This document shows, piece by piece, positions 1 through 64,000 of a DNA stretch of 64,000 nt. The notes below the pieces were generated by a model that saw nothing but the letters and a program-made list of their open reading frames with translations, was not told where the DNA came from and made no database searches. The number at the start of each line of letters is the position of its first letter. Within the stretch, counting starts at the first letter, position 1. The position numbers and the translations under genes were made by a program. The stretch is from Utricularia gibba (lineage: Eukaryota > Streptophyta > Magnoliopsida > Lamiales > Lentibulariaceae), in NCBI GenBank assembly GCA_002189035.1, contig NEEC01000018.1:2294001-2358000 (forward strand), in the 5' to 3' direction.

Positions 1-1653
1 AGTAGCGCCGTTCTTGAATCTCCTGGAGATACACCGGACCACCCCTCTGCTCGGTCTGGTGCTGTTGAAGGTTACGCTTCTGAAGATTTTGTTGTTGGAT
101 CGTCTTCCGGCCGCGAGAGAAAAAAAGGTTTGTTCTTTTCTTTTTCCTTAGTTGCCTTCAGTCCCTTTTTATCGAATTTTATTACAAATTTATGGCATTT
201 GGGTGAAATGGGAAACCAGCTCGACTGATATGCTGAGCATCAAGAAGATGTGTTTATTTATGTGATCATTTGCACGTGCATTTCATTTGGAAGCCGTTTA
301 TACAATCTCACCAACCTTTTACTGTATTCTCCGTTTGGAGTTCTTCGATCTCTCCGGAGCCTGTTTGATGTTACGTTCTGGATGAAAAGGCATTGTCTTC
401 ACTCACCGTGCATGTTTCCGCATTATGACTTCCGTTTTGCTGAGTTTGCTCCATAGTGTCGGTAGTTCAAAATGTATACATAATTGGCATTGTGTATGCT
501 GTTTTCTGGTTGTCTTGCTTTTGATTCTCGAATAGTCTTCGATATCTTTTTCAGGTGTTCCATGGACAGAAGAGGAGCATCGCTTGTTTTTGTTTGGATT
601 ACGAAAACTTGGTAAAGGTGACTGGAAAGGCATTGCTCAAAATTATGTAGTTTCCAGGACGCCTACGCAGGTTGCTAGCCATGCCCAAAAGTACTTCATT
701 CGACAGATTAAAGTCACTCGGAGAAAAAGGCGTTCGAGTCTGTTTGATATCATCGTGGATGAAGTAAGCACCTGTTTTTTATTAGCAAGATTCATGTTTA
801 GATAGACACACTTGCTGTAAACTTGCATAAGCAGCTCCTCGTTACCTGAAAAAGGAAATATTTTTACGGGGTGCTCAATGCGTGTCATGTTTGAAAGTAT
901 TTCAGCTTCTCCCCCAAGTCGAATTTCGAACTACTTATTCTTATTTTTCTGGGATGAATCTAGCTCGATTAATTTGGCAGCTTGCTCTTTTTTGCTGAAA
1001 TGCCCTCTCCTCTTTCTGATTTCTGAAATGCATTCCCTTTTTACAGTATGTTGTAGTGCTATGCATTTTTTGGAATAATTTTCACTTTACTGTTTAGCAG
1101 AGAGTTAAACTAATCATCTTTTGTCAATTTATATGTAGTTTGTTGATAATCCGGTTCAATCAAGAGACAGAGACTTCTTTTCAGTGAATCCAGATGCCAA
1201 CAAGAACAGCACCCCTCCACCCGTGGCTGTGGAAGAAGAATGTGAATCTATGGAGTCTGCAAACTATAAAAATGCAGAGAGTGCACTCCCCAACCCAAAG
1301 TCCCACAATACTCTCTCCCTATTGTTTATCCTGCTTATGTAGCTCCTGTCTTCCCTTTTCCAATCGGCCCTGTCTCGTTCTGGCCAGTATTTAGTACTGC
1401 AGAGCAGCAGCTTGAGCCCAGGGATGGGCTCGAGAAGGAGGAGGTTCATCAAGTGTTGAAGCCAACAGCTATACATGCAAAGACGACAATCAATGCAGAT
1501 GAGCTTGTCGGAATGTCGAAACTGAGCCTCACTGAATGCGTCCCATCTGCTCCATCCCTCAAACTGATCGATGCATCTGCGAGACCATCAGCATTCCATG
1601 TGAATCCTGGCTCTGGCAGCAGTTCCAGACACAACCCAATTCATGCTGTCTAG
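1..1653 (+). CDS. KUA1/MYBS3-type single-repeat MYB transcription factor (5' partial, one frameshift)
   Basis: The protein is a nuclear DNA-binding factor of the SHAQKYF class, which in the KUA1/MYBS3 branch represses sugar- and growth-related genes. Exons are 1-127, 555-763 and 1139-1653. The gene starts left of the window. Exon 2 encodes the single MYB repeat, beginning VPWTEEEH, with the signature VASHAQKYF and a basic tail [10 protein letters not shown]. Exon 1 gives the usual lead-in GYASEDFV. Exon 3 starts in the expected frame ([14 protein letters not shown]), but that frame hits a stop at 1340-1342. The family-like C-terminal part ([32 protein letters not shown], ending HAV) lies one frame over. 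Restoring one C in the CCC at 1317-1319 joins the two. AATAAA-like signals lie near 1850. Family assignment is sure; the exact paralogue is not. Confidence 0.88.
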
Positions 1654-1749
1654 CCATACGGTGCTGTGTTAATAGGGCAGAAGCAGCACAACATAGGGAG
1701 GCAACTTTGATCACTAGTGATTATTTCATAACTGCAAGTGTTTTTGCAA

Positions 1750-2531
1750 ATAAGTGTATCGTCTGCTTACAAGTGGAATAACTGAAGACGATGCCAGCCC
1801 CTTAACTTGCATGTTTATTTGGATCCTTTGTCAACAAAAATGAATCATGAATAAACTTATCCTGTAACTTTTCTCTTTTGATCAGCAAAGACGCTTATTC
1901 TGTAACTATTGGATTTTAAAACGTTTGCTTGTTCATTCTGCATGACGACTAAATCCACCACAACCCATCTCCAGAAAAGTGAAAGCAGCCAAGGTTGTAA
2001 AGTGCCTTATCAGACTGATTTTGTGATGAAGAAAGATCTATAATGTAGTACACATACGCTTCGTCTGTGAGTGGATGGTGATCGCGACAGTCGTCGAGAT
2101 GAGGCATTGAGTGGATGATGATCATGATATGGATCACGTAAAGTTGCATAAGCACACTGTCAGCAATGGAGATTGTGATCAAACTCATGCAGTGCACAAC
2201 AGAAAGTAGAAGCTGAAATCAGCACACTATCAAGGAGCGAAAGCAAGAACTAGAAGGATGCATAATGCAGCACCAAGTGATGGAAAGAAGTTCATGTATT
2301 TTGTCTTTAAGTGCTGTGGCTGCATTGAAGAGAAGCTCTGAAGGTGAAGTTGAATAGACAAATATATGTATACACAGTACAACAGTAATTCCTCAGTCCT
2401 ACACAGTTACTGGAACTTGTCCAGTGCTGTGGCTGTTTAGGTTCATTCTTTGTATCTGACTGGAGTTCATCAACATTCTAATGTAGTTTACTTATTGCCA
2501 TCAATAAGATAATTAGGAGGATGACAAGGGA
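1750..2531. other. Convergent 3' spacer between the MYB gene and the DUF761 gene
   Basis: This stretch holds the probable 3' UTR and poly(A) region of the MYB gene on the left (AATAAACT near 1850) and the 3' UTR of the minus-strand DUF761 gene on the right. Open frames here are short and show no recognisable domain. I see no RNA gene or mobile element. Confidence 0.5.
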
Positions 2532-3474
2532 TTAATTGAAACTGGAGCCCTTGGATGATGCTAATGCTGATCGCTGAGCGGTTGATCTTCTAATAGACTC
2601 AATCCTCTGCAACCTGATTTGTTCTCTGAACTTGGCTATGAATTCATCTGCTTTCTTATCCACATCAGGCCCCAAATCCTCCTTTTCAACTGGGCTTCCC
2701 CTGTTAGTATAATCATCCTTTTCACCATCACTTTCACTGCTCTCACTACTCTCCACCACCCCTTCTTCTTCTTCTTCTTCTGAAACATATTTTTTCACCT
2801 CCTCCGCCATCGGTGATCGCAATGCTCGACTCGGTATACCGGAGTTGGATTTCATTTTCTTGAGTGACCGTGGGGGAGGCGGAGGCGGGGGCGGAGATGG
2901 AATCGAAAAGGTTTTCTTCATCTCCTTTAATCGCGATCGCCGTGGAATCGGCGGGGAAGAACAAAGCTGCTTTTCCTTTCTTCTTCTCCTCCCCTTCTGG
3001 TTCCTCATTTCTCTGCTTCAGTGTCCTAACAGGCAAAAGCAGAGGCTTTTCCTCTCCTTTCGCAATAACAGTAACAGGGGACACCTTCTGATGCATCAGG
3101 CTCCACTTATTAACAACCTTACCAGCATCATTCCCCTCTATCTCCGCCGCAACCTCGCTCTCCTCGTCGAAAATCGACGAGACATGAAGCAATCTCGATA
3201 AGTAAGTCTGCGAGTTGCAACTCTGAATGTTGTTATCCTTGTCAGACTCATCGTTCTTCTTGCTAAATAAACCGTAAGAAACAGCCAACCCCACGAAAAT
3301 AAGCTGGAGAAGCTCCCAGCTTCTAGCGTGAATAGCTGAATTCACAAACTCGGGAGCAAGGGAAGGAATCAGAACAAGAACCAGAGCCAAAACCGCAGCT
3401 CTGAAAAGAAAATGCCTGAACGACGACAGCGACGACGTCTTGGGTTTGAAAGACTGGGAAACTGCATCGTCCAT
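2532..3474 (-). CDS. DUF4408/DUF761 membrane-anchored protein with proline-rich middle (one frameshift)
   Basis: This belongs to the plant 'hydroxyproline-rich glycoprotein family' with an N-terminal DUF4408-like membrane part and a C-terminal DUF761 box; its molecular function is unknown. The start at 3474 gives MDDAVSQSFKPK, then two hydrophobic segments (about residues 24-40 and 52-70, the second with LLQLIFVGLAVSYGLFSKKN). The C-terminus in another frame has a run of eight prolines, an acidic stretch of glutamates, and the DUF761 signature DVDKKADEFIAKFREQIRLQ. The two frames overlap between 2746 and 3008. Dropping one G from the GGGG at 2953-2956 (plus strand) yields one frame, FFPPIPRRSRLKEMKK, which reads like the family. 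The joined protein would be about 313 residues. There is no intron. I take the frameshift as a likely sequence error. Confidence 0.72.
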
Positions 3475-3539
3475 GGAATACTGAGAAACGCGGGTTGAAG
3501 GTTGAGGTGGAAGCAGGGAAAGAAGAAGAAGGAAGCCTT

Positions 3540-6500
3540 AAGGAGTAAGCAAAGGATAAATAACAGACATGACACGACCAGCAAAAGCTTTGAACCACTT
3601 ATTCATTCTTTTTTCTTCCCCATGAAAACGTTGAAATTGCAAAGAAAACCATCGCCCACATGGTGAAGAGAGAATCGTTGGCCACCTTTTGGACAGTGTA
3701 CGCAAGTTCAGTTTTCGAATGAATGGATGTCCTGTCTCTTTCTTCTCTGTCCAAATTCGTTGATTCTCGAACATTCCCCAGTCCAGCGAGCCGCCAGCCG
3801 GCTGCAAATGAGGCCCGATAATGGTCTACAACTTCGACCTCTACAAACCGCCCAATAACAGCCCAACAACGAGGGATCCATGAAGGGTCTCCTGGGCCTT
3901 GACTTCCCATCCCCAGCGAGGTGGACAGGAGACCTGGGCATCGTCACAGAGGAAGCTGTTGCCTCTCTGTACATTCAAATCGATGAAAAAGTAAAGGGTA
4001 TGGATGGATGGATGGATTGCGTTCTTTTTTTGAAAAAGAGTTTTGTATTATTAGAACAATAAATCCTACTTCACATTTAAAAATTGAAATAATTAATTAT
4101 ATAATAAATTATAAATCATTAATAATTGAATTTCGTATCATCTATTACATCTTTAATTTCAATATGCATCACTCATTTCATGTGTATTTCTCAAACACCA
4201 CATGTAACTTTCTGCTTTAGCCTCGCGTCTTGGTTCTAGTAGTTGTGATCTGAAGTGGGATGCAGAATGATATTTCCGGAATGACATTGACAACACTCAT
4301 TTGGAAAAGAAAGAATCCGGAACGAGAGAATGATCAATTTTTGGCATTTATTAAGACAAGGAGCATGGGTGCTCTCCTTTTCATCTTTGTTTACTCCTTT
4401 TCTCCGTGGCTGCAATTTGTTGAACTTTTGTGGGAAGAAAGGACGCAACTTTGCTAACCCCCATGTGCTCCGCTCCCATCAACTTCATCTCTACTTGTCT
4501 AAATCATTTCACACTAATCACCAACACATTAGAATACAAATCCAGCACCCCAAAGCAGATTGATCGAGAAAGGGAATTGCTGTGCGCATTCTACTTTCGA
4601 TGGGTTTAGGGTAGAATCCAGTTCTGAACGAAAACTGGTTTAGAATCCACTTCCAAACTTCGGACAATTTACAGCTGAACTAACACACAAGATGGCCTAC
4701 ACACAGAAAACCATCTCGATCTGCCTCGTGGGCTGAAGATTCCATCTACCTAACAAAAAAACTAAAAGCAAGCATATGGTAAAGCAGATGAGTTTCAAGG
4801 AAGAAAGTAAGAGTGTAGAAGAACAAACAAAAAGTTAAGGGTAACATGCGCACACATGCACTTTGCAAAAGCAACGATCTAAAAGAATGAAAAAGCTGCT
4901 CTTTATGAACCATATTGTTATTATCCCTACTATTCAAGATTCCATATGAGTTTCATCATATTTTCCCTCCACTCACGACCACTGTCTCCCTCCCTCTTCT
5001 TCTCCCTGCTCCTAATCTTGTCTCCACTTCGGACCGTACACCTCATAAGATACATCGCAACTTTGCAAGGTCTCCAAATCACTAATCAAGTATTAAAGCA
5101 CTAATCTTGAGTCTTCATCACCACGAGAGCTTAATCTCTTTACAAAACAGTGTAGGTTAAGTTAATTAATCTATATTTCACAGTTTTACCTCGAATGTAA
5201 GAATTCTGAATAAGGGGTATGAAAACTTTTTTTTTTTCAGGCTAAATTTTAAAAGTAAAAAAGAATTCAAATTTGAGGGGGCGACAACCGCTACCCCTCG
5301 TGTGGGTCTCCCCCAAATTGTCTTTATCAAAAGTTTTATACTATATGGAACCTTAAGATACCTTTTATTTATGGGATTATATGAATTTTAAATAAGGATT
5401 ATAAATTATACTATATTTGGTTTGTAGATTTAAATAAGTTCAATATTATATGGATTTTTTTAATCTTATGTACATAAACTTATTTAAAACTGCATATTTT
5501 CTTTACTTTACTTAAAATCTATTAATTTCATTTGCAATCCCAATAACTAACTAAAAAATTAATATTATCGCATCAAATTTATTTAAACACAAGTAAATTA
5601 AACCCGTTTTATCTTATTCATATCAACCAAAAACTGCCTAAATGGGTCAATTTTAACCAATTTATGTTATGAATCATATATAAAAAGTGATTATTGTCCA
5701 TTGAGGATACCGTACAATGTGATTCGCCCTAATCATGCCGCATTTGCTTCTCGATTATGCCATTGATGGAGTTCATTATGATCACACACTTTCCATATCA
5801 TTCATGGAGGTGTCAGATGCATTCATTAAACGCAGCATGCATGCATGTCATCTACCCATGATCCATGCTCATAATTAATTATGCCACACAATGCGTCTAA
5901 TCATCCTCTCTAATTTAACAGCTCAAAACGGGGGAAAATCAGAGTTACCGCGGGTAAATACCTGGAACGAAAGCGCTATATTTTATTTCATTCGAATCAT
6001 GAGCATACCAGTAAATAATAATAATATTATATTATATGTGAATACATTGCATGAAAGTTTGTGCATATCTATATATGTTTGAATTATTGTTGAAGTCAGA
6101 GCAGAAGACAGTGTGTGATGTGGATGGCTCGTTGAGTTTCACCTTTTTTACCTACCCACGAATTGAATTCTCACCGCCTTGGGTTTAATTACCATTTGTT
6201 GTTTTTACATTGATTACGTGTCTAAATTTATTTAATGCACGTTTGAAAATATTCGAAGTCGGAGCGGGAGTGCGGGTCGACACGGCATGATTCGGGTAAC
6301 AGTAACTTAAATCGATGGAAATTATTATTTAATGCATTTTATTGGTGTAAAATGAAGGAGGGGCGAGTGTCAGAGTCATCTCCTAGACAGAGGTAGGGCT
6401 GTAAAAGGCTGCAGCCGGAGCTGACCGCAACAGCATCATTGCGTTGCCTTCTGTTGATTTCCTTGCCTCCACGTATTCGCGTATGGGTATGGGTATGTAT

Positions 6501-7660
6501 TATTATGGTAATTATTAATTTACCACTAAAAGCAACCCGAAAAGTCAGACCGGAAAAGCATGCAAGTGGCCGGCCGGCGGGCGGGCTTTTTAGTTTTTAT
6601 TGCCTTCAATGATGCTCCTCGGGGACTGTGACTATTGAATTACAGGCCCTACGCTCTTTTCGCTTTTGTGGATTCACATTTTCCCTTTTACATTTTTTTC
6701 TGATGTAATGGAGAGTGGGAGAAGAAGAAGAAGCTGAACATGGGGGAGGAGTAATAAAAGGGGGAGAGATGAAGAAGATGGGTCGCATTTAAGGTGTGGC
6801 ACTGAAAAGCATGGCGATGGATGAACCAAACAAACAAACATTTATGCTATCCGCCAGCCAGCGCGCCAGCCCGGCGCAGGGCAGGGCAGCGCAGCGCAGC
6901 GCGGCACAGACACCTCTGCGGCCTAATACTCCAAGCGCCAAATCCAAACGACAAAAAAATCTGTAGCCCTCGGAGAGAGCCCTCTGGAATCACATTTAAT
7001 GAGTCGCCCCCTCCCATAACACAACATCTTACGTCTCTTTCTCTCCACAATTCCCCACGCAAACCCAAATCTCCCGCTGCCACTTCCCATGTGCGACAGC
7101 ACCCTTCCTCCAAACTCACCGGCTTCCCCCTACTTCTCCCCTCCATTCCACTCCGCTATGTCGTACCAGACATTCTGTCTTTATGAGAAAGCTAGGGAGT
7201 GTCTACTGTTTTGGGTCATAGTTTTTATGTTCCGTTTAGCAATAAACACTGATATCAAAATGGAGAGCACCAGCAATGGTGCATTGTAAGGAATTTGTGC
7301 ATAGAAATATAATCTTTCCAAAGCAGGCACATTTTCAGGCCTTTCGGGTCAGAATTCAGTACTCTATGCTTCCAAGATTCCAAGGAGAATGAGAACAAGT
7401 GTTTGTGTTAAGGGAACCGCTCGGCGTTGGTTTATGCGAAAAGGAAAAAAAAACCAAACAAGTGAAAACTCCAAGGAGAAAGAGGAATGAAATAGGGTTT
7501 TAGTACAAGGGAAAAAACAGGAACAACTGTCAACCAATGGGATAAAATTCCCAAGGACCAATTTGCATGCTCTACCTCTTGTCTTTTTTTCTAATCATTT
7601 TTTTTATTTGATATCAGGATCTTATCTGATCATCATGGACACGTGGCTACACTACATTTG
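3540..7660. other. Long gene-poor spacer, AT-rich, no recognisable gene
   Basis: About 4.1 kb without a supportable gene. Small open frames have no domain and the codon use looks random. Notable local composition: a (TGGA)n run near 4003-4017, a very AT-rich stretch from about 5340 to 5700, and a GC-rich block at 6545-6590 and again at 6850-6905 (many GCC/GCGC words). The right part probably contains the downstream region of the IDD gene. No transposon ends were identified. Confidence 0.5.
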
Positions 7661-7666
7661 ATTAGG

Positions 7667-9338
7667 TTAACATTGAGCGCCACCGCGGTTGGGTGCTGTG
7701 GTTGCTGATTCCCATTCCTTGAGTGCGGCGGTGATGTAACTCAGCTCCATCGACGACGAGCCTTCGGGTGTCTGTGATTCCTTTACGTTCTTGCACGAAT
7801 GATGCCACGTCATCAATGACATGGCGGCCGCCATTTGCTCCGCCGCGTACTTCCGCAGCGCCTGCGCTCTCTGTAGCTCCGCCTGTGCCTGCTGCCGGAT
7901 TCTCTTCGCGTTCCCGAACTCCAACTCTGCGGCCTCCATCTGCCGCTTGGCTTCCTTCCTAGCATCCTCCGCGTACGCCTTCTCCGCCATCGCCTTTCTA
8001 AGCTGCTCCTCAGCCGTCGGTTTTTCGCCGGCGGATTCCGAGGACCCGATTGAAAGCTGGAGCTGCGTTGACTGATCTTCCTCGTTTCTAGTGAGGAGCT
8101 GGAGTTCAATACTCGGCGGCCATGACCGGAATCCGCTCGTCTCCGCCCCGTTTGTTATCACAGAAGCTACCGTGAGATTGGCCTCGCTTGAAGGACACGG
8201 CGGCGGGGCCAGAGGTTGATGAAGATGCTGGGTATCTGATCGGATTCTTCTCATTTCGCAAGAATCTTGATGTTCGATGAAACTCTCCACCCTGAACCAA
8301 AATCCAACATTCAAAACAACGAAACAAATTCAAAAAACAAAAAAAAAATTCAAATACATTACTAGTTACTACGATAATTGCTCGAGAAAGAAGATCATTC
8401 ATTTCTGCAGTTCACCCCCCAAACAGTAAATGTCAGCAGCTTTCCGTTCGCAAAAAAAGCAGCTTTACGTTCACTTTATGTATCTATATACCCGTTTTTG
8501 TGTATCATATTCTTGAACTCCGTGCGCAGCTAATTTGACTAAACAACTCCCGTAATACAACAGTGAAAGCAATCAGACAGACACAACTTCTTCTGTCTAA
8601 AAGATTCCAAATTCTTTCAAATGAAAAAACAAAAGAAGAATACAGAAACTCAGAAATTCATACCTAAGAAGACATCCTCGCACTGAATACGATGAAGGAA
8701 GAAGAAGAAGAACAAGAAGGATGCATTAATTCATCATACGGTAGCTACGCGTACCTGGAAAATACGCGGCCGCAGTCGCAGGAATGGCCGCGAGTACCGC
8801 AGGTTTTGAGATGGGCCTTATAATCGGACTGTACGGCGTAGCCCTTGGAGCACTTGTCACAAACCCATTGGCGGTGGCTGCTATGTTTACGGCGGAAGTG
8901 TTTCTTGATCCCGACAAGATCGCCGAGAGCGTGGCAGGGGTCGTGGTGGAGGCAAGTGGGTTCGGGGCAAACGTAGACCCGTTTTCTAACAACCGGGTTC
9001 TCCCGTTTCAGAAGCTTCCACGGCACCTTGTGGCGGCGCCGGTGCATCTGGAGATTCTGATCGCGTTGGAACCCTTGGTTGCAGATCTCGCAGACGTATC
9101 GGTCTGATTCTAGAAGGGTTCTTGGGGATAGCGACACCACTTCCGCGTCCGGATCTGGATTACAAGAAGAAAAACAAGCAAATCCTATCAACAGAAGCAA
9201 GCAGAAATCAAAATGGGGTTCTGAGTGCAGCATTCGTTTTTGGGCACCTGGGGTTCCCGCGGGGCGGCGGCGGCGTTTGCTGGTGACGGGTTCCTCCGCC
9301 GGAGTTGAAAATTGGTGGTGGTTCATGTCTAGGGTCAC
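7667..9338 (-). CDS. INDETERMINATE DOMAIN C2H2 zinc-finger factor, IDD14/IDD15(SGR5)/IDD16 branch
   Basis: A nuclear transcription factor; members of this branch act in shoot gravitropism, organ orientation and starch metabolism. Exons are 9338-9248, 9154-8755 and 8291-7667 (371 residues). A basic NLS, SKRRRRPAGTP, precedes the ID domain: finger 1 YVCEICNQGFQRDQNLQMH, finger 2 with CPEPTCLHHDPCHALGD, and two CCHC fingers (CDKCSKGYAVQSDYKAHLKTC and CDCGRVFSRVESFIEHQDSC). Intron 2 splits finger 4. The C-terminal coiled region (KAMAEKAYAEDARKEAKRQM, then RIRQQAQAELQRAQALRKYA) is typical of IDD14-16 and not of other IDDs. Intron 1 is 93 bp, a multiple of three, and contains no stop, so its retention would keep the frame. 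The splice choice rests on the family junction PAGTP-DPDAEVV. Confidence 0.93.
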
Positions 9339-9399
9339 CGAAAAAAGAGATTCGACGAGGAGCGGAGGGAGGAAAATTGGGATCGTAGCCTTGCAGAAG

Positions 9400-11194
9400 G
9401 AAAATCTATGGAGATTGGGAGTTTTTTACTGCTTTCTGTGTTGCCATGGAATTTCTGGCGACACTTTTGTCTTTGAGTTGGTGCCGGTGGTGCGGATGCC
9501 GGGCTTGGCTTTGCTTCATTATAAACCTATTCAGCCAACGCCAAAACAAGTATAAATAAATAAATAATAAATAAATGCATACACATGCGGCTGATGTGGC
9601 CGGCGGTACCGTACACATAGACCACAAACCCCGTTTTCTCAACTAATTTCACATACCTCTTACAACACAATACATAGGATTACATTACATGTACTATGTA
9701 TTCCGTACGCATGTCATCCCCGTAAAAACTTTCTACTGTTCATATAAATCATGATTCATAGAATTTTTTTTATTTTAAAAATAATTTTTTTATATATTTA
9801 ACTATATTCGTAAAATGTGAAAATAAAACTTATAATACATGATTTTGTAAGATATATAATGAATTAGATATTTAGTCTTTGAAAAACCGTAAGTCTTCGT
9901 ATTCGTATCCGTTACTGGTAATTCATAAATTATAATTTTACGGATAAGTTGAACCGGTAATTGGCTTCCGGTGTTTGGTAGTGGGTAAGAATGCGATGGG
10001 ATGGCCGGGTTTTGAAGAAATGAGATTTGATAAACAGAGGAGAAGGGTTGGGCTGCTGGGGATTTAGGGTGATGAACACCAGGCCTAGAGTAAGTGGGTT
10101 TGCCAGTCTCCATTTTTGTTGGGTCGATGTGCGCGCCTACTGTGTAATTGTCTTCTTGTCCTAACAAGTCTGGGCGGCCTTCAAAACACAGCGAAAGCCC
10201 TTTGCTGTGGTCGCATCTCGGGCGGCACCTTGAGGATTGAGGGGAGGTCCCCTGATCCTCTGCTTGTCCGTAACTAGCTCGAGGTCCCTGCTTTGTTAGG
10301 CTTTAGAGAAGCGGCAGTGGTATCCCCACTACTTTCTGGGAACAAGGGCCGTTAGGGGAACTTGGGATGCTTCACCCAGAGTGCTCAAGACACACTGGGA
10401 TACGTGGGGGGATGGGAAAAGGGATCAGACCAACCCATTTCCCTCTCATCTTATTGAGTTTTTTTTTTTTAGTTCTCAATTCTGATGTGAAATTAGAGTT
10501 TTATTCTGATATTCCCTACGGAGGATCACACAAATGAATTGCTAAGATGGGAGCAACAACAGGATCTCCCCCACACAGAAGGGGAAGAAGATGATACTAG
10601 TGTCTGTTTAAAAGTAATAGTAATAATAATTAATTTATTTGTATCTATCCTCTGCTTGTATTATTGGACTGGTACACCTCTGCGATCCCTAACAAGTAAA
10701 GAATTCATTCCTCGGCTAACTTCTTGATTGGCTCGGCTCAATTTCGTTATGTTTCTCGCCTAGTTTTGTTGCGCTTGCGGACCTCCTCGAGCTTTTAAAT
10801 TCTCTTCGATGACAGATTCGGTGCAGGGATTCCTTGGGATTGGGTTCCCCAACTTGGATAGATCTCCTACTCTCTGAATCGGGAGAGAATTTTGAGGTGA
10901 TTTAAGTTTTATGGAGATATTCTTAAATGCCCAAGATTGATGAAGCTTTGTTTTTTGAGTGTGGGTATGCTGATTTTTGGGGAAGCAGATCTGAAAATGA
11001 GCTCTAGTTATTGTTATTTCTTGTCAAGATTCTTAAACTAGTGGAGGTGTTTAGTTCTGAGAAAATTTCGTCTGACAAGCTTGAAGGCATGGGAATGAGT
11101 TTCTCATCTCCTATCTCTCAGGTGAACCTGGACTGAACTCACCTTTCTTTTACTGACGAGAGCTTGCATTAAGGAGCCTGGATAGAGTGGGATC
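9400..11194. other. Spacer between IDD (divergent 5' side) and the ABHD17-like gene
   Basis: The left 300 bp is the probable promoter/5' UTR of the minus-strand IDD gene. The region 9740-9880 is AT-rich. From about 10160 to 10450 there is a GC-richer unique stretch without a convincing frame. Bases from about 10500 onward are probably 5' leader and leader-intron sequence of the hydrolase gene. A 62-codon open frame at 10539-10727 lies there but has no known domain. Confidence 0.4.
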
Positions 11195-11212
11195 GTGTTG
11201 TTGGGTGAGAGA

Positions 11213-12985
11213 ATGGGAGGTGTGACTTCATCTATGGCAGCAAAGTTGGCCTTTTTCCCGCCAACGCCGCCAAGCTACAAGCTTGTGACAGATGAATACA
11301 CGGGCTTGTTGCTCTTACACCCTTATCCCCACAGGGAAAATGTGCAGATTCTCAAGCTTTCAACACGCAGGGCCACGGAAATTGTTGCCATGTACGTGAC
11401 CTATCCCATGGCTACTTCCACACTCCTGTATTCTCACGGTAACGCTGCAGATATTGGCCAGATGTACGAGCTCTTTATCGAGCTTAGCATTCATCTCAAA
11501 GTTAATGTCATGGGGTAATTGCTTTGATTCATTTTATCAATTCCATTTTTCGTTGGCATCAAGTTCTGGGTTTTCTATAGTTGATCCGTGCGTTTTTTTT
11601 TATTACTTGATGTGATTTCAGTATTTGCATGATGAGTTGCGTGCTCCAAGTTTTTTTTCTTCCTCTAAATAGAATATTCACCGCAGCTTCATTTCCATTT
11701 TTGTTTCTTTTCTTGTTATTCCAAAATATTCAGAAGATAGAGATATGAATAGATGCCATCTTCTATTCCGATGCTTCGTAGTGTATAATTTATTGATTTA
11801 TTGCTTTACACAAATCTTACTCCAAATTGTTTTGTCTGTACTCAACCTCATCAGGTATGATTACTCTGGCTATGGACAATCTTCTGGGAAGGTGCTGTAA
11901 AACAAATCAAAATTTCAGATTTTACTTTTAGTTGCATCTTATCAAGCTTATGAAATTTCCTATCACAGCCAAGTGAGCATAACACCTACGCAGACATAGA
12001 AGCTGTCTACAAATGTCTTGAAGAGTTTTACGGGGCCAAGCAAGAAGATGTCATCCTATATGGTCAATCTGTTGGTAGCGGCCCTACAGTCAATCTTGCA
12101 TGCCGTTTGCCTCGACTGAAGGCAGTTGTTTTGCATAGTCCTATTTCATCAGGCTTAAGAGTAATGTACCCTGTGAAGCGAACATATTGGTTTGACATCT
12201 ATAAGGTGAGCGAGTGGATGGTGAATACATACAGACCTATTCATTGCTGTTCCCTTTGCTTATTTCTACCGTTTTTCAACTTGTTAGTCAATCTGCGCCT
12301 CTCTAAATGCCGGTGATAATTTTGCAGAATATCGATAAAATAGCACTGGTGAAGTGCCCCGTTCTAGTTATTCATGTAAGTTTGTGCTATGCAACTATAT
12401 TGATTCCAAGTAACTTGAGCAGCTATCTTTTCTGGATGATCAAAACTTGGCACATTTCTGCTTTGTACTTTTGTGAATCAGGGTACAGCTGATGATGTCG
12501 TCCATTGTTCCCACGGAAAAGAACTTTATGAACTATGCCAGGAGAAGTACGAGCCCCTTTGGATAAAGGGAGGCAACCATTGCAACTTAGAACTGTACCC
12601 GGAGTACATCAAGCACCTAAAGAGGTTCATAACATATGTAGAGAAGCCTCTGTCAGTGAGGAAGCTTTCAAGAAAAAGCGTAGACCATCCCCAACAATAT
12701 TGGAGCACAGAGACCAGCAGCATGGGGACTCCCAGAAAGAGCACAGATCAGCAACAGAAGCCTAGACGCAGCGTTGACAAACTCAAAGTGTTGGAATTCA
12801 AGTTTCACAGCGGCAACAGCAGGTTCTCAAAGCAGAAGGTGTCACTGGATCAAGTGGAACGATCAACAAGACCTGGCATGGAATACCACCTCGAGAAGCC
12901 AAGGAGAAGCACCAGCATCGAGTTCGAGTTGGAGAAAGGGCGGAAAAGCATGGACTGGCTGGACAGAATCCGGCCAACTACATGA
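11213..12985 (+). CDS. ABHD17-like alpha/beta-hydrolase (serine hydrolase) with Ser-rich basic tail
   Basis: A membrane-associated serine hydrolase of the ABHD17 group; animal members remove palmitate from proteins, and the plant role is inferred. Exons are 11213-11514, 11855-11891, 11969-12205, 12328-12375 and 12482-12985 (375 residues), all in phase. The nucleophile is in GQSVGSG, the acid in GTADDVV, the base in GGNHCNLE, and the oxyanion-side motif is YSHGNAAD. I chose the ATG at 11213 over the in-frame one at 11195 because family members begin [17 protein letters not shown] and because Gly2 with Ser6 fits an N-myristoylation signal. Residues from about 235 form a tail with repeated R-[RK]-S motifs (SRKSVD, PRKSTD, PRRSVD, PRRSTS, GRKSMD). 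These look like basophilic kinase sites. Confidence 0.93.
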
Positions 12986-12999
12986 GGTTTTGCTGTGAG

Positions 13000-15500
13000 C
13001 ACCGAAGAAGAAAAGGTGTGTAAGTTATGGAGGTGTAGGGTGGTTTGGTATAGCTTGGTCTCACTACATCCATTAGTCAACGCTCAGAACTACCCCTCTC
13101 TCACAGTCTCTTCTGTCACCTGTTAGGAAGTTCATCTCTCTCTATGCTGGATCCATTTATTACGTCATCACAATAAAAACAAAACAAAATTACCAAATTA
13201 AAAGTAACGGCCGGCCTGTTATGGAGGAATGGGCCGAATAGATTGAGCCTGGGAGTAGTCCCAGGTCGACGAGCCCAATCATTATCTTGTAAGTAGCCGT
13301 TAGAAACAATAATTGAGAGAGAGAGAGGGGTTTTGAAAGTAACAGATACGTGGCTTAAGAGATTAGTTAACTGTATAAACTGCTACACCGCTTCCCAAGT
13401 AGGACCACAATATTAATCATTTTTTTGTTTTAATTCTAATATGTCCAAAACCATACTCCAAAAATCATAATCAAACGTAGCCAGTGATTAAAAAAATCAT
13501 AATAATACTTGGATTAAATTCGAAAAAATCATAATTAAATCGTGAATCGTTCAAATAAACAAGCAGTTCGTGGTTTTTTTAATTATTTGTAACTATCTAA
13601 TCCATGGAGTCCGTGCAATTATTTTGATAAAAAAGAAAACAATTCTAAAGCCGCTGGTTCTTGATGTGTGTAATAATAGGAAACAGTGTTGGGGAAAACG
13701 ACTCTTTCGTTTCTTGTGTTGATCCCCCCAACTACCGGCCAGGATACAGTAATGGAATTGAGGCATCTAAAGCTCAACTGATAACCAACATTCCACTCTC
13801 CGGTCAGCGTTAAGGGTTGCGAGCTCCTCTCCTCATCTGGGGATATGGAATCAGTGCCCTTGCCCCCATCTTCCCCTAAGGGGAATGGGAAGGGAAGAGG
13901 GAATGTGTTTGCTGCATTGGTTGGCCTGGCCTGGCCTCCATGACGAAAGAGTTGGGGGCCATGGATCCACATGCTGCTTGCACTTATCTGAAGATGGAGA
14001 GGGCAGTGGGCTTAAAGCGGCTGGATGGGATGGGATATGTGGATTGTGGATCACCTGAAACCTAGGGATCCACTTGTCCCTATGTCTTCTTGTTGTATGT
14101 ATTATTTGCAGAAATAAATTATCAAGTTGGTTTGAGCGAGCATCAGCAACCCCCTCCCCTCCCCCTCTTGAATGATCTTCAACTACCTCCCCTTTCTACT
14201 CCCCCCACATGTCTCCCTGCGTCTTGTGTTGTCCCGATGAATGGACTTGTCACTGTTCCCTTTTCAGAACAGAAATGGGATTTCATCCTTTTTTTCGACA
14301 ATTCCCTTCATAAAGGATCATGGATGGGTGTCTTTTGAACCAAGTCCAGGTCCTTGGAGGAAGGAGTTGTTTCACAGATCGCGTTTCAATCACACACACA
14401 CCAAATTCACTTCACCCCTTCACCCAATCATAGCAGACAGAGCTTCATCCAAACCTCGCCACCGGAACAGCACTCCAAGCTCGCGCCGGATACCAGCCGC
14501 GAGGACCACAACCACCAGCATGGCTTGGCTGAGATCAGATCAGAGGAGTCCGAGGCTTGCGAATTCCGACATTAATTACCGCGCCTTCGGCTGCCGAAGT
14601 TGCTGATGCAGCAGCAACCACCAATGATTAAAAAACAAAGGATGAAGAAGACGTGTTTGACGATGGAAGAGAGAAACAAACATGTCGGGTTAGCCATTTT
14701 CGAATTTCTTTTATTTATAAATTCATTAACTTATGATTAAAATTAATACGAAACATTTTATTATCATGTTGTCATTTTTATTATTAAAAATTACATTAAG
14801 AAATACTCGAAAGCAGCCTTGTCCACAATCCGGCCGACGGGGGTTAACCACTACAATTAATTAATTAATTGTAATTAATGCATGTAGGCTATTCGAAAAA
14901 ACAATACCACCATAGTAAATTAAAGTGAAATGATAACAAATTACAAATCAACAATAATTAATTTCTAATTTTTTTTTCGTATAATCTATGTTTCTTATAT
15001 AATTTAATTGTATCGAATAATTAATTTCAATAGAGTTAGTATGAGTAGCATTCGCCACTTCTTTTTTTTTTTCTAAATTTAAATCATTATTATTATCGCT
15101 AATTTCCTGAGCTTGTGTCCATACTGAGCCAATCGCTTTCAAGACATGTAACAGAGTCGTTTGTCGTTTAGCCGATTCAGCCAAAAAAGGAAGATAATAA
15201 CCCAATTAAATAATTAAATAATCCAACGTGGCATATGAATTGTGGTTCTGTAGCCCTAATTCATGATTGAAAGAATTTTTATAACAAAAAAAAAAAGAAT
15301 TGTGGGTCTGTTGCTCATTTTATTTTAATTCTCGGGTAAATCAAAATAATTGGCGATGGTTTAGATTTAAAAAAAATATTTAGTTGAAAATCAAATAATA
15401 CAAAATGAATGGACCAATGAAAAAGCAGGGTTGGTAATAATTATGTCTTTTATTTATTTATTTTTGTCCTTGTCTGGCTCCTTGTATATGTGGCTTGCCT
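13000..15500. other. Gene-free spacer
   Basis: This 2.5 kb contains the 3' region of the hydrolase gene, a (GA)n run near 13314-13330, AT-rich stretches (13400-13570, 14700-14800) and an (ATTA)n run near 14852-14880. Open frames between 13600 and 14600 overlap each other on both strands and resemble no family I know. No RNA gene was recognised. Confidence 0.5.
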
Positions 15501-15503
15501 CCT

Positions 15504-15510
15504 TATATAA
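15504..15510 (+). promoter_or_regulatory. TATA box of the bHLH137-like gene
   Basis: The heptamer TATATAA stands about 50 bp before the ATG at 15555 and supports that short leader and start codon. Confidence 0.5.
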
Positions 15511-15554
15511 GCCTCTAAATCCTCTTGAATGTTTTGCACCAAGCTGCTCCTGTA

Positions 15555-16831
15555 ATGGCAACATCTTCATCATTCCAGTCCCATTCCTCCACTCGCCACT
15601 TTGACTCGCAAGCTCCCCAGCGAAGTAGCCCTTCATCCATTCTCACGGGCTCCACTCTCAGGATGAAGAAGAGGAGGAAGGCTCCCATGGTTCTAAATCT
15701 TTACTATCAGAACTGATTTTGAAAACCGGAGCCTGCTCCCGAATTCAAACTCATAAGGTTATGTTTGTGGTTTGAAGGAATCGAAGGGGAAGGATGCCAA
15801 GAAAGTGAAAGAAGAGAAAGAACCTGGGCAGGAACCTCCGACAGGTTACATTCATGTGAGGGCCAGGAGGGGTCAGGCTACAGACAGCCACAGCCTTGCT
15901 GAAAGAGTATGTCTTCTTGTTGCATATTAACTCCCGAAATAAAATTTTGCTATTATTCTCATTTTCTGATCCAAAATGCATGCTTGTGATAATCTGTAAT
16001 CGTCAGGTGAGACGGGAGAAGATCAGTGAAAGGATGAAGCTCCTTCAGTCCCTTGTTCCTGGATGCCACAAGGTCTCACTCTCGTTTTTTTTCTCACCTT
16101 CTTTATGTAAGCAAGTTGTTTTTGTTTAACTGAAAAGGTATCACTTGATACAGGTCACCGGGAAAGCCTCAATGCTGGATGAAATCATAAACTATGTCCA
16201 ATCCCTGCAAAATCAAGTGGAGGTGATTATTTTGCTTTTTTTGTTCCTGTTAGTAAAGCTTTTCTAAGTATACGTACTTTTTTGTGGGGGTTTACACAGG
16301 TGTTGTCGATGAAGCTGGCTTCTATGAACCCCATGGTTTATGATTTTGGAACGGAGATAGAGTCGTTCATGGTGCGCCCTGATCAGGTGAATGACACACA
16401 GACCTCTTGCTTCTGTCATTTTTCTCAAGCCAGCTCCTTCTTCCACGTCTTCTTCACACAGAATTGCTTACAGGATTTGAACAGTTTCCCCAGCCTGGAG
16501 CAATGCTTCCCCCCATGGAAAATGACTTCACCGCTTTTGCTCCGCTTCACCAAACCTTGGCCACTCAAAGCTTCCATCACCAGGTGCACCCACAGTAAAA
16601 ATACTACTTTTTAACCCATTCTGTCAGGAGTCATTTTTAACCCTACGGTACTCCACTCTAAGAAGGGATAACTGAGAAGCCTTGTTGGGTTTTAATATCG
16701 TGTTAATTCTCGCTTTTTCTTTTGAACCTGGTGGCTTTCAGGGAAGCAAGCAGGGCATGTGGGAGGACGTGGAGGAGCAAAGACACAGGATGGCGATGAG
16801 CAACACAGGAGGCGATTGCATTTTCTTCTGA
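15555..16831 (+). CDS. bHLH transcription factor, bHLH137-like
   Basis: A nuclear E-box/G-box-binding factor of the plant bHLH subgroup that includes bHLH137 and BEE/CIB proteins. Exons are 15778-15906, 16007-16072, 16154-16222, 16300-16386, 16485-16583 and 16742-16831, all fitting in phase, plus a less certain first exon 15555-15689. Exon 2 opens the bHLH domain with [19 protein letters not shown]. It continues [20 protein letters not shown] (basic region and helix 1), then [20 protein letters not shown] (helix 2), then [16 protein letters not shown], which is diagnostic for bHLH137. The C-terminus ends GGDCIFF, close to the NxFCSF-type end of the family. The predicted length is about 224 residues, shorter at the N-terminus than Arabidopsis bHLH137. 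The 15690-15777 intron is weak, and a missed or frameshifted N-terminal segment is possible. Confidence 0.82.
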
Positions 16832-16899
16832 GAGCACCCGCAGCAGACAGCAAGCAGTTGTGGTATTGTGTTGGAGGGAGATAGAGCGGTGGTTATTAA

Positions 16900-19870
16900 G
16901 TTTTTACCCACTTTGAAAACTATGATGTACGTAGCAATTTTAACCGCGGGTCCGGGTGTGACCTGCCCTTGTACTTAGTATCGAAATAGTGCTCCACCCA
17001 TGAGGCCAATGGACCATGCACTATACATACACTGAAAATCTGCCTGAGATTCCAAACTCGCCATCCGCCAAAGATTCGGGTTATCTTGTTTCTTTTCTTT
17101 CACTGTCAAAAAATTTATTACCACAGCCACAGGAAATAGACTTGCCCGTGTAACCCCACCAGAAAATCCAACAGTTGTTTCTGTTCATAGCCACCGGGTA
17201 GAGGTAAAAGAATAATGACAAAGAAGCACAAAATGCATGGTGAATTCCGAAAGTGCTAACCAACGTGGTTTGCCTCGGCATGGGAGGGCGGTGCCCTCAT
17301 TCGATGCATTTAGATTTTAGGGCATGACTTGTCCTAACTAACGTGGGATTGTGTCTCTGTGTTCCCATTCATCCCCCTTATTACAACATTAGCAGTAGCA
17401 GCATCACTAAATCAATAGAGAGATGAGGAAAAGGGGGAGAGGAGAAAGTGGGGCAGTGAGATGGATGAGCATCTTTTTGAAAAAAAGCACCACAAACGTG
17501 GGTAAGTCGGAATGCCAAAGGCAAGAAGACAACAGCAATAAATTCAACAAGTGGCATCATAAATAAGAGAGAAGCCATGAGACAAGAGGAGGTGAAGAAC
17601 AAACCGTGAATCAATGTTTTTCTTTTGTCTGAAAAAAGTAAATTAATGTTTCTTACCGATTCTGTCCAACCGTCTCACTCTTTCTTCCCGACACTGAATT
17701 CGACCTTTTACACCCAGAATAAACATCCCTTCAAAATGTAAAATTCAGTCTTCAGCTGCACCTGCACGTAAGACATGGATGAGCTTGTGTGTGTTCAGTG
17801 TGTTTTATCCAAATTTCATTTGTTAATTTTATTAGAAGCTGAGAAGAGATATGGACACCTGATCAGGTTTTTTATGTCTGAATCGAGTCTGCGTGTTGGG
17901 AGTTGGGACTGGTATTTGGACAAGCTAACTCAGGGTAAGAAGCCTATGGGTGTAGCATCCATTCCACAGCAGTCAGCAGCAGCAGAAGATAAGGTCATCC
18001 CAAGACAACACATGTTGAACAGTGTTCGAGGAGCTCCTGGTGTGTAATGAAATACGTTGATGGGCTGGTTCACTTTCAGTTGTCTCAGACAGAATTTCTT
18101 CTTATCCGGACACCTCCAATACTCAATGGTTATTCGGAATCGACACCATATAATGGTCTTTTTCTTTTCATGTAATAAAACATTTCTTTTTCGTAGGTTT
18201 TTCTTTCCGAGACATGGATCATGGAGAGATTATTCGCCGCGTTGGTCGATCAGACTTGTTCAATCATTTGATGAGGTAGAATTAAATCATGATTAGACCC
18301 GGAGGTCGCCAAAAACGGCAAACGTCACAAGTTCTCAACTGAAAATCTTTAGGAAGTTCTTTTTTTTTTTTTTTTTTTTTACGAGGAGGAGCAATTACGG
18401 TGGTGAAAAACGGAGCACAAAGGGGGAACTGACAAAATGCACGAACTCACTCGCATCGGAAAAGACGACGTCAGCAGGTGTCAGATGGTGGGTAAAATTT
18501 GTTTTTACCAGAGCATTATGCCGCGATACGGGCGCGGCGCATTGGGGGCCGTGACCCATGCCAACCTTGGTCGGGACCGGCCCATTCTAACCGCCGCCGT
18601 TTTCGTCGCCGGTTTCGACTCTCTACCGCCCTGTCGTGCGGTGTCTGTCCAATGAACATGTACTCTACCTACCGGCGGTGATTAAACAATTATCCATAGA
18701 AATGGCCCATTTATGTCGATGAGCAGGCCAGTACTCTGGGCCTGGTCTAGACCTTTAAAAAATACCATGTCTGCTGCTCCTTGCAACCGCCAAGAAACGA
18801 AATTTCTGGAGTTCTTTCATTTATACTGTATAGCCTTGTCTCTTGCGCATTGATCTTGAGGATTTTGCTCAGGTGCGACCTGGTAGTGCATTCTGACAAG
18901 GTAGTTCACTGATATGCTTCCAAATGGATGGGAAAACCAGGCCCCTGGGGGAGGAGAATCAACAAAGGCGCTTTGCTGTCATCCTTTTACTTACTGCTCA
19001 AATAATGCCTGTAACAGCTGGTTGGATGGGCTCCATGACTCTGTATGCATTAGCAGTACTACTGTACAATTCAACCACCATGATCCAATGGGACGAGCAT
19101 TCTTCCAGAAATCCTGCCATCCAGTTCGATACTATTCACTGATGTAGTTCATTGCCCAACTCAGAAAACCTTCTATTCGTATGGCTGGTGATCTTTTGCA
19201 CAGTGGGGAGCGAGGAATGCGGTCCCGTACGCTGTAAAAATTCAGTCCTGGGCTGGGAAGGATGAGTGTTGATGGTGAAACAACATTGAATTTCAATAGC
19301 AACGGCTATGGAGTTGGACCTAACAAATTCATTTAATTAGAGTTGGACCCCAAAACTTCTTTTTTATTGCATCGGGAATGTTGATTGGATTGGGGCTGCC
19401 CTCTTCCTTCGCTATCGCTTCCATTATTCAACCAATCCACGCCCCGTGCGCCATTGAGTGACATTGGACCCAGTGATGACGGCGGAACTTAGGGACGGTA
19501 AGGAAGAAGCCCCCATCGACCCCAATAGTGCACAGCCAAGCCCAAGGTAAGAATGATGTGGAAAATGGTGAAATGGATTTTACTGGGTTGGTTGATCATC
19601 GTGTATTATGAGTTTATGACTTCGCAGCAGTAGTACCAAGCAAGAGTGATTAGGCTTAGGCGACAATTATGGCCGAAGGGTGGCGCTGCGCTGTGCTGTG
19701 CTGGTTGGGAAATGGAAAGTTGGGTTACTCTGGTGTTTATATGGCTGTGTGCTGTGCTTATAACATCAGAAAGGTGCTTTTCTTGGCAAGTCCACGCGTC
19801 TCAGTGGCGCGTTTTTATTTCCCGGTGGAAGTTTAGGATACCAGCTTCTGCCGCGTAGATCCGGCTACTA
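16900..19870. other. Spacer with unexplained open frames and a long poly(T) tract
   Basis: Nearly 3 kb without an assignable gene. It holds a 90-codon frame at 17775-18047 (contains SWDWYLDKLTQGKKP), a 72-codon frame at 18924-19142 with a hydrophobic middle (LTAQIMPVTAGWMGSM), and an exon-like stretch at 19476-19546 (MTAELRDGKEEAPID..., followed by GTAAGA). None matches a family I know, and no exon chain could be built. A run of 21 T lies at 18360-18380. The last part is promoter and leader of the ARM gene; an in-frame stop lies just upstream of its ATG. Confidence 0.4.
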
Positions 19871-19879
19871 ACCGGCGCT

Positions 19880-21574
19880 ATGATAGATGGTGGGACAACC
19901 GAGAAGGAGGCGTTTGTTGCACAGCACGCGGAGGTGCTTCAGCAGCTACAGTCTTTTTCCGAATCGGCTTCGCAAGTGCAAATCTTGAAGGGGAAATGGT
20001 TGCAAATAACCGACAAAATCACCACTCTGCAGACGCATCTCTCGGACCTCTCTGCTTCCGAAATGGAGCTCAACCAACTTTCATGCGACCTCATGGGGTC
20101 GATTTCCCGCACTTGCTCCGTCGCCGCCTCCCTCGTCGTCGACTGTCGTTCGCTTGCTCCGCCGGGTGGGAAGTTGAAGACCCAGAATGACGTCGATTCT
20201 TTATCTGCTGAACTCGATGCTCAAATCAACGATCTGGGCGTGCTTGTGAAAACCGGAGTTACATCTGAAAACGTGTCTGTCTCCACGGCGGCTGTATCAG
20301 TCGGTAAAGGGGATTCCGTTCGGGCCGAGACACGGAATTTGATGACCCGGCTGCAGATTGGATCAACTGAATCTAGAAGCTCTGCGCTTGATTCACTTCT
20401 GGGTCTGCTTCAAGAAGATGATAAGAACGTGCTGATTGCGGTAGCGCAAGGGATTGTTCCCGTTTTAGTGCATCTATTGGATTCCAGTCTTTCCCATGAG
20501 ATCAAGGAGAAGACAGTCACTGCGATTGCAAAAATCTCGTCTTTGGATTCAATTAAGCATGTTCTGTTGGGCGAAGGTTTAATTTTATTGAATAATTTGA
20601 TGAGGGTGCTTGAATCTGGAAGCATTTTCGCAAAGGAGAAATCTTGTATCGCTCTGAGAGTTTTGAGCACATCAAAGGAGAACGCAAGGACGATTGGTTC
20701 CAGAGGTGGGATTTCTTCTTTGCTTGAGATATGTCAAGAAGGTACACCAAATTCTCAAGCTTCAGCAGCTGGTGTTCTTAGAAACTTAGCCGTTTTCGAA
20801 GAAGTAAAAGAGAATTTCCTCGAGGAAGATGCTGTGTCCATCTTGTTAGGCCTGTGCAACTCAGGGACTACGTTAGCGCAGGAAAACTCAGTTGCTTGTT
20901 TAACCAATTTGATTTCTAAGGACGATGACCTGAAACTCTTTGTTGCCAAAGAAGGTGGAATTGAGAGCTTGCAGCATTTCTGGGATTCCAGCGCAAATGC
21001 GCAGAACCTAGAAGTTGCTGTTCAAATGGTTGCCACAATGGCTACCTCCCCCAAAGTTGCAGAGCTTCTCGTCGCAGATGGCTTTCTCAGCCGTTTAGTC
21101 AGTCTCTTGAACTCACGTTTTCTCGGTGTTAGAATCGCATCTGCAAAAGGGCTCTGTGATCTGGCTCACGACAGTAAAACAGTTAAAGAACTAGGTGAAA
21201 TCGGCTCCATTCCTCTCCTTGTTGCCATGCTTGACAACAAAGCCATCGAGGAAAAGAAATCTGCGGCCAAGTTGCTATCAATTCTGATGAGTTCCTCTGG
21301 AAACAGAAAGATTTACCGCAAGCAGGAAAGTAACATTTTCACGACAGTGAAAGTCCTGGATTCCTCACTGGAGATTGTGGACAAAAAGTACTTGATCAGC
21401 ATACTCGCATCAGTGGCGCATCATAGCAAGTGCAGGAGGCAAATGGTCTCCGCCGGTGCTTGTGTTTATTTACAGAGGCTCCTCGACTCCGATGTCGAAG
21501 GTGCGAAGAAGCTCCTCGACGGTCTCCGTACCGGCAAGCCATGGCGAGTCTTCTCTAAGGCTTCTTCTTCTTAA
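19880..21574 (+). CDS. Armadillo-repeat protein (intronless; At5g50900-like)
   Basis: A 564-residue ARM-repeat protein encoded by one exon. ARM folds are protein-binding scaffolds; no enzymatic motif or U-box is visible, so the role is unknown. The N-terminal ~110 residues form a helical region (QHAEVLQQLQSFSESASQVQ). From about residue 150 successive ARM units follow: LDSLLGLLQEDDKNVLIAVA, GIVPVLVHLLDSS, KEKSCIALRVLSTSKENA, GGISSLLEICQEG, SQASAAGVLRNLA, AQENSVACLTNLI, RIASAKGLCDLA, GSIPLLVAMLDN, KKSAAKLLSILMSS. The start is secure because an in-frame TAG lies shortly upstream. Its position next to a bHLH137-like gene matches my memory of Arabidopsis At5g50900 and At5g50915. Confidence 0.9.
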   Translation: MIDGGTTEKEAFVAQHAEVLQQLQSFSESASQVQILKGKWLQITDKITTLQTHLSDLSASEMELNQLSCDLMGSISRTCSVAASLVVDCRSLAPPGGKLKTQNDVDSLSAELDAQINDLGVLVKTGVTSENVSVSTAAVSVGKGDSVRAETRNLMTRLQIGSTESRSSALDSLLGLLQEDDKNVLIAVAQGIVPVLVHLLDSSLSHEIKEKTVTAIAKISSLDSIKHVLLGEGLILLNNLMRVLESGSIFAKEKSCIALRVLSTSKENARTIGSRGGISSLLEICQEGTPNSQASAAGVLRNLAVFEEVKENFLEEDAVSILLGLCNSGTTLAQENSVACLTNLISKDDDLKLFVAKEGGIESLQHFWDSSANAQNLEVAVQMVATMATSPKVAELLVADGFLSRLVSLLNSRFLGVRIASAKGLCDLAHDSKTVKELGEIGSIPLLVAMLDNKAIEEKKSAAKLLSILMSSSGNRKIYRKQESNIFTTVKVLDSSLEIVDKKYLISILASVAHHSKCRRQMVSAGACVYLQRLLDSDVEGAKKLLDGLRTGKPWRVFSKASSS

Positions 21575-21599
21575 CCAGATACACCTCCATGAACTCTCA

Positions 21600-22074
21600 T
21601 GTACCCAATGTGTATGTATGTACGTGTCGTCTCTGTTGTTAGACGAGTCTGCCGTGTCCGACTCGTTGCTTGTGCTTAGCCTAACCAGGAAAGTAGTGGA
21701 GTTGTGTACAATGAGTATTTGTTTACAGCAAGTTGGAGTGATGCCTTCGGATTTAAAATTGTTATTCTTACAACAAAGTTGGATTCCTTTTTCTTCCGTG
21801 TCAGAATTTTTATTTAATTCTTTTCACTATAACTCTTTTTTTAATGAATAAATTTGTATTTTTATTATTTGATATAAAACGTATTCGTTAATTGTCAGAC
21901 ATAAAAAGAATAAAAAGATAGATATTGCGAAATGAATAGTTTGAATTTTATTCTGTTTGATTACATTAATTGAATGTGGATTTCGTGTTATTTTTTATAT
22001 TATTTAAATGAAAATAAAAGATTTTAATCAAATAAAACATAGTTAGAAGCAGTGGAATTATTTACAGTAAGGAA
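21600..22074. other. Convergent 3' spacer between ARM and TPD1-like genes
   Basis: Contains the 3' UTR of the ARM gene and a strongly AT-rich stretch (21800-22040) with AATAAA-like words usable as poly(A) signals from either side. Nothing else is recognised. Confidence 0.5.
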
Positions 22075-23023
22075 CTAGCACGTAACGGCGGCGACGTCAA
22101 GATTGTAACGGAAGGTGTTTGCGTACCGAAAGGACAGCGCCATCCCGTTAAGTAACGGCTTGCCGTCGTTAACGAGGCAGTCGTTGAAACGGAGGCGTTT
22201 GAAGAGGCGAGGACTGATGAGCAGGGCGGAGCTGAACCATCCACACCTCAAATGAATCCCGCCGACGTCGCACCCTGCCGCGCACACGTTCATAATCTCC
22301 ACCGTGTACGTCGGAATCCCGTTCGGAAGCGGCGCACTCGAACCTTGACTGATCACAATATCCGATTTCGAACATTTCTCGCTCCATATCCTGTTGGGTT
22401 CCACCTCCTCGTCTGTCAAAACCGGTGCGTAACAGATAGACAAATAGCGGATCTCAGAGATTGCCGAGGAACATGGAGGAATCAAGGCATTATGGTGGAG
22501 TGAGAGTCGGACAGCAGGAAGAAGAAGAAAGCAAGGGTAAAACGAAAAGCCAAGTAGCAGAAGAGTGTGTGCAATTAGTCCACGTCTGGCCGTTCATTGT
22601 TCAGGTTTGTGTTTCTGTACCTTGAGTCATCAGCTTCCTGTGCGCAGGCCAGATTCTTCCGCCGGGTTTACTGTCTGAGGTCGTGCTTTCAGTCGAAACT
22701 GGGAAATACGCCATCGCTGCACAGAATGTGGTATGAAATCAAGTAATTATTACGAATAATTGAAGATCAGATCAGAGGACAATGAACTAGAAGAGAATTA
22801 TTGAGAGTAGGACTTAATCGCTTGTCGCTGTAAAAGAAGGCAATAATCAGAGGAGAATTGCATTATTCTACCAACTGATCTTTATACATAGAAACCCATA
22901 ATACGCACTCAATTGGCTCTGCTTTTTTGTTGTACCTGTGAATACTCCGAGAGTAACCAGTAAGGACGCCGCAGCGGATATGACTCCTCGCCGCCGTGAG
23001 CAAAACTTCCGGGCGCCGCCCAT
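22075..23023 (-). CDS. TPD1-like secreted cysteine-rich peptide ligand
   Basis: TPD1 is a secreted ligand of the EMS1/EXS receptor kinase that fixes tapetum identity in anthers; TPD1-like paralogues act in other tissues. Exons are 23023-22936, 22716-22621 and 22412-22075 (173 residues), with phases 1 and 1. The start MGGARKFCSRRRG leads into a hydrophobic signal/anchor (VISAAASLLVTLGVF). A basic HRK site near residue 56 precedes the mature domain. The mature domain starts at about VEPNRIWSEKCSKSDIVISQ, then PTYTVEIMNVCAAGCD, GIHLRCGWFSSA, RLRFNDCLVNDGKPL and YANTFRYNLDVAAVTC. It keeps six cysteines in the family pattern and ends at the final Cys as TPD1 does. The exon 3 acceptor (TTGACAG|AC) was chosen because it restores the D-E-E-V-E-P-N-R junction. 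Confidence 0.92.
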
Positions 23024-23099
23024 GGTTTTACTCAGTGAAAAAACGGATGAACGGTACTGAAACTAAACCCAGCTAGCACATCGCCACCATAAATGGAAC

Positions 23100-24560
23100 T
23101 GTAAGGATGGGGAAGCGGAATTTAGGCTTTACCCCGAAGATACGATTTGCCATTGACTAAACCTTTTCACAAGGCAGATATGAAGAAGCAAAAACAAAAA
23201 CCCGAGTTTTACAAACAAAAAGCAATTGACGGAGGACTGATCAGCACGAGTAAGGAATAGCTCCCCGACATAGCTTTTAACACAACACAGAAAAGAGCCC
23301 AGGGCCGAAATTTCTGCGCATTAATGGAGAGGATAACCCCGAAAACAGGAAAAAAAATCTTGTAGAGTAGAAATGCCAAAAGCACCTAGTTCCATGAATG
23401 AATACAAAAAGCAGAGGGTAACACTGCACAGCATTGAAAAATGAATGAAGGGGTGAAAGCCCAGAGAATTAAACAAAGCAGAGAGACAAAAGAAAAAGAT
23501 ACGCCGCGCCGCAGAAGCAATTTAACATGTACACATGCAACGCAACAAGTAGCTACAAACCATCTGTGAATCGGAACATGATATCCCCTTAAACTTTGTT
23601 TCTCCAAGTTCCTACAAAATGGACTGATCATGGCTTGGCTCCATACACAAAAATAGAGAAAAGGCGACAAGAAAAGAGTTTTGGCTCCAAAAACGACAAC
23701 AGAGTCCTTTTGGAAATGGGTGAACGAGGAAGACGAGTGCCGTGGGAAGAGAGAGAATAAAGGCAGCGATAACCGAACTGCACGTGGCGGCGACGGCGAC
23801 CAATTAGAACGCGTGTCGATTCTTCTTGACTGCGTAATCCGTACAATATTCTTAATCTTGTCTCCGGGGTAACACCGCAATTTACGTAATTCTACATGTC
23901 TACGCAGACGAGTGGACATGATTCAAGATTCAAGGAATATTCTTGGAACCTAAAAATTGTAATTTTCGAAACTTCAGGGACCCATCTGCAATTTATCCTT
24001 TTTTAATTATGTATTATCAAATTATTCGTCTATCATTTGACACTTCATACCATCTCCCGCCTTGGTATTTAGTGCCCCCAGGCCAGAAATTATTGTGGAT
24101 GGACATACGCAGAGTCCAAGTCCGTTACGGCAGTTGGGAAACGTGCCGATATCGCTCAAATTATTTTATAATCGAATTCGTTTTTATATTTTATTTTTAA
24201 TTTTTTTATAAAAATTATTTAATTCAACTCAAAAAAATCATAAATTTAAATCTGATCCAATTTCAGATTTTAAAACACTTGCATAACTTCATCAAGTAAG
24301 AAATTGAAAAATTACACTTGTAACGAAGACGCAATCACGTTACAAATATATACACTTTTCTAGTTTTGGAAAGTAAATTAAATCGATGAACAAGAAAAAT
24401 AAAATATCAAATTAAAAAATAAAATATCAAATTAAAAAATAAATATTTCTAATAAATAATTGACATGTGTCCGTTGAATTATGATGAGTAAAAAAAATAG
24501 TCATACTATATCTATTTTTTTATATAAGTGTGTGAAGTAAAATATGAGAGTGTTCACTTT
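23100..24560. other. Promoter side of TPD1-like gene and AT-rich spacer
   Basis: The left part is the upstream region of the minus-strand TPD1-like gene. Open frames at 23386-23919 (minus) have no domain. From 24170 the sequence becomes very AT-rich and leads into the tandem array; a degenerate half-unit is already visible near 24465-24515. Confidence 0.45.
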
Positions 24561-24564
24561 TTTT

Positions 24565-25910
24565 TTAATGATCTATTTAATTCATATGGGATTCTATGTA
24601 CATAGATGTCGAGTAAACATGATTTCGATAAAATATGAAATCCCCGTATTATACATTATTAGAATTTGAAGATGTATCGCATGAAAAAAATAACCATCTT
24701 ATGACCGATTGAATTCGCATGGGATTCGAAGGTGTCAAATAGACATAATTTCGACAAAATGTGAAATCTCCGTATCACACATTATCGGAATTTGGACATG
24801 TGTCAATTATTACGTGAAAAAATGACCACTCTATGACCGATTGAATTCGCATGAAATTCAATATGCATAGGTGTCGAATGTACATGATTCCGACAAAATG
24901 CGAAATCTTGGTATCCTCTATTATTAGAATTTGGCCATGCGTCATTTATTGTGTCAAAAAAATGTCCACCCTATGACAATTGAATTCATATGAGATTCGA
25001 TGTACATAGGTGTCAAATAAATATGATTCAGATAAAATACAAAATTCCCATATCACACATTATCAGAATTTGGCTATGTGCAAGTTATTGCGTGAAAAAG
25101 ATGACCATCTTATGATCGATTGAATTCACATGAGATTTGATGTACATAGGTGTTGAATAGACATTATTTCAACAAAATACGAAATACCGATATCATCTAT
25201 TATCATAATTTCACCATGTGTTATTTATTGTGTCAAAAAAATGACCACCGATTGATCGATTGTATTCACATGAGATTCGATGTATATAGGTGTCGAATAG
25301 ACATGATTCCGACAAAGTATAAAATTATCGTATCACACATTATTAGAATTTGGGCATGTGTAAGTTATTGTATAAAAAAAATAACAACCTTATGATCGAT
25401 TGAATTTACATGGAATTAGATGTACATAGGTATCGAATAGACATGATTTCAACAAAATACAAAATCCTGATATCATCTATTATCATAATTTCACCATGTG
25501 TTATTAATTGTGTCAAAAAAATGACCACCATTTGATGGATTGTATTCGCATGAGATTCGATGTACATAGGTGTCGAATAGACATGATTCTAATAAAGTAT
25601 AAAATTATCGTATCACACATTATTAGAATTTGGGCATGTGTCAGTTATTGTATAAAAAAATAACCACATTATGATCGATTGAATTTACATGGAATTCGAT
25701 GTATATAGGTGTCGAATAGACATGATTATCACAAAATATGAAATTTTTATATCATATATTATTAGAATTTGATCATGTGTCGGTTATTGTATGAAAAAAA
25801 TAACCACCCTATGACCTATTGAATTCACATTGGATTCGTTGTGAATAGGTGTCGAATATACATGATTACGCCAAAATGCGAAATCCTCATATCATATATT
25901 AATCTACATA
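24565..25910. repeat. Satellite-like tandem array, ten ~140-bp units with dimeric higher order
   Basis: The word ATTCGATGTACATAGGTGTC (with changes) recurs at 24591, 24724, 24856, 24995, 25135, 25275, 25415, 25555, 25694 and 25834, so the period is 132-133 bp for the first two steps and 139-140 bp afterwards. Each unit also carries AATTTGGxCATGTGTxA, an A-run, and GACCACCxTATGAxCGATTG. Units starting at 25135 and 25415 share TCATCTATTATCATAATTTC, while units at 25275 and 25555 share AAAGTATAAAATTATCG, which gives a 280-bp two-unit periodicity. Outer units are more diverged than central ones. No coding capacity is seen. Confidence 0.9.
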
Positions 25911-25974
25911 ATCCATATCTTGAGTACTTTTAATATATTGTAATTTCTCATCCTACTCCATGGTGCGCGCAAAT

Positions 25975-25988
25975 ATTATATATATATA
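25975..25988 (+). promoter_or_regulatory. TATA box of the SAUR gene
   Basis: An (AT)n TATA-type stretch ending in ACCC lies just after the tandem array. It is about 240 bp before the SAUR ATG and about 100 bp before a short upstream open frame. Confidence 0.45.
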
Positions 25989-26076
25989 CCCTTACAGGGT
26001 TCCTAAGGGCGTTGCAGGATCTGCTCTTGGGATCGAAGTTTCTTTCTTCCCTTGTAATAAAAAGAAGAGAGATACG

Positions 26077-26136
26077 ATGAATACTGAGCATCCGAGACTG
26101 GAATCGATGCCCGATTTGGCTTACGACCGAGGTTAG
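26077..26136 (+). other. Upstream open reading frame of the SAUR gene
   Basis: The first ATG after the TATA box opens a 19-codon frame (MNTEHPRLESMPDLAYDRG, then TAG). It ends 80 bp before the SAUR start and is in a different frame. It may lower SAUR translation, or it may be the start of a longer N-terminus if the sequence has a base error. Confidence 0.35.
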
Positions 26137-26215
26137 AATACTGTAGTCTCCTGTTTACGCTGTTGCGCTGTATCAGCCTCCCGAGATTCGTAGACTTAGA
26201 ATTAGCAAGCCCCCC

Positions 26216-26536
26216 ATGTGTTCGATATTCAACAAGAATAAGGCCAACCGGCGGCTGCGAGTGGCGCCGGTTGGATGTTTTACGGTTTACGTTGGACCGG
26301 AAAAGCAGCGGATGGTGATGAGGATAGAATCCGTGAATCACCCGCTCTTCAGGACGCTGCTGCAGGAGGCGGAATCGGTGTATGGGTTTCAGAGTGAGGG
26401 GCCGTTGATGATTCCATGTGAAGTTGATCTGTTCTGTAAAGTGATGGCGGAGATAGACGACGACGGTGGCCAGAGTTGCTGCTGTGCGCCGCCGCTGAGG
26501 GTTTCTGCCGGCTCCTACCGTCGTCTTACCAAATGA
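26216..26536 (+). CDS. SAUR family auxin-responsive protein (SAUR55-like)
   Basis: SAUR proteins promote cell expansion, typically by inhibiting PP2C.D phosphatases so that plasma-membrane H+-ATPases stay active. The gene is intronless, 106 residues. The SAUR core is complete: VAPVGCFTVYVGPEKQRMVM, then ESVNHPLFRTLLQEAESVYG, then GPLMIPCEVDLFCKVMAEID. The spelling VYVGPEKQR and the PCEVDLF box recall Arabidopsis SAUR55. The frame stays open upstream of the ATG for about 27 codons, but no earlier ATG lies in it. The SAUR sits tail-to-tail with the dehydrogenase gene. From memory, Arabidopsis SAUR55 (At5g50760) neighbours HSD6 (At5g50770), so the pair looks conserved. Confidence 0.87.
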   Translation: MCSIFNKNKANRRLRVAPVGCFTVYVGPEKQRMVMRIESVNHPLFRTLLQEAESVYGFQSEGPLMIPCEVDLFCKVMAEIDDDGGQSCCCAPPLRVSAGSYRRLTK

Positions 26537-27005
26537 ATTGAACCCTGCCGTGCATCTCGAACATAGGGACGGTTTTTTGTCCTTTGTGATTATTACAGCC
26601 TATTATAGCATGTACTGCTTAATATTGAAAAATGACATATATACTTTTATATTTCGTTCAATATTATAATAAGAATATGTAAATTATTTTTATATATTAT
26701 TTGTCATTTTTATTTCAGTCGAGTGGTTGAAACATCGCAGTGTGTTCAATTTCAAAGTGGCGTTGTCATGGAGGCGGCCGCACGCCTTCCCTTTTGCATG
26801 CACCTTGGTGGGCCCGCCCTGTTTGCTAAACAGTTAAATCAGCCACCTGATTCGTGGATCATGGGGTGGCGCACACGCCTCTCCGTGGTCTTCCACACAC
26901 AGGATTAGACGAAGCGGCACACGACGTTTCTGATATCTTATTGGAATACATTGTATGGATTCTACTTTACACACCAGTTTATGCACACGTGCAAAGAAAC
27001 CCCTT
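26537..27005. other. Convergent 3' spacer between SAUR and dehydrogenase genes
   Basis: AT-rich at 26590-26710, then unique sequence with no coding signal. It should hold the 3' UTRs of both neighbours. Confidence 0.45.
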
Positions 27006-28473
27006 CTACTCCTTCTTGGTCTCGGAAGAAGTCCTTACCGACTCCGGGTACATCAGATGCTTCGCCCCTGTGAAGTCCATTATCTTCTTCCGAAGGTTTC
27101 CCTCTCGCCGGTTCCTGAGAGGCACAGCAACCGGTACGCCCAATCCACCACTTCCGGCATAAGCAGCCTCCAGGCGTACGTCACCTTCACCCATGAAGGC
27201 GTCGTCACGGACCTGTCGCCGCGGAGGGCGCTCCGAACTATGGACTTGGCACAGCTCTCCGTTCTCTGCATCGGGATTACATTCACTTGTACCTGCATTG
27301 CAATGTGAAATGCAAGATATAGACGGCGAATCATTGTTCTCAACATTCAGGGCAGCATTCTGGGTATTGAGTAGGAAAAAAGAAAGAAAGAAAGCTGCTT
27401 ACATCTCTCATCTCCTGGTCAACTACGACATTGCCTTCCTTGTCGATGAACTTGCCCATGGTCATCTCGGATTCGATGAAACCGGGAGTAGCGATCGTTA
27501 TCCCGATATCTGGGCCGAATTCCACTCTCAGCGTCTCGAAGAACTGGGTCACTGCAGCCTTGGACGCCTGTCGGAACAGCAAGCCGTTGTAAAAACATGT
27601 AGTTTTTTCAATACAAGTAGTAAACAAACTGACATTGTAGAAACTCATTCTTGGCGCAGGAAGCCACGAAGCTGATGAAGAAATCACTACTATCCGGCCT
27701 CTGCTGTACCTCAGGTACGGCACCGCGTAACGTGACATGTAAACACACCCCCAGAAGTTTGTATCCTGTCCTCGACAGTGAAAGAAATTACTGTAATGTA
27801 ATGAAAACACAGGAACTTGAAACATAAATATAGGATGATACCATGACGCCCCTGAATTTAGTCACGTTATCAGCTTCTTCGAACATGGAGATCGACGCTA
27901 CTCCTGCATTGCTCACTAGATGGTCCACTGCCACGATTTTCAGACAATTCAATCAGAAAAAAAAAAAAAAACCACAAGAGACTAATGCTTTATTACAAAG
28001 TTGGCTCACGTCTTGCGAAATGGTTCATTGTCCGATCAATGACTTTTCGACAGTCATGAGGATTCGAAACGTCCGTATGCTCGACGATAACTTCCGGCGC
28101 CCCGAGTTGCCTGGCCCTTTCCGCCACTTCCTCCAACCTCTTGTCTCGCCGTGCAGCGAGAACCAAGCGAGCCCCTCGCTTGGCATACTCATACGCCACG
28201 CTCTGCAAGAAAAAGCACAGCCAAACATATATAACGCACAAGCTACACGACATAAGTGATGAAGCGTGAAAGCTTATGTGGTACTTCTCCTATCCCGGAA
28301 GAGGCGCCGGTGATGAGCACCACTTTGTCTGCTAGGTCTTCTGGGAAAAGGGTACCCGAAACGGAGAGGAAAAGCTTGAAGAACTGAAAGGGGGGAAAGA
28401 AGAAGAGAAGCGTGAAGAAGGTGAAACAGGGCAAGGCGAGATTGAGGAAGGCGTGGATGAGATCTGTAGTCAT
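27006..28473 (-). CDS. 11-beta-hydroxysteroid dehydrogenase-like SDR (steroleosin, HSD type; one frameshift)
   Basis: A short-chain dehydrogenase of the plant HSD/steroleosin group, found on oil bodies or ER, reducing or oxidising steroid-like substrates with NADP(H). Exons are 28473-28285, 28202-28010, 27927-27842, 27765-27634, 27567-27403 and 27292-27006. The N-terminal hydrophobic hairpin has the proline-bearing anchor (LALPCFTFFTLLFFFPPFQF). The cofactor motif is TGASSGIGE, then LVSNAG, the catalytic Ser in ISSSASW and the Y-x-x-x-K in FYNASKAAV split by intron 4. The last exon reads well to GTGERETFGRR and then meets a stop. The expected end (KIMDFTGAKHLMYP) is one frame over. Adding one base at the CC at 27090-27091 restores it and makes the exon divisible by three. 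With that fix the protein is about 349 residues. Confidence 0.9.
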
Positions 28474-28883
28474 TGCTTCGGTTTCTTCTCCGGAAATCAA
28501 ATGAACCCATGTTCAGATCAATCTAGAATTATTTATTCAGATGCCTGCATGGAGCTGAAGCGACACGTATTTTAATGGAAGCGGTGGAGCGATTTTCATC
28601 TCTTTTCATTGTGGCCTGTCAGCCCGACGCAAGACACAGGTGGTGATCAATGCGCCACACAAAGAATAACCAAATTGGAATATTAAAAAAATTATTGAAT
28701 CTTTTTTTTATAGCCCAATTATATTTTTAATAAAACTGACTTTAGAATATGTTTTTAACATATAATTTTTAAGGTCACCATGTCCTTGCAAATTTCCAAT
28801 TTAAAGGCACACAACCAGAGTAGCAAAACACATGCATGCATACGTAATACAGATCATGGATGGTGACATCATCGTATTGATGC

Positions 28884-29446
28884 TCATGCAGCCATCATTT
28901 GGTGGAACTCTCCATAGCCAAGTTCTCCTTTCCCTTGAGAATCCAGGCCTCGGATCATAGCAACACAGTCTTCGTACGATTTGGGGTCCCCCAGCTGCCT
29001 GAGAGCCCTCTGCAGGCTCTTCGCCGTGATCCGCCCCGACCCCTCTCGACCTCGAAAACTCCGAACGCCGCCTTCATGTCCTCCTCACGCTCCAACTTAC
29101 TTTCCTCATCCTCCATCAGCCTCTTGAAATCCTTCATGCAGAGAAGCCTGTCGTTGTCCTGATCGAAATGGTCGATTATCGCCTGCGCGTCCTCGCGTGA
29201 CATGTGATCCCCGATCGACGCGAAGTAGGATCGGAGCTCCTCCGCAGAGATCTTGCCGTCGTTGTCGACGTCGAAGCGGGAGAAGACGTCCATCAGCTCG
29301 TCCTGCCTCTTGCGCCGAGGTGCGGGCGGTGGTTGGGCGATCGGGGGCGGCGGTGAACGGGGAGTCGAGCCGGAGGAGGTGGATTTTGGCTTTTGGCGAT
29401 TGGCTTTCTTGGGCGTCAGGCCGCAGAAGCAGTCGACTGGCTCCAT
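28884..29446 (-). CDS. CML41-like EF-hand calcium sensor (one frameshift)
   Basis: A calmodulin-like protein resembling CML41, a Ca2+-responsive protein linked to plasmodesmatal callose in Arabidopsis. Single exon. ATG 29446 is chosen over the upstream ATG at 29533 because a TATAAA box lies between them. The N-terminus is proline/serine-rich. EF-hand 1 (DVDNDGKISAEE) is canonical, EF-hand 2 (DQDNDRLLCMKD) lacks the Gly and the final Glu, EF-hand 3 is degenerate, and EF-hand 4 (DSQGKGELGYGE) is weak. After GVFEVERG the frame is lost. The family sequence GSGRITAKSLQRALRQLGDP and the end GYGEFHQMMAA continue one frame over. One extra G:C in the CCCC at 29040-29043 (plus strand) repairs it, giving 187 residues. 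Confidence 0.85.
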
Positions 29447-29484
29447 AACTGGTTTCTGGTTGTGGTTTTCTTGGTGGTGATGGG

Positions 29485-29491
29485 ATTTATA
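29485..29491 (-). promoter_or_regulatory. TATA box of the CML41-like gene
   Basis: On the minus strand this reads CTATAAAT and lies about 40 bp before the ATG at 29446. This places the upstream ATG at 29533 outside the transcript. Confidence 0.55.
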
Positions 29492-29998
29492 GGCGTGCAT
29501 CGAAGAGTAAGTGTGGATGATGACGTCATGCAAAAACCAAGTTGAAGGAAGTTACATGGAAGCTTCATGGGGCCAAGTTGACCTCAGGAAGACTTTAATA
29601 TAGATGTCGTGCACGTGTCTCAACTGTCATAAAATATAAATAAAATTAAAAAATAGCATATATTTCTCTAAATAGGATCTCCAGCAAATCGTATATTATA
29701 TTTATAGTTATATTGTTGGGCTCCGCGTAGGGGTCTGGTGTTGGGCCTTCAGGCTCAAACAAACGATTTATCATGGGCTGAATGTGGCCCAGTACTTGTG
29801 AGTTGGGCTTCTCGAGTATAAAGACTGAATAAATAGCGCACTTGCCTTGTTTTTCAAACTGGTATATCTTACCGTTCTGAAGACCGAAGACCGGAACACA
29901 TCCGCATGTTTTGCTTCTCCGAGATCTGAGAAGAATTATGTTACGTGTATGCGGTGGGAGATCCTACTGAAATCGGTTCGAGGGTCTGCCACTGGAGG

Positions 29999-32584
29999 AT
30001 GGGTAGCAATTTGAATTCTCCACATCCTTACAGTGGCGATTTCAGTTTCGGGGAGAGTAGGGATCGGAGACTTGCCTACAATCGCCAATTCGGCGGCATG
30101 AATAGCGATTACCTGGTGGATTCGGTGTCCTCTTACTCCAAGGATTCGCGTGATGAATTTTGCAATACTTCTTTTGCCCGTTTGATACTGAGGGGATTGA
30201 GGTCAAGAAACAAGCACATGAGGCGACTGTTCGTGTTGATATCGCTGAATGTTGCGTATTCGACTACTGAGTTGTGCATTGGACTCTTTTCAGGACAAGC
30301 TGGTGGGGAGCTTTTCGATTCACTTCGATTTCGTTTTTGTGCTTTGGTATCTCGAATTATGATTCTGTGCTAATTTTTGCTTTGAGGGATTGCGTACCTG
30401 AACTACATGGTCATCGATTAGTTGAAAATCAGTGTATTTCCTCATATTTATATTTCTGAGTGGCCCCAAGTGAATGGTGTAATGTAAAGATCATTCAGAA
30501 TGAGTTAATATTTCCTCATATGTATATGTATCACAGGACAAGGTCATGGTGCCTATGGGTTTCATTTTTTGAATCACATGCTTAAGTCAACTGTTTTCTG
30601 AATCTGCCATTTGATATATGTTTCCTATGCTCTGTCTTTCAGGACTGATATCTGATGCTTTCCATTTGACATTTGGTTGTGGTCTATTGTCATTTTCATT
30701 GTTTGCGATGATCATCTCTCGTGAAAGGCCTGATCACGTATACACATACGGGTATGGTGGTCAATTTTGTTCTTTACTCACACAATTCAGCTCTTTTCTT
30801 ATGAATTCCATCTACTGAGTCAGCTGTCAGGAACAGGTGTATAGGCTTACTGAGTTCTTTCTTTTCCTTTCCAGACGATTATGTCATGCGTCATTCATTT
30901 CAGTTATAAGTTACTTCTGGATGTCATATTCTTACGATCTACTAGAAATTGTTACTAGATGAAGTGTCACTTCTGTAATCAGTTATCCTTTTGGAACAGG
31001 TACGGAAGACTAGAAGTCCTAGCTTCTTTTACTAATGCTGTAAGTGCATATCCTTCCAATGTTCTCGTGGATTCAAAAAAATTATAGCACTGTTCTTAGC
31101 ATGTTCCTAACCTGCTTATCAATTTCATTTGATCATTTTCATCTGTGTTATTGCATAGGCAGGTGTTTTTGTTGTTCATGTCGTTCTCCCTAGCTGTGGA
31201 AGCTCTTCATGCGTTCATACAGGATGAGTCTGAGCACAAGTAAGTAGGGTATATTGCATTGCTGAATTTTTGTTTTTCATTCTACTTTAGGCTCCATGGA
31301 ACCCAGGATTACTTTAAAACTGAGATTCTTGTATAGAAAAATGAACTCGTGGTAAGTTTGAACATTGCTATCATTATGGCGTAGATTGCTAAGTTTGTTA
31401 AGGTATTAGATTTCATGCATGCTAGCTGATGATGCTCTAAATCCGATGAAGAAAATGGGAATACTTAATTTGTGTCGAAATGCCTGTAGCTCCAGCAACT
31501 GTTTAATTCTTTATTTTTTTTAGGTTTCGGAATTTTGTTGGGTTATGTTTTTTTTGAACCTTACATTAACAAAAACTTGGTTTAGGCATTACCTGATCAT
31601 CTCAGCTGTCTCAAATTTGCTGGTGAACCTCATTGGTGTTTGGTTCTTCAGGAATTATGCACGAGTCAATCTTGGTGCAGTCCCTCTCCATGTTTATTCT
31701 ACTTATCCCATGTTTATATGTATAAAATTGTGATAAGATTTTTGTTACTGAGCTTCACTTACGTGCTACATTTTTTGGAACTGGATTTTATAGCTGCATA
31801 TGTTCTTGCTTGAACATTTTCTCCATGCAGTGTACAGAAGTGCCGAAGATATGAACCATCATGCTATTTGCTTGCACGTTCTTGCTGATTCCATTAGAAG
31901 GTATGTGAAACAGAGAGGTTTAACTATTGTGATATGTGCAGTATCCCTCGATCTTAAGCCTGTTTGCTTCTACTTTTCCACAGTGCAGGGTTAATCATGG
32001 CCTTGTGGTTACTAAGCCTTGGGTAAGTGGTCTATGGAGGATTCATAGCTCCTCAACATCACGTTGTTGCTGACATTTTTTTTATATATATATTTTACGT
32101 AGGGTGGAAAATGCCGAAGTGATATGTTTAGGACTGGTTTCAGCGACAGTGTTCATGCTAATCATGCCCCTTTTCAAAGCTGCTGGTAGTGTCTTACTAC
32201 AGATGTCTCCTTCCGACATCCACACTTCAGCTTTCAGCAAGTGCTTGAGACAGGTATGATCTCGCTTCTGCCCCATCTGCTACACGAAATTCATGGACCA
32301 ACCGATGCTTCGTTCGATTTGGAAGATGTGCTCCCATCAAGATATCGTCGAGGTTTCTCAGGCACGGTTCTGGGAGCTAACTCCTGGTCATGCAGTTGGA
32401 TCTGTTTCCCTCCAGGTACGCTACAGAAACACCCGGCTCGATGTATCTAGGCCTTGAATTAATATACATGCCCACGATGCTTATGCAGTTGAAGAGAGGC
32501 GTGGATGAGAACGAGATACTCCAGTATGTGCATGGCCTGTACCATGACATCGGTGTCCAGGATTTGACCGTACAACTAGATTAG
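29999..32584 (+). CDS. MTP5: Cation diffusion facilitator, MTP5 (MTPC2)-type zinc transporter
   Basis: A Golgi-type CDF protein; Arabidopsis MTP5 pairs with MTP12 to load Zn2+ into the early secretory pathway. Exons are 29999-30302, 30643-30751, 31000-31039, 31163-31239, 31586-31674, 31831-31900, 31984-32022, 32103-32253, 32326-32415 and 32489-32584 (354 residues), all in phase. Features include a hydrophilic N-terminus, TM1 LFVLISLNVAYSTTELCIGL, TM2 with SDAFHLTFGCGLLSF, HVYTYGYGRLEVLASF, and TM5 with the metal motif LHVLADS (H-x-x-x-D). The cytosolic end reads VEVSQARFWELTPGH and YVHGLYHDIGVQDLTV. In TM2 the usual H-x-x-x-D is H-x-x-x-G, as expected for the non-transporting partner type. 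The exon 9 acceptor at 32325 is the least certain junction. Confidence 0.92.
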
Positions 32585-33095
32585 CCCTGTGTTTGTGCAT
32601 GAGAGAGCTACTCACTCTTTGACTGTACATTTATTCACCCAGGGAAATCCTCTCCCCAACTTGGAAAAGCAGGAAACCAAGTCGCCATTTTGCGAAATTC
32701 GCACATGGTATTGATATTAGAAACGGGAAAATGAAAACCCCCAAAATGAAAATACGAAACGAACTACCACCTAAAAACATAAAAAAAAAAAAAAAAGAAA
32801 GAGAAAACCTTGGCTTGAGAAGGGAAAGGGCAGAGGTGGCGATAAACATTCGGCAACTTCTGAGCAATGGATGAGAACAAAACATGGGCCCGGTTTCCTC
32901 GCTTCCAATTTTGACCTATCCTCGATTGAACATCTGCTCTCCACGTGTCCCTTAAATCAACGGCTAAGATCATCTCTGCTTCTTCGTGTCCCTCTCTGGC
33001 ACTCCATCAAAAAAAGCAGCAGATATTACATTATCATTCTTTTTTTTTTGTTTCCAGCGTCTGGTAAGTGTGATCGTTTTTGTATCTGAGCCGCA
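32585..33095. other. Short spacer between MTP5 and the CBS-domain gene
   Basis: Holds the 3' UTR of MTP5 and the promoter/leader of the CBS gene. A 15-A run lies near 32780-32795 and a T-run near 33041-33050. No other feature is seen. Confidence 0.45.
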
Positions 33096-34871
33096 ATGGT
33101 TTTCGAGGATGGGGAGACGCCTAGAAGCCCAGAGGCGGAACTTGGAATGCAAGTTGAGGATCTGTGGGATGTGCAGGAGCCGCAATTGAGCCCGACCGAG
33201 AAACTCAATGCTTGCTTTGAGAGCATTCCCGTGTCTGATTTTCCTGCTGCCCCCTCGTCGCAAGGTCACTCTTGCTAGCCTAGTTTACGGTTATTCTCTC
33301 AATTCAGCTGGTGTTTGGCTGTTGATTGTTGTGGGTTTTTGTTTCCAGTTGTTGAAATAAGATCGGACTCTAGTTTGGCGGAGGCGGTGAGGCTCCTGGC
33401 CCAGAACAAGATTTTAAGTGCACCTGTGGTGGATGTCAAGGCTGCGGAGGATGCGAGTTGGATCGACAGATACATTGGTGTCGTCGAATTTGCCGGGATC
33501 GTCGTTTGGATTTTGCATCAGGTTGGGAAGACACTGGGGAACAACATCATCATTATTGTATCGTACAAGAGCTTGATTTCATTATACTGTTTTGGTTGCA
33601 GTCTGAAAATATGGAAGGGAGCAGCGATTCTGTAGACATTTGGGGAGGTGATGATGTTGCTCCTGCAATTGCAGCAGCGGCAGCTTCAGGTATGTCTTCT
33701 CCGAGGTTCAGGAGCAAGCATCCTGAGTCCCCGACTGCAACTAGTGGGAACTTCTTCGAGACCCTCACTTCTTCTACCTTGTACAAGAACACAAAGGTGA
33801 GGTCTTCGCTTTGCCTTGATCATTTCCGCTCATTTAAACTCATTATAGATGAAAACCATCATTTCTTGGAAAGTATTCTTTGCCCTGCTGCATTTTTGAA
33901 GGAACTCATGTTTGTTCCATGCTTGGCTTGGCTATGTAAACCTTGGGTCAGGTGGGAGACATATCCGGGTCATTCCGGTGGGCGCCATTTTTGGCTTTGC
34001 AAGGATCCAACTCGTTTTTGACAATGCTGTTGCTGCTGTCCAAGTACAGAATGAAGAGCATCCCTGTTGTGAGTTCAGATGGATCCAAGATTGACAGCAT
34101 CGTCACTCAGAGTGCTGTGATTCATATGCTCCAAGAATGCGCTGGTTTGCCCTGGTTCGAGAGCTGGGGCTCCAAGAAGCTCTCCGAACTTGGCCTCCCC
34201 CTGATGAAATCCAGCCGCTTAATAAAGGTACCCCTCTGAAAATACAAAAACTCTTGCTCTCTTGCTTGTGATCGTTGAAATGCCAAAATTTAAACGGAAG
34301 AGAACAGGACTGATTTGGCGACATGGCAGGTATATGAAGATGAACCAGTACTCCAGGCCTTTAAGGTGATGAGGCAGAAGGCTGTGGGAGCAGTCCCTGT
34401 TGTTGCTAGAGATGAAAGTGGGAACAAGGCGATTGGGAACATAAGTATCAGAGACATACAGTTTCTTCTCATAGCGCCAGAAATCTACAAGGATTACAGG
34501 TATGAGTTGGTTTTGATACTGTTTTGTCTAAGCAGCAGAGCAAAATTGAGATAGCTTATGCAATCTGAGACAGGTCAATCACTGCAAAGAACTTCTTGAC
34601 ATCAGTAAGAAGTTACCTGGAGGATAATGAGAAGGAGTCCCCGTTGGTGAGTGGAATGGTGACATGCAGGAGAAGTGATACACTGAAACAAGTGATATCA
34701 AAACTAGATTCGATGAAAATCCATCGCATATATGTGATGGACGAGGATGAGAATCTGGAAGGTGTGATCACTCTGAGAGACATAATTTCAAGACTGGTGC
34801 ATGAACCTCGTGGTTATTTTGGAGATTTCTTTGATGGTGTCCTGCCTCTTCCTGCAAATAGCCGAGTATGA
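33096..34871 (+). CDS. CBS-domain protein, SNF1-related kinase regulatory gamma-like (At1g69800 type)
   Basis: A four-CBS protein related to the gamma subunit of SnRK1; CBS pairs bind adenine nucleotides and regulate the kinase. Exons are 33096-33264, 33349-33521, 33602-33796, 33952-34227, 34330-34499 and 34574-34871 (426 residues), with clean phases. The N-terminus MVFEDGETPRSPEAELGMQV and LWDVQEPQLSPTEKLNACFE is diagnostic for this group. CBS units are visible at ILSAPVVDVKAAEDASWIDR, then KYRMKSIPVVSSDGSKIDSI, then KAVGAVPVVARDESGNKAIG, then KIHRIYVMDEDENLEGVITL, each followed by a helix. The end HEPRGYFGDFFDGVLPLP is also family-specific. A Ser-rich linker between CBS 1 and 2 (PRFRSKHPESPTATSG) is variable in the family. 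No break was found. Confidence 0.93.
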
Positions 34872-35088
34872 GATTCATTCAGAAAGCCAACCTTCTTCCC
34901 CTCCGGTGTTGTTCTGTGTTGTGGCCGAAGTACGTGCATGTGTTCTGTCAAGGCACTAGTCATAGTTTACTATGGCTTGGGGAGGAGCAACTAGTCATAG
35001 TTTCAGTTTCTTCATCGAGGAGCTTTTCAAGTCAGTTCGAAAGCGAATGTGAGACAAAATTGTTTTAATGTGCAAACGGAACAAGCAG

Positions 35089-35964
35089 CTAGGTGAGTTG
35101 CCTAGGCTTCACATATCCTAATTCGATCAGCTTATGAACTAGTTTCTTCTCAGCATTTACCTGAAGCCACAAAAATGAAAGTGGCATTGCCATGTGCTGC
35201 AATTCAAGAATAAACTGTAGAAAACGTGAATGAAAGATCTCACCTCAAACATGGGAGCGTTCTTGGGTAAGTTGCAAGCAAGAACGATGCTAAGGCCAGT
35301 CTTGAGCACTGGAAAACCAACCCGAATCAATGATGATGGCGTAGCAATAGCGTAACACAAAACGCATTACCTAATCGACGAGCAATGTTCATCCCGGTGT
35401 TATCAGCACACCCGCCGATCAGCGTCGTCACGCCCACAGAAGTGTACTGTTCTTACACTAGCAATGAGACAGATGGATATACCAGGAAATGAATCAAAGC
35501 ATGGTTAATCAAAATTCACCAACTCACTGAACGTGCAGGCGGTGCAGTAGCGTACAAATGGCCCAACTTAGAAGAGTCGTTGCAGCCGATCCACACATAA
35601 ATCTGGATTAACGAAAGAGTTAACGCATAGCAAAAAGATAAATCAAACTCCACCCCACATAAGAAAATCGTGGTATTCTTGCGAAAGGAGACTGCTTGTT
35701 CTGAGTTCTGAAAAAACCCCACGCCAAATATTTAGCATCATCCCTTCTGCACCATTAGAAAGAAAGAAAAACAAAGCGACTTTTTTACCGGAGTTGCGGT
35801 ACCTGCTTTTGAAGGCGAATTATCTGAAAATGGAGAACACCATCATCTGATGGCTCTGAAAAGCACGTAACTTCCACTCCATCCTGAAGCTCAGGGTTTT
35901 TCCCAGAAGCAGCAGGCTCGCTCCCGATCCCATCAATCGGATGTCTTCGTTTTAGGTCATCCAT
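35089..35964 (-). CDS. PSMG4: Proteasome assembly chaperone 4 (PSMG4/PAC4)
   Basis: PAC4 pairs with PAC3 and helps assemble the alpha ring of the 20S proteasome core. Exons are 35964-35803, 35602-35528, 35446-35371, 35308-35244 and 35160-35089 (149 residues), and phases 0-0-1-0 fit. The N-terminus is MDDLKRRHPIDGIGSEPAAS, followed by LQDGVEVTCFSEPSDDGVLH and FQIIRLQKQ. The core reads IYVWIGCNDSSKLGHLYATA, then VTTLIGGCADNTGMNIARRL and VLKTGLSIVLACNLPKNAPM. It ends KKLVHKLIELGYVKP. An open frame inside intron 1 (35516-35722) reads into exon 2 but is not part of the mature product. The gene is convergent with the CBS gene (218 bp) and divergent from PIG-U. Confidence 0.92.
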
Positions 35965-36370
35965 CCCTCAGCTACCAGGATTCAGATTTCAGAGGGCAAC
36001 CTCCGAGCCACGAGAGGGCCAAATTTGAAAGTTATGTTGGGCCACTGTTTGTGGGCTTGTAGTGTACTGGCCCACACACATGGTAAAAAAATAAGGCTGA
36101 TGCTATTTACCCAACTCCTGCATCTTTTCCTTCTTCATCAGCACTCTGGGGTCTTCAGTGTCCTCTCTTCCTTCGTCTCCTGCAAGAATAAGAGTACCTG
36201 AGAAAAGAGGACTTTGGGAAATGGCTCTTCGATTCTACGGAAAGCAGGTTTGTCAAGGGTTTCAACGCTGTTCTTGATGATTTTGGCGTTCTTTTTACTG
36301 GTGAAGCCACTCCGGGTAGGAACTTCGCATTTGATCTTAAAGTGAAGCCCATCGTTCTTCCGAGAAATCG
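35965..36370. promoter_or_regulatory. Bidirectional promoter region between PSMG4 and PIG-U
   Basis: Only 406 bp separate the two start codons, so both core promoters and leaders must lie here. The stretch 36150-36350 has a minus-strand open frame without a domain. No clear TATA box is seen, as is common for housekeeping genes. Confidence 0.45.
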
Positions 36371-39300
36371 ATGGAGGAGACAGTGGGAAATGAGATTAAG
36401 AAAGAGCGGTTTGGGTTTTGGAAGTGGGCATTTGCGTCATTTTTTTTCAGGCTAATTTTGAGTTATTTCTCCGAAAGTCTCAACCTCTCTGCTCGCCCAG
36501 AAGTTACCACTCCGCTCACTAGCCTGCGCCGATGTATATTCCCTCCTCCATTTCTCAGAATGTTTTTTTGTTTTAAATAATAGCATGCGCTTATGGTAAT
36601 GGTGGGATTGTTTGATCTTGTTTATGGACCCTGTTTTAGTGGCAGAAGGCTACTGGTTACAGCAGCTTGGAATGTCACCTTATTCTGGTGCGTGCAATTT
36701 CCTTCCTTCAGTTTTGGGATGCTTTGGTTTCATGCTGAATTTCAGAAATATAATATAGTCGTTGTGCAGGTTCCATGTACCACGGGTCACCTCTTTTGCT
36801 GCCTATTCTGGGTCCTCTTACTGTTAAAAAGTACGTACTTTCCCTACTAACGTTATGGAACAATTTGTTGCTCGCAAGTTCAGGGATTTACAGCAAAGAT
36901 TAATTTATAAGAATGCGTTATGCAGAATCTACGAACAGCCTAGTCAAGTACCATGCTGGTACGCAATTACTCTTGTCTCTTATAAGTGCACTACTGTTAT
37001 ACTAATACACTCAGTTCATTTAGCCCACGGGTCAGTTTGCTTCGAATGCTGGATTTATGTGAATAGAAGACGAGCATGTCGTGTCAACGTCTACCTAACA
37101 TAACACACTCTTTGTTTGTAGAAAACAATAAGTAATACTTTTAATGCATGATCTATACGGCATCGAACGGTCAATCATGCTATAAATGTAAAGTCCTGAG
37201 TTATATGTGCATAACAGCATTGTATGCTACTCTTTCCTGAGTTATATGTGCATTCTTGCAAATTACTAACTCCTGCTTCCCACAATCTTTAGTCAAATAT
37301 TGATTTGTTCGGTGACTGACAGTCCTTTGGATGTAGCCTGGTGTCTGCAGTTGCAGATCTTCTAGCTGCATATCTTATCCGAGAAACTGGACGCCGTCTC
37401 GTAGCTGCACATACCCACAATTTGGCATCCCTAGGAATCTGTAGGACTTTGAAAAGCATAGGTAGTCAGTTGTTGCCAATGGTTGGCATTAGAAATTTTA
37501 CACACTCCTTTTTCCTCCATTTAGCTTTAAATCCATAAAACTGATGGAATAAAATAATGCTTTTCAGATTTTCTTCCATCTGGTGATATTGCTGCCATGG
37601 TTTATTTATGGAACCCATTCACTGTTGTATCTTGCATTGGATTTAACACAACTCCTCTAGAGAACTTATTTATCATTTTGTCTGTATATGGTGCTTCAGC
37701 TGGTATGAAACAAGAGTTGATTACCTTTTTTAGTTGATTACATTTATCAGAAGTCCTAGTAAATTCATTCACTCCATTCAGGACTGGTTCCTTTGTCAGC
37801 CTTTGGTTGGGTAATAGCATCACATTTGTCACTCTACCCATTGATTCTGGTCATTCCGGTATGAATTGTTATAGATAGTTATTATTTGTCCACATTGCTT
37901 TTTGTCTATGAATTAGCCCTTATTGCTTCAGTATTGCCTTTTTTTCCCCCAGATTATCCTTATACTAGGTTTTGGTCTGGATACACCCCCAAGGAAATTG
38001 CTTGTTCAGAGTAACTCGCCTACAGATGGGGGAAATCAGATTAAGTTATCGTCATCATGTGGCAAATTTACAAGAAATACACGTTTTTGTTGGATAAATG
38101 TCGCTTCCTTTTTCATATGGGCCTCTATATGGATGTCCTATGTGCTAGTACTATGCAGTCTCTCCATGAAGGGGCATGGGGGTCTTTACGAGATGCTTAG
38201 GAGGTGCAATATATCATTATTTTTCTTTATAAATTTACTCTTGTACCAGATAAAAATTTCGAGCATGGAATTGACTTCCTTTAGATATCTGGCAGTATGA
38301 TTTCCTTTCTATGCACATTGCACTCCCTGCCTCTTGAACTTTAGTTGTGTTTCAAGCTCATTTATGTCCTTTGGCATTTTTATGCCACAAGCTAAAAATT
38401 ACTGTAAACCATCATACTTTCAGCATCGCTAGACAACAATAATGTTAAAAGGGATCTTTCTGATCACTGACAGTCTCTCATATGCTTTAAAATACTTTTT
38501 TTTTTAATTTTGATTATCCTTATTAATTGCTTCAAAGCCTTTTTACAGGACTTGTGGGTTTATACTTACTGCCAAGGATTTGTCTCCAAATATAGGTGTT
38601 TTTTGGTAAGTTGCAGGTGGTTCAGTTGTTACTGAGTGTGCATTTTGTTGATGGCCTTTGTTTTCATCTATTAGTCATTTGGCTTCATATTGCAGGTACT
38701 TTTTCGCTGAAGTATTTGACTTTTTCCGAAACTTTTTCTTAATGGTTTTTCATGCAAATATCCTGTTTATGGCATTGCCTCTGGCCATACGTCTAAATCA
38801 TAGGCCATGCTTTTTGGCTTTTGTGTACGTGGCAATCTCATCAATGTTGAAGTCTTATCCTTCAGTGAGCTCTCTAACCGAATTTACCATATTTTACTGC
38901 TGTCTGTTTTCGCATATCTCTTTCTATTATTTATTCATCTACATTTCACTGCCAAGGTACTCCTGTATCTTGTTGCCCTAATTTTACAAGTTGTCTCTCG
39001 GCTGCTTATATTTCACTGGCACCCACCTACATGTACCATGCCAAGGATTTTTGAATTTGCTTAAATGAGTTGTATAGATATCAAAAGTCTTAATTTCCTC
39101 CTGTATTGGAACAACTTAGTGTCTTTTCGGTGTTGCTCGTGTCCATTTGTCATGAAGTGGTATTTTAGGAGAATATAGAAAATTATTAGTTTTACGAAAG
39201 TTGAAAGATCTTGATTTTTATATAGCACAAAGCTCTTTTCTTGCATAGTAAACACAACATGTTTAAGTTTATTGATGGCTGTACAAAACTCTTGAAACAT

Positions 39301-40203
39301 TGCTGAAAGCTGAGACTACATATGACATTTCGATCAGCTGAACTTATTATCATACCTATCTAATGTTAATTTGTTTTAAGGTTGGCGATGCTGCTTTGTA
39401 TCTCAGTTTACTGGCTTTTTTCGTCAATGAGTTGGCAGGTCTATTTCCTCATTCCACTCTCTCTGCGTACACCGTAAACAGATTTTTATTCCACAAGTTT
39501 CATAAAATATCATGAATTATTTGACCGTAGAAATGCAATATTCGTTCTTCCTTTCTGGTGGATATGCCGGTGTATTTCTCTTGAGTCCTGTAATGCACAA
39601 TCTATGGATTTGGAGAGTAAGTATCCGTGTATGGAGATTGAAATTCATTATCATGGGAACTGAAAATCATGTTTGTTTTGACCACGCATTTTTCCTCTCT
39701 CAGGGAACTGGGAATGCTAACTTCTATTATGCAACATCAATGGCCTATGCTTGCTTCCAGGTCTTGTCTTTTCCATAATGTTTGCTTCATTGCGTACTTA
39801 AATTGTTAGAACCGTAGATATGCTATTATGAGAGAGCCTCTCTTAAGCATACCCAATTGGTCTGTCTCAATATTGCTGAAATTTTCAACACAGCCTGTCG
39901 CTTTGTAGTGGACTTAAACCTACCGGTTTCTCTGTTCTCACCTGTCCCGGATAAAGAATCACCCATTCGATGATTGCCCCAGAGTAGTGCAACGCTTTTT
40001 TTCAGAATGGATCACTTTTCTGAGCATGAAATGGAGTTTCTAGTGTTGCCCACTGTTCTGGACTCACATCCTTCCTCGTTCCTTTTATGCAGATTGTTCT
40101 CATTGTCGAGGCCGTGTCGACAATGCTGAACTACGACAGGAAGATCAGGAAAATCTGCATCACTGCGGAAAGCTTGAAACACGAGCCGGCTCAAGCATCT
40201 TGA
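36371..40203 (+). CDS. PIGU: GPI transamidase subunit PIG-U (one frameshift)
   Basis: PIG-U is a multi-pass ER subunit of the GPI transamidase, thought to recognise the GPI anchor. Exons are 36371-36533, 36640-36687, 36770-36830, 36926-36958, 37337-37440, 37568-37702, 37782-37858, 37953-38203, 38549-38605, 38696-38864, 39381-39437, 39531-39616, 39704-39760 and 40093-40203. Landmarks are SARPEVTTPLTSLRR, YHGSPLLLPILGPL, PSGDIAAMVYLWNPFTV, FFAEVFDFFRNFFLMVFHAN, LPLAIRLNHRPCFLAFVYVA, LKSYPSVGDAALYLSL, SPVMHNLWIWRGTGNANFYY. In exon 11 the frame breaks after LSLLAF: the run TTTTT at 39416-39420 needs one more T to read FFVNELAEMQYSFFL. With it the protein is 469 residues. Tiny exon 4 was placed by matching length to the family. 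Confidence 0.9.
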
Positions 40204-40562
40204 GAATGTTCATCAGGAGACTCACAGAACTCTTAAACTTCAAAGTGGAAATATCCAACAAATGTTGCTTCGAATCCATTGGGGCTTCTCTTTTCAGTAT
40301 AATGTTATGGGCCTGGGGTCCAATATCACGGAATGGGCTTTACTCGAATCATTTATTAGGGCAGTTATTTCATATTTCCCATTTTATTTTAATAAAATAA
40401 TGATTCGCAGTCTCGTTCTTGTCGTCTTCTTTTTGAGCGGGTTCTCATCTCTCCCTTCCGATTTCCCAACTCGCGCGTTTTCGGTTAAAATCTCTTAACG
40501 GATCGGAATCTCAGTCTCTGTTTTTTATACATTTTGTTGGTTGGTGTGTAGCAGCGTTTGAG

Positions 40563-42633
40563 ATGATGGTGTGGGTAGTGCTAATTCTGGCTCTAATTTT
40601 GTTGTGGTTTGTTTCTCTTGCCAAAATTCTTCAAAGGGTGCCTTCGGTTGATGCTTTCGTGAATGATGGTACTCTGGTTCCTTCATATTTTACGCAAATC
40701 ATGAAGAACTTGAGACTAATCTTTCCAACTATTTCAGATGGGATTTCCCCGAGGAATGTCATGCTCCTTATTGCTCATCCTGATGACGAATCTATGTAAG
40801 CTCAATTTACCAACAGATTGATCTTGTCTTTCTATATTTTACATGTGAATGTAGCGTGTAATTGCTATTCTTTCTGATTTAGTTCAACCATGAAGTTTAA
40901 CTGAGATGCTGTAGTTAATCTTATTGCATTCCATGTTTCGCAGGTTTTTTACTCCTACGATCAGCTACCTGACTTCACGGGGTCACAATTTGCACATTCT
41001 TTGCATTTCGACTGGTAAAATCTTTGTGCTTGATGTTGATATGTTCCTTGATCATGATGTGTTACTGAGCCAGTTTTTATATATACCCAGCAGCTAAATT
41101 ATTTTACAACGCTATGGCTATCGTGTTCCTAAAGTGAAGAGAAAAGAAAACAGTTTAATTGAAAATAGAAGATAATTAGATAGTTCGTCTGCAACTTTGG
41201 GACTCCACGCATTTTGGATAACGGTGCAACTCACAGAAAACTACTAGTGCAGTGATTTCTAATGAAAAAAAAGTCTGGACATTGTTGGTTAATGGGGCTT
41301 TTTATAGGTCAATTGCTGCTTGTTATTATTTTAGGCAATGCTGATGGCTTGGGAAGTATCAGGAAAAATGAGCTCTACTTAGCCTCTGCTGTTTTGAAGG
41401 TCAATCTCAACCTTCAGTCATTGTTTCGTTATCTTCCCTCATTTGACAACACCAGCTTCGTACTGTATTTGTATGCTGAACGTTTGTTAACATTAGGTTG
41501 AATTGTGGCTGAGTTTTGTTTTCTAAAATTCGTTATTGCAGATATATCCTCATCGAGTAAAGATTCTGGATCATCCAGATCTTCAGGTTCCTTAAGAGTT
41601 GTTGAGTTATTTCATATTTTAGTACATGATATATAGGTTTTGGAGTAGCTATCATTTGAAGTCTTTGTAAATAGGATGGCTTTGGAAAAAAGTGGAACTT
41701 GCATCTTTTAGCAAAGATTATCGATGAGGAGGCACGTGCTCATTCCATCAACATGGTAATGCCTGTTCCATTGGTATCTGAAATTCACAGTACAATTTAA
41801 TTGTATAACTACAGGCTATGCTCTTTTGAAAAAGCATTCCATGATATGTGGTTCTTTTTTAAAAAAATCAGATCGTCACTTTTGACAATTATGGTATTTC
41901 TGGGCATTGCAACCACTACGACTTGAACCACGGAGTACGGTGAGAATTATTTGTTGTGTTTTCCTTCTATTTTCCTTTATGATTTCGTGGGGGAAAAAAA
42001 GGCTTCAATATAGTACCATGACTGCATCTAGACGGCGATTCTGTTGCAATGAAAATTTCGTATTCTATTCAACGACTTGCCAAACGAGAATTCCCTAGAA
42101 ATTTCTTGTTGGTTAATTTTCATCAATGCAATCCGAAATCCGTGTTGCTGATAGCTACTCCTTTTTTTCTCAGAAAACTTCTTAGTTCTGATTCAAGAAA
42201 GGATCTTCAAGTATGGGAGCTTGTAAGTTAACTCTTGTAAACATGCTCACACTAGTCCTTTATCAACCACAAGCCATTATGGTTCAAGAGGCCTTTCACC
42301 TCAGTCAGTATAGGTTTTCATATAGGTGAGCAACAACATTGTGCACAAGTACATCGGGCCCATTGGCATTTGGCTGTCGTTACACAATAGACTTGTAAAG
42401 GATGGACGAGCACAATGCTTGCCCAACAGGGATCTACTTCAGACTTACGCTGCCATGTCTCAGCATTCCAGCCAATGGGTTTGGTCCGTCTGCCTTGTTC
42501 TCTTACTGTAAATCAGCTTCTTTTATGTGGCTGTGAGCCGGTCAGTTACTCTTTCCTTTTTTACAGGTTTCGAAAACTTTTTGTCGCATTTTCAAGCTAT
42601 ACCTATTACAACACCCTCAAGAAAGTTGAGTGA
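40563..42633 (+). CDS. PIGL: N-acetylglucosaminyl-phosphatidylinositol de-N-acetylase, PIG-L
   Basis: PIG-L removes acetate from GlcNAc-PI, the second step of GPI-anchor synthesis, on the cytosolic face of the ER. Exons are 40563-40795, 40944-41014, 41335-41399, 41542-41586, 41675-41755, 41872-41939, 42174-42222, 42326-42483 and 42567-42633 (278 residues), all in phase. An N-terminal membrane anchor (VVLILALILLWFVSL) is followed by the metal-binding motif LIAHPDDESMFFTP, then LHILCISTGNADGLG, RKNELYLASAVL, VKILDHPDLQDGFGKKW, TFDNYGISGHCNHYD and the end WVWFRKLFVAFSSYTYYNTL. His and Asp ligands of the family are present. It lies 360 bp after PIG-U on the same strand. Confidence 0.94.
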
Positions 42634-42827
42634 CATCACAAGGTCCTGCTCAGAAATCTTGACGTAGAAGAAGGTAAAATTAGAACATGGGTATGTACAG
42701 ATTCTAGTTCCAGTTTGTCTGAAAGTCATTGTAATGCATGAGAATTGCGTATTGTACACTTGACTCCAGTCCATAACTACAACTCTATGTTTTCAAAGTT
42801 CGCACTTGGAACCAGATTCACAACAAT

Positions 42828-45158
42828 TTATACACAACTCCAGCCTAGAGTTTTTCTTATGCCCTTATCCTTCAACATCTGTCTCATTCGTTCTACCTCG
42901 TCCCACATCTCCAAGGAACTGTAGAAGTCGGATAGCAATATGTAGTAGCCATCATTTTCAGGATCTGCTTCAATAGCTCGCTTTGCTATCTTCACTCCCA
43001 TGTAAGCATCATTGTGCGTTTTGCAGGCACTCAACAGAGAACCCCAGACGCCACCATCGGGTTCAAAAGGCATACACAAAACAAGATCTTCAGCCTCTTT
43101 TAGAAGACCATATCGCCCATAAAGATCGACCATACAGGCGTAGTGCTTCATGGAGGGTTCAACAGGACATTTCGCCATTTTAGCGTATACGGCTTTGGCC
43201 TCCAGAAGCAAACCCGCATGCGCACAAGCTGATAGGACAGCAAGAAAGGTAACGCTGTTTGGACAAACTTCATGTTCTTCCATTTGCTGGAAAAGCTCCA
43301 CAGCTAACTTGCCATACCCATGCATCGCATAACACCAGATAATGACGTTCCAAGATACAACATCTTTTTCATTCAGCAGGTGAAATATTTCTCTTGCCAT
43401 GTCAATTTCTCCACACTTAGCGTACATATCCATCAGTGCTGTGCCAAGTGAGGCATCGCAAGGTAATCCTTGCCTGTTGATATATTCATGGACTTTTTTT
43501 CCTTCTTCAGCGGATGCTAGATGAGAGCAGGCAGACAAAACGGTCACTAGCGTTGGGATATTAGGCTTCACACCTTTAGAAATCATTTCATCGAAAATGT
43601 TCACTGCCTTCAAGGGACTACCATTATCAGCATAAGAAGACATGAGAGAGTTCCATGAAGCAATATCAGGGCTTGTTAGATTAAATAGTTTTTCTGCTAG
43701 ATGTAAATGACCACATTTCCCATACATGTTTATAAGTGAATTTACAACTGATACATTATCGAGCCACAGGCTTCTGAAAGCATGACCGTGCACTGATCTA
43801 CCAGAAGAGATTGCTCCCAATTTTGCGCATGAAGAAATCACAGACGTCAAAGTGTTAACACTAGACATAGATCTCTGATACTGCTGTTCTCTAAACAGAT
43901 TTAAACACTTCATTTCCATTCCTGCCCTTTCGTATCCTACAATCATCAAGTTCCAACACTCCTTTTCCTGATTCTTAACTAACACAAACACGTTCTCCGC
44001 AAAGACCCAAATTCCGAATCTCAAATACATTGACAGCAATGAGCTCCAGACGGTATGATCATCTAAGTAACTTCTCCTCATGATATAACAATGAAAAGCC
44101 TTCCCCTCAAGAATACTATCAGAATTGGAAAAACCAGTAATCATACAACTAATCAGCATTCCATCAGGATATAAACCCTGAGCTTGCATTCTCATGTATA
44201 AATTAAGAGATTCATAAATCAAGCCCGTCCTTGCATATGCCCCGATTACTGATGTCCAAGAAATGAGATCCTTATCAACAACTTCATTGAATGATAGCCG
44301 CGCATCCCCAACATCTCCACACTTTGAATACATTGACAAAGTAGCAGACTGAACAGCATGCGAGGATAAAATCCCAGATTTAAGCGATAACGCATGCAAG
44401 CACCTACCTTCAGCCAACATACCAGAATTCCCACAAGCTTGCAAACCGCCCTCCATTGATCGAAAATTCACTCTGACGTTATCACCACCGGTCCTATGCA
44501 TCTCGCGAAAACACTGCAATCCCTTCTCATTCTCACAGTGCTGAACAAACCCAATCAAGAGGGCAGTCCAAGCAGCAACATCTTTAGTATAAATTTCATC
44601 GAACACAAGAGAGGCACTCGCCAAGGAACCACATTTCGCATACATGTAGACTAGTGACGTCCCAACTGCTGTATTATCATGAAACAGATTAACCTTTGTG
44701 ATCAAGCAATGAGTACACATCCCAAAAGGAAGGAACCCAAGTTCAGCGCAGGCGGAAACAACCATTGGAATGGTGAATTGATTGGGAACCTCCCCGAAAA
44801 ATCGCATCTTGGTAAAGAAATCAATGGCTTCACCATAGTTTCCTTTGGAAAAATGAGCTTTAATGATTGAGTTCCAAAGAAAAACGTCTTTCTCATCGAG
44901 GGACACAAAAGTTGTAGTGGAAGAAAGCTGCCGATCAATGAGTGCATATGATGCTATCAGCTTTGAAGCTAAGAACTTGTTTTGGGCGTGACCAGTGGTA
45001 ATGCTATACGCATGAATGGGAAGTAGAAACCTTGGTTCCAACAAATTATTGGAGAGTAAATAATCTATGCGTTTGATGAGTTGAATGGCTTTCGATTCAG
45101 CAACCGATGAAGAATTGTGAAGGCGTCTGAAGAAAGTCGACGCCTTTAACACAAACAT
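42828..45158 (-). CDS. Pentatricopeptide-repeat protein, PLS class (At4g39952-like), organelle-targeted
   Basis: A sequence-specific RNA-binding PPR protein, probably imported into mitochondria to process or edit organelle transcripts. One exon, 776 residues. The N-terminus MFVLKASTFFRRLHNSSS is basic and hydroxylated, like a presequence. PPR units run through the protein, for example DVFLWNSIIKAHFSKGNYGE, DVAAWTALLIGFVQHCENEK, DLISWTSVIGAYARTGLIYE, DIASWNSLMSSYADNGSPLK, DVVSWNVIIWCYAMHGYGKL. L-type units have repeated MYAKCG and MYGKCG. The C-terminus (GGVWGSLLSACKTH, NDGYYILLSDFYSS) is an E-type end finishing LGWSCV, with no DYW domain. The frame is intact throughout. The stop codon lies 194 bp from that of PIG-L in convergent orientation. 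Confidence 0.94.
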   Translation of the reverse strand: MFVLKASTFFRRLHNSSSVAESKAIQLIKRIDYLLSNNLLEPRFLLPIHAYSITTGHAQNKFLASKLIASYALIDRQLSSTTTFVSLDEKDVFLWNSIIKAHFSKGNYGEAIDFFTKMRFFGEVPNQFTIPMVVSACAELGFLPFGMCTHCLITKVNLFHDNTAVGTSLVYMYAKCGSLASASLVFDEIYTKDVAAWTALLIGFVQHCENEKGLQCFREMHRTGGDNVRVNFRSMEGGLQACGNSGMLAEGRCLHALSLKSGILSSHAVQSATLSMYSKCGDVGDARLSFNEVVDKDLISWTSVIGAYARTGLIYESLNLYMRMQAQGLYPDGMLISCMITGFSNSDSILEGKAFHCYIMRRSYLDDHTVWSSLLSMYLRFGIWVFAENVFVLVKNQEKECWNLMIVGYERAGMEMKCLNLFREQQYQRSMSSVNTLTSVISSCAKLGAISSGRSVHGHAFRSLWLDNVSVVNSLINMYGKCGHLHLAEKLFNLTSPDIASWNSLMSSYADNGSPLKAVNIFDEMISKGVKPNIPTLVTVLSACSHLASAEEGKKVHEYINRQGLPCDASLGTALMDMYAKCGEIDMAREIFHLLNEKDVVSWNVIIWCYAMHGYGKLAVELFQQMEEHEVCPNSVTFLAVLSACAHAGLLLEAKAVYAKMAKCPVEPSMKHYACMVDLYGRYGLLKEAEDLVLCMPFEPDGGVWGSLLSACKTHNDAYMGVKIAKRAIEADPENDGYYILLSDFYSSLEMWDEVERMRQMLKDKGIRKTLGWSCV

Positions 45159-45159
45159 T

Positions 45160-46263
45160 CGACAAGAATTTTGATGCTCCGCCCATAAAATCTCTCTTCG
45201 AACACGAGAAGCTGCAAAGATTTCTCTGTTGAAGGTAAAATTCAGAATAAAACGCCTTTATTTTATTGAGGGGGAAAACAACGAATATCCGTACGAAAAA
45301 TCAACGTATAAATATCGAGTACCATTCGCTGTGCAGAGCTGTTTTCAAATATTTCATCGCCTCTGCTCATCGATGATTCACAGGTACGTTCATGTAATTC
45401 ATTTGGATGGATCTTCATTTTATGCTCTTCCCTTCGATTTGTGATTGATCTATTCGGATGATGCGCGTTAGGGCTTTGAATGTTCCTCCTTACCTTTTTC
45501 TGGTTTTTCTTCGGCTATTGGAATTTCAATTTCCTAAGGTTTTGAATTGTGTAACAGGTTGATCAGTTGATAACTGCAGCGCTTAGAGTATAAGGCGGCT
45601 TCATGTCTGGTTTCTTGTTGTGGTTGTGCGAGCTGCGCCTGTAGTGCGTACCATCGGCAGCGAGGTGATCTGAGGTAAATGCCTCAGTCTCGGAGCAACA
45701 TTTTCGATTTCCATTCATCCTCTCCACTATGATTTATACTAAAGTAATTTTCGGATCCAGACATGGGAAGCGCATTCCGCCGATGAAACCTCAGGAGATT
45801 TTTCAAATTGCCGCCGTCCCGGTGGACTCCGCCGCGTGCATCCCTACCAATGACTTCTTCCACCGTTTGGGTATTCCATTGGGCCACCAGGACCTACAGA
45901 ACAGGCCCATTTGTTTTCCGAGCTCAAAGTAATTAATTATTGTATTTCGCTTGGGCCAGCTGCAGGATGTGGACTGGAGAAACAAAGAGACGTGAAATTT
46001 GCACCCTCGTAAAAGGGCTCTTTATCGACTCTTCGTCAGTCCGTACCCTGCACTCGAAAGCAAGTGAAGCTGCGATTCGTGGAGCCATTTGTCAAAAGTG
46101 GTAAATACATATGCTGCTCTGCTAATCTCATGTTCACAGTACACTCGCGTGCGTCAAGAACATGTGTATATTCGTCCTCAATCATCGTGATCGTGTTATT
46201 GCACGCATCCTCTTCCTCATCCCACTCCAGATACCAACGCAGACAAAAAGGCGCTATGCTATG
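45160..46263. other. Spacer between PPR and FLZ genes
   Basis: The left part is the PPR promoter (TATAAATA near 45306 on the plus strand is in the wrong orientation to be sure). An open frame at 45729-45932 (KRIPPMKPQEIFQ) has no family I know, and the opposite strand is open too. The right end is the FLZ 3' UTR. No RNA gene is recognised. Confidence 0.4.
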
Positions 46264-46988
46264 CTATGCTGCAAGAACACCGTCGCTGAACATCTGGCCG
46301 GCGGGGCACGACGCTGCTCCGGTGCTGCACTTCTCCTTGGGCTCCTCGATCGCTATTTGTCTGTGTCTGCATTCTGCGCTGCAAAATGCCTTCTCCCCCT
46401 GAGACAGAATCCGTACACCGTAACCCATCATCATCTTCCCACACCAACATCGAAATTCTCTTTAGGCTACGATTTCCTTGACTTTTTTTGTTCAATTTGA
46501 AAAACACAAGGGAGGTCTAAACTGAGAAATTAAGTACCTGTATATATAAATGTCTTTGCCGTGGAGTTTCTTCCCACAAAGATTGCAGGAATTGAGAAAA
46601 TCGGATGCGGGGAGGCCGGGAGCCGTGTCGGTGTATCTCGCCGTGGAGATGTGGAAAACGCTTTGTATTCTGAAAGGGGTTTGATCATCCCCCTTCCTGC
46701 CGAACTCCCCAACCGCAACACCCCGGATCGGGGTGGCCATGGGATCGGGAAACGATCGCCGCAGGCTCCGGCTGACGAGGTTGCGGTCGACCTGAATATC
46801 AGCGAAGCCGTCGCTGGAATTCTGGAGGGCGGCGACGATTCCGAGACCGATACCTCCGAGATCAAAAGCCTTGGGTCCAGATCTCGGGGATTGGTTCTTG
46901 GAGGATTCGAATTGGGGGAGGTGCGATGGCCGGAGAGCAGTGGGCCGGTGAGGATTTCGATCACCGGGCGAGACCCTTTGCCCAACAT
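46264..46988 (-). CDS. FCS-like zinc finger protein (FLZ, DUF581; two frameshifts)
   Basis: FLZ proteins are plant adaptors that bind SnRK1 catalytic subunits. Exons are 46988-46538 and 46398-46264. The family start MLGKGSRPVIEILTGPLLSG is in one frame, while SPRSGPKAFDLGGIGLGIVA and the zinc finger SDFLNSCNLCGKKLHGKDIY are in the next. One extra G in the GGGGG at 46914-46918 joins them. Exon 2 encodes GEKAFCSAECRHRQ, completing the C-x2-C...C-x3-C FLZ motif, but with only four G after the acceptor (46395-46398) its phase is one base short of the exon 1 donor (phase 2). One more G in that run fits MYR|GEKAFCS of the family. With both bases the protein is 195 residues. The intron position inside the finger is typical for FLZ genes. 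Confidence 0.85.
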
Positions 46989-47029
46989 CGCTGGAATCTA
47001 GGGAGAGCGGTCGATTAATCGAGATCAAT

Positions 47030-48457
47030 CAACTCTTGAGCTCCGGCGATCAAGGGGCTCTCCAAGTGCTCTGCTAAAAGGCTTGGCCTTCCTGCCCCAA
47101 GTGCAAGTGCAATAGATATATATAAAGTCTTTATCACTTACTTGCTTTGAACTCCGCTTTAAATAAATAGTATCTTTTTCCCCCAAGACTCAAAACCCAA
47201 TTCCCTAATAGCTTCCCAACTAAAGCTTCACAGTGAAAGGTAAAACCTGTAATAACTCACCAGGGATCAGACGACCAGCGTCGTCGGACCGGGGTCCGCA
47301 CCGTCCTCGGCGCCGCCGGGAAGAAACGGAGTTGGCGGTCAGACTCGTCCAGTCTTTCCAAGCCAACCGAGGAAAGGAGACGTGGGTCCACCAGAAAAGG
47401 ACGCGTCCGTTCATTGTTTTGTTTCTTAAAGCCCCACTTACACCAAGTGGGGCCCGGCGACGATGGTGACGTCGATGTATGATATTACTGGTGCTACGTA
47501 GCCCACTGTGAAATGACCAAGATATCCTTCACACCCATGATTGCCCTTTTTCCCAGGGCCCCACTCCCCCCCCGGATTCTTTTTCTCTGAAACCTCCCAG
47601 CAGCGGCTTTATTCCTTGCCCCTTTTTCGAGAGCTGCTTTTCTTAAACCGCGATTCCCATCAGAAGAATAAAGGACCCCCGTTTCATTTCATCTCTCCCT
47701 CTTCTCCCAAATAGAAATAGAAAGAATAGTTAATGGACCTCGAAGCGGGCACCCGACCCGATGGGCCCATGCTTTTCAGACGGAGTGAGCTGGTTTTTAT
47801 TACTCCTGCAGGAAAAAAGAAAAAATGAACTGTGGACCCCATGATGGGACCCCACAAGGACACGCGTCGGCACCACAATCATGGGATTTTAACCAGCAAT
47901 TAAAAAAAGAAAATATCAGGGCCGAGGCACCTTCCCTCCCTGGGAAGGGAAAGGAAGGGGAAGACTACTACTGCTACCCTCCTAATCGATATCAAATTTA
48001 TGTGTCACGCAATCAATTGCTGCTTTGACTCGTTCCGGTGGTCCCCACATACCTTGACCAACCGTCTTTATTTCTTTACATTATTGCTCTCCAATAAAAA
48101 ACAAGAAAAAAAAAAAAACATTTGTGATGGGATGGGCTTTCCTGGGCCTTCTGGAAAATGGTGGGATCTGGACTGGGCTGACGAGTTTAGGTATTGGGTT
48201 ATAAATGGGCGGGCCCATAATGAACTTGCACTCCAGTTGGGATTTCTAGAAGCATCTGCGAGGACTTTCTAGGGCTGTATTTATCCATTTGGCGGAGGTT
48301 GAAAATACAGTGTTGAAGTGCTGCTTATCCATTGGTGTTCTGCGCTTCTCAGGTATCCTAGTTCGCGTTTCCCTGGATGTGCGTTTGTTTTTTTGATAGT
48401 GTGTAGACTGATTGGTGTTGTTTGGTTCATTGTAGCCTCATCTTTGTGAGCAAGATT
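47030..48457. other. Divergent promoter region between FLZ and Cpn20 genes
   Basis: The left third is probably FLZ leader, perhaps with a leader intron. The middle contains C-rich tracts (47560-47580) and minus- and plus-strand open frames with no domain. The last ~130 bp is the Cpn20 leader. An A-run lies at 48106-48118. Confidence 0.45.
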
Positions 48458-49895
48458 ATGGCTGCCTCACGACTCAATGGTGTCGCTCCTTTGATTTCTG
48501 GGTTGGGTTTTGCGTCATATGATGGGCTTAGGGCGTCTGATGCTGTGAAGGTTGCATCTTTCTCACATGTGAAGAGGGATGGGTTCTCACTGAGGCAGCG
48601 TTGCCTTGTTGTCAAGGCAGCGACAACGGTTGCGCCTAAAGTACGTTTTCATTTAGTTAGCATATACCGGTTTTGTTTTTCTGGATTCTTCATGTTCCTG
48701 CACCCCATGCATATAATGAAATGCTTGCTAGAATCTGGATATTCTTTGACGGATGTTGAAAGTTTGCTTCATTATCCCTTGAGTTGCTTTCAGTTTGCTG
48801 AGTCTGGAGTATATCGTATCTAAATTTGATCATCCTTACCGAAACTCTCACTTAAATTCTGCATTATTTCGACAGTATACCTCATTGAAACCTTTGGGCG
48901 ATAGAGTTTTGGTGAAAATTCGCTCAGCGGAGGAGAAGACCTCTGGAGGTATTTTACTCCCGGCAAGTGCCCAGTCAAAGCCTCAAGGTGGAGAGGTGGT
49001 TGCCATTGGGGAAGGCCGCACCGTTGGAAAGACTAAAGTAGATATTAGTTTGCAGGTATCAAGCAAAGTGTTCTGTAACTTTTTTTCTTTTGTTGCTGCT
49101 CATTTTTCTAAATAATTACCGTATGTGTAGAATGGTGCCCAAGTTGTATACTCAAAGTATGCTGGAACAGAGGTGGAATTCAATGGATTGAGTCATTTAA
49201 TACTCAAGGAAGATGATGTCATCGGTATTCTTGAAACTGAGGATATAAAGGATTTAAAACCCCTGAACGACAGGGTGTTAATAAAGGTATCTCCTTGTTG
49301 GCTTCATCTTCTTCCTTTTTTCATTTGGATATTGCTATTCTGAAGCAAACCTTTTACCATCTTGGTTTTGGATGTGCTTGACCCTGCGTATGTTGGCCTA
49401 GAATGCTTAAGACAAGGAAATTTGAATGATGACTTTAATGGTTTCGCCTTTTTTTTTTTTTTTTTTGGTCATAAAGAACGGAATGTGTTCTCGTTGAGGT
49501 GTTTAAATCCCGCTAAGATGTCTTGCCCGAGTATGGCCTAAGCTGCAGAAATGAACCCTGGCAGGTTACTGAGGCTGAGGAGAAAACAGCTGGTGGCCTG
49601 TTCCTTACTGAAGCAAGCAAAGAGAAGCCTTCTATTGGCTCGGTATGTCATTGGCATCCTAACAAGACACTGTCATTCGGCCCAAATAACCATCCATTAC
49701 ACTCGTTGAGATTTCCTTCAGGTTGTTGCTGTGGGGCCAGGTCCCTTGGATGAGGAGGGCAAGAGGAAGGCATTATCCGTGGCACCTGGAAATACAGTTC
49801 TGTATTCCAAGTATGCTGGCAGCGAATTCAAGGGGCCAGATGGATCCGATTACATTGTGTTGCGAGCATCTGATGTGATGGCAATTCTTGGTTAG
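48458..49895 (+). CDS. CPN20: Chloroplast 20 kDa co-chaperonin (Cpn20/Cpn21), tandem GroES domains
   Basis: Cpn20 caps the plastid Cpn60 chaperonin; it also has reported roles in FeSOD activation and ABA signalling. Exons are 48458-48640, 48876-49055, 49131-49286, 49565-49642 and 49722-49895 (256 residues), all phase 0. The transit peptide is serine/arginine-rich and exon 1 ends at about the cleavage area [11 protein letters not shown]. GroES domain 1 starts [12 protein letters not shown] and has the mobile loop [13 protein letters not shown]. Domain 2 starts [12 protein letters not shown] with [14 protein letters not shown]. Each domain has its YSKYAGxE element, and each closes with a DVIGIL or DVMAIL strand. 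The ATG at 48458 is preferred because it starts the transit peptide [14 protein letters not shown]. Confidence 0.96.
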
Positions 49896-50428
49896 TCCAT
49901 CACTTGCAAGCTACCAAAGAGACTAGCATCATGGTTCAGATGTGAACGCACTGTATTGCGGCTACTGGGTGGGGGTTGAGCTACAGAGTTGTAATGATCC
50001 GGGTTTAGATGTAGCAGCTTTGGGACTGTACCTGTTCACAGTTTTTGTGGGAATTCATTCTTCAAATGGCTCTAATAATAATGTTTCAGGTTATATTGGC
50101 AGGCGATGATATGCTCACATCATGGGCCTTGGCCATACGGGTTACTGGTGACTTTGGGCCTTGTTTCTTAATAGGCCTACGCATCCTATGTTTAGAGATG
50201 GGCCGTACAGGAAGAATCTGCTTGCCAATCCAATGGGCCTGCACTCGAATGTTATAATAATTAGATATTTTATTCTAAAAAATAGCATAAAATACAATAT
50301 GATAGAAGTTTCAAAAAACATATATAAAATACAATAAATTCCGGAATCGGGCACGTTGGGCTTACTTTACGACCGTCACTCAAAAGAATGCTCAAAAACT
50401 CTTCAGAGAAGGTTGGAGGCATGAGTGA
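49896..50428. other. Convergent 3' spacer between Cpn20 and RRP12
   Basis: Cpn20 3' UTR on the left; AT-rich at 50255-50340. No further gene signal. Confidence 0.5.
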
Positions 50429-53400
50429 TTACTTCTTCCGGCTCCCGGCCTTCGTTTTGAACTTCTTCAAACCTACACCTCCGACCGACAGGGCATTGGC
50501 CACGGTTTTCCCCTCGAGCTTCTTCGTCATCTTTGCGATGCTAGCCATGCCTTTTCGTGCTTTGGCTCTGTGTTCCGGCCGCCGGCTTAGCATCTTCCGA
50601 TCAAGCGGCCAATACGCGTACGGCTCGAGCTTGTCCTTCCGCTTGACATCTCCGCCGGCCTTCTTACTCGCGTACTCTTTCCCTGTGTATGCCCACCCTC
50701 CACCGGCCTCCGACGTCTTCCTCCGCTTCCCACTTCTCATGGAACCAGCAGATAAGTGACTCCCGACATGGCTTTTTCCATCGGTGTCCGTATCAGGCAG
50801 CTCCTCCCTTGGCTTCTTGGTGACCTTTTTCCCCTTGCTGCCGTCGACAATAATCATACGCCCATCGGAGTCTATCTGGGGCTCATCATCATCTGAGTCG
50901 TTTCTTCTCTTTGCTGGCTGTGTAGATCGAAGAGCAGACCTTGTCTTCTGTGTGTCTAGCAAGTCAAGGGGCTCGTCATCTAATCGTTCAAACGATTCTT
51001 CCTGCAGCCCCTTTGCAGCTGTACGAGTTCGCTTGGATCTGACGAAAAATTGAAATCTTAGAGAAGTTCAAGGATAGGAACGAACTGAAGGCATCATTTC
51101 ACCATTTTCAACACCAAATCACAACAGCTAAGGAAATTCAACCCGGAAAAGAAGCATGTCCACAAGGCCAACAAGCGTTTTATTTCAGAAACTCACCCCA
51201 ATCGTTTTGATCGCACCATTGAGGAAGCCTTGCTCTTGCGACCTGATGTTTCTGTTTCTTGAAACTCGGAGAATATTTTTGTGTGATCCCATCTGCTCAT
51301 CCTGCAGAATTACTTCTGGTCAAGTGGCGGGTATCAAATTGAAAATACAAGTATGACACGTTCAGCAATTACATGCACCCTTGCAAGGAAAGCCTTAAGA
51401 TCGTAAAATCGATCAGTACATGGCACTAGGCTCGCCAAAATTACCTGGATGTCGTGGCTTTAGATAAAACAGATCCGCCATCTACAGATTGAGCAGAATG
51501 AGCCCTCTCCTTCCGCTCTTGGAGCTGAATAAGACATGTTACAGGAGGTGTGTGTTTTCTAGGTACATAAAAGAATTGGAGGAAACAGAATCACTAAACA
51601 CCTTTCTTATGTTGGACAGGAGTTTCATATGCTCTTCAGGCATGACCTCCTTAACAGCATCGATGCCACATTTCTTTACTAGCATTTCAATAAGCAGCTT
51701 AACCTATACGCCAAAACATAAGGGATGGTACTCCATCTTAAAAAATGAAATAAAACAATTCGTATAGAGATTGCAGTGACTGATTGAAAAAACTTACTTT
51801 TGCTTTGAAATGACTCCTGGTGCTATCTTGCCACTTTAACAACCCCTCCACCATGCTTCTCAAGTGTGCTTGGAGTCCTTCAACTTGTGACTTGGCCACA
51901 AGCACCTTGATCAGACCCAGATTAGCCTGAAACAAAATATAATATTTAGATCCAAAAACTGAAGTTGTAGACAAGATTAGTGAAAAAAGTTTCCATTGAA
52001 TGAGCGAATATACCTTTGTTATTTCTTTGTTCTTTCTTTGAAGCAAGAGAAATGTAGAAGGAAGAATATTATAGGCAGCGGAGACAAGGTCGGAGAACTC
52101 GTAAGCCAATCTCGCTAACCCAGTCACCGCTGCACTGATCATGTGAGGCGTCTCACCAGCCAGACCACCTGCAACCTACGCATAAGAAAAAATAGCATCA
52201 TCTAGCATTCCATGATGTGGGAGACAAGTCTCCATGTGTACAATTTCAAATACCATGTTGAAAAACTGGAACAATTTCTCCTTGTGATCTTCTTCCTCCT
52301 CAAATGCATGACCAATCTGAACGAGAATTTCATAAGCTCTATTTCTCGCTTTCTTGTTAACCTGGAAAAAAAATTCATTTTTCCAGCTCCAGGAAGACAA
52401 CACGCACAAATCAGCAACAATCAGCTAATCTAGATACCCATACCTCTTTCAGAGCAAGAATAATTTCAGTAAGAAATGAAGTAGTAATGCTGAGTCTATT
52501 TTTGTCAGATCCTTCCTGCAGATGTTCGCATTCAATAAGCTACAGTTCATTAAAAGCGAAAGAGTTTAAAAAATCGAGCTCCATACCTTCAAAACGTAAA
52601 TGATCAAAAAGAACAAACAGTCAAGTCTGAATCTTTTCGCAGGAAATTGACATGAGGGTAGGACTTCGACCATCAACTTGAGCAACTTCTCAAGGCTTCT
52701 CGAAATAAAGTCATTGCTATTCTGCAATGTAAAAATTAGTTGTTAGAAAAAACATAAAGAACGTTAAAAAGCTCAAATGATGATGATCTGTTGGCAGTTC
52801 TGAGAAAGCACCGGTTCACCAGAATCATCAGTCAATTTATACAGAAATCGAGCATAAGCCAACAACATTTATTAAACACAAATTTTCCTACTCAATATCA
52901 CATCCCCTATTAGCATGTGTGGCCTCCTAGAGTCTGAAATTTGAAAACAATTGAATACTGTGTTATATGACCTGAAATATCAGTGACAACACTTTGTAGG
53001 CCCTTTTTTGTATCATACCATCAGGATCCTGCGTCAAGAAAATACATGTGTTTCAAATCAACCAATATAAAAAATTGAGGTACCATGCATCTTCCTCTGC
53101 ACACCAGCTGTTTTCATTAAAAGCGATTGAAATTAGACCTCCAAAGCAGGTTTTATTGCCACAAATAGAAGATCAATTTCCTTAGAATTCAGTCCAGGCA
53201 ATAGGGAGGCAGCAAGATCGAACAGTTTGGCCCTAAAACAAAGGTAAGTCATACATACATTAATCAAACATCAACTCTCATACACCACACGATACACAAC
53301 AAAAAACCAAGAAGAGCATACCTTTCAACTGATGGTGATGCAACATCTGTTACATTATCAATCTGCATCAAGTCCGAATTTTTGGAACTCAATGAATCCG

Positions 53401-56375
53401 TTCTTGGAGTAATCTTCAGGAGCCTCACCATTTTCGCTTTGAATAAATTTGATACTACCTTCTTTTCTGAGACTGAAGAAAATTCGCCTATTGTTTCCTG
53501 CAAGAATAGGCTAACTTATTCTCATGATCTACAAAGAAAAGTTCATCGAAATCTCTTCCAAGAGCAAAAAGATTCAAGTATCGGATTACCAATAAAATAC
53601 CACCAGTATCTTTGGAGGAGTTGATATATGCTTCACTGAGTGCGTGCAACAATTTATCAGCATGTGATTTCAACACGCACAAATTAGAATGGGCAACTTC
53701 CTCACTGTACACAGCAAGACCCCATTTATCCAATGAGCTTACTTCAACTGCAGGATTATCCTTTCTGTCAATTACTTTCTTATTCTGCTGAATGAGAGTC
53801 TGCAGGCTGGAGCACACAATACCACAAAGACCAGGTTCTCTTTCGAGGGCTGTACAAAGCTCAGTCTCCAGATACTTGAAACTTTCAGCAACATCAACAG
53901 GGTAGTTACAAAAAGATGGCAGCAAAGACCACAATGAATAGAATATTCCGTCCACACTCCTAGACAATTGTAGTTTTCCTTCCTGCTTAACCTGCGGTTT
54001 ATAACCCATTGAGTAAATGAGATCTCAGATCAGTAACAAGATACATCTATACCTTATCCGACAGTACTTTCATTTTATCAGCCATTGGTAAAATTGCGTT
54101 GGTGAAGAAGCTAAGCTGACTGCAAACTGTATACTGTTTCAGAATTGGAAAAAGCCAGAGGTTGGCCACGGAGAGATCTTGAACGTCCAGATTCAAAGGC
54201 AGGATATGAAGAAAACCATCAGGGCCGATAGCAGTAACAGCCATTCCTATACACTCGTGCAACTGCCCAAATGAAAAAAGTCCCATTATATAAGCCATTC
54301 ACCATCAACACAACGTGCTCATTCATAAAAATTGAGCAACCATACATCAATGACATAAATTAGGTAAAATATGAAGCATCAATAAAACAATTCCAACAGT
54401 TCTATGACCAAAATCACCTGCTTCCTGAATGCAAAATCTTCGTCAGGCAACTTTTCCATACGAGCTAAATTAATCAATGTCCCCTTCATTAAATCAGAGG
54501 AATATTTCCCTAAAACAAGAGATAAGATGCAATTCAATGACAAGCCACTTGATTTCATTTGTGCATTTAAATTAAAGAACTTTCGTACAGAATATAATTG
54601 TGAAAGGAAAAACAGCAAGATGGAAGCATACAAAACACAGAAAACCACATACAGATAACAGCAAGAAAGAATTACCTAATTTCTCAAACATTGCTGAAAC
54701 AATTTGAAACGACATATTCCAAACTGCTTCATAATGATAATCAAGCAAGCTCTCGATAGTAGCACACACTCTTTCAATGACAGCTGGGCTATATTTCCCT
54801 GTAGATGAGGTGCTGTTCTCAATACCCTGATTAATCAACTTCTCATCAATGCATGACTCTATTAAACTCTTAAACGCTGTGACTGCTGCAACCAAGGCTT
54901 CCTCATGACCAGAACCCAAAATTTCTGAACAAAGGAGCAAAAATTTAGCACGGAAACTTCAAGTATCATGCAGTAACTTGAGCTTTCATTAAACTCGAAA
55001 AAGTATAAATGATGTGGGAGTTAATTAAGGACTTGATGATTTAGTGAAAAAAAAAAAAAAAGATCATGTGGACAGCGAGTAACCTTTTAGTGCATTAAAA
55101 ATGACATGAAGCTCGAGCACACAAAGTTCCCTGTTCAATGAGTATACCCGCTTCATTCCAGCATCTAACAGGCGAGCAATGAGTGTCATGCTATCCACAG
55201 ATGACTGATCTGTGATGGAGTTAGCTAAGAAGCATAATAAATCACATAGGATTTCAGGTGGTAGTTCTCCCCTAGGATGAACACAGAGTGTATTTAGACT
55301 ATCAGTTATCCGTTTTGTAACAAGCGGATTCCCCAATTTCAGAAGAGATTTGAAATACTTCAGAATGGTAGTCAAGGACTTTGGTGCCATGTACGGGAGG
55401 CAGACCCGAAAAGCATCCAAAATATAAAGGATCTCCTGCGCTTCTTTAGTCTCTTTTGGAGCATTTGGACTTGATCCTCCAGCTAGGAGAAGATACCTCC
55501 TCTCAAAGTCATTTTTAATGATTTCACTTGCAGTTACTAGGGCAGGTGCTACTCGAAAATTTTCCAGTGCATCACGCACACACAAATGTGAGTGCTTCCT
55601 TACCTGTGTATTATCATCCAACGTGATATTTGGATAAGCAACAAATCCGTAGTTGCAAATTTCTGAATGATAAAAAGCGTGCACGAAGTAGAAATGAATA
55701 TTCGGATTCATCACTCCGTTGCCTCATGATTATTTTCTCCTAAATAACAAAACTTGCTACTAAATGTTTTTTTTTCTTATTACATCCTTAAGAAACCCCC
55801 ATACCTTATACATGCAACGCAGCAAAAGGATCACCAAAAGGAATTGAGTGCTGAAAAAGAACCCATTTACTGACCTTGGCTCGATCATCAGTGATATAGC
55901 TGACGATGAAACAATATAACTGGGATGCGCCTTCCCACGACATATTCTCCCTCACAACCAGCATCCGCGAAGCGACCTTTAATCCGGCCACGATACCATT
56001 AACTCCAATACCCTTCGCACGAAGTGACCGTATCAAAATCTCCGATAAGTAAACATATTTACTTTTCAGGATAGCCGGAGAAACTCTTTCAACGACATGG
56101 TTTAAAACAGCAAGTAAAGAATCGAGAAGATGGCCAGGTGGCTCATGTTCAGAAGACAGGCGATCAAGAGAGGAACAGGTTGCTCCAAAATACAATGTCG
56201 GCGTGAGAGGCAGGTTCTGATCTCTCAGTTCCTGCGACATGGCTCCAATAGCAGCACAAACATGGAGATGATGCTCGTCCCTTGAGTTGCTAAACTGAGA
56301 GATAACGTAAGAGCAGAAATCATCTCCGTTGTCTTCTTCCAGCGGCGCCAACACCGCCATCGCAACGTCTCCCAT
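50429..56375 (-). CDS. RRP12: RRP12-like ribosomal RNA processing protein (NUC173/ARM)
   Basis: RRP12 is a nucleolar HEAT/ARM protein that exports and matures pre-ribosomal subunits, mainly pre-40S. Eighteen exons were rebuilt: 56375-55875, 55603-55084, 54924-54676, 54509-54418, 54262-54053, 53991-53590, 53497-53322, 53232-53139, 53028-52972, 52721-52587, 52515-52444, 52361-52254, 52175-52014, 51926-51798, 51703-51602, 51524-51445, 51301-51197 and 51038-50429. The sum is 3804 bases (1267 residues) with every phase matching, close to the family size. Landmarks are DDFCSYVISQFSNSRDEHHL at the N-terminus, LQDLSV-type NUC173 text (LNLDVQDLSVANLWLFPILK), RIQKRAYKVL-like DGMIQKRAYKVLSLI, then KVLVAKSQVEGLQAHL. 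A basic/acidic tail follows (DSDDDEPQIDSDGRM) with DKLEPYAYWPLDRKMLSRR. No frameshift was found. Confidence 0.95.
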
Positions 56376-57470
56376 GACGGCGGCGCAATTAGCTGTTTCC
56401 CAAAGCAGGCAGGGCTTTTCACTTTGAATCGCAGCCTAGCAATTCAGTACAAAGGAACATAAAAAAAAAAAATAAAAAGACATTGGGCCGGTACATTACT
56501 CCCAGAGGCCCATACTGGGCCTTTGAGCCCTGCACAATTCCATCATCCATGTAAGAAAGCAACTGTTAAATTTAAAAAACAACTGTTTCAAATGAATTGA
56601 ATTTATAAACTCAGTAATTTACATTTTTGTCATTTCGATCAGCTCTTCCTCTGGCATAACTGATGTAAAGGTCAGTAGCAGCAGCGCAGGTTGTTTTAGG
56701 GTGATTTGGTGAGTTGCCACGGCGGAGGAAGACTCCACCGGAGCAACACAAGCATGAAAATGGCTCAGCCCGGTGACTTGCTGACACTAGTGTTGTCAAC
56801 CGCAAGCCCCCAAGGAAAGGGGGATAGGAATAACAGGAACAAGAAGAAAGAAAGCTGGGGTCTGCCCATCTTTGATTCTCCTAATCCCAACAATAAAAAG
56901 ACAATCTTTACTGGGATACACAGGCCTAGTGGTTCATTCGAGAGATGGAGGGTGGACTTTCACTGGGATCTTCTCGTATCAGTCCCCAATAATAGTTGCT
57001 ACGAGCTACTGCAGCTGAGTAACATGATAATGTTCAGTCAGTTTCCTTGCATTAATTGTTGGCCCTCTTTCTGGTAAGCACTGCTGGAGTGGTGTATCGA
57101 ACACAGTCTGTGTGCTGATTCTTGGTTGTAAAAGTCAACTCAATAGCTTGGTTTTTGTAAAAGGAAAACGCATCCCGGATGTCCCAAGGGTGTAGCCGTA
57201 ATTTCACAGTTCAACAGCAGGTTCTGAGGTTGGGGTGTGTGTAACTCTGTTCCTATTTTCATACTCTAGGGTTATTATATAAGCAATTCTAGCGTTTTTA
57301 TTTTTTAATTTTTTTACTATTAAGATTGGAACGGTCGACTATCGAACAAGGACATTTCCTGGCTCAGTGTATCCCCAGATGCGGGGGAGATGCCGTCGTA
57401 ATTCGCCGTTACGCCGGTGCCTCTGCCGCTCGGGTTCTTGAGTTTGCAGTCGCAACAGGGAATAGCGAAA
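56376..57470. promoter_or_regulatory. Divergent promoter region between RRP12 and PAT16
   Basis: About 1.1 kb. An open frame at 56706-57077 (plus) has no recognised domain. A 15-A-rich tract lies at 56460-56478. The last ~130 bp before 57471 is the probable PAT16 leader. Confidence 0.4.
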
Positions 57471-59504
57471 ATGTTGGGGCTGAGGAGGTTCTCATTTCAT
57501 GTTGCGGTTGTCGCGTTCGCAATCGTTTACATCTACTTTTCGACGGTTCTAGTCTTCATTGGCCGATGCTTCGGGCTCCGATCGTCACCAGGCATTCTCC
57601 ACACCGTGTTCTTTACTTTTCTCGCGGTCATGTGTGTTTACAGTTACCGTCTTGCCCTTTACACGGATCCCGGTCGAGTACCCTATTCTTATCTTCCAGA
57701 TATCGAGGATGCCAGCACTCCGATCCATGAGATCAAACGCAAGGTTCGCTAATATTGTGTGACTCACACTGAGCGTTGTTTTACGCGTTGTTTTCGCTGG
57801 GGGTGGCAGAGGATTCTTGCGGTGACACACTAAATGCTCTTGATGTATACGTTTTTTTTCCGGTGATTCACTTAATAAGTTGATATCCTGATTTCATTTA
57901 ATTGGTGCAATTCTGTAGTCTACTTTTACTTTTATTGTGGACCTTGCGGTTATTGCGGATGTGAAATATGATTATATCCCCGCCCTTTCAAGGGGAAAGT
58001 CAATTGATTTCGAATTTGATCGCTTTGGAGTGGAAATTAGTTTTCGTTTACAAAATTTTGAGGTTTTCTTCTTAGGATTTCCGCTGTCGTAGTGGACCAA
58101 TTGAGCTGAAAGTTTTGTGTTAGCTTCTGGGCGGTAGTCTTGAAGTATTCCATATCCTTGTTTAATAATAGTTATTTGCTGAACGATGTAGCTGGCACTG
58201 CAATTTTTAAGTTTGGTTTTAGAGGATATCCTAGGTAGTTGTGGAGCCTCATGTTGCAACTCGGCGCTTAATGATGTATGCTAGCTGAAGTACGCAAATT
58301 GTGATGTATAACGCATACGTTTCAGTGATAATTGTTGCATTGTATGTTGTTTTGGGTTGAATGATAGATGATCAGGAATGTGATAGGAAGTTCTGGATAT
58401 TTTTCTGCAGGGTGGTGATTTAAGATATTGCCAGAAGTGCTCTCACTACAAACCTCCTAGGTCCCATCACTGCCGCATCTGTAATCGATGTGTCTTACGA
58501 ATGGTAGGCCTGTTAAGTATGATTTGTATACGAATGTTCTTGAATGTGTTTGATAATAGCTTTCTTGTGTAGGATCACCATTGTGTTTGGATGGACAACT
58601 GTATAGGGCATGGGAACTATAAGATTTTCTTTGTCTTTGTGGTTTATGCAGTTATCGCATGCATATACTCCTTGGTATGTTTTTTTTTTTTTTTTTTTTT
58701 TGCTATTTATTATAAACACCAGTTGTAGAACATCGCACTAGCTAACATTCAACTGAATCAAAAGCCTTTTTCCATTCCAGAGCATGCTTATTGGTAGTGT
58801 AACAGTTGATACCCGGGAAGATCTTGAAGACTACTACAGAATCATACATGTATTTACTTAATTCTTATTCCGTTTTCATCCTCCAGCTTTTTGTGTCAGA
58901 TTTCGAGAAGCTCTATTCGTATCTTAGCTTTTCCCCTTGGTTTATGTCCAGGTGATTTCAGGACTGCTATTGTTACCGTTAAGTTTGGCACTTGGAGGTT
59001 TTCTGGGCTGGCATGTCTATCTCATCTTGAGAAACAAAACGACTATAGAGGTACATAATGAATTTTTGTATCACATATTGATCACGACTGATATGATTAT
59101 TCTGCTGTTTGTTGCAGTATCATGAAGGCGTTAGAGCAATGGTGGTTGCTGAAAAAGGTGGTCAGGTCTATTCACACCCGTACGACCTTGGTGCTTATGA
59201 GAATTTGGTTGCAGTAAGGATGAATTTACTTCTTCCTCTTCTTTCAGTATCTATTATTTAGAAATGATTCAGCTTGAGCTCTAGTGCCACCCAAAGCAGC
59301 TAGATTTCTCAGTTTCACCTCCTTGTTTACTCAATATCACACCCACACGACCAGCTCTCATGGTTTGCTTAAAACGTTCCTCAGATTCTCGGTCCAAACA
59401 TTGTTTACTGGCTTTGGCCAACCTCAGCACACCTTGGCTCCGGCATTTCTTTTCGAACCAAGTTCGATGATCAGACAGGATCATCCGTGACAATAACACA
59501 TTGA
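57471..59504 (+). CDS. Protein S-acyltransferase (DHHC palmitoyltransferase), PAT16-like
   Basis: An integral-membrane enzyme that attaches palmitate to cysteines of target proteins. Exons are 57471-57743, 58411-58503, 58573-58674, 58781-58849, 58952-59050, 59118-59213 and 59385-59504 (283 residues), all phase 0. TM1 and TM2 lie in exon 1 ([20 protein letters not shown] and [18 protein letters not shown]). Then comes the TDPGRVP motif after TM2. The DHHC cysteine-rich domain spans exons 2-3: [25 protein letters not shown], then [20 protein letters not shown], with the catalytic DHHC opening exon 3. TM3/TM4 follow ([34 protein letters not shown]). Then come TTxE ([14 protein letters not shown]) and the conserved [21 protein letters not shown]. 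Intron 3 holds 22 consecutive T. Confidence 0.94.
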
Positions 59505-60009
59505 GAGCTCATTCATCTCCTCCTCCAAGCAACTTACTAACTTCAGGTTTGCTGACCACTGATCCTGTGTACTTTTTCAATGAGCATACTCGAGAAACCA
59601 AATCGGCTCTTGTTATAGGATACTATTGATTTGTAAAATGTAGAGAACTTGCCTAGTTTTCGTATCCGCCCTGTGGGTAGTCCGTAGTAGAGAGATGGGA
59701 GTTGTAGTGCCTTGTTGCGATGCATTTGGTTGCCTGTGAGAGAAGGATTCCGTAGCTGAATGAGTAGCCACGGCGTCTATCCATAATATTATTAAAATAT
59801 TTCCTAGTAATCATTATTCGTGATTCCACTTATAAAATGTTGTTTTTTGAATATTTGAAAAATGAAAATAAATAAATACAATGCGGGTTCTAACTGTGGG
59901 CTGCAGGCCGACGTAGAGAAGCCCAACAGAGGCCGCTCAAAATACAGACAGAGATTTAATGGGCCAGCATTTCCTGCCTGAATCCAGTTTCACGGGTGAG
60001 TGACCAAGG
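59505..60009. other. Spacer between PAT16 and the YidD-like gene
   Basis: PAT16 3' UTR, an AT-rich stretch at 59780-59880, then the short upstream region of the next gene. Nothing else is supported. Confidence 0.45.
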
Positions 60010-60940
60010 ATGGAGCTTGCCGTCGCTCCGGTGTACGGAATCTACAGAAATCACCGTGTATTCTCTGAGAGGAACCCTAATTTGGAGTGCCATTCATCCG
60101 CCGGCTCTCCATGGAAATCCTCCACTTTCCCATCCTCTGTTCATGTAAGTAACGAGCACTTTTCTGATTTTATTTTCTACGATATGTGCAGCGTCAATCT
60201 CGGTATCCCTTTTCCCTCAGGATTCGAAGTCGAGGATCCGAGTTCCGCCATCTGAATGCTCTGGAAAAGAGAGCTGCTCACAGGGTAATTTCGATATCCT
60301 TTTTTACCGGCAGTTAATCTGTGACTCGCGGGTATGTCTCAGTGTTTTGGGTTATCTTTTTAGATGAGGAGGTGGATAATATAGGGGTAAGAGCTGCAAT
60401 TTCGACTCTGAAATTCTATAAACGTGAGTACTCTGTTCTGGTGGACGTTGTGATTATTTATGATTGTGAACGGCTGCGCCATTGTCATGGCACCATTCAA
60501 TAAATTTCCCACATGGGATGAGAACTGTGGTTGCTCTTTCAAACAGGAGAAATCTCACCGTTGCTGCCTAAAAGTTTTCGCTACATTCCAACTTGCAGTG
60601 AGTATTCCATGATCGCTTACCGCAAGTACGGGTTCGTGAAGGGGACCATGCTTACAGCTTGGCGCATCTGCCGCTGCAACCCTCTCGGTACATCCTTTTC
60701 GAATCCCTTAATTGTCTCTGTCGAGCTTTGGATACTAAACCAGATGTGGGTTCGTCAATACAGCATACGATGGGAATACAGTGAAGGATTTGTTCTATTT
60801 TCTATGTGGGATTACATAAACCAGAGTTTCTTCATGTTTATTTTTCTGCATCTAATGCATTTTCATGGCATTTTTTGGCAGGGGGATCCGGCTTTGATCC
60901 ACCAAGATGGTTCAACGAGAGCCCTCCACCAGAGCAGTGA
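60010..60940 (+). CDS. YidD-family (UPF0161) membrane-insertion factor, plastid-type
   Basis: Bacterial YidD is a small protein that assists YidC in inserting membrane proteins; plant homologues (At3g09310 type) carry a transit peptide and probably act at thylakoids with Alb3. That plant role is inferred. Exons are 60010-60144, 60221-60284, 60364-60423, 60547-60687 and 60882-60940 (152 residues), phases fitting. The N-terminal ~65 residues are Ser/Arg-rich without acidic clusters, like a transit peptide. The YidD domain reads ISPLLPKSFRYIPTCSEYSM, AYRKYGFVKGTMLTAWRICR, CNPLGGSGFDPPRW. The C-T-C-S-E-Y and R-C-N-P-x-G-G motifs are intact. It follows PAT16 by about 500 bp on the same strand, as in Arabidopsis At3g09320/At3g09310. 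Confidence 0.93.
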
Positions 60941-61965
60941 AATCTGGCTGCAATACGTAATTTTTTCTTCTGGTAACTAGAAAACATGGATTGGAAGTTA
61001 TATGTCGATACTGTTGCACCAAGGGAGCAGAACGAAAGCATACAATGGCATGTATATATATGCGTGGTAGGTTGTAGGAACCAGATGTATGCCTTTGTTA
61101 AGCAAAGTACTTGCAGTACAGGGACTGTGCCTGCAGTTTTACCGTTGAGGTATGAATGCAATTGCATTACTCCTTGTGAGACTTTTATCTGTATGTTGTC
61201 ATTTGCGGTGAAACAATTCATGGGAGAGATCCAATGTTGAGCACATGTAGAGTGCAGGTACAAGGCATTGCAATGAATGATGTCCTACGGCATTGCATCT
61301 TACCTGAATTTCTTTCATTTTAAGTGTTGTCTGGACCAGCATATCACAGCCACACACTTGTCAATGCATCACGGAAAAGCCATCACCGATCTCAGGAAAG
61401 GTTATTTATAGCTGTTGAATGCTTGGGTTGATTGTGTTAGTAACTTGTTGTAATCATACGGTAAAGTGTACTTGCCTGTGCCACTGGTTTTGGTTGATGC
61501 AGATGATGCAATGCCCTTCCTCTTCGGCTACTCGCAGTGTCTCCAGAAGAGCTGATAAGCCTCAATTTCAAGGTCAATTAAAAAAGGTTGAAATGAAAAA
61601 GGGATCTTATTCTGAACTTTTGTATTTATTTTGAATTATTTAAATGTTAATCCAAGTAGTAAATATTAGGTTTATCGGAAAAAACTTATTGTTATTTTCC
61701 ACGTACTCACATATGGTCATGCTTGAATTTTCAATGATATTTAAAAATTATTTTGATACGTTCGAAATTTGAAATTACATTTTCATTAAAAAAAGCTGTA
61801 GAAAAAAAAAAACAGTTTGGTGAGTTATTACATTTATACCCCTGACTCCAAGTGGTAGCCCTTATTCCCCTGTCTTTATATCTTCGCCCTCGCGTTGCGC
61901 TACACACGCCGTCGCGCATTAAAACACTAGCCTCGCACTAGAAGCTCGTCCACATTCCGGCAGCA
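60941..61965. other. Spacer upstream of the expansin gene
   Basis: Left part is the 3' region of the YidD-like gene. Open frames at 60986-61240 and 61419-61634 have no recognised domain. The stretch 61620-61815 is AT-rich. A weak TTTATATC element near 61875 may serve the expansin promoter. Confidence 0.4.
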
Positions 61966-63029
61966 ATGAAGAAGCTTCTGCTCTGCATCTCCGCCGTCGG
62001 ATTCCTCATCCCTTTCATTAACGCCAGAATCCCTGGCGCCTACACTGGTGGCCCATGGCAAGCAGCACATGCTACATTCTACGGCGGCAGCGATGCTTCC
62101 GGAACTATGGGTACATTCAAAACCCGCCATTCTTTTGGGTTTTTCACTCCGAGGTTCACCTTACGTATTGTCTACAGGCGGCGCGTGCGGATACGGGAAC
62201 TTGTACAGCCAGGGCTATGGCGTGAACACGGCGGCGCTGAGCACGGCACTGTTCGACGGAGGCCGTAGCTGCGGAGCTTGCTTCGAAATTAAGTGCAACG
62301 AACCGAATTGGTGTAACCCTGGGAACCCCTCCATCATCGTCACTGCCACAAATTTCTGTCCGCCGAACTACGCTCTGCCGAACGACAACGGCGGCTGGTG
62401 CAATCCTCCTCGCCCGCACTTCGACCTGGCCATGCCCATGTTTCTTAAAATCGCCGAGTACCGTGCAGGCATAGTCGCCGTCAATTTCCGCCGGTAAAGT
62501 TCCTTTTCCCTCTTTCGGACCGAAATGCCCTCTTGTAGCATCTCTATGTCAGGGTCTTTATAGTAATTTCCTAGAAGTAGGAACCCGGGTAACTTTTTGG
62601 GATAGGCGCGCTCCGAAAAATTTTTGACCGAAACCAGAATTAAATGAGGCGCCGTAAAAACCGCTGAAATTAGGGCTTCATTTATTAACTTTTGCTTTCC
62701 CCTTTTCTTCCATCTGCAGCATCCCGTGCCGAAAGCAAGGCGGCGTCAGATTCACCGTCAACGGTTTCCGCTACTTCAACCTCGTCCTCATCACAAACGT
62801 CGCCGGCGCCGGAGACATCGTCCGCGCGAGCGTCAAGGGCACGAGGACTCCATGGATTCCGATGAGCCGCAACTGGGGCCAGAACTGGCAGTCAAACGTC
62901 GTTCTCATGGGACAGGCCCTGTCCTTCAGAGTCACCTCTAGCGACGGCCGTACTTCGACGTCGATGAACGTGGCGCCTGCTGATTGGCAGTTCGGGCAGA
63001 CTTTCATGGGTAAAAATTTCAGAATCTAA
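61966..63029 (+). CDS. Alpha-expansin (EXPA)
   Basis: Alpha-expansins loosen acid-treated cell walls by disrupting cellulose-xyloglucan contacts. Exons are 61966-62110, 62178-62493 and 62720-63029 (256 residues), intron positions usual for EXPA. A signal peptide ([17 protein letters not shown]) is cleaved before [20 protein letters not shown]. The GH45-like domain has [47 protein letters not shown], and the HFDLAMPMF motif with the Asp equivalent to the GH45 acid. The CBM63 domain carries [17 protein letters not shown] and [11 protein letters not shown], with its conserved Trp residues, and ends [14 protein letters not shown]. The last residues differ from the usual GxQF end. No break. Confidence 0.96.
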
Positions 63030-63603
63030 ACCCAACTTCATCCGAGTCCACATTTTTCTGCCTTTTTAACATGAAAAATGTGGCAGCGAATGCCGATTAT
63101 AGATAGAGCCTCGACGTAGGGAGTGTCTGTTTCCATGTGTGGTTTGTATCTGGTATGTAGTAGAGGTTGCTGTTTGGTAGTCACCGCCGTTAAACAGTAC
63201 ACGGCGGTGTAGTTGTAGTTCCCAGGCCGAAGCGACTGCATTGTCTTGACAAGCCAAGATACTGTGTAGCCCGCGGCCTTCCCTTCCTTGCTGTTGTCAT
63301 CTGTCTGTAAGGCAGCCATTGTGGCGTGGCATTCACACCGTTGCTCAGTGAGGTGGGTTCTGCGTTCCATAGGATTCAATGAACATCACCACCTACCACA
63401 GAGTTAGTAGATGGGGACAGAGAGAGTAAATGCATCGGCCCAACACTTTAAGAAACCAGGGCTGGCTTCAATCAATCCACTATGCGTAAGCCCATAAGGC
63501 CCGGGGTGTAAACACTACAAAACACATTTCCGTACAGCATGAAAGATTATTGTCAGTCTTGACGACAGGGGCAAGCCAGCTATGTACAGGGTAAGGGTGG
63601 TTT
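63030..63603. other. Convergent 3' spacer between expansin and the kinase gene
   Basis: Expansin 3' UTR and kinase 3' UTR. A minus-strand open frame at 63038-63379 (113 codons) has no known domain and probably overlaps the expansin 3' UTR in antisense. Confidence 0.4.
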
Positions 63604-63999
63604 TCAGTTCAGGCATACAGAAAGGAAGCTGAGGGCCTGGGGTACGCTGAGGCTACCGGAGTGGTGCCCGGCCTTGAGTTGGGGCATTACCTGCTTGGCT
63701 GCCCGGGATTTCTGATTGGTGCGGTCACTGGAGGGGCCCTTTGATTCATGGAGATCCTCGAGGGATTTCACGATCTCGTCCATGCTCGGTCGGTTTCTTG
63801 GATCCGATGAAACACACTGGAGAGCAAGTAGGGATGTCTTACCAACCATGGTAATGGGATACACTCCTTGAAGGCGGGGATCGACGATGCTGAGAACCCT
63901 GTGTCTGTTGCTGAGATACGGCTTCGCCCACTCGATCAGACTGTGCTCCCCTGGCGGACGATGCTTGTCGATCGCCCTTTTGCCGGTTATGATCTCTAG
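63604..63999 (-). CDS. Receptor-like cytoplasmic kinase VII (PBL type), C-terminal part
   Basis: The last 131 residues of a Ser/Thr kinase of the RLCK-VII/PBL group, which relay signals below receptor kinases at the plasma membrane; the rest lies beyond the right edge. Visible are subdomains X-XI: LEIITGKRAIDKHRPPGE, HSLIEWAKPYLSN, LSIVDPRLQGVYP, LLALQCVSSDPRNRPSMDEI (with the invariant Arg), and VKSLEDLHESKG. A Ser/Arg-rich tail of about 55 residues follows. The frame at the window edge starts at 63999. Which PBL it is cannot be said from this part. Confidence 0.85.
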   Translation of the reverse strand, partial: LEIITGKRAIDKHRPPGEHSLIEWAKPYLSNRHRVLSIVDPRLQGVYPITMVGKTSLLALQCVSSDPRNRPSMDEIVKSLEDLHESKGPSSDRTNQKSRAAKQVMPQLKAGHHSGSLSVPQALSFLSVCLN

Positions 64000-64000
64000 G

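Follow-up and report, generated by a model that had tools for sequence, protein, structure and literature searches.

The window analysed here is a 64,000-nucleotide stretch of the Utricularia gibba genome (G000:C409:2294001-2358000). The assembly comprises 516 contigs with 100.09 Mb in total, and the last base of the window lies about 134 kb short of the end of contig C409, which is 2,492,500 bases long. The genome of U. gibba was assembled with HGAP from 88x PacBio reads (PMC5793159). Among the genes of the window are those for a MYB-related transcription factor, a DUF761-domain protein, an 11-beta-HSD-like protein (HSD), a CML41-like EF-hand protein, PIG-U and FLZ, in which an earlier note had claimed seven frameshifts. 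Of these six genes, five do change frame, at six of the seven sites (one each in MYB, DUF761, HSD and CML41, and two in FLZ), whereas PIG-U does not. The PPR (809 aa) and ARM protein (571 aa) genes of the window are uninterrupted reading frames, and in expansin, CPN20, SAUR, IDD and RRP12 the Pfam pieces tested are free of internal breaks. DNA searches with positions 1-20000 and 27001-47000 returned diverged paralogs only and no second assembly of the window itself. The segment at 5324-5644 holds a repeat about 280 bases long, of which roughly 30 divergent copies (72-79% identity) occur on many contigs. Positions 11117-20000 are collinear with C142:1276929-1293735, a duplicate block of 69-89% identity, as expected of an old whole-genome duplication.

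In exon 3 of the MYB gene, on the forward strand, one base is missing within 1264-1305, a stretch that the paralogs L002 and L003 cross in a single frame up to SSQYPIPVVYPAYV. The frame of the family is back by 1306, where the paralog reads SQYPIPVVYPAYV. Since the second frame is in use in the window from this point on, the frame change itself is upheld but its position moves upstream from the proposed 1317-1319 to about 1264-1305, where CCCC at 1288-1291, CCC at 1294-1296 and CCC at 1302-1304 are the candidate runs. The DUF761-domain gene, on the reverse strand, changes frame between its N-terminal part (ORF 2746-3537) and the DUF761 domain, which lies in the second frame (ORF 2532-3017; Pfam, E 5.1e-15). 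The net effect is a surplus of one base, equivalent to a loss of two. A change had been placed at 2953-2956; the frames and the Pfam match bracket it only within 2953-3017.

The remaining three genes with altered frames also lie on the reverse strand. The last exon of HSD lacks one base within 27070-27110, between SGTGERE and NLRKKIMDF, which are probably the two parts of one HSD C-terminus; the upstream exon matches short-chain dehydrogenases, and a run of three C (27100-27102) lies near the break. In the CML41-like gene one base is missing at 29034-29043, either from CCCC at 29034-29037 or from CCCC at 29040-29043, and the protein resumes in the neighbouring frame as GSGRITAKSLQRALRQLGDPKSYEDCVAMIRGLDSQGKGELGYGEFHQMMAA, reaching a complete C-terminus. 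FLZ is broken in both exons, as had been claimed. Exon 1 lacks a base within 46880-46935, between MLGKGSRPVIEILTGPLLSGHR and the SGPKAFDLGGIGLG part, with GGGGG at 46914-46918 as the candidate run, and exon 2 lacks one at the splice acceptor, in five consecutive C (G on the coding strand) at 46395-46399. The FLZ paralog L058 has intact exons and a phase-2 intron, keeps the RGEKAFC frame and reads the same stretch in one frame.

For PIG-U, on the forward strand, the shift claimed at 39416-39420 is refuted by exon phase, human PIGU and Pfam. The exon at 39381-39438 is 58 nt long with GT-AG sites, runs from phase 0 to phase 1 and joins in phase with 39531-39616, which gives the two missing bases, to encode VGDAALYLSLLAFFVNELAEMQYSFFLSGGYAG with no shift. 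The spliced product, VGDAALYLSLLAFFVNELAEMQYSFFLSGGYAGVFLLSPVMHNLWIWR, aligns without gaps to human PIGU (7w72) over the claimed site and matches positions 260-378 of the Pfam PIG-U model (E 3.8e-42), and the protein does not continue in another frame at this site. PIG-U was also the sole T-run case, so that of the proposed bias towards short G, C and T runs only the G/C part stands. Likewise, a balance of six sites needing one added base and one needing a base removed reduces to five of the six confirmed sites that require an added base, with DUF761 of opposite sign.

GRAS genes, which mostly consist of a single exon, served as a control set. A search with PF03514 returned about 25 uninterrupted genes and many split ones, and the split genes were compared with their closest intact paralog by frameshift-aware alignment. 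Restricting the comparison to genes that lie mid-contig and have a close intact paralog left a clean set of ten, whose 16 breaks are without exception net losses of one base, with one stop among 4051 aligned codons. For ten of these breaks a G/C run of at least four bases is no more than 12 nt away (random mean 1.65, with none of 3000 draws reaching as many) and five are close to a run of at least five (0.48 at random), and A/T runs are not enriched at the 16 breaks. Placement of the lost base from protein score alone was abandoned, as it cannot fix the exact position.

Several GRAS breaks share a motif. L036, L037, L038 and L041 break within RPGGPP, at a G4, C5 or C6 run, and L039 breaks at this motif or no more than about 15 bases away; in intact paralogs the runs within the motif are interrupted, as in GGTCCACCT or GGCCCTCCG. 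One base each is missing at or near RPGGPP in L037 (C375:1927200-1928540), L038 (C142:1758850-1760180) and L039 (C2:1407230-1408530), which have intact relatives in L007 and L009 and are presumably DELLA-like GRAS genes. Intact GRAS genes contain three G/C runs of at least six bases, against 8.6 expected from synonymous shuffles, and A/T runs are depleted about equally (7 against 13.1 expected), so run depletion was dropped as a discriminator.

Constraint was compared across the breaks in MYB, FLZ and the GRAS genes. Values of dN and dS on the two sides of the break agree in MYB, FLZ and most of the split GRAS genes, and are close to those of intact pairs. Thus constraint is kept in these genes, and the clean GRAS set mostly lacks the stops, larger indels and relaxed constraint that mark pseudogenes. 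Recent death is unlikely for the set as a whole, though possible for any single gene. The GRAS copy L052 (C244:2105230-2106340) offers a useful contrast as a likely true pseudogene: it carries two stops and several gaps of more than one codon, and its 3′ part is under relaxed constraint, with the rise in dN and dS that a dead gene should show.

Loci assembled more than once allow a direct comparison, in which alleles or old duplicates would be expected to show substitutions as well. Over the 10 kb that they share, C416 and C422 differ by nine one-base indels, a single isolated substitution and a block of 5 bp, and a GRAS gene present in C414, C416 and C422 has zero substitutions in the three-way overlap, with the frame kept in the C422 copy only. 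Against C412, C316 has ten losses over 4.1 kb and one substitution. The assembly itself creates one-base indels. These cases come from small contigs or from the ends of contigs; within large contigs, the only differences between C321 and C377 over 4 kb are at two A/T 10-11-mers. Because C321 and C377 agree so well, random error inside contigs is low, which makes it necessary to assume a systematic error of run length; we infer that within-contig errors are mainly of this kind, as in the GRAS set. The redundant, near-identical loci are L082-L085 (C414 end, C422 and C416 start), L015/L016 (C316, C412), L086/L087 (C377, C321) and the HSP70 region of C241/C304, and such contigs could be used to gauge the indel error of the U. 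gibba assembly. At positions 1218-1222 of L084, C422 has GTGTT where C414 and C416 have AACAC between nearly identical flanks, an apparent 5-bp inversion.

Other gene families add six breaks, three in HSP70, two in KCS and one in DYW genes; judged by eye, each has lost one base at a G/C run that is three to six bases long. A KCS gene on C402 breaks at a G6 run, and an HSP70 gene is split at a G5 run with the same scores in C304 and C241, a shared break that fits a systematic error and also a true mutation. By our own count, DYW, Exo70 and KCS have about two in-domain breaks per 20-26 kb, rarer than in GRAS or in the window; a smaller number of long G/C runs and stronger selection could each account for the lower rate. 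The DYW gene at C4:2200563, whose two breaks both lie away from G/C runs, may be a true pseudogene.

Taken together, we hold it probable, at roughly 0.87, that the six frame changes are consensus errors of the PacBio assembly in which a short G/C homopolymer lost one G or C, and that the genes are intact in the plant. Consensus calling would drop one base from such a run, the chance of a drop would rise with the true run length, and the affected genes would remain whole. Indels in homopolymers are the main error of long reads (PMC12007338), and uncorrected long-read indels, the cause proposed in the earlier note, are supported by the recurrent one-base losses at G/C runs genome-wide and by the indel differences among assemblies of the same locus. 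As expected of an artefact, the indels are of one base (16 of 16 in GRAS, and five of six window sites that need one more base), those in GRAS are enriched at G/C runs, and assemblies of one locus differ by indels rather than substitutions (C414/C416/C422 and C316/C412), with little difference between C321 and C377. By extension, each single site in the window is probably such an error, and the contigs were presumably incompletely corrected with accurate short reads. The frame changes are thus most likely an ordinary artefact, neither dead genes nor new biology.

Several observations count against an artefact. The broken genes of the window belong to multi-gene families, whereas PPR, PIG-U and the RRP12 pieces are intact; DYW, Exo70 and KCS are less broken than GRAS; C377 and C321 agree well, so that the error inside large contigs has to be systematic; the HSP70 break common to C304 and C241 may be a true mutation; and DUF761, which needs one base fewer or two more, is of opposite sign and fits a loss of G or C least well. 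The same bias towards gene families could reflect real and recent pseudogenisation after whole-genome duplication, with redundant copies lost in a strongly fractionated genome by slippage at G/C runs in the plant. Diverged duplicates of window genes do exist on C142, with paralogs elsewhere, all broken genes come from multi-gene families, the non-redundant DYW genes are less often broken, and some copies do look like pseudogenes, among them L052 with its two stops and its gaps. We nevertheless consider this unlikely, since it would be expected to leave gains, stops and larger deletions of mixed age rather than 16 losses in 16 clean GRAS breaks with one stop in 4051 codons, and since constraint persists beyond the breaks and the same lesion separates assemblies of one locus. 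That the losses are real in the sense that U. gibba loses single G or C bases from coding runs at a high rate, with many multi-copy regulators, including the three DELLA-like GRAS genes, freshly dead in the sequenced clone, appears very unlikely.

Two further explanations were weighed. Mis-modelled introns or exon ends are the right account of PIG-U and of the split GRAS gene L040, where an intron-like insert marks the break, but they are highly improbable as a general one and were rejected for the other six window sites, where the two frames overlap or sit tens of bases apart, too close for an intron, and paralogs (L002, L003 and L058) cross in one frame. Programmed ribosomal frameshifting, or correction at the transcript level, at G/C runs might be suggested by the several GRAS paralogs that break at one motif with constraint beyond it, yet it is scarcely credible given that intact paralogs require no shift, that the same losses vary among assemblies of one locus, and that G/C runs are the only feature common to the sites. 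No such mechanism is known to act in these plant gene families.

Consensus error as the preferred reading has consequences for a species used as a reference in the study of genome reduction and gene loss. Should G/C losses occur at the rate seen in GRAS, automatic annotation would yield split genes and pseudogenes, and claims of GRAS/DELLA loss could be wrong. Gene-loss claims that draw on this assembly should therefore be checked at G/C runs, and a quick filter is available: a break at a G/C run that needs one base added is a suspected artefact.

Two known systems bear on this reading. The fractionation and pseudogenisation that followed whole-genome duplication in Utricularia (PMC6982007) resemble our observations in the multi-gene families, the duplicate block on C142 and copies like L052; however, true decay brings mixed lesions, stops and relaxed constraint, which are mostly absent from the window genes and the clean GRAS set. 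Long-read homopolymer errors that fragment predicted proteins (Watson and Warr 2019, via PMC7671305; Kastor study, PMC12007338) are alike in their one-base homopolymer deletions, few substitutions and protein conserved on both sides. The two differ in that the Kastor nanopore data (PMC12007338) favour A/T runs whereas the coding breaks in U. gibba favour G/C runs, and in platform, which was nanopore for Kastor and, judging by the species, PacBio for U. gibba.
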